Shown here: piece by piece, positions 1 through 64,000 of the stretch | Layout: the number at the start of each line of letters is the position of its first letter | Numbering within the stretch: position 1 is the stretch's first letter | NCBI RefSeq assembly: GCF_003865345.1 | Contig: NZ_RMVE01000001.1 | Span: forward strand, 744,001 to 808,000 | Source of the DNA: Nonlabens xiamenensis | GTDB lineage: Bacteria; Bacteroidota; Bacteroidia; Flavobacteriales; Flavobacteriaceae | DNA length: 64,000 nucleotides | Reading direction: 5' to 3' | Made by a program: the position numbers and the translations under genes | Notes under the pieces: generated by a model | Seen by the model: the letters and a program-made list of their open reading frames with translations, nothing else | What the model was told of the DNA's origin: nothing | Databases searched by the model: none

Positions 1-1424
1 ATTCGATCTTCCTGAATCACATAAATAGAGTTACCGCCATTTTGTGTAGAAAGTCTATTGGCTTCGTACAAGGATGCCCAATCCAACTGACCATCAGCCT
101 GAAATTCCTGTTGTGCTAAATAAGCATTCATAAAGTCAATAGGTTCCTGACCATTCCTCAAGAAATAGCTGGGTAAGTTTTGGTAATAGTCAGGATTCGG
201 ATTTCTCGCTCCACCTATATAAGCATTCTGTCCATCAGGAGTAGTGACCAATCGAGTTCCACCGTTATCAATACGGGTGTTCCCGATTTTTCCAAATTGG
301 TACCCGACGTTGGTGTTGACACGTAGCTTGTCATTTACTGTCCAGTAGTGGTTGAGCATAAAGATGGGCTCAACAATTTCCCTGATACGGCTATTTCTAA
401 CCGCACCGTCTTGGTTACCCCAGTATGGGTTGTAACGCAATCCCTTTAGGTCACGTATTTCCTGGGTCATCGGTGCACGACGACCCCTTCTGTTGGGAGT
501 ATACATTCCCGTAAAGTTAAGGGAGTGTGCATCGCTGAATTTTTTCTCTACCGAAAGCGCCAAGGAATTGGCATCATACAACGTACCTTCACTAAATCCT
601 TCATCACCTGCACGTCTAGAAGCAAGAATGGCATATGACCATCCGTTGTTCAACAGACCACTGCGATGCGATACCATAAATCTACCTTCATAGGAACGAT
701 CTGCAACAGCCACACTGATTTGGGTTCCTTCACGTTGCTGTGAAGCGCGCATATCTATACTCTGAACACCACCTAAACCACCGAAAGTATTTTCAGCTGG
801 AGAGAGCCCCATGGTAAAGGTCTGGTTGCGCTGTAAATCATTCACTCCACCCCAGTTGCTCCATTGTGGGCGACCAGAAAAAAGTTTATTCATACGCAGT
901 CCATTGATTAACACGTCACCATCTTCACTGTTCAAACCTCTGGGTCTAAAGAAAGTGGCCGAAAAATCAAAAGCAGCTGCCCTTAAGAATTGGTCTCTTG
1001 AGGCCTGTAGCAGTCCAGAAATATTATTGGCCGCATTCTCATCTTCAGCCAGGTCATTTTCTGTCAAAGAAATCACCCCCACGGATTGTTGCTCGTTGAT
1101 GTTGTCTGATTCCAAATATAGCGGATCAATATTGACAACATTAGTGGTGCTAATGACCACCGGAATTGTTTTGGTCAAATAATTGTTGAAAGAAACACGG
1201 ATTTTTTGATTGCCTTCAGTCAGGTCCTGATCAAAGGTAAAATATCCGTTGGCGTCAGTAGTAGCGGTGTATGGAGTGCCCACTAACTCAATGAGTACGC
1301 CTGGTATGGGTTCTTCACTGGTCTCGTCAATGACTCTTCCCTTTAGCAGCTCCTGTGCCATTCCCAAACTGGCAAATAGCATGAACATACCAAAGAAAAT
1401 CCTGTCCATTTTTTTAATCATCAT
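1..1424 (-). CDS. TonB-dependent receptor with carboxypeptidase-like N-domain (3' end missing)
   Basis: This is the N-terminal part (about 474 residues) of an outer-membrane TonB-dependent receptor; the C-terminal part of the barrel lies beyond the window. It begins MMIKKMDRIFF with a Sec signal peptide ending near GMAQ. A carboxypeptidase-like regulatory beta-sandwich follows (about residues 25-110, with GRVIDETSEEPIPGV and DANGYFTF). Next is a plug-like region containing FRPRGLNSEDGDVLINGLRMNKLF, then barrel strands. ATG at 1424 is chosen because it follows a good -7 box (1466-1459); an in-frame ATG at 1409 is an alternative. It is divergent from the secreted nuclease at 1550, so the pair may act together on extracellular nucleic acid or phosphate, which is inference only. 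The substrate cannot be read from the sequence. Confidence 0.85.
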   Translation of the reverse strand, partial: MMIKKMDRIFFGMFMLFASLGMAQELLKGRVIDETSEEPIPGVLIELVGTPYTATTDANGYFTFDQDLTEGNQKIRVSFNNYLTKTIPVVISTTNVVNIDPLYLESDNINEQQSVGVISLTENDLAEDENAANNISGLLQASRDQFLRAAAFDFSATFFRPRGLNSEDGDVLINGLRMNKLFSGRPQWSNWGGVNDLQRNQTFTMGLSPAENTFGGLGGVQSIDMRASQQREGTQISVAVADRSYEGRFMVSHRSGLLNNGWSYAILASRRAGDEGFSEGTLYDANSLALSVEKKFSDAHSLNFTGMYTPNRRGRRAPMTQEIRDLKGLRYNPYWGNQDGAVRNSRIREIVEPIFMLNHYWTVNDKLRVNTNVGYQFGKIGNTRIDNGGTRLVTTPDGQNAYIGGARNPNPDYYQNLPSYFLRNGQEPIDFMNAYLAQQEFQADGQLDWASLYEANRLSTQNGGNSIYVIQEDR

Positions 1425-1453
1425 TTGTTAATATTAAGATTTCGTTATGAAAA

Positions 1454-1503
1454 GCGCGCAAAACTACGATATTCTTATCAGTTGATTACCTTTGGCGCGC
1501 AAA
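1454..1503. promoter_or_regulatory. Divergent promoter region of TonB receptor and nuclease
   Basis: Two Bacteroidota-type -7 boxes face away from each other: TAGTTTTG on the minus strand (1466-1459) for the receptor and TACCTTTG on the plus strand (1487-1494) for the nuclease. Each box runs straight into GCGCGC, and GCGCGCAAA occurs as a direct repeat at 1454-1462 and 1495-1503. No clear TTG -33 element is seen. The boxes are seen directly; their promoter role is inferred from the consensus. Confidence 0.55.
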
Positions 1504-1549
1504 TTGTAACAGAGTTTACAAAAACATAACTTAAGAGAGTTAAAACAAC

Positions 1550-2614
1550 ATGTATAAAAACCTATTATTCAGTGTGTTGGCGGTTATCGCTTTCGCGAAA
1601 GCGGCACATGCACAGTCATCGGGACAAGCCAAACAATACAAAGTCAAGACAGTAGCTTTCTACAATCTTGAGAATCTTTTTGACATAGAGGATGATACAT
1701 CGATTAACGACGAAGCCAGTCCGATCATGGAAATGGCCGAAGGTGTCAGAGCCTCTGTATATGAGAAAAAGCTCACCAATATGGCCCGAGTAATCAGAAA
1801 GATCGGTGCTGCCAAAGCGCAAACTGCTCCTGCTTTGGTCGGAGTCTGTGAGATTGAAAACAGAAAAGTGCTGGAGGACCTTATTAATCATCCACTGCTG
1901 AGAGAGTTTGACTACGGTATTGTACATTACGATTCTCCTGACCGCAGGGGTATTGACACTGGCCTGCTTTATAAAAAGGCAGATTTCAAAGTGTTAAACA
2001 GCGTTTCCAAGGAGCTCCTTATTTATGATAAAAGTGATGGCGATCGTATCTATACCAGGGACCAATTGGTGGTCACCGGTGAGTTGGATGGAGACAAAAT
2101 CAGTCTGATTGTAAATCACTGGCCATCGCGTCGTGGAGGTGAACAAAAAAGTAGACCGAACCGTGTGGCTGCTGCTGCTTTAAACAAACAGGTCATCGAT
2201 TCGTTGCATAGTGTGGACGCAATGTCTAAAGTTATGATCATGGGTGATCTCAATGACGACCCGATTAATGAAAGCGTGTTGGTAACACTAAATGCCCAGC
2301 AGGAACGAGAAAATGTAAAGCCGCAGGCCATTTATAATCCATACATCCAGATGCTAAAGGATGGTTATAATACACTGGCATATAGGGATGCCGGAAATAT
2401 ATTTGACCAAATCATGCTTACTTACCCACTGCTGGTCGAAGCCAAGCAACCTGGTTATAAATATTATATGGCAGGTATCTATAATCCTAGTTTTATGACC
2501 AATAAAGAAGGAAGGTACAAAGGTTATCCTTTCCGAAGTTTTGCCGATGGAACTTTTACGGGTGGTTTTAGTGACCATTTCCCCGTTTACGTTTATCTGG
2601 TCAAGGAAATTTAA
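1550..2614 (+). CDS. Secreted endonuclease/exonuclease/phosphatase (EEP) family protein
   Basis: A 354-residue protein of the EEP (DNase I-like) fold with a Sec signal peptide (cleavage near AHAQ, residue 22). Metal- and substrate-binding motifs of the family are visible: YNLENLFD (about 38-45), GVCEIEN (98-104, with the catalytic Glu), NHWPSRRGG (near 190), MGDLNDDP (near 232) and a terminal SDHFPV (near 344). These fit a metal-dependent phosphodiesterase or nuclease acting in the periplasm or outside the cell. The exact substrate (DNA, RNA, lipid or sugar phosphate) is not determined. The iterated palindrome CGCTTTCGCGAAAGCG lies inside the signal peptide and encodes AFAKA (residues 14-18). 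A terminator follows at 2642. Confidence 0.85.
   Translation: MYKNLLFSVLAVIAFAKAAHAQSSGQAKQYKVKTVAFYNLENLFDIEDDTSINDEASPIMEMAEGVRASVYEKKLTNMARVIRKIGAAKAQTAPALVGVCEIENRKVLEDLINHPLLREFDYGIVHYDSPDRRGIDTGLLYKKADFKVLNSVSKELLIYDKSDGDRIYTRDQLVVTGELDGDKISLIVNHWPSRRGGEQKSRPNRVAAAALNKQVIDSLHSVDAMSKVMIMGDLNDDPINESVLVTLNAQQERENVKPQAIYNPYIQMLKDGYNTLAYRDAGNIFDQIMLTYPLLVEAKQPGYKYYMAGIYNPSFMTNKEGRYKGYPFRSFADGTFTGGFSDHFPVYVYLVKEI
1588..1603. repeat. Iterated palindrome, perfect 16-mer copy
   Basis: CGCTTTCGCGAAAGCG, a perfect palindrome, inside the signal-peptide codons of the EEP nuclease gene, read as AFAKA. One of ten exact GCTTTCGCGAAAGC copies in the window. Confidence 0.95.
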
Positions 2615-2641
2615 CCAGATAAAAATCCTAAAATAAACAAG

Positions 2642-2681
2642 TCCTTTGAGCAGATTTTCCATCTGAACAAAGGATTTTTTT
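2642..2681 (+). terminator. Rho-independent terminator after the nuclease gene
   Basis: The outer stem TCCTTTG/CAAAGGA and the inner stem CAGAT/ATCTG form a hairpin followed by a run of seven T, 27 bases after the nuclease stop codon. Confidence 0.8.
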
Positions 2682-2759
2682 GTGGTCTGAAAGTTGAAAT
2701 ATGAAGTTTATTGAAACGCCAATATTCATGGATTCAAGACGTTAAGCGTGTTCCAGAGT

Positions 2760-3122
2760 TTAAAAATGGTAAAATGCATCCTTGATATGCTCCAGTTTGG
2801 TACCCTGCTTATTCCTGATGATCGCCACAATATCAAAACGGACTTCTACATTATCTGTAATATATTCTTGTACGTAATGATCTGCGGTAGCTATGAGTTT
2901 TTTAATTTGTTTTGGTTTTAAAAAGGTCTGGGGATCGCCAAAATCTGGAGTAGATCTTGTTTTTACCTCAATAATGGCGATAATATCATTCTTTCTAGCA
3001 ATGATGTCTATTTCTCCTTTATTATAGGTATAGTTTCTTTTCAAGATGTCATAACCTTCTTTTTGAACAAAGCTCGCTGCCATGTCCTCACCTTCTGTTC
3101 CTAATATATTGTGATCTGCCAT
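2760..3122 (-). CDS. YraN family (UPF0102) protein, predicted nuclease fold
   Basis: A 120-residue protein matching the YraN/UPF0102 family in length and motifs. An N-terminal GEDMAASFVQKEGY helix is followed by the restriction-endonuclease-like core GEIDIIARKNDIIAIIEVKTR (about residues 37-57), where E, D and EVK form the likely metal site. The family is widespread; a Holliday-junction-resolvase-like role has been suggested but is not established. Its ATG directly follows the stop codon of the LD-carboxypeptidase gene (stop 3123-3125, start 3122), so the two are cotranscribed. Confidence 0.85.
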   Translation of the reverse strand: MADHNILGTEGEDMAASFVQKEGYDILKRNYTYNKGEIDIIARKNDIIAIIEVKTRSTPDFGDPQTFLKPKQIKKLIATADHYVQEYITDNVEVRFDIVAIIRNKQGTKLEHIKDAFYHF

Positions 3123-4064
3123 CTACTGTGAAAAAATGATCTGTTGATTCTGGATGTTTATATGCATAGTTTGTCCTAGAAATATAGGGCGATGATCTGC
3201 TATGTGACCGGCTGGAAAGTTGAATACAACTGGAAATTGATATTCATTAGTTACATCCTTTATAATAGAAATCACATCCTTACCAAAAGGAATCTCATGA
3301 TCTCGCAGGTCGGTCATCCCGCCTACCAATAACGCTCGTAGCCCAGTCAGATGACCGGCACGCTTCAAAGAGTACAACATACGCTCTATATGATAAAGGT
3401 ACTCGTCAATCTCCTCAATAAATAATATTCGACCTTCTGTTTTAGGAAAATCTGTACTTCCCAACAAACTGTAAAGAATAGAAAGGTTTCCTCCTACTAC
3501 AGAAGCACTAATTTGTTGAGGTGAAAGCTGTTGATCATTTTCAATATTGATCCGTACCCGTTCTGAGCTCGCATCACCCAAAAGTGCCTGTTTCATAGCT
3601 TGAACACATGCCTTGGGTTTTTGGGAGAGTTCCAGCGGCATAAAGCAATGTATGCTTGTCCATCCATGACGTTGCCATAACGCATGTAATAATGTCACAT
3701 CCGAATACCCTAAAATTAATTTAGGCTGTCCGGAAAGATCGAGCCCATCCATGAGTTGAATGGTGCCATAACCACCCCTGGCAATCCAGATAGCGTCAAC
3801 CTCCGGATCATCCATGGCATCTTGAAAATCCTTTAACCGTTGTATTTTATCTCCACCAAACTGGTGGTGCACCTGATCCACCGTACCTCCATAACTGGTA
3901 CTCAAGCCCCATGATTCCAGCAGTTGTACAGCTGGTGAAAGTGCAGTAGATGCAGCGCTTCTTGCCGTACAGAGGATCCTAATATGTGCACCTGCGCTCA
4001 GGTAATGATTTGGTTTATAATGCATTAAAAAAAAAGAATTATCTTCATTTAAACCATTGGACAT
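3123..4064 (-). CDS. LD-carboxypeptidase (peptidase family S66, MccF/LdcA-like)
   Basis: A 313-residue S66 peptidase that would remove the terminal D-Ala from muropeptide tetrapeptides during cell-wall recycling, or act on related amide bonds. Visible are the GGYGT loop (IARGGYGTIQLMDGLD), the serine nucleophile in LGYSDVT, the catalytic Glu in FIEEIDEYLYHIERML and the catalytic His in PAGHIADHRPIFLG, so the Ser-Glu-His triad looks intact. It has no signal peptide and is therefore probably cytoplasmic. ATG 4064 is used; ATG 4025 (MHYKPNHYLSAG) is also plausible because the first 13 residues are not conserved in type. It is the first gene of the pair with yraN. Confidence 0.85.
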   Translation of the reverse strand: MSNGLNEDNSFFLMHYKPNHYLSAGAHIRILCTARSAASTALSPAVQLLESWGLSTSYGGTVDQVHHQFGGDKIQRLKDFQDAMDDPEVDAIWIARGGYGTIQLMDGLDLSGQPKLILGYSDVTLLHALWQRHGWTSIHCFMPLELSQKPKACVQAMKQALLGDASSERVRINIENDQQLSPQQISASVVGGNLSILYSLLGSTDFPKTEGRILFIEEIDEYLYHIERMLYSLKRAGHLTGLRALLVGGMTDLRDHEIPFGKDVISIIKDVTNEYQFPVVFNFPAGHIADHRPIFLGQTMHINIQNQQIIFSQ

Positions 4065-4124
4065 ACTAATAGTTCAAATACCAAGTTAATCATTTAAACC
4101 AATCTTACTTAAAATTTGTAGCTC

Positions 4125-5576
4125 ATGCAAACCCTAACCTCCTGCAACACGGCTCCGCTGACCACCTTCGTGCCTGATACCACTACTCCATGGGATACAA
4201 AGAGAGTTCGTCACGCCTTACGACGACTGGGATACGGACGCACCCAAGGTCTAGAAGCCGCTGCTCTTGCCCAGATGCCCGATGTTTTTATAGATCAACT
4301 AATTACCACAGCAGCTGGATATACAGTTACACCTGCTCCAAGTTGGAGCAACTGGTCTAGAAGTGATTATACGGACTACAACCAAGAACGTATTCTGCAA
4401 ATCAGGGAGTGGATCAGACAGGTGTATAATGACACCTTGAACATGAACCTTAGAGCAAGGATGACCTTGTTCTGGCACAATCATTTTGTGACAAGAGTGG
4501 AGGATTATTCGGCACCCAGTTGGATGTATCAGTACTACAATCTATTGCAAACCCACGCTTTAGGTAATTTCAAAACCTTGGTCAAGGAGATGGGAAAGAA
4601 TGAATCCATGCTGGTATACCTCAACGGCGTGCTCAATAATAAATTCAGTCCCAATGAGAATTATGCGCGCGAACTATTTGAGTTGTTCACCCTGGGTGAG
4701 AATAATAATTACACCCAAAATGATATCGTTGAGGCATCAAGAGCCTTGACTGGTTATAACCAGTGGACCGAACTGGGCGCACCGATCAATTTTCAGACGT
4801 CAACTTGGGACAATAACCCAAAAACCATTTTTGGTATTACGGCAAATTATGACCATGACACCTTGATCGATCACTTGTTTGCCGTCAGACCGATGGAAAT
4901 TTCAACCCATATTGTAAAAAAGATCTATAGGGCATTTGTAAGTCCAGAACTCCCTTCTTCCGTTATCATTGATCAGCTGGCTGCAACTTTCCGAAATGCA
5001 AATTGGGAGATCGCTCCCGTATTGAGACAGTTATTTAAAAGCCAACACTTTTTTGATGAGGCCGCGCTTTCTACGATCATCAAAGACCCAATCGATTGCT
5101 TTGCGATTTTTATCAAAGAGGCTAACTTTTCGCTTACGGATGATGAACTTCAGACACTGGCCTATATTGCTGGTATTTTGGGACAAGATTACTTTAATCC
5201 CATTGATGTCGCTGGATGGCAGGGTGATCGAGATTGGATCAATAGCAACACCATAACCGGAAGATGGCAGGGGTTGGAATATATCATGTGGGTGAGTTGG
5301 AACCAGGATCAGGAGTTATTTAGAAATATCGCCTTGGACAGCTCCTCTTCCACTAATGATCCTGCTGTTATTGCCAAAGATATTGTGGATAGGTTCGCCC
5401 CCCAGGAACTTTTTACAGCTGCAGATTATAACCTGGCAACCACCGTATTTAAAGGTGACGTACCACAGAACTATTACGATAATAATCTATGGGATCTTTA
5501 CTGGCAGTCCGTGCCTTACCAAGTCGTATTGTTATTGCAACATATTTTTAGAATGCCAGAATTCCAACTCAAATAA
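4125..5576 (+). CDS. DUF1800 family protein
   Basis: A 483-residue protein of the DUF1800 family. Features are an N-terminal RVRHALRRLGYG stretch, TLFWHNHFVTR, the YARELFELFTLGENN block, EASRALTGY and a C-terminal DVAGWQGDRDWINS. DUF1800 genes are regularly followed by a DUF1501 gene, as here (7 bases apart). Their biochemical role is unknown; the partner is secreted. No clear signal peptide is seen at this start (MQTLTSCNTAPL), so either export is unusual or the true start differs. The gene runs directly into the DUF1501 gene, indicating an operon. Confidence 0.85.
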   Translation: MQTLTSCNTAPLTTFVPDTTTPWDTKRVRHALRRLGYGRTQGLEAAALAQMPDVFIDQLITTAAGYTVTPAPSWSNWSRSDYTDYNQERILQIREWIRQVYNDTLNMNLRARMTLFWHNHFVTRVEDYSAPSWMYQYYNLLQTHALGNFKTLVKEMGKNESMLVYLNGVLNNKFSPNENYARELFELFTLGENNNYTQNDIVEASRALTGYNQWTELGAPINFQTSTWDNNPKTIFGITANYDHDTLIDHLFAVRPMEISTHIVKKIYRAFVSPELPSSVIIDQLAATFRNANWEIAPVLRQLFKSQHFFDEAALSTIIKDPIDCFAIFIKEANFSLTDDELQTLAYIAGILGQDYFNPIDVAGWQGDRDWINSNTITGRWQGLEYIMWVSWNQDQELFRNIALDSSSSTNDPAVIAKDIVDRFAPQELFTAADYNLATTVFKGDVPQNYYDNNLWDLYWQSVPYQVVLLLQHIFRMPEFQLK

Positions 5577-5583
5577 TATTCCC

Positions 5584-7188
5584 ATGTGTCAAAAACATCA
5601 CCCCTATCAAGATCCTAACTCCAAAGCCCATCACGACGAACACGAGGCATGGAGCCGACGCACTTTTCTCCAGGCTTTGGGAATTGCCGGAGCAGGTGCA
5701 TTTACCATGGGAGGCACCCAGATTTCCAGTGCAATGCCATCACCGCTCACAGCAGCCATTAATAGCTCTTCTAATGACCGCATTTTGGTTTTGGTGAGAC
5801 TTAAAGGTGGAAACGATGGGTTGAATACAATAGTACCCGTCTATGATTACGCTACCTATGCTTCCAGACGTAGCAGTATCGCTTTACCTCAAAATTCGCT
5901 ATATGCGTTAAATGCAGATTTTGGTCTACCTTCTTTTATGAGTTCGCTACAATCCAGATGGGGTAACGGTCAGATGAAAGTCGTAAATGGTGTGGGCTAT
6001 GCAGTACAGGACTTGTCACATTTTAGGTCCAGTGATATTTGGGCCTCAATTGACGCCGTTAATCAAGAAGAAACTGGATGGATGGGCAGGCTGTTTGAAA
6101 GTGAGTTCCCCAATTTTATATTGAATCCGCCGGCCGTTCCGCCAGCTATTCAGATCGGTAGTTTGGGTAATCTGGCCTTTGAAGGACTGCAGACCAATTA
6201 TTCTTTTTCCGTGGCTGATCCTCAACAATTATATAACCTGGCCCAAAATGGTTGGCAGCATGATCCTGTGAATGTTCCTGCCTGTACCTATGGTGACCAG
6301 CTCAGCTTCCTGCGTTCAACCACCAATAACACATTCAGGTATGCAGGGGTAATCAATACGGCTTACCAAGCGAGTAGCACTCAGGCTACTTATAATAATA
6401 ACAATATTGCTGAGCAGTTTTCGATTGTGGCCAGGTTGATCAAGGGACAATTGGGAACCAAAGTTTATATGGTGACCTTGGACGGATTTGATACACATGC
6501 CTCCCAAGCCGGAACCCATGCAGATCGTCTCCAAAAACTGTCAGATGCTATCGACGCCTTTTATACCGATCTTACTGCCTATGGGAACCAAGATGAGGTA
6601 TTGTGTATGACGATTTCAGAATTCGGCAGGCGGGTAGAAGAGAATGGATCTAATGGGACAGACCATGGAGCTGCTGCCCCAATGATGTTGTTTGGAGGTG
6701 GTCTGAACGGAAACGGTTTTATCGGTGCTCATCCCAGCCTTACGCAATTGGACAACAATGGAAATATGATCCACAATATTGATTTTAGGGATGTGTATAC
6801 CACTGTATTAAAGGATTGGCTATGTATTCCACCAGGGATGGTAGATCAAGCCATGCTCAATGGAAATTACAACACGTTGAATCTAGGCTTTAATTGTACC
6901 ACCGCCGGAATTGATAATGTCGTCCAACAAGATTTTCATCATCTGGTTATCAATGCGCCAGATGGAGAGCGTTTGCGTGTACAATTGGAATCTGGTAGAA
7001 AACTGGATATTCGTATTTATAATATGTTGGGTCAAGAAATCGGTCAGCTGGCCAATTCCTATTACGCTCCGGGAATGCACGAATTTGATATCAAAGCAGG
7101 TCTGAATACGCGTATGGATGCAGGTCCCTATATCTACAGGATTTCCACCAACGGCCAGGAATACTCTAAACAGTTTTTGTTGAGATAA
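5584..7188 (+). CDS. DUF1501 protein with Tat signal and T9SS C-terminal sorting domain
   Basis: A 534-residue protein. The start is ATG 5584: upstream in-frame codons run back into the DUF1800 gene in another frame, whereas MCQKHHPYQD leads into a textbook twin-arginine signal (SRRTFLQALGIAGAGAF, about residues 24-40). The DUF1501 body (sulfatase-like fold) includes RLKGGNDGLNTIVP, HFRSSDIWAS, DGFDTHASQAGTHA and SEFGRRVEENGSNGTDHGAAAPMM. The last 75 residues are a type A T9SS sorting domain (RIYNMLGQEIG, GPYIYRISTNGQEYSKQFLLR). The protein should cross the inner membrane folded via Tat and then leave through T9SS. It is probably translated with the DUF1800 gene. The function is unknown. Confidence 0.88.
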   Translation: MCQKHHPYQDPNSKAHHDEHEAWSRRTFLQALGIAGAGAFTMGGTQISSAMPSPLTAAINSSSNDRILVLVRLKGGNDGLNTIVPVYDYATYASRRSSIALPQNSLYALNADFGLPSFMSSLQSRWGNGQMKVVNGVGYAVQDLSHFRSSDIWASIDAVNQEETGWMGRLFESEFPNFILNPPAVPPAIQIGSLGNLAFEGLQTNYSFSVADPQQLYNLAQNGWQHDPVNVPACTYGDQLSFLRSTTNNTFRYAGVINTAYQASSTQATYNNNNIAEQFSIVARLIKGQLGTKVYMVTLDGFDTHASQAGTHADRLQKLSDAIDAFYTDLTAYGNQDEVLCMTISEFGRRVEENGSNGTDHGAAAPMMLFGGGLNGNGFIGAHPSLTQLDNNGNMIHNIDFRDVYTTVLKDWLCIPPGMVDQAMLNGNYNTLNLGFNCTTAGIDNVVQQDFHHLVINAPDGERLRVQLESGRKLDIRIYNMLGQEIGQLANSYYAPGMHEFDIKAGLNTRMDAGPYIYRISTNGQEYSKQFLLR

Positions 7189-7353
7189 TGACTTAGAATG
7201 AGATGCATAGTCAGCTCACTGTTATTATCACTGTGGACATTCCAGTTTTAGCCTGGACTCTCAACACTAGAAGACTTGTTTTATGCAAAGTAATAAAGGG
7301 TAGATTACTCCCGCAGCAGATGTAAAAATCTGTGGGTTCAAGCTTATTAATTG

Positions 7354-7361
7354 TAAATTTG
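7354..7361 (+). promoter_or_regulatory. -7 box of metG
   Basis: TAAATTTG fits the Bacteroidota -7 consensus TAnnTTTG and lies 19 bases before the metG ATG. No TTG -33 element is evident. The rest of the 192-base gap before metG shows no gene and no obvious terminator for the DUF1501 gene. Confidence 0.55.
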
Positions 7362-7380
7362 CGACTCTCAAAATTCATTC

Positions 7381-9441
7381 ATGAGTAAGCAACAAAGATT
7401 TACGATCACCGCTGCACTTCCTTACACCAACGGGCCTGTCCATATTGGGCATCTTGCAGGTGTGTACGTGCCAGCCGATATCTATGCCAGATACCTGCGA
7501 CTTAAAGGAAAAGATGTAGCTTTTATTTGTGGAAGTGATGAGCACGGTGTGCCTATCACCATCAAGGCAAAAAAGGAAGGCATCTCTCCACAGGAATTGG
7601 TCGATCGCTACCATACCATGATTGGAGATTCTTTTGAGGAGTTTGGGATCTCTTTTGATAATTACAGCCGTACCAGTGCGCCTATACACCATGAGACCGC
7701 CAGTGCCTTTTTCACCCAACTTTATCATGATGGGAAATTTGTGGAAAAGGTGACAGAACAACTCTATGACGCACAGGCAGACCAGTTTCTGGCCGATCGT
7801 TTTGTAGTGGGTACCTGTCCCAAGTGCGGCAATCCAGAATCCTATGGGGATCAATGTGAAAAATGTGGTACCAGCCATAATGCCACGGATCTGATCAATC
7901 CTAAAAGTGCCATCACAGGCAACCAACCACAACTGAAGGAAACTAAACATTGGTTCCTTCCGCTGGATGAGTATAGTGAATGGTTGAACCAATGGATTGT
8001 TGAGGACCATGCTACCGACTGGAAGAGCAACGTGGTAGGTCAAGTTAAAAGTTGGATTACTGACGGCTTGCATCCCAGAGCTGTTACTCGAGATCTGGAC
8101 TGGGGAATTCCAGTGCCAGTTAAAGGTGCTGAGGGTAAAGTGCTGTACGTTTGGTTTGATGCTCCTATCGGATACATTTCAGCTACCAAAGAATGGGCGG
8201 CTCGAGAAAACAAAAACTGGGAAGACTATTGGAAAGATGAGGATACCAGCCTGGTTCATTTCATAGGTAAGGACAACATAGTTTTCCATTGTATAATTTT
8301 TCCAGCCATGCTTAAGGCACACGGAGATTTTATATTGCCAGAAAACGTTCCCGCTAATGAATTTCTCAACCTGGAGGATGATAAAATTTCTACGTCCAGA
8401 AATTGGGCCGTATGGCTTCACGAATATTTACAGGATTTTCCAGGTCAACAGGACGTGCTGAGATATGTGTTAACGGCCAATGCTCCAGAAACAAAGGACA
8501 ACAATTTTACCTGGAAAGACTTTCAAGCCCGTAATAACAACGAACTTGTAGCCAATTTGGGGAATTTTGTCAACCGTGTGGTGGTACTGACTAACAAATA
8601 TTACGGCGGCGTGGTGCCTCAACCTACCGGCCTGGAACCACGGGACAAGGAACTCCTGGAAAAAATCAAGACTTATCCTGGCAACATAGGTGGTAGTCTG
8701 GAACGTTACCGCTTTCGCGAAAGCCTCGCCGAACTCATGCATCTATCCAGTTTGGGTAACCGTTATATCGCTGAAGAAGGCCTCGAGCCCTGGAAACTGG
8801 TCAAAACCGATCCGGAAAAAGTTCAAAACATCATGTACGTGTGCTTGCAACTCACAGCTGCGCTCGCAGTCCTCAGCGAACCTTTTCTTCCACATACGTC
8901 TAAAAAACTTAGGCACATCTTAGGTTTATCAGATTCAGTAAGCTGGGAGACTGTTGAAAGTGAAAAAGCCTTGCTAGCCGCAGGACATCAGGTCCAAAAG
9001 TCACAATTGCTCTTTTCAAAAATTGAGGATGAACAAATTCAGGCGCAGTTGGATAAGCTCGCTACCACAAAAGCCAATAATACCACGCAAAACCCAAAAC
9101 TCATGCCGCAAAAAGATGAAACCCAGTACGATGATTTTATGAAGATGGATCTGCGGGTAGGAGAAATTCTTACTGCAGAAAAAATGCCGAAGACCGATAA
9201 ATTGATGGTGATGACCGTAGATACTGGTATTGACAAACGTACCATTGTGTCCGGAATTGCTCAGCATTATAAAGCTGAGGACCTGGTCGGTCGAAAGGTA
9301 ACCGTTTTGGTCAACCTGGCACCAAGAAAATTAAGAGGTGTTGAATCACAAGGAATGATTCTACTGGCCGAAGATCCAGAGGGTAAATTGGTCTTTGTTA
9401 ATCCAGATGATGAGATTCTGAACGGAGCCACCATCGCCTAA
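7381..9441 (+). CDS. metG: Methionyl-tRNA synthetase
   Basis: A 686-residue class I aminoacyl-tRNA synthetase charging tRNA-Met. The HIGH motif is in [10 protein letters not shown] (about residues 16-25). The zinc knuckle is [18 protein letters not shown] (about 146-163). The KMSKS loop reads KISTSR (about 335). The anticodon-binding helical domain follows. The C-terminal 110 residues form an EMAP/tRNA-binding OB fold ([23 protein letters not shown], near 585 on) that also dimerises the enzyme. Length and domain order are normal for the long bacterial form. The iterated palindrome at 8711 encodes RFRES in the anticodon-binding domain without an insertion. Confidence 0.97.
8711..8724. repeat. 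Iterated palindrome, 14-mer core copy
   Basis: GCTTTCGCGAAAGC inside metG, read in the frame that gives RFRES. The flanks are C on the left and C on the right, so the 16-mer has one end mismatch. Confidence 0.95.
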
Positions 9442-9447
9442 TAAAAA

Positions 9448-9478
9448 AGCCTCGTTGCCGCAGTGGGTCAACGAGGCT
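9448..9478. terminator. Terminator between metG and the 41-residue gene
   Basis: A perfect 10-bp stem AGCCTCGTTG/CAACGAGGCT with an 11-base loop sits between two converging genes. On the minus strand the hairpin is followed by TTTTTT, so it best terminates the small gene at 9501-9626. On the plus strand, six bases after the metG stop, there is no T-run. Confidence 0.75.
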
Positions 9479-9500
9479 ATTAGTAGTCTAATCGAGTAGG

Positions 9501-9626
9501 TTATTCTTCCTCTTCGTTATCATAAGTCTTGACCGATTTGGGTTGTAAATTGTCATCCTTGGCAATGCCTTTAGCTTTTGGGATGGGATGTTTTCCTTTG
9601 GTTTCCTTGTAATTTGGCGTTTTCAT
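9501..9626 (-). CDS. Small hypothetical protein (41 residues)
   Basis: The reading frame starts MKTPNYKETKGKHPIPKAKG and ends KTYDNEEEE; it is lysine-rich in the front half with an acidic tail. Support for a real gene: an A-rich stretch just upstream of the ATG (reading as TTTT on the plus strand at 9631-9640), a strong hairpin with T-run directly after the stop, and a codon pattern like its neighbours. It has no membrane segment or signal peptide and no recognisable domain. The function is unknown. It is easily missed because of its length. Confidence 0.6.
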   Translation of the reverse strand: MKTPNYKETKGKHPIPKAKGIAKDDNLQPKSVKTYDNEEEE

Positions 9627-9802
9627 AAAATTTGTTTTTTAAAAGATAAAGAAATCCATAGGTTATCCTACACCCACTAACAAAAGTTTAATGCTTTTTA
9701 GCAACGGTTAACATTGGCTTTTTATCGCTTGCTCTTCGTTTTTAAAACTGCAATAGTCCTATAGGTGAATCTAATTAACCATTGAAAATTGGTGTTTCTT
9801 CA

Positions 9803-10678
9803 TTATTTAGGGAGAGAAACATAGGTATCGTCATTTTCCATCATGGGGAAGCTTTTTTCCTCCCAAGCGCTTTTGGCGTGTTCTATTTTTTCTTTGGAGT
9901 GGCTAACAAAGTTCCAATAGATATGTCTTTCTTCTGGAAAGGCTTTTCCACCAAAAAGTAGTAGGTGACTGCCCGCCTTGACCTTGATTTCGCAAGCATC
10001 ATTGGTTTTGCTTACCAACATATTTCCCGCATTAATTTCTTGGCCACAGGCCCATACACCGCCAGTAACCACGGTTATACCTATTTCACCTTTAAGATGG
10101 TCTTTGATATTAAGATTAAAATCCTGTGTGGTAACCACATCTACCATAAAAAGGTCTGAATGCACTGGAACCGGAGAGGTATGGCCGTAGCCGGTGCCTG
10201 CAATCAATTGAAATCTAGCCCCCTGTTCTTCCCATTTAGGTAATTCTGATGGTTCAAAATGATGAAAAGATGGTGCCAAGTCTTCCAAGTCTTTGGGCAA
10301 AGCCACCCAGATCTGATAGCCATGCATGGTAAATGACTTGCCTTTATCTCGCAAGGCTTGGGGAGTGCGTTCCGTATGCGTGACTCCTTTTCCAGCCACC
10401 ATCCAGTTAACCGCGCCAGGAGTGATGACCTGGTCAGTACCAATCCCGTCTTGATGTCTGATCTCTCCCTCCATTAAGTAGGTAAGCGTAGAAAGACCTA
10501 TATGCGGGTGCTGATCCACATCCATATATTGATGAGGTCCCAACTCTGTAGGTCCCATATGATCGATAAAAATAAACGGGCCTACCATACGCTTTTGGCG
10601 GAAGGGTATCAATCTTCCTACCAGAAAATCACCAATATCGCGGCTGCGTTCTTCGATAATTAATCCTGTGTTGGACAT
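9803..10678 (-). CDS. Pirin family protein
   Basis: A 291-residue bicupin of the pirin family. The N-terminal cupin holds the metal ligands in DQHPHIGLSTLTYLMEGEIRHQD (His57/His59 type) and GKGVTHTERTPQ (His/Glu), so a metal (usually Fe) should bind. Bacterial pirins have been reported as quercetin 2,3-dioxygenases or as regulators of central metabolic enzymes; the role here is undetermined. It is cytoplasmic, with no signal peptide. It stands alone between the 41-residue gene and the riboswitch-controlled receptor. A possible distant -7 box TACATTTG lies on the minus strand at 10819-10812, which would leave a 130-base leader. Apart from this and the riboswitch region, 10679-10940 shows nothing I can name. 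Confidence 0.9.
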   Translation of the reverse strand: MSNTGLIIEERSRDIGDFLVGRLIPFRQKRMVGPFIFIDHMGPTELGPHQYMDVDQHPHIGLSTLTYLMEGEIRHQDGIGTDQVITPGAVNWMVAGKGVTHTERTPQALRDKGKSFTMHGYQIWVALPKDLEDLAPSFHHFEPSELPKWEEQGARFQLIAGTGYGHTSPVPVHSDLFMVDVVTTQDFNLNIKDHLKGEIGITVVTGGVWACGQEINAGNMLVSKTNDACEIKVKAGSHLLLFGGKAFPEERHIYWNFVSHSKEKIEHAKSAWEEKSFPMMENDDTYVSLPK

Positions 10679-10946
10679 AACTTATAATTTAATAATTCTC
10701 AACTTATATTCTCGTTGAAATTTACGCAATACTAAGCCAGCACATCAATTGAGGGGGTAAAGACTGTTGTTGTCCAACCAAAAGGAAAATGTAGACTAGC
10801 GCTGTAAAGGTCAAATGTACCTGAAATTTTGGCCTGATTCTTACCTTTTTTGCCCGGCGTGATCCCAGTTTACAGCAGTCATCACCATCGTTTTTACTTC
10901 TATAGCTTTTCTACTTTAAAAAGTCAAATAATCTAAACCGACCATG

Positions 10947-10954
10947 TATCTTTG
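10947..10954 (+). promoter_or_regulatory. -7 box just upstream of the TPP riboswitch
   Basis: TATCTTTG fits TAnnTTTG and ends a few bases before the riboswitch, so the transcript would begin almost exactly at the aptamer. Confidence 0.6.
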
Positions 10955-10957
10955 CCA

Positions 10958-11042
10958 GCGTCTCAAGGGGTGCTGTGTAAAAGCGGCTGAGATTATACCC
11001 GAGGAACCTGGGCGAGTAATGTTGCCAAGGGATAGGAAAAGT
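10958..11042 (+). promoter_or_regulatory. TPP riboswitch (THI element)
   Basis: The conserved core of the thiamine-pyrophosphate aptamer is plain: GGGGTGC near 10967, GCTGAGA at 10985-10991, ACCC at 10997-11000, GAACCTG at 11004-11010, TAATG at 11018-11022 and AAGGGATAGG at 11027-11036. These blocks are in the right order and spacing. It lies 115 bases before the TonB receptor gene on the same strand. A possible expression platform is GAAAAGTA at 11036-11043 pairing with TACTTTTC at 11111-11118, which is inference. Binding of TPP should lower expression of the receptor. Confidence 0.92.
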
Positions 11043-11156
11043 ACTAGTAGTAAAAGCAACACTGGTTGGGATAAACATACACCTTTAGCCAGGTCAGCGT
11101 ATACCACCAATACTTTTCAAGAGCATCCTCTCTAACTTAATATTAACCCAAACCGA

Positions 11157-13382
11157 ATGAATGCCCCTTTCATTGGAACTACAACTGTTCTTATGAAACA
11201 TTTATGTCGCGTTGTCATGGTAGGAGCCCTTTTTTCAACGGGTCTGGCCGCAGCGCAAAACACACAGGAAAAGGATTCGCTCACCGCAGAAAAGCTGGAT
11301 GAGGTACTGGTCAAGGCCGTACGCGTAGATGCCAATTCGCCAATCACCCACAGCAATCTCTCTGAAAAGGAAATTGTTAAAAGAAATCTGGGCCAAGATT
11401 TACCCACCATCATTAATTTCCTACCCTCAGTAGTTACCACGAGTGACGCAGGTGCCGGGATTGGTTACACCAGTTTTAGGGTGCGTGGGGTAGATGCCAG
11501 ATCAACCAACGTTACCATCAATGGTATTCCGTATAATGATGCAGAGTCCCTGGGAACCTTTTTTGTCAATTTAGGGGACTTTTCTTCATCGGTAGAAAGC
11601 CTGCAGTTGCAACGCGGTGTGGGAACCAGTACCAATGGAAGCGGGGCTTTTGGAGCCAGTTTAAACTTGCTTACCGATGCCATTGAATCCGAGGCCTCTG
11701 GTCAAATTTCTAATTCGTTTGGTAGTTTTAACAGCAGGAAACATACGGTAAAATTTTCTACTGGCCTGCTGAATGAACATGTTGAGATCGCCGGTCGCTT
11801 GTCCAATATTGCCTCAGATGGTTTTGTAGACCGTGCCAGCACCGACTTAAAATCCTATTTCCTTCAAGGCTCCTATGTCGATGATAAACGCCTGATCAAG
11901 GCCATTACGTTTGGTGGGGAGGAAGTCACCTATCAATCATGGTTTGGGCTAACGCCTGAGCAGCTGGCTGAGGACCGCCAATTCAATCCCGCTGGCCAAT
12001 ACACGGATGAAAATGGAGAAACAAGATTCTATGACCGCGAGGTGGATGATTACCGACAAGACCACTACCAGCTGCACTGGAACGAGCGTTTTGACAACAA
12101 ATGGTCAGCAAATTTAGGCTTGAACTACACCTACGGTCGTGGCTTCTTTGAACAATTTCGCGAGGATGACGATTTTGATACCTACGGATTTGACCCATTG
12201 GTTGTTAACGGTCAACCTGTTAATACCACAGACCTTGTGCGTCGTCGCTGGTTAGACAATGATTATTATGTGGCCAACCTCAATCTGAATTACAAGGACA
12301 ATAAGGCCGATATTCTAACGGGAGTTTCCTTCAGTCACTATGATGGAGATCATTATGGTGAGGTGATCTGGGCGCGTTTTGCCTCCCAAAGCGAGATTCG
12401 GGATCGTTATTATGGTGGGAATGGAAAGAAGAATGATGTTTCCGCTTTCGCGAAAGCGAACATTAAACTCGATGACAAATTCCAGTTGTATGCCGATCTA
12501 CAGGTGCGTAACGTCAATTATGAGACTTCGGGAATCGACTCTGATTTGGCGGCATTCAACGTAGATGAGAATTATACGTTTTTCAATCCGAAAGCAGGCT
12601 TGACTTATGCCTTTGACACCAGCAACGATTTCTACTTTTCTTATGCAAGGGCAAATAGAGAACCCAATAGAGATGACTTTCAAAACAATCCAGAGATCGA
12701 GCCCGAGCAACTCAATGATTTTGAATTGGGCTGGCGACACCGCAAGGGGAATTTCAGTTTGAATGCCAATGCTTATTTTATGTATTACAACCAGCAACTC
12801 GTATTGACCGGTGCCATCAATGATGTCGGGGCTTTGATCAGAGAAAATTCTGGAGAGAGTTATAGGTTGGGCCTAGAACTAGAAGCCAATGTTCAACTCG
12901 GGAAGAAATGGTTGCTTCAACCCAATCTTACGTTAAGCAGCAACAAAAACCTGGAGACCGTCCGATCTTTTGATGGAGAAATTCAAAACTTGGGCAGTAC
13001 TGATATTGCCTACTCTCCTGAAGTCATTGCCGCCAATGCTGTAGTTTTTCAGCCAGTAAAATCATTACAAATATCACTGTTGAGCAAATATGTAGGTCAG
13101 CAATTTATGAGTAATACCGAGGCGTCGCTGTCCCAATTGGATGACTTCTTTATCAATGATTTGAACTTGGTTTATACCATTGAGACCAATTCCATATTTG
13201 AAAGTGTTGTTTTCACTGGATTGGTGAATAATATTTTTGATGTGGAATACATCTCAAATGGTTATTACTTTTCCTTTGACGACGACTTTTCTAATCCAGG
13301 GACTGTTACAACGGTAGAAGGAGTCGGCTACTATCCGCAGGCGGGTGTTAACTATTTATTAGGTGCGACCTTTAACTTTTAA
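11157..13382 (+). CDS. TonB-dependent receptor under TPP control (likely thiamine uptake)
   Basis: A 741-residue outer-membrane receptor without a carboxypeptidase-like domain. It has a signal peptide (MKHLCRVVMVGALFSTGLAAAQ if ATG 11193 is used; ATG 11157 adds 12 residues), a TonB-box-like region DEVLVKAVRV, a plug with GYTSFRVRGVDARSTNVTINGIPYNDAES and SLQLQRGVGTSTNGSGAFG, and a long barrel ending in aromatic F (LLGATFNF). The TPP riboswitch upstream points to import of thiamine or a precursor; TPP-regulated TonB receptors (Omr1 type) have been predicted in Bacteroidota by comparative genomics. No inner-membrane thiamine transporter or thi gene is next to it here. A terminator follows at 13405. 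Confidence 0.88.
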   Translation: MNAPFIGTTTVLMKHLCRVVMVGALFSTGLAAAQNTQEKDSLTAEKLDEVLVKAVRVDANSPITHSNLSEKEIVKRNLGQDLPTIINFLPSVVTTSDAGAGIGYTSFRVRGVDARSTNVTINGIPYNDAESLGTFFVNLGDFSSSVESLQLQRGVGTSTNGSGAFGASLNLLTDAIESEASGQISNSFGSFNSRKHTVKFSTGLLNEHVEIAGRLSNIASDGFVDRASTDLKSYFLQGSYVDDKRLIKAITFGGEEVTYQSWFGLTPEQLAEDRQFNPAGQYTDENGETRFYDREVDDYRQDHYQLHWNERFDNKWSANLGLNYTYGRGFFEQFREDDDFDTYGFDPLVVNGQPVNTTDLVRRRWLDNDYYVANLNLNYKDNKADILTGVSFSHYDGDHYGEVIWARFASQSEIRDRYYGGNGKKNDVSAFAKANIKLDDKFQLYADLQVRNVNYETSGIDSDLAAFNVDENYTFFNPKAGLTYAFDTSNDFYFSYARANREPNRDDFQNNPEIEPEQLNDFELGWRHRKGNFSLNANAYFMYYNQQLVLTGAINDVGALIRENSGESYRLGLELEANVQLGKKWLLQPNLTLSSNKNLETVRSFDGEIQNLGSTDIAYSPEVIAANAVVFQPVKSLQISLLSKYVGQQFMSNTEASLSQLDDFFINDLNLVYTIETNSIFESVVFTGLVNNIFDVEYISNGYYFSFDDDFSNPGTVTTVEGVGYYPQAGVNYLLGATFNF
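12443..12458. repeat. Iterated palindrome, perfect 16-mer copy
   Basis: CGCTTTCGCGAAAGCG inside the thiamine-type TonB receptor gene, read as AFAKA in the barrel region. Confidence 0.95.
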
Positions 13383-13404
13383 GGCCTCTAATGTTAGTAT
13401 AAAT

Positions 13405-13442
13405 AAGCATCTTGACCCTTGTTTGGGTTGAGGTGCTTTTTT
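13405..13442 (+). terminator. Terminator of the TPP-controlled receptor gene
   Basis: The stem AAGCATCTTGACCC/GGGTTGAGGTGCTT (with G-U pairs and mismatches tolerated) is followed by a T-run that overlaps the stop codon of the convergent lipoprotein gene. Confidence 0.75.
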
Positions 13443-13869
13443 AATTGGATACACGGATGATGTTACCACTCTTGACCACCCGATAGGCTTTCATTCCAAA
13501 CCTGCCTTCCCCCTCAATGGGCCGGCCAGTCAGAATATTGTATTTATTGATGTCATCGGTACAGGGGCAAGTGGCCTCAATACCCGAAATGGTCATTGTT
13601 GAACAGGAGTTGGGGGCGTGGTTGGGATCGCTCAATTCATAGGCAACATATTGCTCATTGTTGAAGTGATAAATCACAAAACCACGGATACCTGCGCTAT
13701 TGACAACTACGGATGTGCCTGGAAAATTGAGGGTGGAGTATTGCGGTAGGCTGGTGTTGATATCAAATTGGAATCCTATATCTACCAAAAATGGATTTTG
13801 TCTACCGTCATCATCACTGGAACAGGCCAGCAATGCTCCCAACAACAATAAGGCAAGAATTCTACGCAT
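13441..13869 (-). CDS. Rieske-like lipoprotein, cluster ligands apparently lost
   Basis: A 142-residue lipoprotein starting MRRILALLLLGALLACSSDDD: a short signal peptide and lipobox LLAC, then an acidic DDD linker. This start (13869) is chosen over an upstream one because the signal begins there. The C-terminal half resembles Rieske-fold proteins common in this family: HAPNSCSTM and CPCTDDINKYN sit where the two cluster-binding boxes would be, followed by RPIEGEGRFGMKAYRVVKSGNIIRVSN. The full C-x-H pairs are absent, so a [2Fe-2S] cluster is doubtful. The assignment is inference from pattern, and the function is unknown. It is convergent with the TonB receptor and lies ahead of greA on the other strand. 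Confidence 0.6.
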   Translation of the reverse strand: MRRILALLLLGALLACSSDDDGRQNPFLVDIGFQFDINTSLPQYSTLNFPGTSVVVNSAGIRGFVIYHFNNEQYVAYELSDPNHAPNSCSTMTISGIEATCPCTDDINKYNILTGRPIEGEGRFGMKAYRVVKSGNIIRVSN

Positions 13870-14074
13870 GTATGTTTGTTTGATATTCTGTATCAAAGGT
13901 ATAACGTTATGATTAGGTTTTAGTATATTTGTTTGACAATCCCGCAGCAATGATGGGATTTTGTTTTTTAAGGTCATGGGCTCATAAATGGCGTCTATTT
14001 CCTCTTTAATGGTCAGGAATTTAGAGCGATTGACCCTGGATCATTGACCATTTCATTTAAATCTTTTGACAATC

Positions 14075-14551
14075 ATGAGTAACGTATCATATTATACCGA
14101 AGAAGGACTAAAAAAATTAAAGGACGAATTAAGCCACCTGAAGGATGTGGAGCGTCCCGCCGCTTCCCAAGCTATTGCCGAGGCCAGGGATAAAGGTGAC
14201 TTGAGTGAAAATGCTGAATACGATGCGGCCAAAGAAGCCCAAGGAATGCTGGAAATGCGCATTTCTAAACTTGAAGCTATTGTAGCTAATGCTCGGATTA
14301 TTGATGAGAACAGTCTTGATCTTTCAAAAGCTTTGATCCACAGTACGGTAAAGATCAAAAACTTGAACAATAAGATGATCATGAATTATAAATTGGTTGC
14401 GCAAAGTGAAGCCGACCTTTCTAAAGGTCATATTTCTGTAGAGTCTCCTATTGGAAAGGCTCTGCTGGGTAAACAGGTGGGTGATGTTGCCGAGGCTCAG
14501 GTACCGGTAGGAAGTATAAAACTTGAAGTCCTGGAAATTTCAAGAGACTGA
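14075..14551 (+). CDS. greA: Transcription elongation factor GreA
   Basis: A 158-residue Gre factor that rescues backtracked RNA polymerase by stimulating transcript cleavage in the secondary channel. It has an N-terminal coiled coil with the acidic tip DKGDLSENAEYDAAKEAQG (about residues 39-57, with the catalytic Asp and Glu) and a C-terminal FKBP-like domain ending ESPIGKALLGKQVGD and LEVLEISRD. The start is ATG 14075 (MSNVSYYTEEGLKKL). The HIT gene starts 1 base after the stop, so they form an operon. Confidence 0.96.
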   Translation: MSNVSYYTEEGLKKLKDELSHLKDVERPAASQAIAEARDKGDLSENAEYDAAKEAQGMLEMRISKLEAIVANARIIDENSLDLSKALIHSTVKIKNLNNKMIMNYKLVAQSEADLSKGHISVESPIGKALLGKQVGDVAEAQVPVGSIKLEVLEISRD

Positions 14552-14552
14552 T

Positions 14553-14945
14553 ATGAGTATTTTTACTAAAATCATCGCGGGAGAAATTCCTACTTATAAA
14601 GTAGCTGAAACAGATCAGTTCTATGCTTTTCTCGATATCAATCCCAATGCACCAGGTCATACTTTGTGCGTTCCCAAAAAAGAGGTCAATAAACTTTTTG
14701 ATTTAGATCAGGAAACTTATGACGGTTTGATGTCGTTCAGCAGGAAGGTTGCGCTCGCTCTGAGAGAAGAAGTAAGTTGTCTTAGGATCGGCATGTCTGT
14801 GATTGGGTTAGAGGTCCCACATGTGCACGTTCATCTGATCCCTTTAAGAAGCATGGAAGACATGAGGTTTGTCAACAAGGTGCAGTTGGATCAAGAGCAA
14901 ATGCAGGACATCGCTGATCGAGTCCGAAAAAGATTTGAGCAGTAG
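14553..14945 (+). CDS. HIT family protein (nucleotide hydrolase)
   Basis: A 130-residue histidine-triad protein. FLDINPNAPGHTLCVPKKE is the nucleotide-binding part, and the triad HVHVHLIPL (near residues 90-98) holds the nucleophilic His. Such proteins hydrolyse nucleoside phosphoramidates or AMP conjugates in the cytoplasm. The start is ATG 14553, one base after the greA stop. It is tightly coupled to greA, a pairing frequent in this family. Confidence 0.92.
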   Translation: MSIFTKIIAGEIPTYKVAETDQFYAFLDINPNAPGHTLCVPKKEVNKLFDLDQETYDGLMSFSRKVALALREEVSCLRIGMSVIGLEVPHVHVHLIPLRSMEDMRFVNKVQLDQEQMQDIADRVRKRFEQ

Positions 14946-14971
14946 TAAGCTGCCCCAGCATTGTTTGACAA

Positions 14972-15421
14972 TCAATTCAAGCTGCGTTTTCTATCAAAGA
15001 ATTCCCTAAGAAGTAGGCTACATTCTTGTTCTAGTATACCAGATACAACTTGGGTTTTTGGATGTAAGCAGGAGCCCATGTTTTGGTAACCCCTGTCCAG
15101 ATCCCTTGCGCCAAATACTAATGTTCCCATCTGCGACCAGTACAGTGCCCCTGCACACATCTGGCATGGTTCCAAGGTTACATACAGGCTACAATCTTTG
15201 AGATATTTTCCGCCTGTAAATCCTGATGCAGCGGTGATAGCCTGCATTTCAGCGTGGGCGGTGACATCGGTCAAGGTTTCTGTGAGGTTATGGCCCTTGG
15301 CAATAATGCGATTTTGCGTAACGATAACGGCACCTACTGGGATTTCATCCCTGTCAAAAGCGGCTTGGGCCTCTTGCAGGGCTTTTTCCATAAAATAGCG
15401 GTGGTCAAAGGGCTCGATCAT
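14972..15421 (-). CDS. tadA: tRNA adenosine deaminase / nucleoside deaminase
   Basis: A 149-residue cytidine-deaminase-fold enzyme. The zinc site and catalytic Glu are visible in TAHAEMQAI (about residues 54-62) and EPCQMCAGAL (about 85-94). Features such as FMEKALQEAQAAFDRDEIPVGAVIV match TadA, which converts A34 to inosine in tRNA-Arg(ACG). It is divergent from dxs. Its ATG lies only 4 bases after a -7 box TAGTTTTG (15433-15426), so the mRNA may be nearly leaderless. Confidence 0.9.
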   Translation of the reverse strand: MIEPFDHRYFMEKALQEAQAAFDRDEIPVGAVIVTQNRIIAKGHNLTETLTDVTAHAEMQAITAASGFTGGKYLKDCSLYVTLEPCQMCAGALYWSQMGTLVFGARDLDRGYQNMGSCLHPKTQVVSGILEQECSLLLREFFDRKRSLN

Positions 15422-15425
15422 CTTA

Positions 15426-15487
15426 CAAAACTAAGCATTCATCTCTGACTAATTTCTATATTTTCAAAAAGCCTTGGCGTACCTTTG
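15426..15487. promoter_or_regulatory. Divergent -7 boxes of tadA and dxs
   Basis: TAGTTTTG on the minus strand (15433-15426) and TACCTTTG on the plus strand (15480-15487) each fit TAnnTTTG. Each is separated from its gene's ATG by just 4 bases. The -33 elements are weak: no TTG stands at the usual distance. Confidence 0.5.
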
Positions 15488-15491
15488 AAAC

Positions 15492-17264
15492 ATGGTAAGA
15501 TCCTTACTTTCCCAAATTGATGATCCAGCAGATTTAAGACAACTGGAGACCGAACAATTACCTCAATTGGCTGGCGAACTGCGTGATTTCATCATTGATG
15601 TCGTGGCAACCAAAGAAGGACATTTGGGCGCAAGTCTGGGTGTGGTAGAGCTTACCATCGCATTGCATTATGTGTTCCAAACTCCCAAAGACTTGTTGGT
15701 CTGGGACGTGGGACACCAAGCCTATGGGCACAAAATTTTGACTGGTAGGAGAGTTGATTTTCATACCAATCGGGATCTGGGTGGTTTGTCGGGATTTCCC
15801 AAAAGAGCCGAAAGTGTTTACGATACCTTTGGCACAGGTCATAGTTCCACTGCCATTAGTGCTGCATTGGGAATGGCCATGGCCAGTGCATTAAAAGGTG
15901 TAGATACTAAGCATGTGGCGGTAGTAGGGGATGCCAGTATTGCCAGTGGGATGGCTTTTGAAGCTTTAAACCATGCAGGTGTGAGCGGTGCAGATCTCTT
16001 GGTCATTCTCAACGACAATGCGATTGGAATAGACCCTAGTGTAGGCGCTCTGAAGGACTACCTCACGAAAACAAAATCAGGTAAGGTTACCGGAAGGGAT
16101 AACATTTTTGAGGCGTTAAATTTTGACTATTCAGGACCTATCGATGGACATAATCTGGAGCTGTTGATCCAAGAATTGAATCGGCAACGATCACTTTCAG
16201 GTCCTAGATTGCTTCATGTGCGTACCCTTAAAGGCAAAGGACTAAAACAAGCCGAGCAAGATCAGGTGCGCTATCACGCTCCTGGAAAGTTTGATAAATA
16301 TACAGGTGAGATTCCTGCTAGTGATACCAGTGAGCTTCCGCCAAAATTCCAGGATGTGTTTGGGATTACATTGACCGAATTGGCTGCAAAGAATCCAAAA
16401 GTCGTAGGGATTACTCCTGCCATGCCTACCGGAAGTTCAATGAAGATAATGATGGATGCCTATCCGGATCGGGCTTTTGATGTGGGTATTGCAGAACAAC
16501 ATGCCGTCACTCTTGCTGCTGGTATGGTCACTCAGGGATTGGTCCCGTTTTGTAATATTTACTCTACATTTCTTCAACGAGCCTACGATCAGGTCGTACA
16601 TGATGTCGCATTGCAGAAATTGCCAGTGGTCTTCTGCCTTGACCGAGCAGGACTGGTCGGTAAGGATGGTGCAACACATCACGGTGTATATGACCTGGCC
16701 TATTTAAACTGCATTCCTAATATGATCCTTTCAGCGCCCATGGATGCTATCGAACTGCGCCAGATGATGTACACAGCTTCACAAGGACTGAACCAGCCCA
16801 TCGCTATCAGATATCCCAGGGGACGAGGACAATTGCGGGATTGGCAAGTAGACTTCAGGGAGATAAAACTGGGAAAGGCCCGTGTACTCCACCAATCCTC
16901 AAAAATTGCGGTCCTTAGTTTGGGAAGCATTGGTAGCATGGTGCAGGATGCGATCGTCGACCTGCAATTCAAACCTACGCACGTAGATATGCGATTTCTC
17001 AAGCCATTGGACACCCAAGTGTTGGATGAAATTATTGAACATCATGAACATATCATCACTATTGAGGATGGTTGTGTGATAGGAGGTCTTGGAAGTATGG
17101 TAACCGACTATGTTTCCTCAAAACGAGGCTTAGGTTCAGTCCCTGTGATTCATCGTTTAGGGATTCCAGATCAATTTATCGAACATGGTTCTACGGCAGA
17201 ATTACACAAGCTAGCAGGGATTGATCGTGATACTTTAACAGCGCTAATTATGAGGCTGGTCTAG
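15492..17264 (+). CDS. dxs: 1-deoxy-D-xylulose-5-phosphate synthase
   Basis: A 590-residue ThDP-dependent transketolase-family enzyme joining pyruvate and glyceraldehyde 3-phosphate to DXP, the entry to the MEP isoprenoid route and also a thiamine/pyridoxal precursor. Visible are VWDVGHQAYGHKILTGR and FGTGHSSTAISAALGMA, the ThDP/Mg motif GDASIASGMAFEALNHAG with a later NDN, and the pyrimidine-binding DVGIAEQHAVTLAAGM. It is slightly shorter than the 620-640 residues common elsewhere but complete. No other in-frame ATG lies nearby. The stop codon TAG (17262-17264) overlaps the stop of the convergent gene through the palindrome CTAG at 17261-17264. Confidence 0.96.
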   Translation: MVRSLLSQIDDPADLRQLETEQLPQLAGELRDFIIDVVATKEGHLGASLGVVELTIALHYVFQTPKDLLVWDVGHQAYGHKILTGRRVDFHTNRDLGGLSGFPKRAESVYDTFGTGHSSTAISAALGMAMASALKGVDTKHVAVVGDASIASGMAFEALNHAGVSGADLLVILNDNAIGIDPSVGALKDYLTKTKSGKVTGRDNIFEALNFDYSGPIDGHNLELLIQELNRQRSLSGPRLLHVRTLKGKGLKQAEQDQVRYHAPGKFDKYTGEIPASDTSELPPKFQDVFGITLTELAAKNPKVVGITPAMPTGSSMKIMMDAYPDRAFDVGIAEQHAVTLAAGMVTQGLVPFCNIYSTFLQRAYDQVVHDVALQKLPVVFCLDRAGLVGKDGATHHGVYDLAYLNCIPNMILSAPMDAIELRQMMYTASQGLNQPIAIRYPRGRGQLRDWQVDFREIKLGKARVLHQSSKIAVLSLGSIGSMVQDAIVDLQFKPTHVDMRFLKPLDTQVLDEIIEHHEHIITIEDGCVIGGLGSMVTDYVSSKRGLGSVPVIHRLGIPDQFIEHGSTAELHKLAGIDRDTLTALIMRLV

Positions 17265-20071
17265 CGTTTGATCACCTTTTGGGTTTGTACAAAACCTTCC
17301 TTTTGGATGCGTATCAAATACATGCCACTGGGACCATAGATCTCAATGCGAATCGGTGTCGCGCTGATAGAAGATAACTGGTTGGATACTTCCCTTCCAG
17401 AAAGGTCAAAAACACGAATGTTAGCTTCACCCAACGTGGATGAGGCTGCTAATTGGAAAACTCCGTCAGAAATTGTTGGATAGACACTGATTTCTGTAGT
17501 TTCCGCTTCCGCGAAAGCGATACCCAATGTATCAAATTTACCTGTAAACATACCGCGACCATGGGTAGTGGCCAAAATCGTATTATCGGACAACCTGAGG
17601 TCTAAGTCGACTACCTTGACATTGGTCATACCGTTGATCAGAGGTTGCCAAGCTGGATTCGTGTTGGCAAAATCGCTTGTGGCATAGATTCCTAATTCAG
17701 TTCCAATCATAACCTCTCCTGGTAGTAATGGATTGGCAAGAATTGTTTTGACGGGAATATCGGGTAAGTTACCATCCTTGGGTTCCCAGGTTGTTCCGCC
17801 GTCATTGGTGTACCAGATATTGTTGACCCCATAATTGTGCATGGTCAGGTAGATTTCCTGTTCAGAGGCACCAAACTCAATATCTGAAACGCTTCCCAAA
17901 AAGTTCGGGTCAGAGATGTCCAACCAAACCGGATTGGTGGTGTTTGCATTTTCAACCTTGACCAATTTTGAAAATTCAGTACCTATAAAAAGGCTGGTAC
18001 TTGTAGTGGTGTAGGGAGAAACTTTTAAGGCAGTTGGTCTAGAGCTGGATATCAAAGAATTACTCAGCAACGTACAGGCTGAAGCTCCAGAAAACAATTG
18101 ACAAGCCTCAATGGCATTTGTTCCATTAAAATTTCGGCTGTTGGAAAAGAAGTAATCTAGATTAGCATCCAGTTCGGCTACATTGATAAAATCTCCATCT
18201 GGATTATTGCCGCCATCACCGCAATTGGGAGTGGAGATACAATATCTAAAATTATAGGTTGGGTAGGTCACATTTCTATGATTATTAAACTGGGAGGTGA
18301 TCACCGCGTAATTATCAACCTCATCAATAGCTACATATCCGCCATCACCACCCAACACGGTTCCAAAAGCATTCTCACCAGGCGTAGCGTCATTGACAGC
18401 GAGCGTACCGTTATCTTGTGTACCGCCTGCCAGATCATCCCCATTGGCCTGACCGAGAGCTGCTATACTCCCGTAATAGAATTGAGTGACATTATAACCA
18501 TTGTTTCTTGTTAGAATAGCGCTGGAGTTGGTATTGGCTTGGTTAAAACTCTGCGCCCATGAGACTCCGCCATCGCTCCCGATCAGTCCCTCATTTGGAT
18601 TTCCAGGTTTGAAACTGATGGCATGTATATCTGCGTGTACAAAAGGGGCGTTAATGGTTTGAAGTCCATTGCCATTCATCCACTTAGAAATCTGGCTGTA
18701 TGAAGTCCCGCCATTTACTGATCTGAAGCTGTCAATTCCGCCCACGTAAACAATTTGGTCATTGGTGGGATCCGTCTCAATCACCAAATCATAAAAGGCC
18801 TGTCCTCTGGTAAAATCGGTAGAAGGAATAGAATTATCTGCATCATTGGGCTCGTTGATTGGCGTGACACTGGCGAAGGCATCATCTGTAACAAACAAAT
18901 CTCCAGCGCTCAACACTTGTGCGGCAATATAAAACTTGTTGGCATCCTGACCTGAAGCTGCAATTTCTACCCGATTAGCACCAGGGATAACGTTTCTGAG
19001 CGACCAACTCACCCCATCTGTTGAGCGGTAAACCCGGCCACCGCCTTGACCAGTTCCTGCTGAATTGATGGTGCTCATATAGAGTGTATTATCAGCGCTA
19101 ATCTCAAAATCGTTGGGGGAGACATAAAAGGTTTGTCCGCTAAAATTATAGGATAAGATTGGTGATTCTACCCTGCTCCAGGTCGAACCATCATCAATAC
19201 TTTTATAAATACCCGTATTCTGTGTTCCCAACACGCCGACAGGATTGGAAATATTGAAGTTTGGAGAATTGTACAAGATAGATCCCACCCCTATGTAAAT
19301 CTCAGCATTTCCATTATTATCCCAAACGACAACGTCATTAATGCAAAATATTCCCGCTTTAAAGAGATTAGTTCCGGTGCTAGCATCTCCAGGACCAGCA
19401 AATGGTACTGGTACCGCTGCCCATGTGTTTCCTCCGTCAGAAGATTTATAAAGTCCATCGCCGATGGCTGCACCTCCTGTATATTGCTCGCCTGTACCGA
19501 TGTATATGTTTTGCGGATTAAGTGGATCGATGGCATAACTTTGCACACTCAAGTTGGCTGCCACTCCCGGAACAATAGTCCACTGTTCATTCGGGTCAGT
19601 TATATCATCATTTACCCAAAGTCCGCCGCCAACACCGCCTGCAAAAACCCTGTTGTAATCAATCCCATCTCCATTGTTTGCACCTACGTCGTTAGGATCG
19701 TAAAAAACTACGCGTGTACGACCACCTACATTATTGGGACCGCGTTCTTCCCATGCCCTAGCGCCCGAACCTGGAACACTTTTTCCTATGCTATTTGTCT
19801 CAACAGGTTGAACCTTAAAAGGAGTTGGATATCCTAGTCTGGGATTCATGGTAAGCTCCCACATGCGTTCATTATAGGCATTAGGAGGGAGGCCATGAGC
19901 CTTGCGCTCTTCTTTTGACATGGATAGAGATTTATGAACTGCACTATTCAAAACAAATTCTCTGTGTAGTGCCTGTGCGTCCTCCATTGTAGTATCAGGA
20001 GAACAATGCCAAAAGCCAGCTCCAATAAAAAGTACTGAAGTGGTAAAAAATAAAATACGCTTGATTTTCAT
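17261..20071 (-). CDS. T9SS-secreted protein with BNR/sortilin-like repeats
   Basis: A 936-residue exported protein. An N-terminal hydrophobic signal (MKIKRILFFTTSVLFIGAGFW) is followed by a long series of beta-propeller-type blocks with repeated GLYKSSDGGNTW, GIYKSIDDGSTW and NIWYTNDGGTTWEP Asp-box motifs. The last 80 residues are a type A T9SS sorting domain (SVYPTISDGVFQL, RVFDLSGREVSN, SGMYLIRIQKEGFVQTQKVIKR). It should end up outside the cell or on its surface. A cysteine right after FWH is not a good lipobox, so I do not call it a lipoprotein. The substrate is unknown. A near-copy of the palindrome (17504-17519) encodes AFAEA between the propeller part and the tail. Confidence 0.85.
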   Translation of the reverse strand: MKIKRILFFTTSVLFIGAGFWHCSPDTTMEDAQALHREFVLNSAVHKSLSMSKEERKAHGLPPNAYNERMWELTMNPRLGYPTPFKVQPVETNSIGKSVPGSGARAWEERGPNNVGGRTRVVFYDPNDVGANNGDGIDYNRVFAGGVGGGLWVNDDITDPNEQWTIVPGVAANLSVQSYAIDPLNPQNIYIGTGEQYTGGAAIGDGLYKSSDGGNTWAAVPVPFAGPGDASTGTNLFKAGIFCINDVVVWDNNGNAEIYIGVGSILYNSPNFNISNPVGVLGTQNTGIYKSIDDGSTWSRVESPILSYNFSGQTFYVSPNDFEISADNTLYMSTINSAGTGQGGGRVYRSTDGVSWSLRNVIPGANRVEIAASGQDANKFYIAAQVLSAGDLFVTDDAFASVTPINEPNDADNSIPSTDFTRGQAFYDLVIETDPTNDQIVYVGGIDSFRSVNGGTSYSQISKWMNGNGLQTINAPFVHADIHAISFKPGNPNEGLIGSDGGVSWAQSFNQANTNSSAILTRNNGYNVTQFYYGSIAALGQANGDDLAGGTQDNGTLAVNDATPGENAFGTVLGGDGGYVAIDEVDNYAVITSQFNNHRNVTYPTYNFRYCISTPNCGDGGNNPDGDFINVAELDANLDYFFSNSRNFNGTNAIEACQLFSGASACTLLSNSLISSSRPTALKVSPYTTTSTSLFIGTEFSKLVKVENANTTNPVWLDISDPNFLGSVSDIEFGASEQEIYLTMHNYGVNNIWYTNDGGTTWEPKDGNLPDIPVKTILANPLLPGEVMIGTELGIYATSDFANTNPAWQPLINGMTNVKVVDLDLRLSDNTILATTHGRGMFTGKFDTLGIAFAEAETTEISVYPTISDGVFQLAASSTLGEANIRVFDLSGREVSNQLSSISATPIRIEIYGPSGMYLIRIQKEGFVQTQKVIKR
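17504..17519. repeat. Degenerate copy of the iterated palindrome
   Basis: CGCTTCCGCGAAAGCG differs from the consensus at one base and encodes AFAEA in place of AFAKA in the BNR-repeat gene. Confidence 0.8.
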
Positions 20072-20121
20072 GACCTTTATTCTATGGTACGTAAATATAA
20101 ATAAGCCTGGAGAAACTCTGT

Positions 20122-21453
20122 TTACACCTTGCCATTTATGACACCAAATAGCGCCATAGACTTACTGTCGGTAAGCGAGGCCACGTAACCACAAGCTTCT
20201 AGTAAACTATGGTATCGGTCTTTCTCAGCTATGTCTAGACCTTTGCAAGATGTCAGTATAAGTTTGTCGTAAGGGGTGAGCCTATCTTCCAATTTGTTTT
20301 CACAGGCCTGACAAACGGCCCCTAATATGTCACGCAGAATTTTATACCCGGCAATTTCTTTTTGGATGACCTCTTCATGTCTGTAAACTCGTTCTACGGT
20401 AATCCCTAATATATCGTCGATTTGTGCCTTATAGGTGGATAGGTCTGTTAGTGCTTTACTCATTTCACCATCGAGGATAGCTTCCTCATGATTCATAAAG
20501 ATGTCCACGCAATCTTTGATCAGATTGTTGATGGCCAAAGATCTTAAATAAGCCAGTCTTTGGGAAGTAGTTTTAAGCTGGCTATAAGCTTCAGTCCGTA
20601 TGGTATCCCTCACCAAGTTGATGAATTGTTCGAGCGCGTGGTCCTCGCTGATCCATCCCAGGTTGATTCCATCTTCAAAGTCTATGATGGTGTAACAGAT
20701 ATCATCTGCGGCTTCTACTAGATAGGCCAACGGATGGCGGTAATATTTTTCAGGATTGTTCTCAGGGGCTTTTAAGCCTAATTCCTGAGCTACATCCTCA
20801 AAATGTGCCCAATCTGCCTGGAAAACACCAAATTTCTTTTGGGAGATATGGCGCGTAGGTCGATGAGGTAAGGAATCCTTTGGGTATTTAATGAAAGCAC
20901 CCAAGGTAGCATAGGACAAACGTAAACCGCCAGGAATACCAGGTTGACTTTGATTGAGTAGGTGATAGCCGTTAGCATTCCCCTCATATTGAAGCAGGTC
21001 TTGTTGTTGCTTTCGCGAAAGCGGTTCAATCATTCTTGCGCCTACACCTGAAGAGAAAAAGGAGCCAATAGATTTTTCGCCACTATGGCCAAAAGGTGGA
21101 TTTCCGATATCATGTGCCAATGCGGCAGCGGCGACGATAGCACCAAAATCTTGTTGTTTATACCCCAGGGCCGATAAATGTGGATGTTTGTCCAGAATAC
21201 GCTGTCCAGCCATACGTCCCAAGGAGCGTCCCACTACACTTACTTCTAGAGAATGGGTTAGACGTGTGTGTACAAAACCGCTTTGGCTCAACGGAATGAC
21301 CTGGGTTTTATCCTGCAGACTGCGGAATTGCTGAGAAAAGATCACCCGGTCGTAATCCACCTCAAACCCCAGTCTTAATTCATCCTGATCAGCCCTGAGT
21401 CGTGGTACCTGATCTCCAAAACGTTTCAGCGAAAGCAGCTGTTGCCAGTTCAT
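20122..21453 (-). CDS. dgt: dGTPase (deoxyguanosinetriphosphate triphosphohydrolase)
   Basis: A 443-residue HD-domain dNTP triphosphohydrolase (dGTP to deoxyguanosine plus tripolyphosphate). Metal ligands of the HD fold are in SGFVHTRLTHSLEVSVVGRSLG, AAALAHDIGNPPFGHSGE and EAADDICYTIIDFEDGI. ATG 21453 (MNWQQLLSLKRFGD) is preferred since conserved sequence begins there; ATG 21516 would add 21 unlike residues. The palindrome at 21009 encodes LSRK in a loop region. It is monocistronic, divergent from a TonB receptor gene. Confidence 0.92.
   Translation of the reverse strand: MNWQQLLSLKRFGDQVPRLRADQDELRLGFEVDYDRVIFSQQFRSLQDKTQVIPLSQSGFVHTRLTHSLEVSVVGRSLGRMAGQRILDKHPHLSALGYKQQDFGAIVAAAALAHDIGNPPFGHSGEKSIGSFFSSGVGARMIEPLSRKQQQDLLQYEGNANGYHLLNQSQPGIPGGLRLSYATLGAFIKYPKDSLPHRPTRHISQKKFGVFQADWAHFEDVAQELGLKAPENNPEKYYRHPLAYLVEAADDICYTIIDFEDGINLGWISEDHALEQFINLVRDTIRTEAYSQLKTTSQRLAYLRSLAINNLIKDCVDIFMNHEEAILDGEMSKALTDLSTYKAQIDDILGITVERVYRHEEVIQKEIAGYKILRDILGAVCQACENKLEDRLTPYDKLILTSCKGLDIAEKDRYHSLLEACGYVASLTDSKSMALFGVINGKV
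21009..21022. repeat. Iterated palindrome, 14-mer core copy
   Basis: GCTTTCGCGAAAGC inside the dgt gene, read on the minus strand as LSRK. The left flank is T in place of C, so the 16-mer has one end mismatch. Confidence 0.95.
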
Positions 21454-21606
21454 TGTCTTTTTTTGGGCAATATACACAGGATTTTGACGTCCGTCAGCGC
21501 TTTTTGATTTTACCATTTCTTAACGTAGAATGAATAGGACTTAATGGTGTGATAACTCATAAACGTCCTTTGTGGTTGTTCTTTTGCAAAATATAAATAT
21601 GACCAA

Positions 21607-24336
21607 ATGAAAAAGTTGTTTTTTCTTATTTTGTTTTTTGTAACTGCCTTGGTTTCAGCGCAAAATGGTACGGTTGCCGGTCTGGTGACTGATACGGATT
21701 ATGATGATGAACCTGTAGCTTTTGCTTCAGTGCAGTTGAAAGGTACCACGTTGGGGGCGCAAACTGATATGGATGGGAAATTCCGCATTGTGGCTCCGGT
21801 TGGGACTTACACTTTGATCGTTTCTTTTGTGGGAATGCAGACGGTAGAAATACCTGACGTCAAGATCAACGAAGGCTTTACGACCACCATTAATGTGCCT
21901 ATGAGTGCTGAAGCAGCCGCTCTTGAAGCGATAGAAATAACCGTAACCAAAAGCCGTGAAAGTGCCGAAGCCTTAATTCTTGAAAAGAAGAATGCCATAA
22001 CGATTAAACAATCCATTGGTGCCGAGGAATTGTCCCAAAAAGGGGTGAGCGATGCTGAAGGTGCAGTGACCAAGGTAAGTGGTGTGTCGAAGCAGTCAGG
22101 GGTAAAGAATGTATTTGTACGTGGACTAGGTGACAGATATAATTCAACTACTTTGAATAGTTTACCCTTACCTTCTGACGATCCTGAATACAAAAATATT
22201 TCTTTGGACTTCTTTGGATCAGATCTGTTAGAAAGTGTTGATATCAACAAAGTGTTCACTTCAGAGATTACAGGTGACAACGCTGGAGCTAACATCAATA
22301 TTGATATGAAAGGGCTAACCGGAAAAAGAGCCCTAGATATAGGTTTGGCCACGGGAATCAACACACAAACCATAGGTGAGGATTTTAAAGGTATAGATGG
22401 AGAAGGTTTCTTTGGTTTTAGTGAGGAAGAGGTGCCGGTAGATAATTTGAGTGTATATTCTTTTAATAATCAGTTGGCTCCAGAAACAAATGATGCCAGT
22501 CCTAACCTTGGGCTATCTATCGCAGGAGGTAAAAGATTTGATATCGGCGACAACCATTTGAATGTATACGGTTTGTTGACCTTTGATAATGGATACCGAT
22601 TTACTGAAAGAACAGTAAGGAATACCAACAGTGCTGGAGTTGAATTTTTTGATTTAGATGGTGTGAATTACGATTATGGCACCTCGCAAATTGCCATGGG
22701 TAACCTTAATTATGTAATGGGGAAAAACAATATAGAGTTGATCTCTATGTACATTCATAAAAATACCCAAAGCTTTCAGGAATATGAGGGTATCAATAAT
22801 CCTGAGCAAGAAGGAGACCGTATTTTCTTAAGAAGACAGCAAACCAATAATAACAATGTATATGTCAATCAGCTACTGACTAATTTTGCTTTGAGTGATC
22901 GTTTGGATCTTGAGGTCAAAGCATCATTTAATGCTGTCAGGGGTAGTGAGCCCGACCGACGTGATTTTGAATATCTTTTCAGGGATGGCTTTTATAGTCC
23001 AAACATAGATTCTGGAGGGAATAACCAGAGATATTTTAGTGAAGTTCAGGAAAATGATTTTAACGGTATTGCCAATCTTAAGTTTGACTTGAACACAGAT
23101 GCAGAAAGTGACCTGGCTCATTTTATCAGCTTGAATACCTCTTATCGCTATACCCATCATATATTTAAGGCTACAACTTTTAACCATACAGTAAACAACC
23201 GAATTGAAGTTGATATTGATAATCCAGATGCATTTTATAGTCAACCTTCCCTGGTAGCAGGTAATTTTAGATTGGAAACAGGACGGGGGAGTGCTATCAA
23301 TCCTAATGCTTTTGATCCATTCTATTATCTAGGGGATAAATACACGATCACTGGGGGAGCCAATTATGTGAAACAATTTTCTGATAAATTCCTCATCAAC
23401 TTAGGAGGTAGATTCGAAAATATCGAGCAAGAGGTAGAATATAATACCAACATCGCCAGAAGTTCGATCAACGGTCCTTCTATTATAGAAGAGTCATTTT
23501 TTCTACCCAGTTTAGGGTTGAAATACAATCTTAACGAGGATAATATTATAAGATTTGGTGCCAGTCAGACCTATATGTTACCTCGATTCAAAGAAATTGC
23601 ACCATTTAGATATGATGGAGTTCAATTCTCAATTCAAGGTAATCCTGATTTGGAGGCCTCTACCATCTTGAACTTTGACTTGGCCTATGAATACTATCCA
23701 TCCAAAGGAGAGTTGATCTCGCTTACCGGATTCTATAAGAACATCAATGATCCAGTTTCTAGGGTTGAGATCCCAAGTGCGGGTAATACCTTAACTTATT
23801 TGAATGTAGGTGAAACAGCCACAGTATTGGGAGCAGAATTTGAATTGCGCAAAGATGTTTGGACCAAGGAATTGGCAGAACTGGAAGTAGACGCACCGAG
23901 AAATGCCACTTTTACAGTGGGATTCAATGCCAGCTATATTTACAGCAAGCAGGACCTGGACGATCCATTGGCCCAGTTCAGTGAGGAAAGCACCCAATTG
24001 CAGGGAGCAGCTCCATTATTGTTGAACCTGGATTTAAATTACAGCACATTTTTTGGTCACAGCAAGGTAAATACTGCCATGGTGTTGAACTACTTCAGTG
24101 ATCGTGTTTACTCTGTGGGAACGAGAGGATTTGAGAATATCACAGAGGTGGGCGTACCTACCCTGGATTTTGTGGGATCTTTAGGTATTGGAGAGAATGG
24201 GAAGTTATCCCTAAAAGCTAAAAATATCCTCAATCCCGAAATCCAATTGGAGCGTGAAGGCCTGGACAACAATACAGTGTTAAGTAGCTACACCCGCGGA
24301 GTTAACATTAGCCTGGGATACAGCTACAAATTTTAA
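21607..24336 (+). CDS. TonB-dependent receptor with carboxypeptidase-like N-domain
   Basis: A 909-residue outer-membrane receptor. The signal peptide MKKLFFLILFFVTALVSAQ is followed by a carboxypeptidase-like regulatory domain (about residues 22-110, GLVTDTDYDDEPVAFASVQLKG, TDMDGKFRIVAPVGTYTL). The plug (about 130-240) contains VTKVSGVSKQSGVKNVFVRGLGDRYN. The barrel ends GVNISLGYSYKF with terminal Phe. It is followed at 89 bases by a beta-helix lipoprotein gene, and then by a phosphate transporter after a terminator. The substrate is unknown; the lipoprotein is a likely surface partner, and any phosphate link is only suggested by position. Confidence 0.88.
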   Translation: MKKLFFLILFFVTALVSAQNGTVAGLVTDTDYDDEPVAFASVQLKGTTLGAQTDMDGKFRIVAPVGTYTLIVSFVGMQTVEIPDVKINEGFTTTINVPMSAEAAALEAIEITVTKSRESAEALILEKKNAITIKQSIGAEELSQKGVSDAEGAVTKVSGVSKQSGVKNVFVRGLGDRYNSTTLNSLPLPSDDPEYKNISLDFFGSDLLESVDINKVFTSEITGDNAGANINIDMKGLTGKRALDIGLATGINTQTIGEDFKGIDGEGFFGFSEEEVPVDNLSVYSFNNQLAPETNDASPNLGLSIAGGKRFDIGDNHLNVYGLLTFDNGYRFTERTVRNTNSAGVEFFDLDGVNYDYGTSQIAMGNLNYVMGKNNIELISMYIHKNTQSFQEYEGINNPEQEGDRIFLRRQQTNNNNVYVNQLLTNFALSDRLDLEVKASFNAVRGSEPDRRDFEYLFRDGFYSPNIDSGGNNQRYFSEVQENDFNGIANLKFDLNTDAESDLAHFISLNTSYRYTHHIFKATTFNHTVNNRIEVDIDNPDAFYSQPSLVAGNFRLETGRGSAINPNAFDPFYYLGDKYTITGGANYVKQFSDKFLINLGGRFENIEQEVEYNTNIARSSINGPSIIEESFFLPSLGLKYNLNEDNIIRFGASQTYMLPRFKEIAPFRYDGVQFSIQGNPDLEASTILNFDLAYEYYPSKGELISLTGFYKNINDPVSRVEIPSAGNTLTYLNVGETATVLGAEFELRKDVWTKELAELEVDAPRNATFTVGFNASYIYSKQDLDDPLAQFSEESTQLQGAAPLLLNLDLNYSTFFGHSKVNTAMVLNYFSDRVYSVGTRGFENITEVGVPTLDFVGSLGIGENGKLSLKAKNILNPEIQLEREGLDNNTVLSSYTRGVNISLGYSYKF

Positions 24337-24424
24337 AGTTTGGTAAAGTTGGCTTAACACCTTCATGGTTATCAAGGAGTTAATTTGCACCAACATTCAA
24401 ACTGAAAACTTTAAAAACAAAAAA

Positions 24425-25573
24425 ATGAAAAAATTTATTTTATCAGCGCTTACCATAGCAGCCTTAAGCATCACTTCCTGTAGTACTGATGATGATGTCT
24501 CTGGAGGAAATCAAGGCAATAATGAAGAGTTGTCTTTGTCTGGAAATATTACCGAAAATAGAACTCTTGTAGCTGGAAATTCATATGTGTTAAACGGTCC
24601 TCTATTCGTTAAAAATGGAGTGACTCTAACCATTCCAGCGGGAACTGTGATTACAGCTCAGGCAGGAGGAACAGATGTTTATTTGATGGTAGAAAGAGGA
24701 GGACGTATTATCGCCGATGGTGAACCCAATGCGCCTATCAGATTTACAGCTTCTTCACAATCACCAGCCGCTTGGGGTGGGTTGATCATTAATGGGAACG
24801 CCTTTATTTCAGGTCAAAATCCTCAAGGGCAAAATGAGGCCGGAACTGAGGTGAATACTGGTGTCCTTTTTGGGGGTGATAACGATGCAGATAACTCTGG
24901 TGTTCTTGACCATGTGATCATTGAATATACGGGTGCTCGTATTGACGGTAGCGCAGAACACAATGGGTTGACGCTTAACGGTGTTGGTTCAGGGACTACG
25001 CTTTCTAATATCTGGATTGCTAATGGAGATGATGATGGTATTGAGTTTTTCGGCGGATCGGTTAATGCTTCCAACATCTTTGTTCTAAATGCTAAGGATG
25101 ATATGTTTGACTTTACGCAGGGTTACAGAGGAACTTGTACCAACCTTTATGGTATCCGTCAGGCCGATTACACTGCTGTAACTTCTGACCCAAGAGGTAT
25201 TGAGGCCGATGGTAACCTTGACGGGAACTCGCCTTCTGATAATACACAGTCGGACTTTACAGTGAATAATATTACGATCATCAATTCTGGTAATAATGTT
25301 GAGTTTTCTGACTTGATCAAGGTCCGTCGTGGAGCTACTGCCAGAATTACTAACGCGTTGGCAGGTACTTTTGGAACTGCCATTGCTTCTGACTTTATTG
25401 ACCTGGAAGATTCAAGAGGAAATGCAACTGCATCAACTTCTATCGATGCTACCGCCAATGGTACGGCGGACGAGACTGATATTAAAAATGCGCCAGGCGC
25501 TACAGTGAATATCTCTGCTAACAACACAGGAGCTGATGCTACTGCATTTAGTTGGACGGGCTACAACTTCTAG
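24425..25573 (+). CDS. Lipoprotein with right-handed beta-helix-like repeats
   Basis: A 382-residue lipoprotein: MKKFILSALTIAALSITSC gives a signal peptide with lipobox SITSC, then an acidic STDDD linker. The body is rich in G, N, D and T with short repeated strands (NGVTLTIPAGTVITA, NGLTLNGVGSGTTLSNIWIANGDDDGIEFFGG, NASNIFVLNAKDDMFDFTQG), typical of a parallel beta-helix. ATG 24425 is chosen because the signal starts there. It follows the TonB receptor in the same direction with no terminator between them, so the pair probably forms one uptake unit on the cell surface. The ligand is unknown. It ends at a strong terminator. Confidence 0.8.
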   Translation: MKKFILSALTIAALSITSCSTDDDVSGGNQGNNEELSLSGNITENRTLVAGNSYVLNGPLFVKNGVTLTIPAGTVITAQAGGTDVYLMVERGGRIIADGEPNAPIRFTASSQSPAAWGGLIINGNAFISGQNPQGQNEAGTEVNTGVLFGGDNDADNSGVLDHVIIEYTGARIDGSAEHNGLTLNGVGSGTTLSNIWIANGDDDGIEFFGGSVNASNIFVLNAKDDMFDFTQGYRGTCTNLYGIRQADYTAVTSDPRGIEADGNLDGNSPSDNTQSDFTVNNITIINSGNNVEFSDLIKVRRGATARITNALAGTFGTAIASDFIDLEDSRGNATASTSIDATANGTADETDIKNAPGATVNISANNTGADATAFSWTGYNF

Positions 25574-25595
25574 TTCATCTAACTGATTATTTTAT

Positions 25596-25623
25596 AAAAG
25601 CCACCCCAGTCGGGTGGCTTTTT
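25596..25623 (+). terminator. Terminator of the receptor/lipoprotein operon
   Basis: A perfect 11-bp stem AAAAGCCACCC/GGGTGGCTTTT with a 5-base loop, followed by further T. Confidence 0.9.
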
Positions 25624-25759
25624 GTATTCAAGCTTGTTTTGTTGGATTGAAGCCTATGTATCTTCATAATAACTCTATAGTATGAGTGTATTGATAACAA
25701 TCCCATAACACTGGAAAGTTTTTAAAACACGACTTTTGCAGATTGAATAAAAGCGCCAT

Positions 25760-28036
25760 ATGTCTGATATATATATTTACATGCTCTTTATCCTTACCGG
25801 TCTGGCCATCACCGACCTGGTTGTGGGAGTGAGCAATGATGCAGTCAATTTTCTGAACAGTGCCATAGGTTCCAAGGCGATCAATTTTAAGACCATTATG
25901 ATCATCGCCAGCTTAGGGGTGGCGCTCGGAGCTCTCTCCTCACAAGGGATGATGGAGGTGGCCAGAAAAGGGATTTTTAATCCGGGCGAATTTTACTTTG
26001 ATGAGGTCATGACCATTTTTATGGCGGTCATGATTACTGACGTTTTGCTTCTGGATTTTTTCAATTCGATGGGATTACCCACGTCAACTACAGTTTCTAT
26101 CGTATTTGAATTGTTGGGGGCAGCTGTGTGTGTTTCATTGATTAAGATCAATGCCAGTGATACAGAAACCTTCCTCAATCTAGGGCAATATATCGCCACC
26201 GATACTGCTTTGACCATTATTTTGGGAATTCTGCTATCCGTCCTCATTGCTTTTACTATAGGAGCGCTGGTCCAATTCCTCTCTCGACTCATGCTTACTT
26301 TTGACTTCCGCAAGCGACCTGCTTTTTATGCTGGAGTTTTCGGCGGATTGTCACTTACCAGCCTTTTCTATTTTATCATCCTAAAAGGTTTTAAAGGAGC
26401 AGATCTTTATTTTGAACCTCTTAATCAAGCGCTGAACAACTTACAAACCATGGATGTTACGGTATTGATTACAGTTGCTACCCTTATTTGGACCGTTGTT
26501 TCCCTGGTATATGTCTATGTCTTGAAATGGGATATCTATAAACTTATTATCATTCTGGGAACATTTGGTCTGGCCATGGCTTTTGCTGGAAATGACCTGG
26601 TCAACTTTATTGGTGTACCTATCGGTGCTTACCAAGCCTGGGAATATGCAGAATCTACAGGATTAATGGCCAGTGAAATCAGTATGGAACGCCTGGCTGC
26701 CAAACTCCCTGCCGATAAAATCCTGCTCATCGTTGCGGGATTGATCATGATTGCGACGCTGTGGTTGTCTTCCAAAGCACAAGCCGTAGTAAAAACTTCA
26801 GTAGATCTGGCCAGACAGGATTCTGGAACGGAGCGTTTCCAACCCAATGCTATTTCCAGATATTTGGTACGCTATTCTCTAATGGCTGCCGAAGGGATTA
26901 AATCCATTACCCCAGAGTCTACTCAGGAATACATCTCCGCCCGTTTTGACAAGCCCATTGCTCCAAAAGTAGTCTCCAGACATGCCGACAAGCCTGCCTT
27001 TGACTATGTGCGCGCCTCAGTTAACCTTATGGTAGCTAGTGTATTGATTTCTATTGCGACCTCTTATAAATTACCGCTCTCCACCACCTACGTGACCTTT
27101 ATGGTAGCCATGGGAACTTCCCTGGCCGATCGCGCTTGGGGAACTGAGAGCGCTGTTTACCGTATTGCCGGAGTGTTGAACGTAATTGGTGGGTGGTTTT
27201 TTACGGCTTTTAGTGCTTTTACAGCCGCTGCTTTATTTGCCTATATCCTACACATAGGCGGGATGTATGCCGTTGTGGCGCTGGTGACCTTGGCCATTGT
27301 TCTGTTGATCCGTAGCTTCTTAAAACATAAGAAATCTCAGCAGATCCAAAAGGAAACTGACCAACTTAAAAAAGCAGAAAGCAAAACCATTCAAGGTATT
27401 ATTGAGGAAAGTTCGTCTAACGTGGCTACCGTATTCAAGCGTTCCAAACGTATCTACAAAAACACCTTGGACGGGTTGATCGCACAAGACCTTGCCATCC
27501 TGAAAGCCTCCCGCAAGGAGTCTAAAAAATTGAGTGTTGAAATTGACGACCTGCGCAATAATATTTTCTTCTTTATTAAAAATCTGGACGAAAAAAACCT
27601 GGGTGCGAGTAAGTTCTATATCGATGCCTTAGGGAACCTACAGGACATCTCCCAATCATTGGATTATATCTCTAGGGCCAGTAACACGCACATTAATAAT
27701 AATCACAAGAGTCTTAAGTTTACCCAGATCAAAGATTTGAAAGAAATCATTTTGAGCATTCACGAGATCTTTAACGATGCCCAGGAGATTTTTACCAAGC
27801 ACGAATTTGACCAATTAGAGGAAATTATCCTGCAAAAACGTGAACTTATCGTCCTTGTGGACCAAAAAATTGACAAGCAGGTAAAGCGCACCAAAGACGA
27901 TGAAGAATCGCCTAAAAACACCACGCTTTACTTCAGTATCTTATTGGAAACTCGCGATTTGATGAATGAAACCATTCAGATCGTAGAGCAGTATTATCGT
28001 GAATATGATGCTACCAGATCCACACAGGGTCAATAA
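25760..28036 (+). CDS. PiT-family inorganic phosphate transporter with cytoplasmic PhoU-like tail
   Basis: A 758-residue membrane protein. The first half has about ten hydrophobic helices and the duplicated PiT signatures GVSNDAVNFLNSAIGSKA (near residues 24-41) and AFAGNDLVNFIGVPIGAY, plus LPTSTTVSIVFELLGA and KLPLSTTYVTFMVAMGTSLADRAWG. These mark a phosphate (or sulfate) symporter in the inner membrane. Residues from about 530 form a soluble, charged helical region (FKRSKRIYKNTLDGLIAQD, FFFIKNLDEKNLGASKF) like the DUF47/PhoU-related regulators that often accompany Pit as a separate gene; here it is fused. It has a single-gene layout. No typical -7 box is found; GACTTTTG upstream is a weak match. 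Confidence 0.88.
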   Translation: MSDIYIYMLFILTGLAITDLVVGVSNDAVNFLNSAIGSKAINFKTIMIIASLGVALGALSSQGMMEVARKGIFNPGEFYFDEVMTIFMAVMITDVLLLDFFNSMGLPTSTTVSIVFELLGAAVCVSLIKINASDTETFLNLGQYIATDTALTIILGILLSVLIAFTIGALVQFLSRLMLTFDFRKRPAFYAGVFGGLSLTSLFYFIILKGFKGADLYFEPLNQALNNLQTMDVTVLITVATLIWTVVSLVYVYVLKWDIYKLIIILGTFGLAMAFAGNDLVNFIGVPIGAYQAWEYAESTGLMASEISMERLAAKLPADKILLIVAGLIMIATLWLSSKAQAVVKTSVDLARQDSGTERFQPNAISRYLVRYSLMAAEGIKSITPESTQEYISARFDKPIAPKVVSRHADKPAFDYVRASVNLMVASVLISIATSYKLPLSTTYVTFMVAMGTSLADRAWGTESAVYRIAGVLNVIGGWFFTAFSAFTAAALFAYILHIGGMYAVVALVTLAIVLLIRSFLKHKKSQQIQKETDQLKKAESKTIQGIIEESSSNVATVFKRSKRIYKNTLDGLIAQDLAILKASRKESKKLSVEIDDLRNNIFFFIKNLDEKNLGASKFYIDALGNLQDISQSLDYISRASNTHINNNHKSLKFTQIKDLKEIILSIHEIFNDAQEIFTKHEFDQLEEIILQKRELIVLVDQKIDKQVKRTKDDEESPKNTTLYFSILLETRDLMNETIQIVEQYYREYDATRSTQGQ

Positions 28037-28071
28037 GGAGGGTCTGCTGTTGACATCTTATCTAATCTTAT

Positions 28072-28087
28072 CGCTTTCGCGAAAGCG
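28072..28087. repeat. Iterated palindrome, perfect 16-mer copy (intergenic)
   Basis: CGCTTTCGCGAAAGCG located 35 bases after the phosphate transporter stop codon, one of two copies outside genes. It has no T-run after it, so it is not an ordinary terminator. Confidence 0.95.
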
Positions 28088-28228
28088 AATCCATCACCGT
28101 CAGTTTTAGGTAGATAGGTCAGATGGACAAATCCTGTATTCATTATACAAGCGGCCTTTGTCAACATTCAGATCAAAAATGATTTCGTGAGATAAGGACC
28201 CTGTTGGTTGTTTAGAATTACGAAAAGC

Positions 28229-28462
28229 GGTTGTCTAAAAAAGCAACTTTCTAAAGTCGAACTGAGGCCGTAGAAGCAGTGTCAAACTGAGCCTGTCGAA
28301 GTTTTAATCTTTTGATTTCATATGAGCATGCTCAGCACGACAATACTTGTCAGCTTGAGCCCGTCAAAGGTGATTTCCAATGAATAAACCATTTGAGATT
28401 TCAACCGGTCTTCGACAAGCTCAGACTGACAACATTGTTGTTTATAAGCTTTTTAGACAGCC
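28229..28462. repeat. MITE/REP-like element with inverted ends
   Basis: The ends are GGTTGTCTAAAAAAGC (28229-28244) and, inverted, GCTTTTTAGACAGCC (28448-28462), 14 of 15 bases matching if one A is skipped. Inside are three degenerate same-sense copies of GTCAAACTGAGCCTGTCGAAG (28256-28276, 28281-28301, 28349-28369) and one inverted copy CTTCGACAAGCTCA (28410-28423). TGAGCATGCTCA (28323-28334) is a small palindrome. There is no reading frame of note. It sits between the phosphate transporter and the end of the RND operon. The rest of this 446-base gap shows only the palindrome at 28072. Confidence 0.7.
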
Positions 28463-28482
28463 TCTTACAAGTTACAACTTAT

Positions 28483-31400
28483 CTATGCGACTTGGTCGCC
28501 TTCCAGTTGTTGATAGGCTTCTTCACGTTCTTCTACACGTTCTGGATTTCTAAAACGTTGCCACCTTAACTTCGCCCGGTGTACCATATATAAAAGAACA
28601 GGTACAATGATCAAGGTCAGAAAGGTCGCAAACAATAGCCCAAAAATTACCGTCCAGGCCAATGGCCCCCAGAAGATCACATTGTCACCACCTTGGTAAT
28701 AATTGGGGTCAAAATTACTGGCCAGACCAAAGAAGTCAATGTTCAGTCCGATGGCCAAGGGTATAAGTCCCAGTACGGTAGTGATCGCCGTAAGCAATAC
28801 CGGACGTAAACGGGCTTTACCTCCTTGTACAATAGCTTTAAATGCATCTTCCTTGCTGATCAAGTGCTTGTCATCATCAATACCTAATTCCTCACGTCGC
28901 TTCAATTTTAAGATATCCACGTAGTCAATCAGGACCACACTGTTATTCACCACAATACCAGCCAAAGAGATGATCCCCATCATAGTCATCATAATGACAA
29001 AAGGCCAACCTGTGATCATCAAGCCCAAAAACACCCCAATAAAACTCAGGAAGATCGAGATCATGATGATGGTCGGTTTGGACACTCCGCCGAATTGGAA
29101 GATCAGGATAAAGAAAATCAGCAGTAATCCAAACAGTAGGGCTGACATCAAAAAGGCCTGTTGCTTATTTTGTTCTTCCAGCTGTCCGGTGTAATCGATT
29201 TTGATGTCTTGAGGTAGATCTTCAAAATCTAACATCTCATTTTGTATCTGCGCCACAGCGGCTCCTGCATCACTGTATCCAGGTTTCAACGCGCTGTAAA
29301 CGGTCACCACACGCTGGTTATCCTTGTGCTTAATGGCACTAAAACCAGAAACATTCTCTTGAGTGGTTACTGCACTCACAGGTACTTCCATCACCCGGCC
29401 GGTCGCCATGTCCCTAAAGGTGATGCGCTGATTAAACAAAGAGCTACGATCGTATCGATTTTCCTCATTGAAGCGCACATAGATGTCATAGTCCTCACCA
29501 TCTTTCTTGTAAATTCCAGCTTTTTCTCCAAAAATGGCACGCCTCAATTGCATTCCTACCTGGCTGGCACTGATACCCAGCTCACCCGCTTTTTCACGAT
29601 CGACCTTAACCTGTAGGGCTGGCTTACTCTTATTGACATCGATTTTAAGTTCGTCAACAGGGGCGATATTCTTTTCATTGAGGAATTTGACCATGCGCTC
29701 TGCAGTCACGATCAGTTCTTCATAATCATCACCCTGTAGTTCGATATTGACCGGATACCCGGCTGGAGGACCGGCGGCATCCTTTTCAACACTAATGGCT
29801 ATTCCCGGGAATTTGCCTTGAACGGCCTCTTGTACTTTCTTGCGTAATACCTCAGAATCCTTATCACGTCTGTATTTATATTCCCGCATGGAGGCGGTTA
29901 TCTTTCCTTTATGGGGCATCTCAGCCGAGCTTCCCCCATCGGTTTGTGGGTTTCCGGCACCTTCACCCACTTGTGAAACCGCACTTTCTACCAAAAAGTT
30001 ACGTCCATCATCCATGTACTCTTCTTGATTTAAGACATCATAGACTATCTCTTCAATGGCTTTAGTCGTGCTATTGGTCTTGGCGATGGATGTTCCTTGT
30101 GGGTATTCGATATAAACAATGATCTGGTTGGGTTTGTTTTCTGGGAAAAACTCCACTTTGGTACGACCTTTTGCTACCGACCACCCAAAATAAAGGGCCA
30201 ATACACCAAAAAACATCACTACCATTCCCGCCATAAAGAAATACGGCTTCTTGCCTCTCAAGGCAAATTTCAGGAAACTGGCATAGGCATTGTCTAACCA
30301 TTTGAGGATGCGACGTTGGAAAAATAAGGTAGCCCCTTTGAGGACATACTTGTAAATCCACAACAAAATTACAGTAACCACCATCACAGATCCAATTCCG
30401 CGTATCGCACCACCAAAAAGAATAATCAATATTCCCAATCCACCCATGACGATGGAAATCCAGATCAAATTCTTAAGCGGAATTTGTTTTTCATCCACGC
30501 TCATGAATTTGGACACCAACATCGAGTTAAAGAAAATGGCAACAATCAATGAACTTCCCAGTACCACGGATAATGTGATCGGGAAATACTTCATAAACTC
30601 GCCCATCACACCTGGCCATAGACCTATAGGGACAAAGGCTGCTACGGTTGTCAAGGTCGATATGATGATAGGTACGGCAATTTCGCCGATACCCACCTTT
30701 GCTGCTCGCATTCTGGGCATGCCTTCATCATCCATCAGACGATAGACGTTTTCAACTACCACAATACCATTGTCTACCAGCATTCCCAGTCCCATGATCA
30801 TGGCAAATAGAATCATGGTGTTCAGTGTATATCCCAAGAAATTCAGGATAACAAAACTCATCAACATGGACATAGGAATTGCAAAACCTACAAACAATGC
30901 GTTACGGAATCCTAAAAAGAACATCAACACCGTCACCACCAAAATCACCCCAAAGATGATGTTGTTGACCAAATCATCTACTTGGTTCAGGGTTCTGCTG
31001 GAACCATCATTAGTAATGGTAATCTCTACATCTGAAGGGATTCGATTGTTTTCCTGTGATTCAGCTAAAATTTCACGAATACTTTCTGAGGCAGTAATCA
31101 TGTTTTTACCTGACTGTTTCTTGACGTCGATCATCACAACCGGATCTCCTGACTCTCGGGCATAAGTGGTCTTGTCTTCTTCCTTAAAATTTACTTCAGC
31201 GATGTCTTTGAGATAGATCGGGCCGTTTTCATTCTTCACTACAAAACGTTCCAGCTGATCTGGTCGGGTTACTTCCCCCAAGATACGTATCGTGCGTCGT
31301 TGGTTTTCCGTTTTAATGTTACCTGCACTCATCGTGGAATTCCCTGCCCGTACCGCATTGATAACATTGTCAAAACTAACCTTGGCTGCGGTCATTTTGT

Positions 31401-32025
31401 AGATATCGACCGCTACTTCTACTTCCAGCTCCTGGGCACCCCGGATACTGGCTTCTTTGATCTCTTGAAGCCCCTCTATTTCATCTTGTAGGTATTCAGC
31501 AAATTCCTTGAGTTCTCTGACGGTATAATCTCCTCTCAGATTGATATTCATGATCGGAATCTCCTCACTCATTTTCAAGTCAAAGACATTGGGTTCGATT
31601 TTGGCACCGTTAAAGGTGGGCCAGTCTTCATTGGCCGTTTCCATGTCAACTTTATCCTTTACTTTTTGCTTAGCCTCTTCTACACTAATACTGGAACTCA
31701 AAATGTCTCCTTCTTCAAACTCAACTGTGATGATTGAGTAGTCTTCTTGAGAGGTGGAAAGTATCTCGGCTACACCAGAAATATTCTTCAACTGATCTTC
31801 CAGAGGTTCAGTGATCAATCGTTCAATATCTTCGGCTGTATTACCTGGAAAGACACTAGAGATATAAATTTTTGTTTCCTTGACCTCAGGAAAATCTTCC
31901 CTGGGCATGGCAAAATATCCTTGAACCCCCAGGATCAGCACTATGGCAATGAGGATCCAGATTACAGTAGAGTTGTTGATCGCCCAAGAGGACAATCCAA
32001 ACTCCTTTTCACTTTTCTTTCCCAT
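28483..32025 (-). CDS. RND efflux permease (AcrB/MexB-like)
   Basis: An 1180-residue inner-membrane proton-driven efflux pump of the RND superfamily. It shows the usual duplicated layout: a first TM helix (STVIWILIAIVLILGVQGY), large periplasmic loops, a TM2-6 block with the proton-relay region LGMLVDNGIVVVENVYRLMDD, a second periplasmic loop, and a TM8-12 block with GIVVNNSVVLIDYVD. It is about 130 residues longer than AcrB, mostly from a soluble/hydrophobic insert after TM6 (near residues 505-570). It is the third structural gene of the tetR-tolC-adaptor-permease operon; its ATG (32025) is 1 base past the adaptor stop (32029-32027). The substrate is unknown. Confidence 0.93.
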   Translation of the reverse strand: MGKKSEKEFGLSSWAINNSTVIWILIAIVLILGVQGYFAMPREDFPEVKETKIYISSVFPGNTAEDIERLITEPLEDQLKNISGVAEILSTSQEDYSIITVEFEEGDILSSSISVEEAKQKVKDKVDMETANEDWPTFNGAKIEPNVFDLKMSEEIPIMNINLRGDYTVRELKEFAEYLQDEIEGLQEIKEASIRGAQELEVEVAVDIYKMTAAKVSFDNVINAVRAGNSTMSAGNIKTENQRRTIRILGEVTRPDQLERFVVKNENGPIYLKDIAEVNFKEEDKTTYARESGDPVVMIDVKKQSGKNMITASESIREILAESQENNRIPSDVEITITNDGSSRTLNQVDDLVNNIIFGVILVVTVLMFFLGFRNALFVGFAIPMSMLMSFVILNFLGYTLNTMILFAMIMGLGMLVDNGIVVVENVYRLMDDEGMPRMRAAKVGIGEIAVPIIISTLTTVAAFVPIGLWPGVMGEFMKYFPITLSVVLGSSLIVAIFFNSMLVSKFMSVDEKQIPLKNLIWISIVMGGLGILIILFGGAIRGIGSVMVVTVILLWIYKYVLKGATLFFQRRILKWLDNAYASFLKFALRGKKPYFFMAGMVVMFFGVLALYFGWSVAKGRTKVEFFPENKPNQIIVYIEYPQGTSIAKTNSTTKAIEEIVYDVLNQEEYMDDGRNFLVESAVSQVGEGAGNPQTDGGSSAEMPHKGKITASMREYKYRRDKDSEVLRKKVQEAVQGKFPGIAISVEKDAAGPPAGYPVNIELQGDDYEELIVTAERMVKFLNEKNIAPVDELKIDVNKSKPALQVKVDREKAGELGISASQVGMQLRRAIFGEKAGIYKKDGEDYDIYVRFNEENRYDRSSLFNQRITFRDMATGRVMEVPVSAVTTQENVSGFSAIKHKDNQRVVTVYSALKPGYSDAGAAVAQIQNEMLDFEDLPQDIKIDYTGQLEEQNKQQAFLMSALLFGLLLIFFILIFQFGGVSKPTIIMISIFLSFIGVFLGLMITGWPFVIMMTMMGIISLAGIVVNNSVVLIDYVDILKLKRREELGIDDDKHLISKEDAFKAIVQGGKARLRPVLLTAITTVLGLIPLAIGLNIDFFGLASNFDPNYYQGGDNVIFWGPLAWTVIFGLLFATFLTLIIVPVLLYMVHRAKLRWQRFRNPERVEEREEAYQQLEGDQVA

Positions 32026-32026
32026 G

Positions 32027-33205
32027 TTATGCTTCTTTATTGATTCTAATGGACTGCCCGTCTTTCACACTACGTGCACCTTCGACCAAAATTTGATCTC
32101 CTTGCTTTAAACCCTCAACGACTTCTATCATATTCCCGCTAGGCTTTCCGGTTTCTACCAATTGTCTTTTGGCGGTAGCCCTATTATAGGAATTACCAGA
32201 TTTCAAGTCGGTGGCAAGCATGACATATTGCTCCCCATCCTGATTTTCACTAATCACTGAAAGCGGTACCAGAATAGCGTCCTCCTTTGTGTAATCATTG
32301 ATTTTAAGTTTAGCGGTAAGATTGGGCTTGATATTCCCGCTGGTATTGTTTACAGGTATTTTGATCATGAAAGATCTATTGGCCGGGTTGATGTAGGAAC
32401 TGGATTGGCTTACCTTACTATCTACCGTTTCTCCGAGAACAGGGAACTGAACCTTTACGTCAGTACCCTCATTCACGCTGGCGATATAGGTTTCAGGCAC
32501 TTCCACATCTATGTACATATCACTCAGATTGACCAATCTAAAAATCTGTGTCATACCAGGCGTAACTACATTCCCTTGTTCTGTAATCACGTCATCGATC
32601 ACTCCAGAAAACGGCGCGGTTATGATTGTTTTGGCCAGTTGTTGTTCCATGGATTTGACAGCATTGACCTGGGACTCATAATTGGCTTTGGCTTGTAGGT
32701 ATTGAATTTCTGAACCGATATTTTGGTCCCACAATCTTTTCTGGCGTTCATAAGTGGTTTTAGCCAATTGGGCTTGCACCCGGGCCTGTTCGATGTTTTG
32801 GCCCATACCTCCATCGTCAATACGTGCCAGTCGTTGCCCGCGTGTTACTCGCTGCCCTTCCTTTACATACACGTTGGTGAGAATGCCTGATGCTTCTGGG
32901 GTGATGGTGATATTTTGCTTGGTATCCACGCTTCCCTGAAGTTCTATATAATGCTTATACAAGGTATCAGAGATGGTCTCGATACTTACCAAGGCTCCTT
33001 CTTTTTTCACGGCATTTTTGTCCATGTATTTCTCAATCGCCTGGATATCATTTTCCAGCGCCTTTTTCTGGCTGAGTAATTCTGTTTTCTTTTGAGCGAT
33101 TGCCTTTGTTTCACCTGAAGCAATTAATTCTTGAATGGTAGGTTCCTTTTCCCCACAAGCGGTGAGTAGCACAAAACCTAATAGTAATAAGCTTATTTTT
33201 TTCAT
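32027..33205 (-). CDS. RND periplasmic adaptor (membrane fusion) lipoprotein
   Basis: A 392-residue HlyD/AcrA-type adaptor linking pump and outer-membrane channel. ATG 33205 begins MKKISLLLLGFVLLTAC, a signal peptide with lipobox LLTAC. A coiled-coil start follows (KKTELLSQKKALENDIQAIEKYM), then the lipoyl half motif SGILTNVYVKEGQRVTRGQRLARID, an alpha-hairpin (EQARVQAQLAKTTYERQKRLWDQN), the second lipoyl half APFSGVIDDVITEQGNVVTPG, and beta-barrel and membrane-proximal domains. A TTG start at 33226 would abut the TolC gene but lies ahead of the signal peptide. Confidence 0.92.
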   Translation of the reverse strand: MKKISLLLLGFVLLTACGEKEPTIQELIASGETKAIAQKKTELLSQKKALENDIQAIEKYMDKNAVKKEGALVSIETISDTLYKHYIELQGSVDTKQNITITPEASGILTNVYVKEGQRVTRGQRLARIDDGGMGQNIEQARVQAQLAKTTYERQKRLWDQNIGSEIQYLQAKANYESQVNAVKSMEQQLAKTIITAPFSGVIDDVITEQGNVVTPGMTQIFRLVNLSDMYIDVEVPETYIASVNEGTDVKVQFPVLGETVDSKVSQSSSYINPANRSFMIKIPVNNTSGNIKPNLTAKLKINDYTKEDAILVPLSVISENQDGEQYVMLATDLKSGNSYNRATAKRQLVETGKPSGNMIEVVEGLKQGDQILVEGARSVKDGQSIRINKEA

Positions 33206-33226
33206 GATGCAGTTGTTTGGAAGCAA

Positions 33227-34603
33227 TTAATCTTGGTTGTTAATAAATTCTGGTGTGTTGAGTATAGTCTCCAGATTGGCTTTTTCTGTGATCACTTGAT
33301 ACATGCTTTGTAAGTATTCTGATTGGGTAGCATAAAGCTGTGTTTGTGCTTGCCGCAAGTCAAAACTCGTAGCAATACCCTCGCGGAATTTGATCAGGTT
33401 CTTATTTTCTATACGTTCTGCCAGGGCCAAATTGTCCTTACTAGTGGTATAATTGTCAATGGCTATTTGATAATTATTGACGGCGGTCTGATAATTCAAC
33501 CGTATTTCCTGCATGGTACGGTCCAAATCGGTTTCTGCTTGGTCCCAGGCGATTTTTGCGCGGTCGGTGCGGGCTTGTCTACCTAGCGAACTAAATATGG
33601 GAACATTAAGGCTGATACCAGCGATGGATTGTCCAAACCATCTGGTGTCCGAGTCAAAAAAGACAAACTCATCGTCAAATGCATTTACTCCATAATTGAC
33701 AAAACCACTGAGCGTAGGAAGAGCCTTGGCGCGTTCCAGTTTGTATTCCAGACGGCGTTGCTCGGTAAAATTATAAGCAATCTGGTAATCCGTATTCTTT
33801 TCCATTTCCAGTGAGCTGCTGGTTAGGCTAGGATCCATATGTTTTAAAGCCAGGCTCTCCAAGTCACTTTCCAGCGTTACTGGAGTATCTAATGCGATAC
33901 CCAAGGCCAGCTTCAACATATCCATGGCAATATCTTCTTGGCGCATGGCACTTTTCAGCTGGTTTTTTAATTGGGCCTCGGTGATTTGCAGTTGCTCCAC
34001 GTCTTCTTGTTCGGCTAAACCGTTTTCATAGATCTTGGTAGTCTCCTCAAGATTCTTGCTCAAGTTGTCCAAATTCCGCTCAAGTATGGCAATGTTCTCT
34101 TGAGTGAGTAAAACCCCTCCGTAGGCATTGATTATTCCTTTACGGACTTCAAGTTTGGTTTTGTTATTGGCATTTTCAGAAAAATCCAAAAAGGTTTTTG
34201 AAGCCTCCAGAGCCACAATATAAGAACCGTCAAAAATCAATTGTCGCAGCGTGGCGGTGAGGTTAGCGCTTTGTTTAGGAGTAAAAGTTACTGGAACAAA
34301 GGTGCCCGGCTCGCCTCCAACAATTTCTCCTGGTAGGGGAGTTACTGGTTGCTTGATTTGGTATTGATAGTCGGCGCTTCCATTGATTTGGGGTAACCCG
34401 GTGGAGGTTGTTTCCCATTTTTGCTTCAGAGCTTTGGCGATATCTCGTTTGGCATTTAGTGCCTGGTAGTTGTTCTCCAGACCGTACTGTATGGCTTCGT
34501 CTAAGCTGAAACTATAGGATTCCTGTTGCGGTGATGGCTGGGCGTCCGCTTTCGCGAAAGCGAATACTACCAAAATACATATCCCAAGAATATATTGGTT
34601 CAT
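33227..34603 (-). CDS. TolC-family outer-membrane channel
   Basis: A 458-residue outer membrane efflux protein. The signal peptide ends near ADAQP. Two TolC-type repeats of long amphipathic helices follow, with DEAIQYGLENNYQALNAKRDIAKAL in the first half and DQAETDLDRTMQEIRLNYQTAVNNY and TSFDLRQAQTQLYATQSEYLQSMYQVITEKANLE in the second. It makes the outer-membrane duct for the pump encoded downstream. Its ATG (34603) directly follows the TetR stop codon. The iterated palindrome at 34547 encodes AFAKA inside the signal peptide, just as in the nuclease gene at 1550. Confidence 0.92.
   Translation of the reverse strand: MNQYILGICILVVFAFAKADAQPSPQQESYSFSLDEAIQYGLENNYQALNAKRDIAKALKQKWETTSTGLPQINGSADYQYQIKQPVTPLPGEIVGGEPGTFVPVTFTPKQSANLTATLRQLIFDGSYIVALEASKTFLDFSENANNKTKLEVRKGIINAYGGVLLTQENIAILERNLDNLSKNLEETTKIYENGLAEQEDVEQLQITEAQLKNQLKSAMRQEDIAMDMLKLALGIALDTPVTLESDLESLALKHMDPSLTSSSLEMEKNTDYQIAYNFTEQRRLEYKLERAKALPTLSGFVNYGVNAFDDEFVFFDSDTRWFGQSIAGISLNVPIFSSLGRQARTDRAKIAWDQAETDLDRTMQEIRLNYQTAVNNYQIAIDNYTTSKDNLALAERIENKNLIKFREGIATSFDLRQAQTQLYATQSEYLQSMYQVITEKANLETILNTPEFINNQD
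34547..34562. repeat. Iterated palindrome, perfect 16-mer copy
   Basis: CGCTTTCGCGAAAGCG inside the signal-peptide codons of the TolC-family gene, read as AFAKA. Confidence 0.95.
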
Positions 34604-35221
34604 CTAATCGTGGTTTGAATTGGTTATTTTATTTAAAATTTTACGTCCCTGAGGCGTGACAATACCTCTGAGGTGGTACTCGAGGTACTGCTCAAAAAGC
34701 TCTTGAGCCGGAAACTCTTCTGAGGGGAAAATATTCAGGTTTTTGATCCCTTGCATACCCACAAAATAGATCCGAGCGATAAAACCCACATTGATGTTAT
34801 CTCGATAAAGTCCCTGTTCAATCCCCTTGTTCACATTCTTACGGATACATTCGTCAATATGAGCAAACTGTATATCGGTAAGCTTTCGGAAAACATCAGG
34901 ATAATATTTTTGAAGCTGATACATGGGGGAAGAATCGTCGCCCTTCAATTCCTTCATCACGTATTTTTTGATGGAATAGAGTTCCTCAATCGGATTCTCT
35001 GTATCAGCATCGACGATCTGATCAATGCATTCACACACTTGATGGCATTTGTGTAGCGAACTCTCTTCTACTAATTGACCTTTGTTCTTGTAGTAAGTAT
35101 AAAGGGTTTTCTTGCTCATACCCATGCGTGAGGCAATCTCATCCATCGTCACACTTTTGAATCCCAAGCTTAAAAAGAGGTCCAGCGAAGTCGTGAGAAT
35201 TTGTTCCTTTACTTCTGGCAT
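34604..35221 (-). CDS. TetR/AcrR family repressor of the efflux operon
   Basis: A 205-residue TetR-type regulator. The N-terminal helix-turn-helix is clear (ILTTSLDLFLSLGFKSVTMDEIASRMGMSKKTLYTYYKNKGQLVEES, about residues 8-54); the C-terminal helical ligand domain is not family-specific. It is the first gene of the operon with TolC, adaptor and RND pump, so it is probably autoregulated through the inverted repeat at 35253-35280 in its own promoter. The inducer is unknown. Confidence 0.92.
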   Translation of the reverse strand: MPEVKEQILTTSLDLFLSLGFKSVTMDEIASRMGMSKKTLYTYYKNKGQLVEESSLHKCHQVCECIDQIVDADTENPIEELYSIKKYVMKELKGDDSSPMYQLQKYYPDVFRKLTDIQFAHIDECIRKNVNKGIEQGLYRDNINVGFIARIYFVGMQGIKNLNIFPSEEFPAQELFEQYLEYHLRGIVTPQGRKILNKITNSNHD

Positions 35222-35238
35222 AGTGTTGAAATTGAGGG

Positions 35239-35246
35239 CAAATATA
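35239..35246 (-). promoter_or_regulatory. -7 box of the efflux operon
   Basis: TATATTTG on the minus strand, 17 bases before the TetR ATG. The zone where a -33 element should lie falls inside the operator. Confidence 0.6.
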
Positions 35247-35252
35247 AAACGA

Positions 35253-35280
35253 GGAAACTTTAGAAACTAATAAAGTTTCC
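35253..35280. promoter_or_regulatory. Probable TetR operator
   Basis: A perfect 9-bp inverted repeat, GGAAACTTT at 35253-35261 and AAAGTTTCC at 35272-35280, 10 bases apart. It covers the spacer/-33 zone of the efflux promoter and lies between the TetR gene and the divergent prenyl synthase gene. Size and placement suit a TetR-family dimer pair. The repeat is seen; binding is inference. Confidence 0.7.
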
Positions 35281-35355
35281 TAAGTTTTACAATTTTTTAA
35301 CATAACCTTTGTGATTTCCTACAAAACCCTAGGTTCCATCGCCTATTTTTACCCC

Positions 35356-36339
35356 ATGAAATCAATGGACAACCTCAGGAAGAATTTTCTGAATCAACTC
35401 AAACAACGCATTACTGAAAAAGAACCTCAACACCTGTATGATCCGGTGCACTATATTTTAGACTTGGGAGGTAAACGCTTGCGCCCATTGCTCACTTTGA
35501 TGAGTGCACAGATGTTTGGTGGACGACGGGAAGAAGCAATGGATGCCGCAATTGCGGTTGAGGTTTTTCACAATTTCACTTTGGTCCACGACGACATTAT
35601 GGATGAAGCTGCCCTGCGCAGGGGAAAACCGACCGTCCATGAAAAATGGGATTTGAATACAGGGATTCTCTCTGGTGATGCGATGCTGATCATGGCCTAT
35701 AGGCTTTTTGAATCCTACCCTCCAGAGCAGTTCTATCAATTGAACAAAGTTTTCTCTGCAACGGCACTGGAAGTTTGCGAGGGTCAACAATACGATATTG
35801 ATTTTGAGACCCGCGATGACGTGGAAATCGATGAATATCTGTTAATGATTAAGCTCAAAACATCGGTGCTGGTGGGATGCGCCCTGCAAATGGGAGCTAT
35901 AGTTGCTGGTGCGGCAAAAGAGCAACAAGAATTGGTCTATGATTACGGAATCCAACTCGGACTTGCCTTTCAATTGATGGATGATTATTTGGATGCATTT
36001 GGGGATCCAGAAAGTTTTGGTAAGGAAGTAGGCGGCGATATACGCGAAAACAAAAAGACTTTTCTCTATCTCAAAAGCTTGGAAGACCCTAAGTACGCAG
36101 CATCCTTAAAAAAATGGTTTGCCCAACACCACCACCAACTTTCGGATGAGCAAATCAGAAACAAAAAGGAAGCTGTTAAAAAACTATTTACCGATAGTGG
36201 TGGGGCACAGGCTACCCTGGATGCCATTTCTTCCTACACCCAGAAAGCCCTCAATATCATTGATCAATTGGCGGTGGCCGATGACGAGAAGGAAAAACTA
36301 AGACAATTCTCACTGGAGTTAATGGGGCGCCAAAGTTAG
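35356..36339 (+). CDS. Polyprenyl diphosphate synthase
   Basis: A 327-residue trans-isoprenyl diphosphate synthase that adds IPP units to an allylic diphosphate, giving the side chain of menaquinone or a similar product. The first aspartate-rich motif is LVHDDIMDEAALRRGKPTVH and the second QLMDDYLDAFGD; GGKRLRPLL binds the diphosphate. ATG 35356 (MKSMDNLRKNF) is used; ATG 35365 is equally possible, and a GTG at 35311 is less likely because conserved sequence starts later. Chain length cannot be told reliably. Its stop codon abuts that of rsmA on the opposite strand. Confidence 0.9.
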   Translation: MKSMDNLRKNFLNQLKQRITEKEPQHLYDPVHYILDLGGKRLRPLLTLMSAQMFGGRREEAMDAAIAVEVFHNFTLVHDDIMDEAALRRGKPTVHEKWDLNTGILSGDAMLIMAYRLFESYPPEQFYQLNKVFSATALEVCEGQQYDIDFETRDDVEIDEYLLMIKLKTSVLVGCALQMGAIVAGAAKEQQELVYDYGIQLGLAFQLMDDYLDAFGDPESFGKEVGGDIRENKKTFLYLKSLEDPKYAASLKKWFAQHHHQLSDEQIRNKKEAVKKLFTDSGGAQATLDAISSYTQKALNIIDQLAVADDEKEKLRQFSLELMGRQS

Positions 36340-37188
36340 TCAGCTCAATTCCTCCACCTCAATAGCCAATGCCACAAACTGATCAACGCTGATCTGTTCT
36401 GGCCTGAGTCCAAACAACTCCCTTTCCTTCCATTCGTCTGGTAGGCTCAAGGACTTTAAACTGTTGCGCAATGTTTTACGACGTTGTTGGAAGGCAAGTT
36501 TTACTAGTTTTCTTAAACTCTGGTAAGAACAGCCTATCCGATCGTAATCCGGTTTGCGGGAAAGAATCAGTACACCGCTATCTACTTTGGGCGGCGGATT
36601 AAATACATCTGGGCCAACGGTAAATAAGTAGGTGGCATCATAATATGCTTGGGTCAAAACCGACAATATGCCGTAAGTTTTTGAGCCATGGGTCGCACAA
36701 ATGCGTTGGGCTACTTCTTTCTGAAACATACCGCCAAATTCTGGTATCTGATCCCGATGGTCCAGTGTTTTAAAAACGATCTGGCTACTGATGTTGTAAG
36801 GAAAGTTACCGATTACCGCAAAGTCTTCCTTTTCAAAAACATCCTGGAGGTCCTGCTTTAAAAAATCTGCTTCTAACACCTGAAAGTTTTCCTGATTCAC
36901 GATCTTGGCGTGTTCAATTGGGAAGCTGTGTTTTAAATACACCACCGACTCCCTGTCCAATTCCATCGCGGTGACTTTTAAACCTTTTCTGATGACATGT
37001 TTGGTCAGTACGCCAGTTCCAGGCCCAATCTCCAGTACTTGCTCATAGCCCTTATAACTCAGGCAATCAGCAATACGCATGGCTACTTGATCATCCTTCA
37101 GGAAATGCTGGCCCAGGTGCTTTTTGGCCGTCACTCCCTTATCGCTACCGTGCTTTGCACCCTTGTTTTTTTTCTTGAATTTTCCCAA
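36340..37188 (-). CDS. rsmA: 16S rRNA dimethyladenosine transferase
   Basis: A 282-residue KsgA/RsmA enzyme that dimethylates the two adjacent adenines near the 3' end of 16S rRNA. The N-terminal AKKHLGQHFLKDDQVA is the family hallmark. The SAM-binding GPGTGVLTK and the catalytic NFPYNISSQIVF (NLPY-type motif IV) are present. The start seems to be TTG at 37188 (MGKFKKKNKG): no in-frame ATG exists between the upstream non-coding region and the hallmark motif. The stop TGA (36342-36340) directly abuts the stop of the convergent prenyl synthase gene. Confidence 0.94.
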   Translation of the reverse strand: MGKFKKKNKGAKHGSDKGVTAKKHLGQHFLKDDQVAMRIADCLSYKGYEQVLEIGPGTGVLTKHVIRKGLKVTAMELDRESVVYLKHSFPIEHAKIVNQENFQVLEADFLKQDLQDVFEKEDFAVIGNFPYNISSQIVFKTLDHRDQIPEFGGMFQKEVAQRICATHGSKTYGILSVLTQAYYDATYLFTVGPDVFNPPPKVDSGVLILSRKPDYDRIGCSYQSLRKLVKLAFQQRRKTLRNSLKSLSLPDEWKERELFGLRPEQISVDQFVALAIEVEELS

Positions 37189-37232
37189 AGAATCTACTTT
37201 ATGTCTTAATCGTGAAGAGGTTTGGAGCTGGT

Positions 37233-37562
37233 TTAATTAAGGCTGCCGTGTACCCGGTATTCATCGATCAATTCCAACTCTGTACGGAAAGCGAGTACGC
37301 GCTCGCCAAATTTATCCATGGACTGCTGTCGCAAGGCAGGTGCATACCGGTCATAATAAATATCTAAGGCTTCCCGATCCCTCGCCTTGTACTGGATAGA
37401 AAACGTGCTTGAACCATCGTTTTCCTGGACCAAAACACGAGTAAGTCGGGCATCCATAAACAATCCTGTTCCCAGCACCTGAGCGATGTGCTCACGAATC
37501 CATTCCAACCACTCCTCTTCTACGCCTGCTTCCATATTACAGGTCACGTTATATATGATCAT
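37233..37562 (-). CDS. DUF4286 family protein
   Basis: A 109-residue small protein starting MIIYNVTCNMEAGVEEEWLEWI, with a ferredoxin-like (dimeric alpha/beta-barrel) pattern and a SIQYKARDREALDIYYD segment. This matches DUF4286, a family of unknown function common in this phylum. ATG 37562 is chosen because it removes overlap with the upstream TPR gene (stop 37579) and starts conserved sequence. It is probably cotranscribed with the TPR gene and serS. Confidence 0.8.
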   Translation of the reverse strand: MIIYNVTCNMEAGVEEEWLEWIREHIAQVLGTGLFMDARLTRVLVQENDGSSTFSIQYKARDREALDIYYDRYAPALRQQSMDKFGERVLAFRTELELIDEYRVHGSLN

Positions 37563-37578
37563 TGTATAGATTTTTGGC

Positions 37579-39372
37579 CTAAAAAGCCTTGGTGTTTTCA
37601 TCTCCTCTCAAACTTCTGTAGCGTCGTCTGGCGTCTACAAAATGAATGCTGTCTGCATGATTGAAAATGATTTTTTCAAAATACTCCTGTGCCTTGATCG
37701 GATCTTCCAGGTGCTCTTGATATAATAAGCCGAGTTGGTAATATGCATCATCTGCCAGTATACCATCGGCATAGTTCTCGATGACCAACTGGTAGTTGTT
37801 CCGTGCTTTTTCAAATTCACCTTCCTGCTGATAGAGTTGGGCTTGTTTGACCAAGGCTTCATCCTCAATAGGGTCACCCTTGTGATTCAATAATAGCTGA
37901 CTGTAATCTGAGATGGCCTCTTTCCTTTTGTTCTGGTATTGTTTCAGGTCCGCTTTCGCGAAAGCTTTTAAAGCTACAAAGGTGGTGTCCTCCAAGGAGT
38001 GGTCTGAAATCACCAAACTCAGTTCCATGGCATCATTGGCAATCAATTTACTGGCGGCACTGCGGAGGACTTTGAGTTGAGTCAAGCTCCATGGAAAATC
38101 TCCTTGGAAATAGCTGGCCCGTGCTACTTTAAATTGTGCTTCCTGCGCCCTGGTATCGTTGGGTAAGTCATTTTGGACCTGGCTGTATAAAATCAATGCC
38201 CGGTTGAATTGCTCCTGAAGCACCAAAATATCAGCCAGTTTCATTTTAACATCTGCTTGCTGAAATTTGGATAGATTAGTCTTTTCAAGTGCCACAAGGA
38301 TGTCACTGGCCTTTTTGGGTTGATCAGCTTTAAAGGCGAGAAAATCGGCATAATCCAACTGAAGCCTAAAGGTTTCGGCGTCGCGGCCGTAGATGCTCAA
38401 CAGGTTGTCATAAGATGCTATAATCGTGTCGAATTGTTCTGGGGTAGACCGATTGGCCTTTATTCGCAATTGAAGACTTTGAGCAATATATTTGACGCTT
38501 CTGGACTGGGTTTCGGAAATCATATATTCCAAAATCGACTCTGCTGCTTCAAGATCCCCTTCGTCCAAAGCGGTGTTGACCAGATCTTGGAGGTTGTCCA
38601 TATTGGACTCGGTGCGTTTGTAGATAGCTTTTTCTTGAATAAAAGCTTTCTCAAAATCTTTTTGTTGGACAAACAGCCAGGAAAGCAATTGGTTGTAAAT
38701 CGGGTCTGGATTTTCGCGTAAGCGCAACAATAATACTTTGCGCAGTAACTGATTTCCCTCGTTTTCTGGATCATCTGTCACATATTGGGAAAAGATGGCC
38801 TGAGCCCTGGACCTGTAAACGGCGTTGTCCTCAATCATCTTGATATTGACGTCAAACATTTTTTCCAATTGGCCTTGTTCGCCATACAGCCGGGCCAGTT
38901 GGTAGGTGAAATTGAGTTTGGGGTTGGCGGCCATGCCTATTTCGTAAGCCTGGATCGCCTCTTCAAGTTCATTGCGACGCTCAAATCGGTTAGCGATCTG
39001 ATAGGTCATTTGAGGAAGCGAGTCGATTATTGACAGGGCCTTTTGATAATACATTTCCCCAAGACTGTCATTGCCTTGCAGCACCTGGTTATATCCACGC
39101 TCAATGATGAAAGGCTGGTCTGATCTCCAACCCAATTGGGCATCGTCCAGCAAGGAATCTACACTCTGATAGCGTTCTAACTCGTGATACACATCAATCA
39201 GGGCAAACACATTATTTTGATTGCGTTTATTCTGCTGATATAGTTTCTGATAAATATTCAGTGCTTTGGTGAACTCACCCTGATCCATATAATTCTGCGC
39301 CAGCTTTGAATCCTGGCCGTCACAGAAGTTGGCAGCCAATAGAAGCACAATAAATAGGATCACATAACGCAT
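37579..39372 (-). CDS. Exported tetratricopeptide-repeat protein
   Basis: A 597-residue protein with a signal peptide (MRYVILFIVLLLAANFCDGQD) and a chain of TPR/Sel1-like helical repeats over most of its length (LAQNYMDQGEFTKALNIYQKLY, EEAIQAYEIGMAANPKLNFTYQLARLYG, FEKARNNYQLVIENYADGILADDAYYQLGLLYQEH). It is likely a periplasmic or envelope scaffold; partners are unknown. ATG 39372 is used since it lies after the serS stop and begins the signal peptide. The palindrome at 37952 encodes AFAKA in a repeat. Confidence 0.85.
   Translation of the reverse strand: MRYVILFIVLLLAANFCDGQDSKLAQNYMDQGEFTKALNIYQKLYQQNKRNQNNVFALIDVYHELERYQSVDSLLDDAQLGWRSDQPFIIERGYNQVLQGNDSLGEMYYQKALSIIDSLPQMTYQIANRFERRNELEEAIQAYEIGMAANPKLNFTYQLARLYGEQGQLEKMFDVNIKMIEDNAVYRSRAQAIFSQYVTDDPENEGNQLLRKVLLLRLRENPDPIYNQLLSWLFVQQKDFEKAFIQEKAIYKRTESNMDNLQDLVNTALDEGDLEAAESILEYMISETQSRSVKYIAQSLQLRIKANRSTPEQFDTIIASYDNLLSIYGRDAETFRLQLDYADFLAFKADQPKKASDILVALEKTNLSKFQQADVKMKLADILVLQEQFNRALILYSQVQNDLPNDTRAQEAQFKVARASYFQGDFPWSLTQLKVLRSAASKLIANDAMELSLVISDHSLEDTTFVALKAFAKADLKQYQNKRKEAISDYSQLLLNHKGDPIEDEALVKQAQLYQQEGEFEKARNNYQLVIENYADGILADDAYYQLGLLYQEHLEDPIKAQEYFEKIIFNHADSIHFVDARRRYRSLRGDENTKAF
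37952..37965. repeat. Iterated palindrome, 14-mer core copy
   Basis: GCTTTCGCGAAAGC in the TPR-protein gene, read on the minus strand as AFAKA; the flanks C and T spoil the last pair of the 16-mer. Confidence 0.95.
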
Positions 39373-39383
39373 AGGACTTAAAG

Positions 39384-40655
39384 TTAATCGATCTTGTCGA
39401 AACCGCAATAAGGTATCAATACCTTAGGGATGTTGATACCATCCTCTGTTTGGTAATTTTCCAAGATTCCGGCAAGAATACGCGGTAAGGCTAACGCACT
39501 ACCGTTGAGCGTATGTGCAAGCTCCGTGCCTTTGTCGGCGTTTCTATATCTTAATTTCAATCTGTTCGCTTGAAATGTCTTAAAATTGGACACACTACTC
39601 ACCTCTAGCCATTTTTCCTGGGCGGTACTGTAGACTTCAAAATCATAGGTCAGGCTGGAAGTGAATCCCAAATCTCCTCCACAGAGGCGCAGAATTCGGT
39701 AGGGGAGTTCCAGTTCTTCTAATATTTCTTTGACGTGTACAACCATGGCATCCAGAGCACCGTCGCTATTATCAGGGTGTTCGATACGTAGGATTTCCAC
39801 CTTGTCAAATTGGTGCAGTCGGTTTAACCCTCTTACATCTGATCCGTAAGATCCGGCTTCTCTTCTAAAGCAAGGAGTGTAGCCGGTCATGGCAATAGGT
39901 AGGTCTTTTTCTTCCAGTAAGTCCCCGCGATAAATATTGGTGATTGGAACCTCGGCGGTAGGAATGAGATAAAGATCATCGTTACCGACATGGTACATCT
40001 GACCTTCTTTGTCTGGTAATTGTCCGGTGCCATAACCGCTCGCTTCATTCACCAAATGTGGTACTTGCATTTCCTGATATCCAGCTGCGGTATTTTTATC
40101 CAGAAAATAGTTGATCAAAGCCCGTTGTAATCTCGCTCCTTTGTTTTTGTAAACTGGGAATCCGGCACCTGTAATCTTGTTACCTAACTCAAAATCTATG
40201 ATGTCGTATTTTTTGACTAGTTCCCAGTGAGGTTGAGCATCAGTATGTAATTGGGGTATATCACCATGTTGGGATACCACCTCATTGTCTTCATCAGAAT
40301 TTCCTGCGGGCACACTTTCCTGCGGAATGTTAGGGATATTATACAGCAATTGCTGTAATTCTTCAACCGCCTGATTCAATTCATCTCCTAAACTTTTGGA
40401 TTTAGTTTTTAAATCAGCAGTTTGCTCCTTCAGTTGATTGGCTTCCTCTGTTTTACCAGATTTAAACAATCCGCCAATTTGCTTGGATAATTGGTTGCTT
40501 TGGGCAAGTGTCTCATCCAATTGTGTTTGTAAGCTGCGTCTGTTCTCATCAATGGAAATCGCTTTTTCCAATAATGGCATGGCGTCGATATTCCTTTTTT
40601 TTAAGGCGGTGGCAAATGCCTCTTTGTGCTCGCGTATTTGTGCTATCTGTAGCAT
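39384..40655 (-). CDS. serS: Seryl-tRNA synthetase
   Basis: A 423-residue class II synthetase. The N-terminal coiled-coil arm (about residues 25-105) binds the long variable arm of tRNA-Ser. Motif 2 is visible in TPCFRREAGSYGSDVRGLNRLHQFDKVE, and motif 3 in NGSALALPRILAGILENYQ. Normal length. It is upstream of the TPR-protein gene with 11 bases between them, so probably an operon. Confidence 0.96.
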   Translation of the reverse strand: MLQIAQIREHKEAFATALKKRNIDAMPLLEKAISIDENRRSLQTQLDETLAQSNQLSKQIGGLFKSGKTEEANQLKEQTADLKTKSKSLGDELNQAVEELQQLLYNIPNIPQESVPAGNSDEDNEVVSQHGDIPQLHTDAQPHWELVKKYDIIDFELGNKITGAGFPVYKNKGARLQRALINYFLDKNTAAGYQEMQVPHLVNEASGYGTGQLPDKEGQMYHVGNDDLYLIPTAEVPITNIYRGDLLEEKDLPIAMTGYTPCFRREAGSYGSDVRGLNRLHQFDKVEILRIEHPDNSDGALDAMVVHVKEILEELELPYRILRLCGGDLGFTSSLTYDFEVYSTAQEKWLEVSSVSNFKTFQANRLKLRYRNADKGTELAHTLNGSALALPRILAGILENYQTEDGINIPKVLIPYCGFDKID

Positions 40656-40721
40656 CTGTTCTGATTTAAACTAAGGGGTAAAATTAGGGATAATCCTTTG
40701 AAAATCGGTTCAGGGAGGGAC

Positions 40722-42083
40722 TTAGTTTTTTAAGTGGGTTTGTCTAGGGTACAGCGCCGATTTCATGATCCAGTCGTGGTGTCCAAAATGATTCCATTCC
40801 TCGGCAGCGAGATCGACACCAGGATCGGTGAGCTGCTGGAAGGGCCGGCCGTTGATGGACACTTTGACATCTGCATAGACTTCAATTTCTTTCCCTTGTT
40901 CGGCATAGATCTTTTCGAGTTTTTGGGCAAACTGCCAGATAAAATCAGGTTTGGACTGTACCGATCGCTGTTGTTTTCTACTTAAATACTTGGGCAAATG
41001 CACATATTCCTTCTCGCCAGTGGATTTATTTATTATATAAAAACTGCCGATACCACTCCGGCTGCGCAACATCATCCGCCAGCTTAATCGGTGTCCTTCT
41101 TCCGTCCATAAAACATCGTCGTGAATTGCCCAATGCCGCAGCGGCAACAACAACATCACCAGTAAGAAGGTGACGCAGGCAATGCTTATAAAGCTTTTGG
41201 TTTTTGGCACAATAATTTCGCGTGCCGCATAATAGGTTTTTCTCCAGATCAATCTGCGGTGCAGGGTTTGGGTTGGGAAAAAGAATAATAAAAAAGATAG
41301 AGCGAGGTAAGGGAAAATGCCGATTTGGAATACCACACTATTGAAAAGATGGAAAAATATGGAAGCTGCGACGGCAATCCATCGGGTAGGTTTCCACAAT
41401 AGGAAGGGTACGATCAACAGGTCAAAGAATAATCCAAAATATAAAATGCTTTTGTGCGCCCAGTCGTGTTGTAGGATATCAAAATTTTTACCGCGTGTAC
41501 TCATCAGGTATTTGGGAAAGCTACCATCCAGCCAATCCGGATAAAATTTGGCCACGCTCGCATAGGCATATACAATCCAGATAAAACTAATAATAAAAAT
41601 GTAGATCCAGCGTGACATGTGTTCGCGGCGAATTTCTGGACTTAATTTTGCGTCTAAAGAGGCTGATCGATGTGCAGGTAGAAAGATCATGATCACGTTC
41701 AGCAACATGAGCAGGTAACAGTGGTTGTTGTAACTTGATTTTTGCAGCAGATAAACATAAGCCCAGGTGATGGCATAGAAGGTCATGGCTACTCTATATT
41801 TGTAGCCTACCATGATCATTAGTCCAGCGATTCCCATCAGACTGTACAGCACATACATCCAATTGCCTGGAAGGGGCTCCAAAAATTCAAAACCTATGAA
41901 GGTAAAGGTGGTTTGGGGTTCGATAAATAGTCGCCGTACTGCACCTAAAGCAATGGAGCCAAAGGCCTCACTGGCCAGCAGCAAACCAAAGATCATCCTG
42001 AATAGTACCAGTGCAGTATTGTCCACTTGTGTGAACAGCCATTTATCCCAGGTGCTGTGCATAGGCTTTGGTTTCTTGCTCAT
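40722..42083 (-). CDS. HTTM / vitamin K-dependent gamma-carboxylase-like membrane protein
   Basis: A 453-residue protein with several hydrophobic helices in the first 300 residues (LVLFRMIFGLLLASEAFGS, YALL-type segments around 75-135, YIFIISFIWIVYAYASVAKFYPDWLDG, FFHLFNSVVFQIGIFPYLALSFLLFFFP) and a soluble C-terminal part. This matches the HTTM family, bacterial relatives of vitamin K-dependent gamma-glutamyl carboxylase. The bacterial reaction and target are unknown. Its ATG (42083) lies 41 bases inside the end of ribF; ATG 42062 also overlaps. Coupled translation with ribF is likely. Confidence 0.85.
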   Translation of the reverse strand: MSKKPKPMHSTWDKWLFTQVDNTALVLFRMIFGLLLASEAFGSIALGAVRRLFIEPQTTFTFIGFEFLEPLPGNWMYVLYSLMGIAGLMIMVGYKYRVAMTFYAITWAYVYLLQKSSYNNHCYLLMLLNVIMIFLPAHRSASLDAKLSPEIRREHMSRWIYIFIISFIWIVYAYASVAKFYPDWLDGSFPKYLMSTRGKNFDILQHDWAHKSILYFGLFFDLLIVPFLLWKPTRWIAVAASIFFHLFNSVVFQIGIFPYLALSFLLFFFPTQTLHRRLIWRKTYYAAREIIVPKTKSFISIACVTFLLVMLLLPLRHWAIHDDVLWTEEGHRLSWRMMLRSRSGIGSFYIINKSTGEKEYVHLPKYLSRKQQRSVQSKPDFIWQFAQKLEKIYAEQGKEIEVYADVKVSINGRPFQQLTDPGVDLAAEEWNHFGHHDWIMKSALYPRQTHLKN

Positions 42084-42978
42084 CCAATTTCATGGCTGCT
42101 ATTAGTTCATCCATGGAATCAAATTTCTTTTCATCTCTTAATCTTTTATGGAAAAACAATTCCATTTGTTGCCCATAAAGATCATCCTCCCTATTCAAAT
42201 AATAGGTTTCAATGGTCTGTTTGCTAGAGGAAGCGACGGTGGGGTTATTGCCAATATTGGTCATACCGTAAACCCGATGTCCCCCAATGATCGAACTGGT
42301 AATATAAACTCCTGTAGCAGGCAACATTTTATAGGTTTCAGGAACATGTAGGTTGGCTGTAGGATAACCTATAGTTCTACCGATTTTCTTACCAGAAACT
42401 ACCTTTCCCTGAATGCTAAAATCCCGATTTAAATAGGTGTTGGTCACCTGGATATCTCCATGGGACAGACTATTGCGCACCTTTGTACTGCTTACTGCGA
42501 CTTCTTCTACTTCTTTTTTAGAGATTTCAACCACTTCAAATCCAAATTCTTGACCAAATGCTTTTAATTCCAAAATACTGGCTGATCTGTTGATGCCAAA
42601 TCTATGGTCATATCCGATGACTACGACTTTGGCTTTTAATCGTTCGACTAATATGTGTTGCACATAATCAGAGGCGCTGGTTCTAGAAAATTCCTTGGAA
42701 AAAGGATGGATCACGATGTTATCTATGCCTTGATTGGCCACCAAAGAAACACGTTCGTCTATGGTATTGATCAACTTCAATTCGTGGTCGGGTTGCAATA
42801 CCATGCGTGGATGAGGAAAAAAAGTAAGTAAAAGACTAGTTAGCTGGTGTTGTTGGGCTGTTTTTACAACGCGTTTGAGGATCTTTTGATGTCCTTGGTG
42901 TACACCATCAAAAGTTCCTATGGTCACCACGCTGCCAGAGGTTATATCGTATTCATCAATATGAGCAAAAGTCTTCAA
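42043..42978 (-). CDS. ribF: Bifunctional riboflavin kinase / FAD synthetase
   Basis: A 311-residue enzyme making FMN and FAD from riboflavin. The N-terminal adenylyltransferase half has TIGTFDGVHQGHQKIL (HxGH-type) and the FFPHPRMVL segment; the C-terminal kinase half has GKKIGRTIGYPTANLH, AGHRVYGMTNIGNNPTV and a terminal helix. The start appears to be TTG at 42978, preceded by AGGAAAG; no ATG fits before the conserved sequence. It overlaps the downstream HTTM gene. Confidence 0.95.
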   Translation of the reverse strand: MKTFAHIDEYDITSGSVVTIGTFDGVHQGHQKILKRVVKTAQQHQLTSLLLTFFPHPRMVLQPDHELKLINTIDERVSLVANQGIDNIVIHPFSKEFSRTSASDYVQHILVERLKAKVVVIGYDHRFGINRSASILELKAFGQEFGFEVVEISKKEVEEVAVSSTKVRNSLSHGDIQVTNTYLNRDFSIQGKVVSGKKIGRTIGYPTANLHVPETYKMLPATGVYITSSIIGGHRVYGMTNIGNNPTVASSSKQTIETYYLNREDDLYGQQMELFFHKRLRDEKKFDSMDELIAAMKLDEQETKAYAQHLG

Positions 42979-43089
42979 TCTTTCCTGGCTTTAGGTGGCT
43001 GCAAATTATAATAATCTATCTTTAATTCTAGGGTTTTTAGGATGGTTTTGGTCATTATTGGTCTAGACCTAATGGTGATTGTCAAGCCA

Positions 43090-43728
43090 TTACTTTCCGT
43101 TGTACTGGTTCATGGTATTGGCCAAACCAGCATGGGTAAAGGACAGCGCCATTTCGGCGGCCTTGGATAATCGTTCAGGTAAGGCTTTTTGTTCTTCCAT
43201 ATCCCATTCGCCCAGCACATAATCTACCTGTCTTCCTTTGGAGAAAGCATCTGAAATACCAAACCTTAATCTTGGATAATTTGGCGTGTTCAATTGCACC
43301 TGGGTGTCTTTAAGTCCGTTATGCCCGCCATCACTTCCTTTACCCTTCATTCTGAGGACGCCAAAAGATAAATTGAGATCATCTGTAATCACCAACAGTT
43401 GAGCGATATCGATATTTTCCTGTTTCAGATAGTATTTAATAGCCTTCCCGCTGAGGTTCATAAAGGTGTTGGGCTTAAGTAAAATGATGGACTTGCCTTT
43501 GTGTTTGATCGTGGCAAGTTCACCTAATTTCATAGTTTCAAAGCTAACTTCTTTGTCTTTCGCAATTTGATCCAATACCTTAAAACCGATGTTATGACGA
43601 GTTTCTGCATATTTTGCACCTGGATTACCAAGTCCTACGATCAGAAATTTTTTCATGGGGTCTTTTTCTATGAGCAGATGTGAAGCTTTTTCCTGCCGGT
43701 TCATTAATTTTTTGAGCCATGTCCACAT
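43090..43728 (-). CDS. pth: Peptidyl-tRNA hydrolase
   Basis: A 212-residue Pth that frees peptides from prematurely released peptidyl-tRNA. The catalytic region is visible in LIVGLGNPGAKYAETRHNIGFK (His near the end of the motif), FMNLSGKAI, TDDLNLSFG and GSDGGHNGLKDT. An N-terminal stretch of 24 residues (MWTWLKKLMNRQ) precedes the usual start MKKFLIVGL; such extensions occur in this family, and ATG 43656 is the alternative. It follows rplY on the same strand (a usual pairing), but a terminator lies between them. Confidence 0.94.
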   Translation of the reverse strand: MWTWLKKLMNRQEKASHLLIEKDPMKKFLIVGLGNPGAKYAETRHNIGFKVLDQIAKDKEVSFETMKLGELATIKHKGKSIILLKPNTFMNLSGKAIKYYLKQENIDIAQLLVITDDLNLSFGVLRMKGKGSDGGHNGLKDTQVQLNTPNYPRLRFGISDAFSKGRQVDYVLGEWDMEEQKALPERLSKAAEMALSFTHAGLANTMNQYNGK

Positions 43729-43733
43729 GTCAC

Positions 43734-43772
43734 AAAAATAAAAAAAGCTGCAAGAAGTAAATCTTGCAGCTT
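43734..43772 (-). terminator. Terminator after rplY
   Basis: A perfect 11-bp stem AAGCTGCAAGA/TCTTGCAGCTT (43745-43755 and 43762-43772), followed on the minus strand by TTTTTTTATTTTTG. It overlaps the leader of pth, so pth may be fed by readthrough or its own promoter. Confidence 0.85.
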
Positions 43773-43793
43773 GTATAGTTTAGAAAGTGATGC

Positions 43794-44444
43794 TTACTCT
43801 GAAGCAGCTTCTCCTTGCTCCGTTGCTGGAACATCTCCGGCTTCTCCTTCTGCAGCTTCTCCTTCTTCTTCTTCATCATCATCGTCTTCTGCGATGGCGG
43901 TACGTGAAGTTTTGATCATACAAACCACAACACTGTCTGGGTGAAGGATTTCATATTCATCAACTCTCAAGTCCCTGACATAGCGCTTGTGACCGATCTT
44001 CATATCGCTGATATCGATAGTGATAAAGTCAGGTAAGTTAGCAGGAATTGCTCTTACCTTAAGTTTACGATTGTTACGTCTCAAGACACCACCGTTAAGT
44101 ACACCACGGGCAGTACCTTCCAGTACTACTGGGATATCCATTGATACAGGCTTATCATCAAAAATTTGATAGAAGTCTGCATGTAGAAGCAATTCTCTAA
44201 CTGGGTGCCATTGCATATCTTGAGCGATGGCTTGGTAAGTACCATCTTTACCCAAGTCAATTACCACAGTATGCGCATCTGGAGTGTAGATCAGATTTTT
44301 AAAAGCTTTTTCTTCTGCTGAAAAGTGAATGACGTCGTCTCCTCCGTAAATTACGCAAGGAACCAATCCAGCATTACGTAAGGCTTTTGTTGCTTTCTTG
44401 CCCACGCTTTCTCTTTTAGATCCTGGGATCGTGATTGATTTCAT
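43794..44444 (-). CDS. rplY: 50S ribosomal protein L25 / Ctc type
   Basis: A 216-residue L25-family protein binding 5S rRNA. It has the N-terminal L25 domain ([33 protein letters not shown], about residues 3-35, then [19 protein letters not shown]) and the TL5/Ctc beta-domain (about 95-185). The C-terminus is a long acidic tail of D and E runs followed by A/G/E repeats, as often found in this phylum. It lies 24 bases after prs and is presumably cotranscribed. Confidence 0.95.
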
Positions 44445-44468
44445 GTGATTTATATTAAGTGAATGAAA

Positions 44469-45410
44469 TTACATTATAAAATTATCGCTGATGGACTGAT
44501 TGTTCTGCACGCTTTGCATGACTCCTGCAAATAGTCCTGCACAAGACAGTACTCTAATTTTTTCGCTTTGTTGCTTCAAAGGAATGGAGTCTGTAACGAT
44601 CAGTTCCAGCAATTTTGAGTGTTCAATACGCTCATAAGCCTTTCCAGATAGGATGGCATGCGTACAAATGGCTCTTACGCTTTTGGCGCCACGTTCCATC
44701 ATAACGTCGGCTGCTTTGGTCAATGTTCCTGCAGTATCTACCATGTCATCTACCAGGACAACATTTTTACCAGTCACATCACCAATCAATTCCATGTGAG
44801 AGATGATATTGGCCTTCTGGCGTTGCTTGTAACAAACTACCACATCGCTTTCAAGCGTTTTCGCGTAAGCGTATGCACGCTTTGATCCACCCATGTCAGG
44901 TGAGGCAATGGTCAGGTCTTGCAGGTCCAGGCTCCTGAGGTACGGGACAAATAGCGAACTCGCAAAAAGATGATCCACTGGTTTTTCAAAGAACCCCTGA
45001 ATCTGGTCAGCGTGGAGATCCATTGTGATAATACGTGTGGCTCCGGCTGTTTCAAGAATCTTGGCGATCATTTTTGCGCCTATGGGAACCCTGGGTTTAT
45101 CCTTTCTATCTTGGCGCGCCCATCCAAAATAAGGAATAACGGCTGTGATATGTCTGGCACTGGCTCTTTTGGCCGCGTCCATCATCAAAAGCATTTCCAT
45201 CAAGTGGTCACTACTGGGTTGGGTAGAGCCGATGATGAAGATGCGTCTGCCTCTAATCGATTCCTCAAAAGATGGCTGGAACTCACCGTCACTGAAGGTG
45301 GAAAAATTCACCTGTCCCAGTTCGGCACCATATTCCTTAGCGATCGCTGCAGCAAGATCCATGCTCTGGCGACAACCGAATAATTTTGCATCTTTTAAGG
45401 CATAACTCAT
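44469..45410 (-). CDS. prs: Ribose-phosphate pyrophosphokinase
   Basis: A 313-residue PRPP synthetase (ribose 5-phosphate plus ATP to PRPP) feeding nucleotide, His and Trp synthesis. Motifs include FSDGEFQPSFEESIRGR, PYFGWARQDRKDKPRVPI (catalytic flexible region), DLHADQIQGFF and the PRPP-binding VLVDDMVDTAGTLTKAADVM. It is first gene of the prs-rplY unit, with a -7 box at 45451-45444 and a 33-base leader. Part of its sequence (44858-44871) matches a two-mismatch variant of the iterated palindrome. Confidence 0.96.
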   Translation of the reverse strand: MSYALKDAKLFGCRQSMDLAAAIAKEYGAELGQVNFSTFSDGEFQPSFEESIRGRRIFIIGSTQPSSDHLMEMLLMMDAAKRASARHITAVIPYFGWARQDRKDKPRVPIGAKMIAKILETAGATRIITMDLHADQIQGFFEKPVDHLFASSLFVPYLRSLDLQDLTIASPDMGGSKRAYAYAKTLESDVVVCYKQRQKANIISHMELIGDVTGKNVVLVDDMVDTAGTLTKAADVMMERGAKSVRAICTHAILSGKAYERIEHSKLLELIVTDSIPLKQQSEKIRVLSCAGLFAGVMQSVQNNQSISDNFIM

Positions 45411-45443
45411 AGTAAAAACCTTTGGGTCTTGATTTTAAGGCTG

Positions 45444-45451
45444 CAAATGTA
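45444..45451 (-). promoter_or_regulatory. -7 box of prs
   Basis: TACATTTG on the minus strand, 33 bases before the prs start codon, divergent from the tRNA-Leu promoter. Confidence 0.6.
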
Positions 45452-45496
45452 CTTATTATTTTATAGTTGGCTGGCTATTTTTTGTTGAAATAAATG

Positions 45497-45524
45497 TTGG
45501 AAGTCAAAATATTTATTACTTTTG
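45497..45524 (+). promoter_or_regulatory. Promoter of tRNA-Leu
   Basis: The best-formed promoter in the window: TTG at 45497-45499, 17 bases of spacer, then TACTTTTG at 45517-45524, which fits the Bacteroidota -33/-7 consensus. The tRNA starts 18 bases after the box. Confidence 0.7.
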
Positions 45525-45542
45525 CCGTCCCAATTATCTAAT

Positions 45543-45624
45543 GCCTCAGTGGTGGAATTGGTAGACACGTTGGATTCAAAATCCAATGCTTCACGGCGTG
45601 CCGGTTCGATTCCGGCCTGAGGTA
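45543..45624 (+). tRNA. tRNA-Leu(CAA)
   Basis: A class II tRNA with acceptor GCCTCAG pairing CTGAGGT (one G-U), D-arm with GGAATTGGTAGACAC, anticodon stem TTGGA/TCCAA with loop TTCAAAA (anticodon CAA), a long variable arm around GCTTCACGGCG and a T-arm CCGGTTCGATTCCGG. The discriminator is A; CCA is not encoded. Confidence 0.96.
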
Positions 45625-45632
45625 CAATCCCT

Positions 45633-45665
45633 GAAAGCCCCGCTATTGCGGGGCTTTCGCATTTT
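45633..45665 (+). terminator. Terminator after tRNA-Leu
   Basis: A perfect 11-bp stem GAAAGCCCCGC/GCGGGGCTTTC with TATT loop at 45633-45658, followed by GCATTTT. Confidence 0.85.
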
Positions 45666-46129
45666 AGGTAGTTATGGGGGGTTCAAAAATAGTGGTCAGG
45701 GGCAATTTTGGGTGCTAAAAAGGTTAAGACAGATCAGCGATACAACGTACACAAAACCGACTGTTTATATTAGGCTTTATGATCCCAATTTAGGTGCGCT
45801 ATTTTGTGACCAATTCCGATTTCTAGGTAGTAGTTGTAATGACTGATCCTAGTCTTGTATTAAATGAATAGTTGATTGAAAAATTTGAGACCGTCATTTT
45901 AAATCGTTTCAGCCTAGATTTTACAAAAAACTAACATTCAGGACAACTTCGTTTGCTAATCCCTTGATTTGTCGGTGATAATGCTGAAAGCAGGATAATA
46001 CAAATTTGGCAGAATCAAGTATAATCCCTAGCATTCTCCTATACATTTAGCAAATCTTGTGCTATTTTAATTCAAGATATTATATATTTACCCCTTAACT
46101 TGAAAATTCAAATAAATCAATAAAGTCAA
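45666..46129 (+). other. 464-base gap between tRNA-Leu and exbB
   Basis: No intact gene is seen. One open stretch (about 45670-45846) reads, in a frame that continues back into the tRNA, RLRQISDTTYTKPTVYIRLYDPN and stops at 45846. It faintly resembles the N-terminus of a tyrosine integrase, but it has no start codon of its own. The part nearer exbB is AT-rich and has TACATTTA (46042-46049) and TATATTTA (46083-46090) as imperfect -7 boxes for the exbB operon. Confidence 0.35.
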
Positions 46130-46876
46130 ATGAAACGATCACTTTCAATTTTATTCACCGCAGCCATGACCTTTGGCGTTACTGGTATCGCATCAGCCAC
46201 TGCACTTATTCAGGATGAGCCTGAGACGGTAGAAAAGGTCTCTTTTCACCAAGTACTTAAGGACAACTTTATTGATGGTGGTCCTATATTCATGTCCATC
46301 GTATTGGTATGTTTAATTCTAGGTCTTGCTATTGCCATTGAAAGAATTATCTATTTGAACCTTTCCACTACCAATTCTAAGAAATTGGCCGCAGATGTGG
46401 AAGATGCACTGAAGACTGGTGGAATTGAAGCTGCTAAAGATGTTTGTAGAAATACCAAAGGGCCTGTTGCTTCTATCTATTATCAGGGACTTGACCGTGC
46501 TGATGAAAGCATTGAAGCTGCCGAAAAAGCTGTTGTAGCTTATGGTGGTGTGCAAATGGGACAGTTGGAAAAAAACGTTTCTTGGGTATCCCTGTTTATC
46601 GCTCTTGCTCCCATGCTTGGGTTCATGGGAACAGTAATCGGTATGATTGGTTCCTTCAACAGTATTGAGGAAGCAGGTACTATGGAGCCTTCACTTGTTG
46701 CTGGAGGTATTAAGGTAGCTCTTCTTACAACCGTATTTGGTCTTATCGTTGCCATTATTCTTCAAATCTTTTACAATTACATCGTCGCCAAGATTGATAG
46801 TATTGTAAACGATATGGAAGATGCTTCCATTACACTTATCGACATTCTTGTAGACTACAAGAATGGTAAGCTGTAA
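46130..46876 (+). CDS. exbB: MotA/TolQ/ExbB proton channel protein
   Basis: A 248-residue inner-membrane protein of the ExbB/TolQ/MotA family. An N-terminal hydrophobic segment (MKRSLSILFTAAMTFGVTGIASATA) may be a signal or extra TM helix. TM helices follow at FMSIVLVCLILGLAIAIERIIYL, at WVSLFIALAPMLGFMGTVIGMIGSFNSI and at VALLTTVFGLIVAIILQIFYNYIV. The LGFMGTV...GI and A/T-rich helices are the family's proton path. It is first of a run with two ExbD genes, giving a motor for TonB-dependent or related envelope machines. No tonB gene is adjacent. Confidence 0.9.
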   Translation: MKRSLSILFTAAMTFGVTGIASATALIQDEPETVEKVSFHQVLKDNFIDGGPIFMSIVLVCLILGLAIAIERIIYLNLSTTNSKKLAADVEDALKTGGIEAAKDVCRNTKGPVASIYYQGLDRADESIEAAEKAVVAYGGVQMGQLEKNVSWVSLFIALAPMLGFMGTVIGMIGSFNSIEEAGTMEPSLVAGGIKVALLTTVFGLIVAIILQIFYNYIVAKIDSIVNDMEDASITLIDILVDYKNGKL

Positions 46877-46901
46877 TTCATTTTAAAAAACGAACGACAT
46901 C

Positions 46902-47396
46902 ATGATTTTACATAAAGTATTAAAATATTTGGTGCTGTTACTCAGCTTGGTAGCTATGGGATTCTTTTTCTATACGCTTATCGTGGGTGATGACCCAATT
47001 AAAGCCAACGACGATGGTATTCAGGCCGCAACGGTTAGCCCGCTGATGGTTTTGTCCTATATTATTTTGGGACTGACCATTCTACTCGTATTGATTTTTG
47101 TAGTCAAAGGTTTGTTTACCAATCCAGATGCCGCTAAAAAATCACTTATTTCAGTGGGTTTGCTGGCATTGGTTGCCGCTCTTAGCTATTTTGTATTTGC
47201 TGAAACAGGAACGCTGAACGAACAAGGTTATGTGCTAGATGCTTCTGGCAGGGTTGTTGAGGGTGATGGAGGAGCGCCTCTTGAAGGATCGACCTCCAAA
47301 TTGATCGGTGCCTCACTTTACATGTTCTACATCCTTGCAATTGTAGCCGTGGGAACTGTGGTCTGGTCAGGCGTAAGCAAAATCCTTAAACGATAA
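46902..47396 (+). CDS. Hypothetical multi-TM protein in the exbB-exbD operon
   Basis: A 164-residue protein with four predicted hydrophobic helices (YLVLLLSLVAMGFFFYTLIVG, PLMVLSYIILGLTILLVLIFVVKGLF, SLISVGLLALVAALSYFVFAET, LIGASLYMFYILAIVAVGTVVWSGVSKIL) and a soluble loop between TM3 and TM4 with GRVVEGDGGAPLEGS. I do not recognise a named family. It sits between exbB and the first exbD (25 and 3 bases away), so it is almost surely part of the motor or its assembly. Confidence 0.75.
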   Translation: MILHKVLKYLVLLLSLVAMGFFFYTLIVGDDPIKANDDGIQAATVSPLMVLSYIILGLTILLVLIFVVKGLFTNPDAAKKSLISVGLLALVAALSYFVFAETGTLNEQGYVLDASGRVVEGDGGAPLEGSTSKLIGASLYMFYILAIVAVGTVVWSGVSKILKR

Positions 47397-47399
47397 ATT

Positions 47400-48011
47400 A
47401 TGGCTAGAAGATCTGCCCCAGAAGTAAACGCCGGATCGATGGCAGACATCGCTTTCCTATTATTGATCTTCTTCCTGGTAACTACCACGATTGAAGTAGA
47501 TAGCGGGATCGATAGTAAGCTGCCACCGCCGATTGAAGACAATCCAGTGCCGCCGCCTATCAAGAAAAAGAATATTTTTCAGGTGATTGTTAACGCAGAT
47601 AACCGTTTGCTGGTGGAAGAGGCTGATATGGATATCAAAGACCTGACAGAAGCTGCTGTGGCTTTCCTAGACAATGGTACAGAGTGTTCTTATTGTAGAG
47701 GAGCCAAAGATCCAGCATCATCTGATAATCCAGAAAAAGCTGTAATTTCTTTGGTCAATGACCGTCAAGCCAGCTATAGCATGTACATTACTGTGACCAA
47801 TGAGCTGGTGAGGGCATATACTATACTGCGTAACCGTGAAGCTAAACGTTTATACAACGAAACCTTTGAATCCATGGAGAGCCGCTTGAAAGAATGGCCA
47901 GCCAATGAAAAGGATACGCCAGAATATGAGCAGTTGGAAGAGAAGATCGAGAGGGTAAGGGACTTGTTTCCTAGAAAACTCTCTGAAGCAGAACCGCAAA
48001 ACAGAGAATAA
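47400..48011 (+). CDS. ExbD/TolR-family transport protein (first)
   Basis: A 203-residue protein: a cytoplasmic tail MARRSAPEVNAGS, one TM helix MADIAFLLLIFFLVTTTIEVD with the conserved channel Asp, and a periplasmic domain with IFQVIVNADNRLLVEEADMDIK. The C-terminal part is longer and more charged than in E. coli ExbD (LYNETFESMESRLKEWPANEKDTPEYEQLEEKIERV), with a coiled-coil-like end. It pairs with the second ExbD gene and ExbB. Confidence 0.9.
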   Translation: MARRSAPEVNAGSMADIAFLLLIFFLVTTTIEVDSGIDSKLPPPIEDNPVPPPIKKKNIFQVIVNADNRLLVEEADMDIKDLTEAAVAFLDNGTECSYCRGAKDPASSDNPEKAVISLVNDRQASYSMYITVTNELVRAYTILRNREAKRLYNETFESMESRLKEWPANEKDTPEYEQLEEKIERVRDLFPRKLSEAEPQNRE

Positions 48012-48013
48012 TT

Positions 48014-48499
48014 ATGTCAAAGTTCAAGAAAAAGAAAAGTGGTGATTTGCCGGCAATTTCGACGGCATCACTTCCTGACATCGTATTTATGCTGTTGTTC
48101 TTCTTCATGGTAGCTACCGTTATGAGGGAGGATGAACTACAGATTGAAAATACACTACCACAAGCTAATCAGGTTGAAAAACTGGCCAGTAAGGATAAAT
48201 TAGTGTATATCTATATCGGAAAACCAAGTCCTAATTTCCAAAAGACATACGGAACAACAGAAGTTGTACAGTTAGGGGATAAAATCTCCAGAGTGGAAGA
48301 TGTGGAAACCTTTGTCAACACCAAGCGTAACGACATGGATGAGGATGATAAGGATGAAATGATGGTTTCTTTAAAAGTCGACCGTGATGCCCAAGTTGGT
48401 ATTCTTACTGATGTAAAACAAGAATTGAGAGATGCTTATGCATTAAAAATCAATTATACGGCTACCGAAGGTGACCCATTAAGAAACATCAGAAAATAA
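48014..48499 (+). CDS. ExbD/TolR-family transport protein (second)
   Basis: A 161-residue ExbD with SLPDIVFMLLFFFMVATVMRED as TM helix and conserved Asp, and a periplasmic domain with KLVYIYIGKP, MVSLKVDRDAQVGILTDVKQELRDA and LKINYTATEGDP. It follows the first ExbD gene by 2 bases. Two different ExbD proteins with one ExbB is a common arrangement in this phylum. The operon ends at the terminator at 48526. Confidence 0.9.
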   Translation: MSKFKKKKSGDLPAISTASLPDIVFMLLFFFMVATVMREDELQIENTLPQANQVEKLASKDKLVYIYIGKPSPNFQKTYGTTEVVQLGDKISRVEDVETFVNTKRNDMDEDDKDEMMVSLKVDRDAQVGILTDVKQELRDAYALKINYTATEGDPLRNIRK

Positions 48500-48525
48500 C
48501 CTGTCGCAAGGCAGAGTAAAAATTT

Positions 48526-48555
48526 AGCCAGCTCTCCAGAGCTGGCTATTTTTTT
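48526..48555 (+). terminator. Terminator of the exbB-exbD operon
   Basis: A perfect stem AGCCAGCTCT/AGAGCTGGCT with a very small loop (CC between arms) followed by ATTTTTTT. Confidence 0.9.
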
Positions 48556-48559
48556 GGCT

Positions 48560-48567
48560 TACATTTG
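48560..48567 (+). promoter_or_regulatory. -7 box of the PorT-like gene
   Basis: TACATTTG fits TAnnTTTG and ends 5 bases before the ATG at 48573. No TTG at the right distance is seen. If used, the mRNA is nearly leaderless. Confidence 0.5.
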
Positions 48568-48572
48568 TCTGT

Positions 48573-49292
48573 ATGTGTAGATATATCTATTTACTAATTT
48601 TATTATTGCTGGGCCTTTCGTCGGGCGCACAGGATACTTCTGATGCTCCAGATGACAACGTTATACCCGAGGTAGTTGATTCCCTTTATCGTGAAGATCA
48701 ATTCTATTTAGGTTTGAGCTTTAACTTGATTAATAATGAGCCACAAGCGTTTTCCCAAAACGGATTTTCTGGTGGTTTACATTTGGGATTTATCCGAGAT
48801 ATGCCGATCAATAAACGCCGTAATCTGGCTATAGGTCTTGGTCTGGGATTGTCAAGTAATATTTTTAATTCTAATTTGTTGATCAGTGATACGGATACCG
48901 GCAAGAACCAATTTTCCATTCTAGAGAATCGCAGTAGTATCAACACCAACAGATTTCACACCAATTTGATTGAAGTGCCCTTAGAATTTCGGTGGCGCAC
49001 TTCAACAGCTACCAGATACGATTTTTGGCGTATCTATGGTGGTATCGTTTTCGGGTATATGTATGCTTTTAGATCTAAATTTGATGATAACGGAGTCGCT
49101 ATTATTAAAAGAAATTTGGAAGAACTGAACCGATTCAGATTTGCTGGCTCCCTTAGTGTTGGAAACGGTGGGTTCAATGCCTTTATCAAATATGACCTTC
49201 AAACCTTGTTTAATAAAAACGCTGTTACTGTATCTGGTGACAGGGTCAATTTACAACCCATAAAGTTTGGCATCATGTTTTATTTCCTGTAA
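48573..49292 (+). CDS. PorT/SprT-like outer-membrane protein (T9SS component)
   Basis: A 239-residue protein with a signal peptide (MCRYIYLLILLLLGLSSGAQD) and an eight-strand-type outer-membrane beta-barrel pattern (FYLGLSFNLINNEP, GGLHLGFIRDMP, LAIGLGLGLSSN, LIEVPLEFRWRT, DFWRIYGGIVFGYMYAFRSKF, IKFGIMFYFL with terminal aromatic-Leu). Size, pattern and position behind exbD genes match PorT/SprT, needed for T9SS secretion. It would support export of the T9SS cargo genes at 5584 and 17261. The assignment is by synteny and pattern, hence moderate confidence. Confidence 0.75.
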   Translation: MCRYIYLLILLLLGLSSGAQDTSDAPDDNVIPEVVDSLYREDQFYLGLSFNLINNEPQAFSQNGFSGGLHLGFIRDMPINKRRNLAIGLGLGLSSNIFNSNLLISDTDTGKNQFSILENRSSINTNRFHTNLIEVPLEFRWRTSTATRYDFWRIYGGIVFGYMYAFRSKFDDNGVAIIKRNLEELNRFRFAGSLSVGNGGFNAFIKYDLQTLFNKNAVTVSGDRVNLQPIKFGIMFYFL

Positions 49293-49319
49293 GAATAATA
49301 CTTGAACCTTTCTATCAAC

Positions 49320-49919
49320 TCAAGCATAACTTGCCATCAAGAGTTGGGAGGCAATGCCCAAGAACAAACCAAAAACCAATTCGTGACCCACGTGGGCTTT
49401 CATATACAATCTAGAAGTTGCGGTTAATCCACAGGCTATAGCCGTTAAAGCCATGATACTGAGTAGGGGTATGCCTTGCATCAAAGACAGTGTGATTAAA
49501 AATCCAAAAGCCCCACCCATGCCAAGCATGTGCAAGCTAATTTTGTATTTCAACAGTGTAAGTAATAAACTCACCAAGGTGGCCACAAATATCCCCAAAT
49601 AAAAACAATAAAGCTGAAGATGCAGCCCGTCTTTAAATCCACTGCGCAGGAGTATCAGAATGAGTATAGCATAGACGATCAAAGGAGTAATCCTTTCTCT
49701 AGTGCTCTGTAAATGTATGCTTTTCACAGCACCGATAATCTTTAGCATGGTATAGATCAATAGCGGGATAGCAATCGTAAGGATAAGGATCAAATAAACC
49801 TTTAAGCGGATATGGCTGGCATCAGTATATCCTGCATAATTAAAGTACCAAAGCGATACAACCGAGGGTATAAATAGGGGGTGGACAATATAACTCCACA
49901 AGCGCAAGAACCACTTCAT
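49320..49919 (-). CDS. Membrane protein, weak PAP2-like C-terminus
   Basis: A 199-residue protein with about six hydrophobic helices (VYLILILTIAIPLLIYTMLKIIG, RITPLIVYAILILILLR, LQLYCFYLGIFVATLVSLLLTLL, LLSIMALTAIACGLTATSRLYM). Near the end LYMKAHVGHELVFGLFLGI resembles the SGH/H motif region of PAP2 phosphatases, but the serine is missing, so catalysis is doubtful. It lies 3 bases after rpoN, in the same operon. The function is unknown. Confidence 0.65.
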   Translation of the reverse strand: MKWFLRLWSYIVHPLFIPSVVSLWYFNYAGYTDASHIRLKVYLILILTIAIPLLIYTMLKIIGAVKSIHLQSTRERITPLIVYAILILILLRSGFKDGLHLQLYCFYLGIFVATLVSLLLTLLKYKISLHMLGMGGAFGFLITLSLMQGIPLLSIMALTAIACGLTATSRLYMKAHVGHELVFGLFLGIASQLLMASYA

Positions 49920-49922
49920 AAA

Positions 49923-51380
49923 TCAGATTTCCTTCCTCAAACGGGCTACAGGTATATCGAGTTGTTCGCGATATTTAGCCACGGTTCTTCGGGCGATAGG
50001 ATATCCTTTTTCTTTTAAAATCTCAGCCAGTTTTTGATCGGTTAGTGGTTTTTTCTTGCTTTCCTCATTCACCACTGTTTCCAAAATCTTTTTTATCTCT
50101 CTGGTAGAGACTTCTTCTCCATCGGTGTTGGTCATCGATTCTGAAAAGAATTCTTTGATCAACTTTGTTCCATAGGGCGTATCTACGTATTTGGAATTGG
50201 CGACTCGAGAGACGGTGGAAACATCCATATCAATCTCGTCTGCAATGTCTTTAAGGATCATGGGTCTCAAATTACGCTCATCGCCAGTAAGAAAGTACTC
50301 TTTTTGGTAGTGCATGATGGTGGACATGGTCACATAAAGTGTTTCTTGTCTTTGCTTAATAGCTTCTATAAACCATTTGGCACCATCCAGTTTTTGTTTG
50401 ATAAACATTACCGCATCCTTCTGGGATTTGGTTTTTTCCTTGGCCTCTTTATAGCCGCGCAACATATTGGAATAGTCTCTGGATACGTGTAACTCTGGAG
50501 CATTTCTACCGTTTAATGTCAATTCCAACTCACCATCCTTGATTCTAATTGTGAAATCTGGAACCACTTGTTCCACGATACGTGTACTTCCACCCATGTA
50601 AGATCCTCCTGGCTTAGGGTTGAGGTGCTCAATATCTTCAATGGCATCCCTGAGCTCATCCTCTGAAATGTCATATTTGGCCAAGAGTTTGTTGTAATGC
50701 TTCTTGCTAAATGCATCAAAAGAATCCTTGATCAATTTTATGGCCAGTTCATTAGATTGATCACGACGCTTTCGCGAAAGCTGTATCAATAAACACTCCT
50801 GGAGATTTCTTGCTCCAACACCCGCTGGATCTAGTTCTTGAACCGTTTTCAGAATACGCTCCACTTTCTCTACCTCGGTGTAGATATTCATGGTAAAGGC
50901 TAGGTCATCTGTAATATCTTCCAGGGAACGTCTGATGTACCCGCTGGCGTCAATACTTCCCACCAAAAACTCGGCAATGGCATAATCCTCATCGCTCAGA
51001 CGTCTGGTGTTCAATTGATCGATCAATGTTTGGGTAAATGATTTTCCAGCGGCATAAGGCACACTTTTCTCATCATCATCTGCACTGTAATTGTTGGCTC
51101 TTGTTCGATAATCCGGGATTTCATCATCACTCAGATAATCATCTACATCGATCTCTGTTTCCATCGAATCGTTGCCCTCATCATAGTCATCCTGATTTGA
51201 AAATTCGTCAAAATCTTCTTCTGATTTTTCCTTGCCGCTATCCAGTGCAGGGTTTTCTTCCAATTCTGATTTTACCCGTTGCTCAAAAGCCTGGGTGGGC
51301 AATTGGATCAACTTCATCAACTGAATTTGTTGAGGAGAAAGTTTTTGGGATAATTTGAAATTTAATGATTGTTTGAGCAT
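49923..51380 (-). CDS. rpoN: RNA polymerase sigma-54 factor
   Basis: A 485-residue alternative sigma factor needing AAA+ enhancer-binding activators. Region I is Gln/Leu-rich (LKQSLNFKLSQKLSPQQIQLMKLIQLPTQAFEQRV), followed by a very acidic region II (about residues 50-105). The core-binding part contains LEDITDDLAF and LQELDPAGVGARNLQECLLIQL. The HTH region has DIADEIDMDVSTVSRVANSKYV, and the RpoN box ARRTVAKYRE is near the end. The palindrome at 50768 encodes LSRK in LLIQLSRKRRDQ. Confidence 0.96.
   Translation of the reverse strand: MLKQSLNFKLSQKLSPQQIQLMKLIQLPTQAFEQRVKSELEENPALDSGKEKSEEDFDEFSNQDDYDEGNDSMETEIDVDDYLSDDEIPDYRTRANNYSADDDEKSVPYAAGKSFTQTLIDQLNTRRLSDEDYAIAEFLVGSIDASGYIRRSLEDITDDLAFTMNIYTEVEKVERILKTVQELDPAGVGARNLQECLLIQLSRKRRDQSNELAIKLIKDSFDAFSKKHYNKLLAKYDISEDELRDAIEDIEHLNPKPGGSYMGGSTRIVEQVVPDFTIRIKDGELELTLNGRNAPELHVSRDYSNMLRGYKEAKEKTKSQKDAVMFIKQKLDGAKWFIEAIKQRQETLYVTMSTIMHYQKEYFLTGDERNLRPMILKDIADEIDMDVSTVSRVANSKYVDTPYGTKLIKEFFSESMTNTDGEEVSTREIKKILETVVNEESKKKPLTDQKLAEILKEKGYPIARRTVAKYREQLDIPVARLRKEI
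50768..50781. repeat. Iterated palindrome, 14-mer core copy
   Basis: GCTTTCGCGAAAGC in rpoN, read as LSRK on the minus strand; flanks C and T. Confidence 0.95.
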
Positions 51381-51744
51381 CTATCACGGGTTATCCCTGT
51401 AAAAATAATAAAAGCCCATTTGAAATGTGGCGGTCTTGTTAAAATTATAACGATTATGCACAATGTGACTGACTACATACTGTATCACACAGACTTTGCT
51501 GCAGCGCTGGCCAATACCAATTTAGTAACGCATTCTTGAGCCTTATCTGTAGCGTGGTTGCTTACTTTGGCCTTGAGCCAAACAGAAAAGAGTGCCTATA
51601 AACCGCCACTTTTTAATGTCAAGCTAAGTCTGTTGCGGTTTTTAAATTTTTGATATTGAGCAGGTTTTCGACAAGCTCAAATTTAGAACTTGGTTATTTT
51701 TTGGCTTTTTAGACAGCCGCTTGAGTTACTTCTCGATAACCCGA
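51381..51744. other. 364-base gap between rpoN and asnS with hairpins and a partial repeat
   Basis: No gene is seen. It holds the hairpins TTTGGC/GCCAAA (51566-51582) and AAACCGC/GCGGTTT (51600-51641), and the partial repeat at 51665-51718. Confidence 0.6.
51665..51718. repeat. Partial relative of the 28.2-28.5 kb repeat element
   Basis: TTTTCGACAAGCTCA (51665-51679) followed 24 bases on by GCTTTTTAGACAGCC (51704-51718) is the same pair, in the same order and at nearly the same spacing (24 bases here), as the right-hand part of the element at 28229-28462. The left end is missing. It lies just after the asnS stop codon, as the other element lies just after the RND permease stop codon. Confidence 0.65.
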
Positions 51745-53193
51745 TCAGAACTCGGCACTACCAGGAGTCCTGGGATATGGAATCACATCCCGTACATTAC
51801 CCATACCGGTGACAAACATTACAAGGCGCTCAAAGCCAAGACCAAATCCGCTGTGAACCACACTACCGAATTTGCGCATCTCTAGGTACCACCACAACTC
51901 TTCTTCTGGAATACCCATGTCCTCCATTTTTTTCTTCAACACTTCATACCGCTCTTCCCGTTGCGAGCCACCTACAATTTCGCCTATTCCAGGGAAAAGA
52001 ATGTCCATGGCACGTACTGTCTCACGTCCTTCTGCATCTGCCTCGTTAAGGCGCATGTAAAAAGCTTTAATTTTGGCGGGATAATCAAATAAGATTACCG
52101 GACATTCAAAATGTTTCTCTACGAGATAACGTTCATGTTCGGATTGAAGATCTGCACCCCATTCCTCGATCAGGTATTTAAACTTTTTCTTTTTATTGGG
52201 CTTAGAGTTTTTCAGGATATCGATGGCTTCTGTGTAAGAAACCCTTTTAAAGTTGTTCTTACCAATAAACTCTAGTTTTTTACGCAAAGGCATTGGACTG
52301 CGCTCAGCCATAGGTTTGGTTTTGTCCTCATTTTCCAAACGTTGTTCCAGAAAATCGATATCATCCGAACAATTGTCTAGCGCATATTTTATCACGTACT
52401 TAATAAAGTCTTCGGCCAGGTCCATATTGGCATCAAGGTCATTGAAGGCCACTTCTGGCTCGATCATCCAAAATTCTGCCAGGTGCCTGGAAGTGTTAGA
52501 GTTTTCTGCCCTAAAGGTTGGTCCAAATGTGTAAACCTGTCCTAACCCCATTGCATAGGTTTCTGCCTCCAATTGTCCAGAGACCGTTAGGTTGGCTTCT
52601 TTGCCAAAAAAATCTTTTGAATAATCAATTTCTCCATCCTCAGTCAAGGGCATATTTTTGGGGTCCAGCGTGGATACCCTAAACATCTCACCGGCTCCTT
52701 CCGCATCGCTTCCGGTCAAGATTGGGGTATGTGCCTGATAAAATCCTTTCTCCTGAAAATATTTATGAATCGCAAATGACAACGCAGCCCTAACACGCAT
52801 TACAGCTCCAAAAGTGTTGGTACGTACCCTGAGGTGGGCTTGCTCTCTTAAAGTATCTAGTTTGTGTCGTTTGGGTGAAAGGACGGTGCGCTTCACATCC
52901 TCGGGATCGGCCGTGGCCAGTATTTTGATGGCGGTGGACTGTAATTCCACCCGCTGTCCAGAACCAGAGCTTTCTACCAATGTCCCTGTCACAGCTACAG
53001 CCGCTGCCACATTGATTTGATCCAGTATTTCTTGATCATGGTCTTCAGGCTCAATTACGCATTGAAGATTATGTATACAGGACCCGTCATTTAGGGCGAT
53101 AAATCTATCGTTTCTAAAACTACGCACCCATCCCTTGACTGTCATTTCGACCATGCTAGGATCAGATTTAAGTATATCGGCTATTCGCTTCAT
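51745..53193 (-). CDS. asnS: Asparaginyl-tRNA synthetase
   Basis: A 482-residue class IIb synthetase. The N-terminal OB fold binds the anticodon (MTVKGWVRSFRNDRFIALNDGS, about residues 17-40). The catalytic core has HLRVRTNTFGAVMRVRAALS, ILTGSDAEGAGEMF, GQVYTFGPTFRAENSNTSRHLAEFWMIEPE (motif 2) and GFGLGFERLVMFVTGMGNVRDVIPYPR (motif 3). ATG 53193 (MKRIADILKSD) is chosen; it lies 23 bases after a -7 box, whereas a start further upstream would put that box inside the gene. Confidence 0.96.
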   Translation of the reverse strand: MKRIADILKSDPSMVEMTVKGWVRSFRNDRFIALNDGSCIHNLQCVIEPEDHDQEILDQINVAAAVAVTGTLVESSGSGQRVELQSTAIKILATADPEDVKRTVLSPKRHKLDTLREQAHLRVRTNTFGAVMRVRAALSFAIHKYFQEKGFYQAHTPILTGSDAEGAGEMFRVSTLDPKNMPLTEDGEIDYSKDFFGKEANLTVSGQLEAETYAMGLGQVYTFGPTFRAENSNTSRHLAEFWMIEPEVAFNDLDANMDLAEDFIKYVIKYALDNCSDDIDFLEQRLENEDKTKPMAERSPMPLRKKLEFIGKNNFKRVSYTEAIDILKNSKPNKKKKFKYLIEEWGADLQSEHERYLVEKHFECPVILFDYPAKIKAFYMRLNEADAEGRETVRAMDILFPGIGEIVGGSQREERYEVLKKKMEDMGIPEEELWWYLEMRKFGSVVHSGFGLGFERLVMFVTGMGNVRDVIPYPRTPGSAEF

Positions 53194-53216
53194 TGTTGTC
53201 TGGTGATGATAAGCGG

Positions 53217-53224
53217 CAAATATA
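53217..53224 (-). promoter_or_regulatory. -7 box of asnS
   Basis: TATATTTG on the minus strand, 23 bases before the ATG at 53193, with TTG about 20 bases further upstream (plus-strand CAA at 53245-53247). Confidence 0.6.
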
Positions 53225-53310
53225 ATTTTTATACCGCTTAGGAACAATGAATCATTAGTAAAATGGCGGTATTCACTTGTTTGGATTGCACAGCTTAAAT
53301 GGCTTATCAC

Positions 53311-55704
53311 TTACTCCTCCTCATCCACAGCTTCTGGCGGAATGATAGGGATGGCCGGTTTCTTGAAGATGCGTTCATTAGCGATACTGCGCTCCAAAGA
53401 GAGTAACATGCTGGGGAGCAACAAAAGATTGGCTGCCATGGCAAATAATAATGTGGCACTGACCAATGCTCCCAAAGCTACTGTCCCGCCAAAACTGGAG
53501 ATGGTAAAAGTGGAAAACCCGAAGAACAGGACGATAGACGTATAGAACATACTGACACCAGTTTCGCGTAAAGCGCCGTATACTGACTTCTTAATCTTCC
53601 AATTATTAGCGATAAGCTCTTGTCGGTACTTGGCCAAGAAGTGGATGGTATCATCCACAGAGATACCAAAGGCAATTGAAAAAACCAGTATGGTGGATGG
53701 TTTGATCGGTACCCCCAGGTAGCCCATCAGACCTGCGGTGAGTAATAAGGGCAAAAGGTTAGGCACCAGGGATACAAAAATCATGCGCAGTGACTTAAAC
53801 ATCCAGGCCATGAACAGGGCAATTAAAACTATGGCCAGTGAAAGCGAAAGTATCAGATTGTTGATCAGGTAGTCTGTCCCTTTTCTAAAAACAAGTGCCT
53901 TTCCGGTCATGGAGACTTCAAATTTATCTGCTGGAAAAATCACCTGTATTTTTTCCTTCAAATTTTCTTCTACCCTTTCCATCCGGTCTGTACCCATATC
54001 TTTCATAAAAGTGGTGACTCGGGCGTACTGGCCTGTACTATCAACAAAACTTTGCATCAAGGAAACATCATTGGTGCTTTTTTTCAAAAGCGGCGCAATA
54101 AAAAGCCGCTCATTGGAGGTTGGAAGATCATAGAATTCTGCATCACCACCGTAAAATGCTTGTTTGGTATATTTTACCGCAGAGACAATGGACATAGGTC
54201 GGGATAACTCTGGAGTGTCTAGAATATGTTCCTCAAGTTTGTCGATCTTTTTGAGCGTTGATGACTTGGTTACACCTTCCTTTTTCTTTGTGTTGATAAC
54301 AATCTCCAGGGGCATGATGCCGTCAAAGCTCTCTTCAAAAAATTTGATATCCTTATAGAATTGCATGCTTTTGGGCATATCTTCTATCAGACTACCTGAA
54401 ACTTTGATTTGATAAATTCCAATAAAACTGAAAATCAGTACCACAACACTAGTGATATAAATTGGAATACGCTGGCCCCTGACCATGCGTTCGTTTCTGT
54501 CTACAAATACGCTGATCCATCGCTTGCGCAAGTGTTGCAAGTGGCGTTTTTTAGGAACGTGGAGATAGCTATAAATGATAGGGATCAACATTAAGCTAAT
54601 GATAAAGATGGCCACAATACAAATACTAGCTACGATCCCAAACTCTACCAGCAACTTACTATCGGTAAAAATAAAGGTGGCAAAACCACTGGCGGTAGTC
54701 AGATTGGTCATCAAGGTGGCATTTCCCACTTTGGTAATGACGCGTTGTAGGGACTTGGCCTGATTTCCGTGTTTTTTGATTTCTTGTTGATATTTATTAA
54801 TCAAGAAGATGCAGTTGGGAATACCAATCACAATAATCAACGGCGGAATCAAAGCCGTAAGCACAGTGATCTCGTATCTCAATAATCCTAAAATACCAAA
54901 GGCCCACATGACACCAATAATTACGGTGACAATCGAGATAAAAGTTGCCCGCCATGATCTAAAAAAGAAAAAGAATATTCCCGAGGTGATCAATAGAGCG
55001 GCCAACAAAAACATACCGATTTCATCTACGATATTTTTGGCATTTAATGTGCGTATATATGGCATACCCGATATACGGATGTCCAAGCCGCTGGCAGTAT
55101 TGAAGTTGCTGACGATGGGTTGAAATTTCTGCAAGATGAAATCCTTGCGCAGTGCCGTATTGACTATATCTTTTTTGAGGTAGACCGCAGTGCGTATTAC
55201 ACTGTCTTTTTCTGAGAAAATAAGATTTTTATAAAATGGCAAATCGTTGAAAAGTTGCTCTTTATATTGAGCAAGCTCCTCATTATTTTTTAAAGGCTCC
55301 TGTAATAATGGTGCAATGATAAACCTGGAGTTGTCTTCAGATTTTTTGAGTTGAGGTAGATTGGCAGTAGATAAGACAAAGTCAATTTCTGGAAATCCAG
55401 ACAAGGTGTCGGCCAATTGGTTCCATTGATTGAACTTTTCAAACGTATCAAGAGATTCCTGCTCAATTCCTAGAATGATGAGATTACCTTCTTCTCCAAA
55501 CCTATCCAGAAAAGCATTGTATTCCTGATTGACCGGATGATCATCAGGTAAAAGATTGGCCTCGGTATGTGTAAACTGCATGTGTTGCCATTGGGTGGCA
55601 AGACCGACAGTAGCCAGCAAGATCAATCCCAATAAGATTTCTCGGTTGCGCAGGATCAATCTGGCGATACTATTCCAGAAACTAAAACTGAATAACTTTT
55701 GCAT
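53311..55704 (-). CDS. MMPL/RND-superfamily transporter (HAE3-like)
   Basis: A 797-residue inner-membrane protein with two repeats of one TM helix, a large periplasmic loop and five TM helices (first block LLAALLITSGIFFFFFRSW, GLLRYEITVLTALIPPLIIVIGIPNCIFLIN; second block LILSLSLAIVLIALFMAWMF, ILVFSIAFGISVDDTIHFLAKYRQEL). This is the MMPL/HAE3 group, often handling hydrophobic or hopanoid/lipid substrates. It is shorter than RND drug pumps and has no adaptor gene beside it. ATG 55704 is used: a TTG at 55725 would place the start within the -7 box. Confidence 0.88.
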   Translation of the reverse strand: MQKLFSFSFWNSIARLILRNREILLGLILLATVGLATQWQHMQFTHTEANLLPDDHPVNQEYNAFLDRFGEEGNLIILGIEQESLDTFEKFNQWNQLADTLSGFPEIDFVLSTANLPQLKKSEDNSRFIIAPLLQEPLKNNEELAQYKEQLFNDLPFYKNLIFSEKDSVIRTAVYLKKDIVNTALRKDFILQKFQPIVSNFNTASGLDIRISGMPYIRTLNAKNIVDEIGMFLLAALLITSGIFFFFFRSWRATFISIVTVIIGVMWAFGILGLLRYEITVLTALIPPLIIVIGIPNCIFLINKYQQEIKKHGNQAKSLQRVITKVGNATLMTNLTTASGFATFIFTDSKLLVEFGIVASICIVAIFIISLMLIPIIYSYLHVPKKRHLQHLRKRWISVFVDRNERMVRGQRIPIYITSVVVLIFSFIGIYQIKVSGSLIEDMPKSMQFYKDIKFFEESFDGIMPLEIVINTKKKEGVTKSSTLKKIDKLEEHILDTPELSRPMSIVSAVKYTKQAFYGGDAEFYDLPTSNERLFIAPLLKKSTNDVSLMQSFVDSTGQYARVTTFMKDMGTDRMERVEENLKEKIQVIFPADKFEVSMTGKALVFRKGTDYLINNLILSLSLAIVLIALFMAWMFKSLRMIFVSLVPNLLPLLLTAGLMGYLGVPIKPSTILVFSIAFGISVDDTIHFLAKYRQELIANNWKIKKSVYGALRETGVSMFYTSIVLFFGFSTFTISSFGGTVALGALVSATLLFAMAANLLLLPSMLLSLERSIANERIFKKPAIPIIPPEAVDEEE

Positions 55705-55722
55705 GCGGGCTTTTAAGGCCTG

Positions 55723-55730
55723 CAAAGGTA
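55723..55730 (-). promoter_or_regulatory. -7 box of the MMPL transporter gene
   Basis: TACCTTTG on the minus strand, 18 bases before ATG 55704. Its position decides the start codon. Confidence 0.6.
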
Positions 55731-55789
55731 CTCGCTAACATTGGATTATCGAATAATGCAGCACTATAAATTATGCATTGCACAATATG

Positions 55790-57988
55790 TTATAGTTCGA
55801 GGTAGAAGGTAAACTTCATCGCCAGGTTATCCTCAAAATCAGATAAATGATAAGGGCCATGCCGGTAGGTAAAGCTTAAACCGAAACCGAATAACAATTT
55901 ATTCAATTCAAAGCCGCTTTCAAAATAGCCTCTATCCAATGTTTTGAAGTCGATGTTTAGATGTCGATCCGGATGTTCTAAATCTCCCCAGGCCGCTCTT
56001 GTGATTAATACCATCTCTGGTTGCAGGAAGGGAAAAATTTTGAAAGGAGCCAAACGGTGCTTGACCTGGCCGATCAGAAGTTTGTCAGAAAAGAACTCGT
56101 TAAAAAACATGGTTTCAAAACTGCGCCTACCTGCCACTGAAAATCGCTGTAGCAATTCATCCTTGTTAGGGGCGTTGGGATAGGCGTGATACAGGTGGGT
56201 GAGTGGTATTCTTCCAGTACCATAATGGCCTTCCAGACTGAGGTCTGTAGAGGAGTTGTTCAGATTTTTAGTCGTATAGGCTATTTTGCCAGATAACTTG
56301 AGGTAATTAAAATTTGATCCTGCCAGGCCTTTGATTCCTTGAGTAAGCTGCCCACTCAGGATGGGGTAGCCTCGTTCTGTTTCCTGATAGCCGTTGGGCG
56401 TACGCATAAATTTACTGACCGGACTCCAGCGTACACCTACGGCTATTTCTGACAAGGTGTAATTCCCAAGGGCATCATTAGGATCAGCTTCTGGGGCAAA
56501 TTGATAGGCGGTGGTTTGATTGATCCGCTTTCGCGAAAGCAACACCTCACTGATTACTGAAGGGAACAGCCGTTGTTGAAGTGATAAACCGTACTCTCTA
56601 TACAAGTAAAAGGTAGGAATATTGATGAGCCGAGGTTCAAATAGAGAATATACCCGAGCGTCGGTCAGAAAACTTTCTGCAGCAAATTCGGTGATATCAT
56701 CTTCCCTGTAAATATTGAGCCAAGTGTTTTTCTCCTCGTTCAACCGATAACCCAGGTTGATATTGTATTTAAAGGTGTCGTCTTTGGTTCCATAGGCCAG
56801 GTAACCGCCTACTCTGAAAGAATCGCTTAGTTTCTCATTGGTCTGCCCCCCAATACCGACTCGGAAAGCTTCATAATCATTGAATTTAACCAAGTATTTC
56901 AGGTCAATATCAAAGATCCCTACTGGATAATAGCCAATTTTAAATTTGTCCAGGGTTTCTAGTCGCCTTGTAATTCGGCTGGCATCGACTATACTGTCCA
57001 AGTTCACAAACGAGGCTAATTCTGTAGTAGAGAAACTATCGTTGTTGCGGTATTCCTTCCAATAAGATTCCTTTTTGGTAATGGCGCTGTCCAGCACTTC
57101 GATTTCGAGACCGCGCCGACCGTAGGTAATTTCCTTATTGGTTTTAAAATCTGTATTGCGTGCCTGGATGATCAGATAAAGCTCCTCTGGCTCAGTATTA
57201 TTTTTTTTGTTATCCCTTTCTAAACCAACCTCCAATCGGCCTCCAAACAATTCAAGTTCCTTCTTGGTTTTTTCTTTGCGTATAGAAAGACTGCGGGAGC
57301 TTTCTAACCAAACCTCCAAGGCTGGATCATAGACAAAATCATGGTTTGCATTGATGTTAATGTCGCCAGTGGTCTCCAGTATGGCTCTGGCTACAGCAAA
57401 ATTCAATTGATCGATATATAAATAGCCTGATAGCAAGCTTTTGTCCTCCACGTTCTTGGGACGGAAGCCGACTTTAGTTACAGGCCTGCCGTCGATCAGG
57501 GAGTCAGAGATTCGCTTAAAATTGAAGAAATTCTTTCCATCATCACCTAGCGGATTTTTATAGGCTTGGTCTAATATGATATAAGTGTCTTTGTATAAAT
57601 GCTCGCTTTGGAAATTGATGTTGTAAATAGGGTAAACTGGTTCATCAAAGCCAGGCATGTAGGCGCCAGTTATGATCTCTTTATAGCCCTCTTTGTGATC
57701 GTGAATGTGCTTGGAAGTCTTTTCGGCAAAAAGGACTCCGGTCTTTTTCAGGGTTTTACGTAGTTCAGTTTTTTTATAGCCAGGACCAGTCAAGGCCTCA
57801 GGATCCCCACTGACTTTAAGGATCTCATAGGAATTGTATTGAAACGAATTGAATTTGTGCCTGGGATTATTTTTCTTTTTAGAGATAAGTACCTTGGTTA
57901 TCAGATCATCTACTGGAAATGCAGAATCGTTTTGCGCAGGAGCGACCAGACTAAGAAAAAGGATAAAAACTCCGGTGAAAAATTTCAT
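55790..57988 (-). CDS. DUF5686 family outer-membrane protein
   Basis: A 732-residue protein with a signal peptide (MKFFTGVFILFLSLVAPAQ). The first 250 residues are a soluble region (KKKNNPRHKFNSFQYNSYEIL, LLSGYLYIDQLNFAVARAILETTGDININ); then come many amphipathic strands typical of a large beta-barrel, ending LAMKFTFYLEL. This fits DUF5686, which often has an N-terminal carboxypeptidase-like domain; that domain is absent here, so it is the short form. The function is unknown. The palindrome at 56527 encodes LSRK. Confidence 0.82.
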   Translation of the reverse strand: MKFFTGVFILFLSLVAPAQNDSAFPVDDLITKVLISKKKNNPRHKFNSFQYNSYEILKVSGDPEALTGPGYKKTELRKTLKKTGVLFAEKTSKHIHDHKEGYKEIITGAYMPGFDEPVYPIYNINFQSEHLYKDTYIILDQAYKNPLGDDGKNFFNFKRISDSLIDGRPVTKVGFRPKNVEDKSLLSGYLYIDQLNFAVARAILETTGDININANHDFVYDPALEVWLESSRSLSIRKEKTKKELELFGGRLEVGLERDNKKNNTEPEELYLIIQARNTDFKTNKEITYGRRGLEIEVLDSAITKKESYWKEYRNNDSFSTTELASFVNLDSIVDASRITRRLETLDKFKIGYYPVGIFDIDLKYLVKFNDYEAFRVGIGGQTNEKLSDSFRVGGYLAYGTKDDTFKYNINLGYRLNEEKNTWLNIYREDDITEFAAESFLTDARVYSLFEPRLINIPTFYLYREYGLSLQQRLFPSVISEVLLSRKRINQTTAYQFAPEADPNDALGNYTLSEIAVGVRWSPVSKFMRTPNGYQETERGYPILSGQLTQGIKGLAGSNFNYLKLSGKIAYTTKNLNNSSTDLSLEGHYGTGRIPLTHLYHAYPNAPNKDELLQRFSVAGRRSFETMFFNEFFSDKLLIGQVKHRLAPFKIFPFLQPEMVLITRAAWGDLEHPDRHLNIDFKTLDRGYFESGFELNKLLFGFGLSFTYRHGPYHLSDFEDNLAMKFTFYLEL
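56527..56540. repeat. Iterated palindrome, 14-mer core copy
   Basis: GCTTTCGCGAAAGC in the DUF5686 gene, read as LSRK on the minus strand; flanks C and A. Confidence 0.95.
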
Positions 57989-58005
57989 TAAAATTTATTG
58001 CTCAT

Positions 58006-58013
58006 CAAACATA
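58006..58013 (-). promoter_or_regulatory. -7 box of the DUF5686 gene
   Basis: TATGTTTG on the minus strand, 17 bases before the ATG at 57988, downstream of the frr terminator. Confidence 0.55.
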
Positions 58014-58064
58014 AAAATAGAGAATATTGGTAGGTAGGCAGCCTTCCATTAAGAGAATATTGTG

Positions 58065-58105
58065 AAATCAAAAAGCCAGCATATGGGCTGCTGGCTTTTT
58101 GATTT
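58065..58105 (-). terminator. Terminator after frr
   Basis: A perfect 17-bp stem (58065-58081 with 58089-58105) and a 7-base loop. The arms carry A-runs and T-runs inside the stem, so it could act on either strand; here it ends frr on the minus strand. Confidence 0.9.
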
Positions 58106-58118
58106 TCATAGGCTGTTT

Positions 58119-58673
58119 TTAGACAGTCATGATTTCTTTTTCTTTGACCGTGATATGCTCGTCGATCTTGGCGATGTATTTATCGGTCAATTCCTGAATA
58201 TCTGCTTCGGCGTTTTTTTGCATGTCTTCAGACACCTCTAGTTTTTTCAGATCATTCATGGCTGTTTTACGGTCATTGCGCACTCCAATTTTAGCTTCTT
58301 CGCCTTCTGCTTTTGCTTGTTTGGCCAATTCTTTTCTGCGTTCTTCGGTAAGTGCGGGAACATTGATTATAACGCTATCTCCATTATTCATGGGGTTCAG
58401 CCCCAAATTGGCCAGCATGATACCACGTTCAATCTCATTAATCAATCCTTTTTCCCAGGGTTGAATGCTCAAGGTACGCGCATCTGGCGTATTGATATTG
58501 GCCACCTGTGATAGTGGAGTTTGGCTGCCGTAATAGTCAACGCGTACTGTACTCAACATCGAGGCACTGGCTTTTCCTGCACGTATGCTAAGAAGTTGCT
58601 TCTCAAGGTGCTTGATGGCCTGGTCCATGTTTTCCTTGGTGCTGTCCAGTATAAAGTTTATTTCTTCATTCAT
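58119..58673 (-). CDS. frr: Ribosome recycling factor
   Basis: A 184-residue RRF that, with EF-G, splits the post-termination ribosome. A long three-helix bundle (MDQAIKHLEKQLLSIRAGKASASML and LTEERRKELAKQAKAEGEEAKIGVRNDRKTAMNDLKK) and the small beta domain with YYGSQTPLSQVANINTPDARTLSIQPWEKGLINEIE are complete. It follows pyrH, the usual bacterial pair, but a -7 box between them suggests its own promoter too. Confidence 0.97.
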   Translation of the reverse strand: MNEEINFILDSTKENMDQAIKHLEKQLLSIRAGKASASMLSTVRVDYYGSQTPLSQVANINTPDARTLSIQPWEKGLINEIERGIMLANLGLNPMNNGDSVIINVPALTEERRKELAKQAKAEGEEAKIGVRNDRKTAMNDLKKLEVSEDMQKNAEADIQELTDKYIAKIDEHITVKEKEIMTV

Positions 58674-58701
58674 CCTTATAAATGTTTTGGATCTGCTGTA
58701 G

Positions 58702-58709
58702 CAAATATA
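58702..58709 (-). promoter_or_regulatory. -7 box of frr
   Basis: TATATTTG on the minus strand in the short pyrH-frr gap, 28 bases before the frr ATG. Confidence 0.5.
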
Positions 58710-58720
58710 TTGCCGCTTTT

Positions 58721-59428
58721 TTAAAGTTGTACTTTGGTTCCTATATTTTCTCCGCTCAGTAGCCTGACGAGGTTACCCTTGGTATTCATATCAAAAACAA
58801 TGATGGGCAATTCATTTTCTTGGCTCAGGGTAAAAGCGGTAGTGTCCATTACCTTAAGTCCTTTGCGCAGCACATCATCAAACGAGATAAAATCAAATTT
58901 GGTAGCGCTTTTATCTTTCTCTGGATCAGCGGTATAGATACCATCTACGCGGGTTCCCTTTAAGATCACGTCTGCCTCGATTTCAATTGCTCTCAAGACC
59001 GCGGCACTATCTGTAGTAAAGTAGGGATTCCCTGTACCACCTCCAAAGATGACCACTCGACCTTTTTCAAGGTGTCTCATCGCTTTCCTTCTAATAAAAG
59101 GCTCTGCCACCTCATTAATTTTAATCGCAGTTTGTAACCTGGTAGGTATGCCAGCATCCTCCAGCGCACTTTGTAAGGCTAATCCATTAATAACTGTAGC
59201 CAGCATGCCCATATGGTCACCTTGAACACGGTCCATTCCGTTACTTGCTCCGGCCACACCTCTGAAGATATTTCCCCCTCCAATGACAATAGCGACTTCT
59301 ATACCTTTATCTGTGACCTCTTTGATTTCCTGCGCATATTCGGCCAGACGGGCTGGATCGATTCCGTATTGTCGGTCGCCCATTAGGGCTTCTCCAGATA
59401 GTTTTAATAGAATACGTTTGTATTTCAT
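58721..59428 (-). CDS. pyrH: UMP kinase
   Basis: A 235-residue amino-acid-kinase-fold enzyme converting UMP to UDP. It has [14 protein letters not shown] (ATP binding), [50 protein letters not shown] and [19 protein letters not shown] 59428 ([12 protein letters not shown]) is used; ATG 59437 would add MQA and leave hardly any leader after the -7 box at 59455-59448. It heads the pyrH-frr unit. Confidence 0.96.
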
Positions 59429-59447
59429 AGCCTGCATGTGTGTATTG

Positions 59448-59582
59448 CAAATATAAATGAATTAGCAGCCCGTAAAAACATTAATTTAGTTCAGCCAGGC
59501 GCTTCTTCAACTGATCGATATACCTCAAGACGCACCGCTCAATCTGTCTATGCTGTGTACGTGTCTGTTATATGTATCTTTG
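59448..59582. promoter_or_regulatory. Divergent -7 boxes of pyrH and the DUF3109 gene
   Basis: TATATTTG on the minus strand (59455-59448) precedes pyrH by 19 bases; TATCTTTG on the plus strand (59575-59582) precedes the DUF3109 ATG by 21 bases. The 119 bases between the boxes hold no gene. Confidence 0.55.
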
Positions 59583-59603
59583 CAACCCTCAAAAATCACA
59601 TAT

Positions 59604-60173
59604 ATGTTTCAACTGGGTAAGACTATTGTTTCTGATGATTTGTTAGAAAAAGAGTTTGTTTGCAACCTGACTGCTTGTAAAGGAGTTTGCTGTGTGGCCG
59701 GTGAAGCGGGTGCGCCATTGGAGACTGCCGAATTGGATATTCTGGATCGTGAATATGAAAAAGTAAAACCTTACCTCCGTCCTGAGGGCATTGCGGCTAT
59801 TGAATCTCAGGGCACCTGGATTGAAAGGGAGAATGGCGAGCTAGAAACACCCTTGGTCGATGGAGCAGAATGTGCCTATGCGCAGTTTAAGGAGGATGGC
59901 ACTGCTTTGTGTGGAATTGAGGCCGCCTACCGGGATGGAAAAACTAACTTTTATAAACCCATCTCTTGTCACTTGTATCCAGTGCGCATTCAGGAATACA
60001 CCGATTTTAAAGCGGTCAATTATCACAAGTGGGAAATTTGTGATGATGCCTGCGAATTAGGGGCAAATTTAGGTGTTCCGGTGTATCAGTTTGTCAAAGA
60101 AGCCTTGATCCGTAAATTTGGTGTGGATTGGTATGACGAACTCGAGGAAATTGCTCGTGAACATCATTCCTAA
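59604..60173 (+). CDS. DUF3109 family cysteine-rich protein
   Basis: A 189-residue protein starting MFQLGKTIVSDDLLEKEFVC. It carries a cysteine pattern CNLTACKGVCCVAGEAGAPL (about residues 20-39), later ECAYAQF, ALCGIEAAY, ISCHLYPVRI and ICDDACELG, which fits DUF3109 and suggests a bound metal (zinc or Fe-S). The function is unknown. ATG 59604 is preferred because it follows the -7 box and begins conserved sequence. Confidence 0.85.
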   Translation: MFQLGKTIVSDDLLEKEFVCNLTACKGVCCVAGEAGAPLETAELDILDREYEKVKPYLRPEGIAAIESQGTWIERENGELETPLVDGAECAYAQFKEDGTALCGIEAAYRDGKTNFYKPISCHLYPVRIQEYTDFKAVNYHKWEICDDACELGANLGVPVYQFVKEALIRKFGVDWYDELEEIAREHHS

Positions 60174-60522
60174 ATCTCAACATCTGCATTTGAAAAATTA
60201 GAATTTGGTCTTTTCGCTTTCGCGAAAGCGTGGATAACTTCTTCTAAGCAAAGATCAGATATTACGTAGGAAAATACGTCAAAAATCAAGTTCAATAGCC
60301 GTGGAAACGGGGGTTTGAAATCCCTCGTTCTATGAATGGTATGGAATTATGGATAAATGTTAACATCCATTCCTTCAAAGGGTTATAATGATCATTTTGT
60401 CCGGGCGCAGGAAAAATCTCATGTTGAAAACTTGTGCAAAATGCAAATGTTAATTCATCCATACCGCTGGAAAGTTTTGTCATCTTTGTTAGTCCCAAGT
60501 CATTAGAAATTAACGAGAAAAA
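60174..60522 (+). other. 349-base gap ahead of nrdB
   Basis: No gene is seen. It holds the iterated palindrome at 60215-60230, a 10-bp palindrome ATGTTAACAT at 60357-60366, and GGTATGG (60338-60344) with its complement CCATACC (60459-60465). I find no NrdR box and no cobalamin riboswitch. CATCTTTG near 60483 is one base off a -7 box. Confidence 0.5.
60215..60230. repeat. Iterated palindrome, perfect 16-mer copy (intergenic)
   Basis: CGCTTTCGCGAAAGCG 42 bases after the DUF3109 stop codon, the second copy outside genes; no T-run follows. Confidence 0.95.
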
Positions 60523-61524
60523 ATGGACAACATGCAGACGACTCAAGAACCTATACTTCAAGAAAACCCTAACCGTTTTGTGATCTTCCCGATCCAACAT
60601 CACGATATATGGGAATGGTATAAGAAGCAACAGGCTTGTATCTGGACGGCTGAAGAGATAGATCTGCACGTGGACATCACAGACTGGGAAAACTCCCTTA
60701 ATTCTGACGAGCGTTATTTCATCAAACATATTTTGGCCTTCTTTGCGGCCAGTGATGGAATTGTCAATGAGAATCTGGCTGAAAACTTTGTTAATGAAGT
60801 GCAGTATTCAGAAGCCAAGTTCTTCTATGGTTTCCAGATTATGATGGAAAACATCCATTCTGAAACCTATTCCCTGTTGATTGACACGTATGTAAAAGAT
60901 GACAAGGAAAAAGATAAGTTATTTAAAGCCATTGAAAACTTCCCAGCCATCAAGAAAAAGGCAGAGTGGGCGTTGAAATGGGTGGAAAGTCCTTCATTTG
61001 CCGAGCGTTTGATCGCGTTTGCCGCGGTAGAAGGTATATTCTTTTCAGGAGCGTTTTGTTCGATCTTTTGGTTGAAAAAACGTGGATTGATGCCAGGACT
61101 TACATTCTCTAATGAGCTAATTTCTAGAGATGAAGGTATGCACTGTGATTTTGCAGTTCACCTACATAACAAGCACCTGGTCAATAAAGTTTCCAAGGAA
61201 CGTATCAAAGAAATTATTGTTGATGCCTTGGATATTGAACGCGAATTTATCACGGAATCCCTACCCGCGAGTCTTATTGGTATGAATGCCAAGTTAATGA
61301 CACAATACCTTGAGTTTGTCACCGACCGCTTATTGGTTGAGCTTGAATGTGAGCCGGTGTACAATGTGACCAATCCATTTGATTTTATGGATATGATCAA
61401 CCTGCAAGGAAAAACCAACTTCTTTGAAAAAAGGGTGGGTGAATACCAAAAGGCTGGTGTCATGAACAGTACCAAAGAGGACAAAAATGAAATGGACTCC
61501 TTTTCCCTGGATGCCGATTTCTAG
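60523..61524 (+). CDS. nrdB: Ribonucleotide reductase small subunit (class Ia, eukaryote-like)
   Basis: A 333-residue R2 protein that generates the radical for deoxyribonucleotide synthesis. Di-iron ligands are visible in [23 protein letters not shown] and [17 protein letters not shown], with later [11 protein letters not shown]. The radical Tyr sits in [10 protein letters not shown], as in eukaryotic and Bacteroidota R2. The C-terminal tail [11 protein letters not shown] is the peptide that docks to NrdA. It is followed by nrdA after 148 bases. Confidence 0.96.
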
Positions 61525-61527
61525 TTT

Positions 61528-61650
61528 CTTGTAATGTAACAAGGTGCAGCCGATGAGGCTGTCCCAACTATATTTTATTATCAAGGGTGATCCATTGGAT
61601 TTCCCCATCATTAACCCAATGTAGGAGACACGGGTCAGGCGCGTTGTCTC
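61528..61650 (+). other. Structured nrdB-nrdA spacer
   Basis: Three small hairpins occur in a row: CTTGT/ACAAG (61528-61543), CAGCC/GGCTG (61547-61561) and GAGACA/TGTCTC (61625-61650). None has a T-run, so they look more like mRNA structure than terminators. Their role is unknown. Confidence 0.4.
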
Positions 61651-61672
61651 TTATCCAAAAAGCAGTTCAATT

Positions 61673-64000
61673 ATGTTTGTAGTAAAAAGAGACGGTCACA
61701 AGGAGCCGGTAATGTTTGACAAGATTACCGCTAGAGTTCGTAAACTGTGTTATGGTTTAAGCCATCACGTAGACCCGGTAAAAGTAGCCATGCGGGTAAT
61801 CGATGGTCTTTATGATGGTGTGACCACAAGCGAATTGGACAACCTTGCGGCAGAAACTGCTGCCACCATGACTACTCAGCACCCGGATTATGCGCGTCTA
61901 GCTGCACGTATCTCGGTGTCCAACTTGCATAAGAACACCAAAAAAACCTTTTCAGAAGTAGTCACTGACCTATATGAATACGTGAATCCGCGTACCGAGA
62001 AGAAGGCTCCCATGATTAGTGATGAGGTCTATAAGGTTATTCAGGATAATGCAGATCGCCTGAACTCTGCGATCATCTATAACCGTGATTTTGGATACGA
62101 TTATTTTGGGTTTAAAACTTTGGAGCGTAGTTACCTGTTGAAAATCAACGGACAGATTGCAGAGCGGCCACAGCACATGTTGATGAGGGTTTCTGTAGGG
62201 ATCCATATCGATGACCTGGATGCAGCCATTGAGACTTATGAACTGATGTCCAAAAAATTCTTTACTCACGCTACACCTACATTATTCAATTCAGGAACGC
62301 CAAAACCTCAAATGTCTTCATGTTTCCTATTAACCATGAAGGATGATAGTATAGAAGGAATTTATGATACGTTGAAACAAACGGCCAAAATCTCCCAGAG
62401 TGCAGGGGGAATAGGTTTATCTATCCACAACATCCGTGCAAGAGGTTCTTACATCGGTGGAACCAATGGAACTTCCAACGGAATTGTACCTATGTTAAAG
62501 GTGTATAACGACACGGCCAGATATGTTGACCAAGGAGGTGGAAAGCGCAAAGGTTCTTTTGCGATTTATATGGAACCATGGCATGCAGATATTTTTGATT
62601 TCCTTGAACTTAAAAAGAACCACGGGAAAGAAGAAATGCGTGCGCGCGACCTTTTCTATGCAATGTGGATGTCTGACTTGTTTATGAAGCGTGTAGAAGC
62701 CAATGAGGATTGGACGTTGATGTGTCCCAATGAATGTCCTAACCTTTATGATGTACACGGAGAGGAGTTTGAAGCGCTTTACACCCAATATGAGCAAGAA
62801 GGAAGAGGCCGTAAGACTATTAAAGCAAGAGAGTTGTGGGATAAGATCCTTGAGTCACAGATCGAAACGGGAACTCCTTATATGTTGTACAAGGATGCGG
62901 CCAACCGCAAGTCCAACCAAAAGAACCTTGGAACGATTCGTTCTTCTAACCTCTGTACGGAGATCCTGGAATACACCTCTCCAGATGAGGTAGCGGTTTG
63001 TAACTTGGCTTCCATTGCATTGCCCATGTTTGTAAAAGATGGAGCTTTTGATCACAAGGCGCTTTACAAGGTAACCAAACGAGTGACCCGGAACTTGAAC
63101 AAGGTGATCGATAGAAACTTCTATCCAGTGAAAGAGGCTGAAAATTCCAATATGCGTCACCGACCAGTAGGATTGGGGATTCAGGGGTTAGCTGATGCTT
63201 TTATCATGTTAAGGCTGCCATTTACCAGTGATGAGGCCAAAAAACTTAACGGAGAAATTTTTGAAACCCTTTACTTTGCCGCTTGTGAAGCATCCATGGA
63301 AATGGCAATGGAAGAAGGGGCTTACTCTACCTTTGAAGGTTCGCCTATGTCTCAAGGTGAGTTCCAATTCAATATGTGGAACATCAAGGATGAGGAATTA
63401 AGTGGAAGATGGAATTGGGCCGATTTAAGGAAAAAGGTGATGGAACACGGTGTGCGTAACTCTTTGTTGGTAGCGCCTATGCCTACGGCTAGTACTTCCC
63501 AGATTCTGGGGAACAACGAGGCATTTGAGCCTTACACTTCTAATATCTATACGCGTAGAACCCTTTCTGGAGAGTTTATTGTGGTGAATAAGCATTTATT
63601 AAAAGATTTGGTAGATCTAGGGTTGTGGGATGATAGTCTTAAAAATGCCATTATGAGAAATAATGGTTCTATTCAGGCTATCGAAGGTATCCCAGAGGAT
63701 ATCAAAGAGTTGTATAAAACGGTTTGGGAAATGAAAATGAAAGATATCATTGACATGTCCAGACAACGCGGGTACTTTATTGATCAGTCACAATCCTTGA
63801 ACTTATTTATGGAAAATGTGACCACTTCAAAACTTACTTCAATGCACTTCTATGCTTGGAAGAGTGGCCTTAAAACGGGTATGTATTACTTGAGGACCAA
63901 GGCTGCAGTAGATGCGATTAAGTTTACCGTGACCAAGGAACGCAAATCAGCTCCAGAGGTAGTAAAAACAGCAGGAGCTCCACAGCAAACGGTGTTGCCT
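61673..64000 (+). CDS. nrdA: Ribonucleotide reductase large subunit (3' end missing)
   Basis: The first 776 residues of the class I large subunit; the gene runs off the window in frame. An ATP-cone begins it ([25 protein letters not shown], about residues 2-26) and controls overall activity. The substrate Cys region reads MSSCFLLTM, and the active-site [26 protein letters not shown] carries the catalytic Cys and Glu. [21 protein letters not shown] and [26 protein letters not shown] complete the barrel. The C-terminal CxxC tail is not in view. It forms an operon with nrdB. Confidence 0.96.

What the first reader, a model, noticed from the sequence alone, without database searches (positions are those of the whole stretch)
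1588..60230. Highly iterated palindrome GCTTTCGCGAAAGC scattered through the window
Ten exact copies of the 14-bp palindrome occur (starts 1589, 8711, 12444, 21009, 28073, 34548, 37952, 50768, 56527, 60216); five extend to the perfect 16-mer CGCTTTCGCGAAAGCG. One further copy (17504-17519) has one mismatch. A random 14-mer is expected well under 0.001 times in 64 kb. Spacing is about 3-13 kb, and copies lie in unrelated genes and in gaps. The pattern is like HIP1 (GCGATCGC) in cyanobacteria but with a different, longer sequence. It could be a site for a chromosome-organising or segregation protein, a methyltransferase target, or a repair/recombination signal. I do not know of a described function and make no claim that none exists.
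Basis: partly seen in the sequence, partly recalled or inferred. Interest (0 to 1): 0.8.

Follow-up and report, generated by a model that had tools for sequence, protein, structure and literature searches.

The report
Genome-wide 14-letter palindrome in marine flavobacteria
A strict 14-letter DNA palindrome is repeated hundreds of times, at fairly even spacing and at long-conserved places, in the chromosomes of a few genera of marine bacteria and also in some temperate phages, and is probably the landing site of an unknown protein that acts all over the chromosome.

Summary
Two more genera, one that of Dokdonia sinensis, are as rich; of the other 391 family genomes sampled, 74 have 1-19 copies. 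Recognition is nearly all-or-none (169 exact, 22 one-mismatch copies in 858 kb) and inner cores are not enriched outside it. Sites stay in place between diverged species (11 of 12 protein-guided), avoid each other below about 1.5 kb, and show no origin-terminus trend in one sampled genome. Flanks are shaped even at synonymous positions but vary independently, as for a protein dimer. G010, with 563 copies, lacks the three methylase families tested. Exchanged islands and temperate-phage contigs carry sites; two phages of a Nonlabens host carry none in the 35.7 and 30 kb examined. Best reading: site of an unidentified dimeric, chromosome-wide protein, most likely nucleoid-organising.

The parts
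1589..1602 (.). exact palindrome, 16-mer extended, in ORF 1550-2614, frame 0 (reads AFAKA)
8711..8724 (.). exact palindrome in the methionyl-tRNA synthetase gene (ORF 7381-9441); not conserved in the 2 relatives aligned there
12444..12457 (.). exact palindrome, 16-mer extended, in a TonB-dependent receptor gene (ORF 11157-13382); 3-6 mismatches in the 6 relatives aligned
17505..17518 (.). one-mismatch copy (GCTTCCGCGAAAGC) in ORF 17261-20071
21009..21022 (.). exact palindrome in an HD-domain phosphohydrolase gene (ORF 20122-21516, minus strand); exact at the same place in 19 of 20 Nonlabens relatives, one mismatch in the twentieth
28073..28086 (.). exact palindrome, 16-mer extended, in the gap after ORF 25760-28036
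34548..34561 (.). exact palindrome, 16-mer extended, near the start of a TolC-like gene (ORF 33227-34603, minus strand)
37952..37965 (.). exact palindrome in a TPR-protein gene (ORF 37579-39408)
44857..44870 (.). two-mismatch copy (GTTTTCGCGTAAGC), possibly decayed or chance
50768..50781 (.). exact palindrome in the sigma-54 gene (ORF 49923-51380)
56527..56540 (.). exact palindrome in a DUF5686 gene (ORF 55790-57988)
60216..60229 (.). exact palindrome, 16-mer extended, in the gap between ORFs 59550-60173 and 60292-60729

Best explanation
Each palindrome is a binding site for one sequence-specific protein that binds as a symmetric dimer and acts over the whole chromosome, with one site per 4-9 kb. 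The protein most likely organises the nucleoid (bridging, anchoring or spacing chromosomal DNA), so that DNA resident in the chromosome for long, including islands and prophages, gains and keeps about one site per 5 kb. Shown here: abundance, nearly all-or-none recognition, fixed positions within the genus, mutual avoidance at short range, flanks shaped at synonymous positions, independence of the two flanks, and sites in exchanged islands and temperate-phage contigs. Inferred: that a protein dimer reads the site, that it is the same protein in the three genera, and that its role is architectural. The protein is not identified.
For: 553 copies in this genome, 288-857 in each of 22 others of the genus. 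Strictness: 75 exact, 8 one-mismatch, 5 two-mismatch in 464 kb. Fixed positions: own sites exact in G019 in 11 of 12 protein-guided comparisons against 0.6% of 850 random 14-mers, and 6 of 6 when sites were masked before alignment. Flanks: C at -1 in 87% (this genome) and 95% (G019) of half-flanks, T-rich and C-poor to about -13 or further, with the same T pattern in Dokdonia; at fourfold-degenerate positions upstream T is 0.47 against 0.32 and C 0.08 against 0.23, P about 1e-7. Left and right flank letters are independent, so a dimer site and not a cruciform. Mutual avoidance: 0 of 73 gaps under 1.5 kb against 15.8 expected, and 9 of 83 against 29.8 in G019. Even along G019: variance/mean 0.44, no single-harmonic trend, P 0.87. 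Temperate-phage contigs carry sites at about host density, while Nonlabens phages P12024S and P12024L have none in 35.7 kb and in 30 of 35.7 kb.
Against: No binding protein was found: no extra ParB/Noc-like paralog marks the rich genomes and the par locus shows no gene special to the four rich genomes compared. Known architecture systems (Noc, MatP, SlmA) have tens of sites with an origin or terminus bias (recalled); here there are hundreds with none seen. The phage contrast rests on two related phages without sites and on contigs chosen because they carry a site. Sites 8711 and 12444 are not conserved, and only 34 of 54 sites of the twenty relatives are exact in this genome. Even spacing and fixed positions can also arise in uptake-sequence systems (recalled).
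Confidence: 0.42

Rival explanations
1. A self-DNA uptake signal for natural transformation, like DUS/USS, accumulated by biased uptake and recombination.
For: Hundreds of dispersed, evenly spaced copies limited to a few genera; T-rich flanks recall the A/T-rich flanks of Haemophilus USS (recalled); ComEC-family genes in 11 of 11 palindrome-rich genomes tested; Riemerella columbina, described by its authors as of the same family, prefers its own DNA in transformation (PMC7965970, passages seen).
Against: Known uptake sequences are not palindromic (recalled). Phage contigs keep several sites at homologous places at 64-72% identity, where uptake should not matter. ComEC is also in 4 of 4 palindrome-poor genomes tested. 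No dialect-like palindrome was seen in 20-40 kb of each of 48 palindrome-poor genera.
Confidence: 0.2
2. A protection or repair signal read in the cell, working like Chi: the bound site stops or redirects a nuclease or helicase from either side, so resident DNA and phages gain from having one every few kb.
For: Density of one per 4-9 kb is like Chi in E. coli (recalled); phage contigs carry it at about host density; redundancy at short range.
Against: Known Chi sites are 5-8 nt and directional (recalled); a 14-bp palindrome with shaped flanks on each side is not that kind of site. Two Nonlabens phages do without it over the 35.7 and 30 kb examined.
Confidence: 0.13
3. A methyltransferase target, with methylation-directed repair creating and keeping sites, as Elhai proposed for cyanobacterial HIP1.
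For: HIP1 and alternate HIPs go with orphan methyltransferases (PMC4390886, abstract and passages seen). This genome does have PF01555 (3) and PF02086 (1) matches.
Against: G010 with 563 copies has no match to PF00145, PF01555 or PF02086. Inner cores are not enriched outside the palindrome: TCGCGA 38 against 37.5 expected. Fourteen bp is longer than methylase targets known to me (recalled). Not searched: PF02384, PF07669 and rarer families.
Confidence: 0.04
4. A neutral or mutational product: a sequence-specific repair or conversion process rewrites near-matches into the palindrome without selection on function.
For: Phage contigs and islands carry sites too; near-matches are scarce.
Against: Positions are fixed over deep divergence and sites avoid one another, which a local rewriting process would not give; flanks are shaped too.
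Confidence: 0.06
5. A hairpin element (terminator, REP-like or RNA element).
For: Perfect dyad symmetry; 51 of 178 sites lie outside ORFs of 60 aa or more, against 7.8% of the DNA.
Against: 127 of 178 sites lie in ORFs, in all frames; flanks do not covary.
Confidence: 0.02

Closest known systems
HIP1 (GCGATCGC) and alternate HIPs of cyanobacteria
   Same: Hyper-abundant palindrome with palindromic extensions (PMC4390886, abstract and passages); positions conserved by selection and a proposed nucleoid role (Xu, Lawrence and Durand 2018, recalled; the search returned no paper).
   Different: 14-16 bp instead of 8-10, nearly all-or-none, inner cores not enriched, no match to three methylase families in one rich genome, different phylum, mutual avoidance below 1.5 kb, present in temperate-phage contigs and islands.
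Noc-binding sites (NBS), parS, matS and SlmA sites
   Same: Stringent palindromes of about 12-16 bp read by dimers at scattered places (recalled; Noc at scattered NBSs: PMC4331003 abstract; Noc and SlmA as sequence-specific binders: PMC4726725 highlights; 16-bp NBS: PMC8429893 abstract; all as shown in the listing). The TTTC..GAAA arms look like those of parS/NBS (recalled).
   Different: About ten times as many sites or more (recalled numbers), no origin or terminus bias seen, and no ParB/Noc paralog that marks the rich genomes.
DNA uptake sequences (DUS of Neisseriaceae, USS of Pasteurellaceae)
   Same: Hundreds to thousands of copies, limited to certain taxa, A/T-rich flanks (recalled; PMC3630211 and PMC1939737 seen in the listing only).
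   Different: Palindromic, in temperate-phage contigs; uptake not tested.

Membership tests
HIP1-type highly iterated palindromes | palindrome over-represented genome-wide far above expectation | tested here: met
   553 copies, reversed control 0; 209 same-composition palindromes 0 exact in 464 kb
HIP1-type highly iterated palindromes | sequence GCGATCGC or a derivative | tested here: not met
   different sequence
HIP1-type highly iterated palindromes | paired with a methyltransferase that reads the core | tested here: inconclusive
   G010 (563 copies) lacks PF00145, PF01555, PF02086, but other methylase families were not searched
HIP1-type highly iterated palindromes | sites conserved in position between related genomes | tested here: met
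   11 of 12 own sites exact in G019; 19 of 20 relatives at 21009
Noc/ParB-type chromosome sites | a ParB-family protein beyond the housekeeping ParB | tested here: not met
   one PF02195 match in 10 of 11 rich genomes and two in G019; one in each of 12 poor genomes
Noc/ParB-type chromosome sites | origin- or terminus-biased distribution | tested here: not met
   no single-harmonic trend in 19 samples of 20 kb of one genome, G019
Noc/ParB-type chromosome sites | site bound in vivo by a chromosome-organising dimer | not testable with these tools
   symmetry and independent flanks agree with a dimer
DNA uptake sequences | sequence raises DNA uptake or transformation | not testable with these tools
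   none
DNA uptake sequences | competence channel gene present | tested here: inconclusive
   PF03772 in 15 of 15 genomes tested, rich and poor alike
DNA uptake sequences | absent from phages | tested here: inconclusive
   P12024S 0 in 35.7 kb, P12024L 0 in the 30 kb fetched, but temperate-phage contigs carry sites
REP/BIME or hairpin repeats | intergenic, with pairing stem arms | tested here: not met
   127 of 178 in ORFs; flanks do not covary

The most novel reading that the evidence does not exclude
A chromosome-wide address system new to bacteria: a dedicated dimeric protein reads several hundred strict 14-16 bp palindromes, one per 4-9 kb, across the whole chromosome without methylation, and temperate phages and exchanged islands have had to take on the same addresses, many of them kept at the same places throughout the genus.
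Probability: 0.35. Interest if true: 0.92.

Novelty: new variant of a known kind. Interest (0 to 1): 0.78.

Why it matters
What HIP1 is for is still open, as far as I know (recalled). Here is an independent case with a longer, cleaner motif, in at least one genome without the methylase families tested, in a group that includes cultured marine strains. The motif is specific enough for a one-step pull-down, so the protein behind a highly iterated palindrome could be found directly. It may also show how Bacteroidota, for which I know of no Noc-, SlmA- or MatP-like system (recalled), organise their chromosomes. The motif may serve as a tracer of DNA that has passed through palindrome-rich hosts, as the metal-efflux islands suggest.

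Tried and rejected
Dialects: a second palindrome (GCGCCAATTGGCGC) seemed iterated in 40 kb of G157, but it occurs 3 times in that genome and at most twice in any other of the 249 searched, so it is a local repeat. In 20-40 kb of each of 48 palindrome-poor genera no other palindrome of 12 bp or more was repeated (low-complexity words left out), except AAAAGGCCTTTT twice in G100, not followed (for eight of them). Of the repeated 12-mers, those of five genomes were looked at: clustered repeats in two, hairpin arms in two, and four scattered copies in G120 that were not followed; the rest were not looked at.

Conjugative element: I first took the site-bearing stretches in palindrome-poor genomes for conjugative elements; the eight proteins scanned from one of them are efflux, copper-oxidase, permease and P-type ATPase proteins, so I call them metal-efflux islands.

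Binder search: ParB paralogs, three methylase families and the par locus gave no candidate. A MetG tree of 53 rows does not join the rich genera and needs at least two changes, but it is one gene and Nonlabens sits on a long branch. Elhai's end-biased one-mismatch pattern for HIP1 was not seen: of 8 one-mismatch copies, 2 differ at the outer position and 6 inside.

Literature: searches listed no paper that by its title or start of abstract describes this motif. Several lists were partial (30 of 2,401 papers, 15 of 37, 12 of 22, 6 of 7), and I did not open the ten papers that hold the string TTTCGCGAAA. Papers opened: PMC4390886 and PMC7965970, passages only.

Results against my reading: 8711 and 12444 are not conserved. 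Of the sites of the twenty relatives 34 of 54 are exact in this genome. Sites are mostly not shared between Nonlabens and Dokdonia (1 of 6, 1 of 2 and 0 of 2 in three comparisons). Of the 60 comparisons, 21 are the one site 21009 and 13 are another. Pooled counts include homologous regions. Some phage sites are not kept (L152 against L183 and L385, one of two in L130/L228).
Full report
What was checked. Shuffles give 0.16 sites on average where 12 are seen at up to two mismatches.

Scale and distribution. The genome (G000, 3,684,258 bases, 13 contigs) holds 553 exact copies; the reversed control pattern gives 0. Of these, 422 extend to the 16-mer. The 22 other genomes of the genus hold 288-857 each, about one per 4-9 kb. 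The genus is therefore Nonlabens; the species of the window is not known. The other 36 genomes gave one match, G033 with 6 copies. Among 397 family genomes, four Nonlabens, G234 (408) and G250 (857) are rich; of the other 391, 74 have 1-19 copies and 317 none. In the class, 2 of 246 other genomes have one 16-mer each.

Strictness. In 464 kb of this genome (400 kb of contig C5 plus the window) there are 75 exact, 8 one-mismatch, 5 two-mismatch and 26 three-mismatch copies; 209 control palindromes of the same composition average 0, 0.04, 1.1 and 13, with maxima 0, 1, 29 and 93. With stretches of twenty Nonlabens relatives added (858 kb) the counts are 169, 22, 10 and 42. Outside the palindrome the cores are near the Markov expectation: TCGCGA 38 against 37.5, TTTCGC 66 against 60.6, TTCGCGAA 5 against 2.8. 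The full length is what is kept.

Fixed positions. Site 21009 is exact in 19 of 20 Nonlabens relatives; the twentieth (G005) has one mismatch, while much of the DNA around it differs. Over aligned DNA at up to 90% identity, own sites are exact in 49 of 60 comparisons against 1.4% of 6,030 random 14-mers; these cover 16 sites, 14 of them exact in at least one relative, and 21 of the 60 are site 21009; part of the relatives' loci had been picked for holding a site. To remove alignment bias I masked the sites first: 6 of 6 own sites are exact in G019, and 6 of 7 the other way. Protein-guided: 11 of 12 in G019 both ways (control 0.6% of 850); in the twenty relatives 34 of 44 own sites, and 34 of 54 of theirs. 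Between genera most sites are not shared: own to Dokdonia 1 of 6, G019 to Dokdonia 1 of 2, other Nonlabens loci to Dokdonia 0 of 2; own to G234 1 of 2, G019 to G234 0 of 1, Dokdonia to G234 2 of 2. On these small numbers both genera appear to have gained many sites on their own.

Spacing. In this genome 0 of 73 gaps are under 1.5 kb (15.8 expected) and in G019 9 of 83 (29.8 expected); coefficients of variation 0.55 and 0.53. Nineteen 20-kb samples around G019 (one of very low G+C, probably masked, dropped) have variance/mean 0.44 and no single-harmonic trend (R2 0.018, P 0.87).

Shape of the site. C stands at -1 in 87% of half-flanks in this genome and 95% in G019 (90% in the Dokdonia set, which is biased because most of its loci were picked by the 16-mer; 77% of 20 in G234). 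T is favoured at -3, -4, -7, -10 and mostly -13, and C is depleted out to about -18, in this genome, G019 and Dokdonia. At fourfold-degenerate codon positions near the sites, upstream T and G are raised and C and A lowered, and downstream the mirror image holds (A and C raised, G and T lowered; P about 1e-7 on each side), so DNA and not protein is being shaped. At positions 1 to 12 the two flanks are complementary about as often as chance, none off by much more than two standard deviations: two half-sites read separately, as by a dimer, and no extended hairpin. Of 178 sites in this genome and G019, 51 are outside ORFs of 60 aa or more (7.8% of the DNA) and 127 inside, frames 68/30/29.

Mobile DNA. 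From eight palindrome-poor genomes with several copies I fetched stretches holding many, not all, of their copies; these stretches resemble each other at about 70-97% identity, though one copy (G245, 4126) had no homolog. Eight proteins of one stretch are efflux, copper-oxidase, permease and P-type ATPase proteins. G019 carries related genes: 10 of its 23 site comparisons and 10 of 13 island-site comparisons are exact. The islands probably passed through palindrome-rich hosts; some copies show one or two mismatches. A stricter pattern finds 20 viral contigs. Eight of them held whole carry 22 sites in 121.9 kb, about one per 5.5 kb; three of these are nearly one phage, others are about 95% alike, and all were chosen for having a site. 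Portal, head, terminase or tape-measure genes are present in three of the loci scanned (L218, L192, L210), and integrase-family matches in three contigs (L143, L161, L214). At 64-72% identity several sites are kept at the same place, for example L218 10650 against L377 and L374, while L375, L209 and L192 have one mismatch there and L152 against L183 keeps nothing. Their hosts are not known; some contigs, such as L190, may hold host DNA, judged by eye. Two phages of a Nonlabens host, P12024S and P12024L, have no integrase among the annotations shown and no site in 35.7 and 30 kb.

Methylation. PF00145 is absent from this genome and 5 others of 11 rich genomes; PF01555 is absent from 3 of 11 and PF02086 from 7 of 11; G010 lacks all three and has 563 copies. 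This genome itself has three PF01555 matches and one PF02086 match. A methylase of another family remains possible but unlikely.

Reading. What fits all of this is a site for a dimeric protein, under selection at each place, useless or harmful when doubled within about 1.5 kb, and wanted in DNA that resides in the chromosome. Nucleoid organisation fits best. Uptake is the main rival; phage sites and palindromy weigh against it, while preference for own DNA in Riemerella columbina (PMC7965970, passages) and ComEC in all 15 genomes tested leave it open. The par locus of four rich genomes shows no gene that two poor ones lack throughout, and ParB is single except in G019.

Limits. The binder is unknown; I held about 13% of this genome. 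Tree evidence is one gene. The copies of most low-copy genomes were not traced.

Noticed in passing
L249-L264 (eight palindrome-poor Flavobacteriaceae genomes): Related stretches carrying the palindrome every few kb; proteins scanned from one are metal-efflux, multicopper-oxidase and P-type ATPase proteins. The motif may trace DNA that passed through palindrome-rich hosts.
   Followed up: partly
L143, L161, L214, L192, L194, L215, L218, L374, L377: Families of phages, some with integrase matches, with host-like palindrome density and several sites at homologous places over deep divergence; hosts not known, probably palindrome-rich.
   Followed up: partly
L313-L314 (genome G083), also L311-L312 (G075): A different short motif, TTCNGAA (CTTCGGAA, TTTCAGAAA), over-represented in all frames, perhaps a methylase-type iterated motif.
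   Followed up: no
L333 and L356 (genomes G121, G100): Clusters of GAGCGCAGTCGA repeats within about 1 kb in one stretch of each.
   Followed up: no
L369 (genome G120): AAATTTCCGAAG, four scattered copies in 20 kb.
   Followed up: no
G019:C1:1269093: A second ParB-domain match inside a 616-aa open frame, in one of the 11 rich genomes searched.
   Followed up: no
this genome and G019: Among 127 sites in ORFs, frame 0 (Ala-Phe-Ala-Lys-Ala) is used 68 times, and sites lean to the first fifth of genes (39 of 127).
   Followed up: no
464 kb of this genome: CGCG is below expectation outside the palindrome (507 against 666), while the palindrome itself holds CGCG.
   Followed up: no
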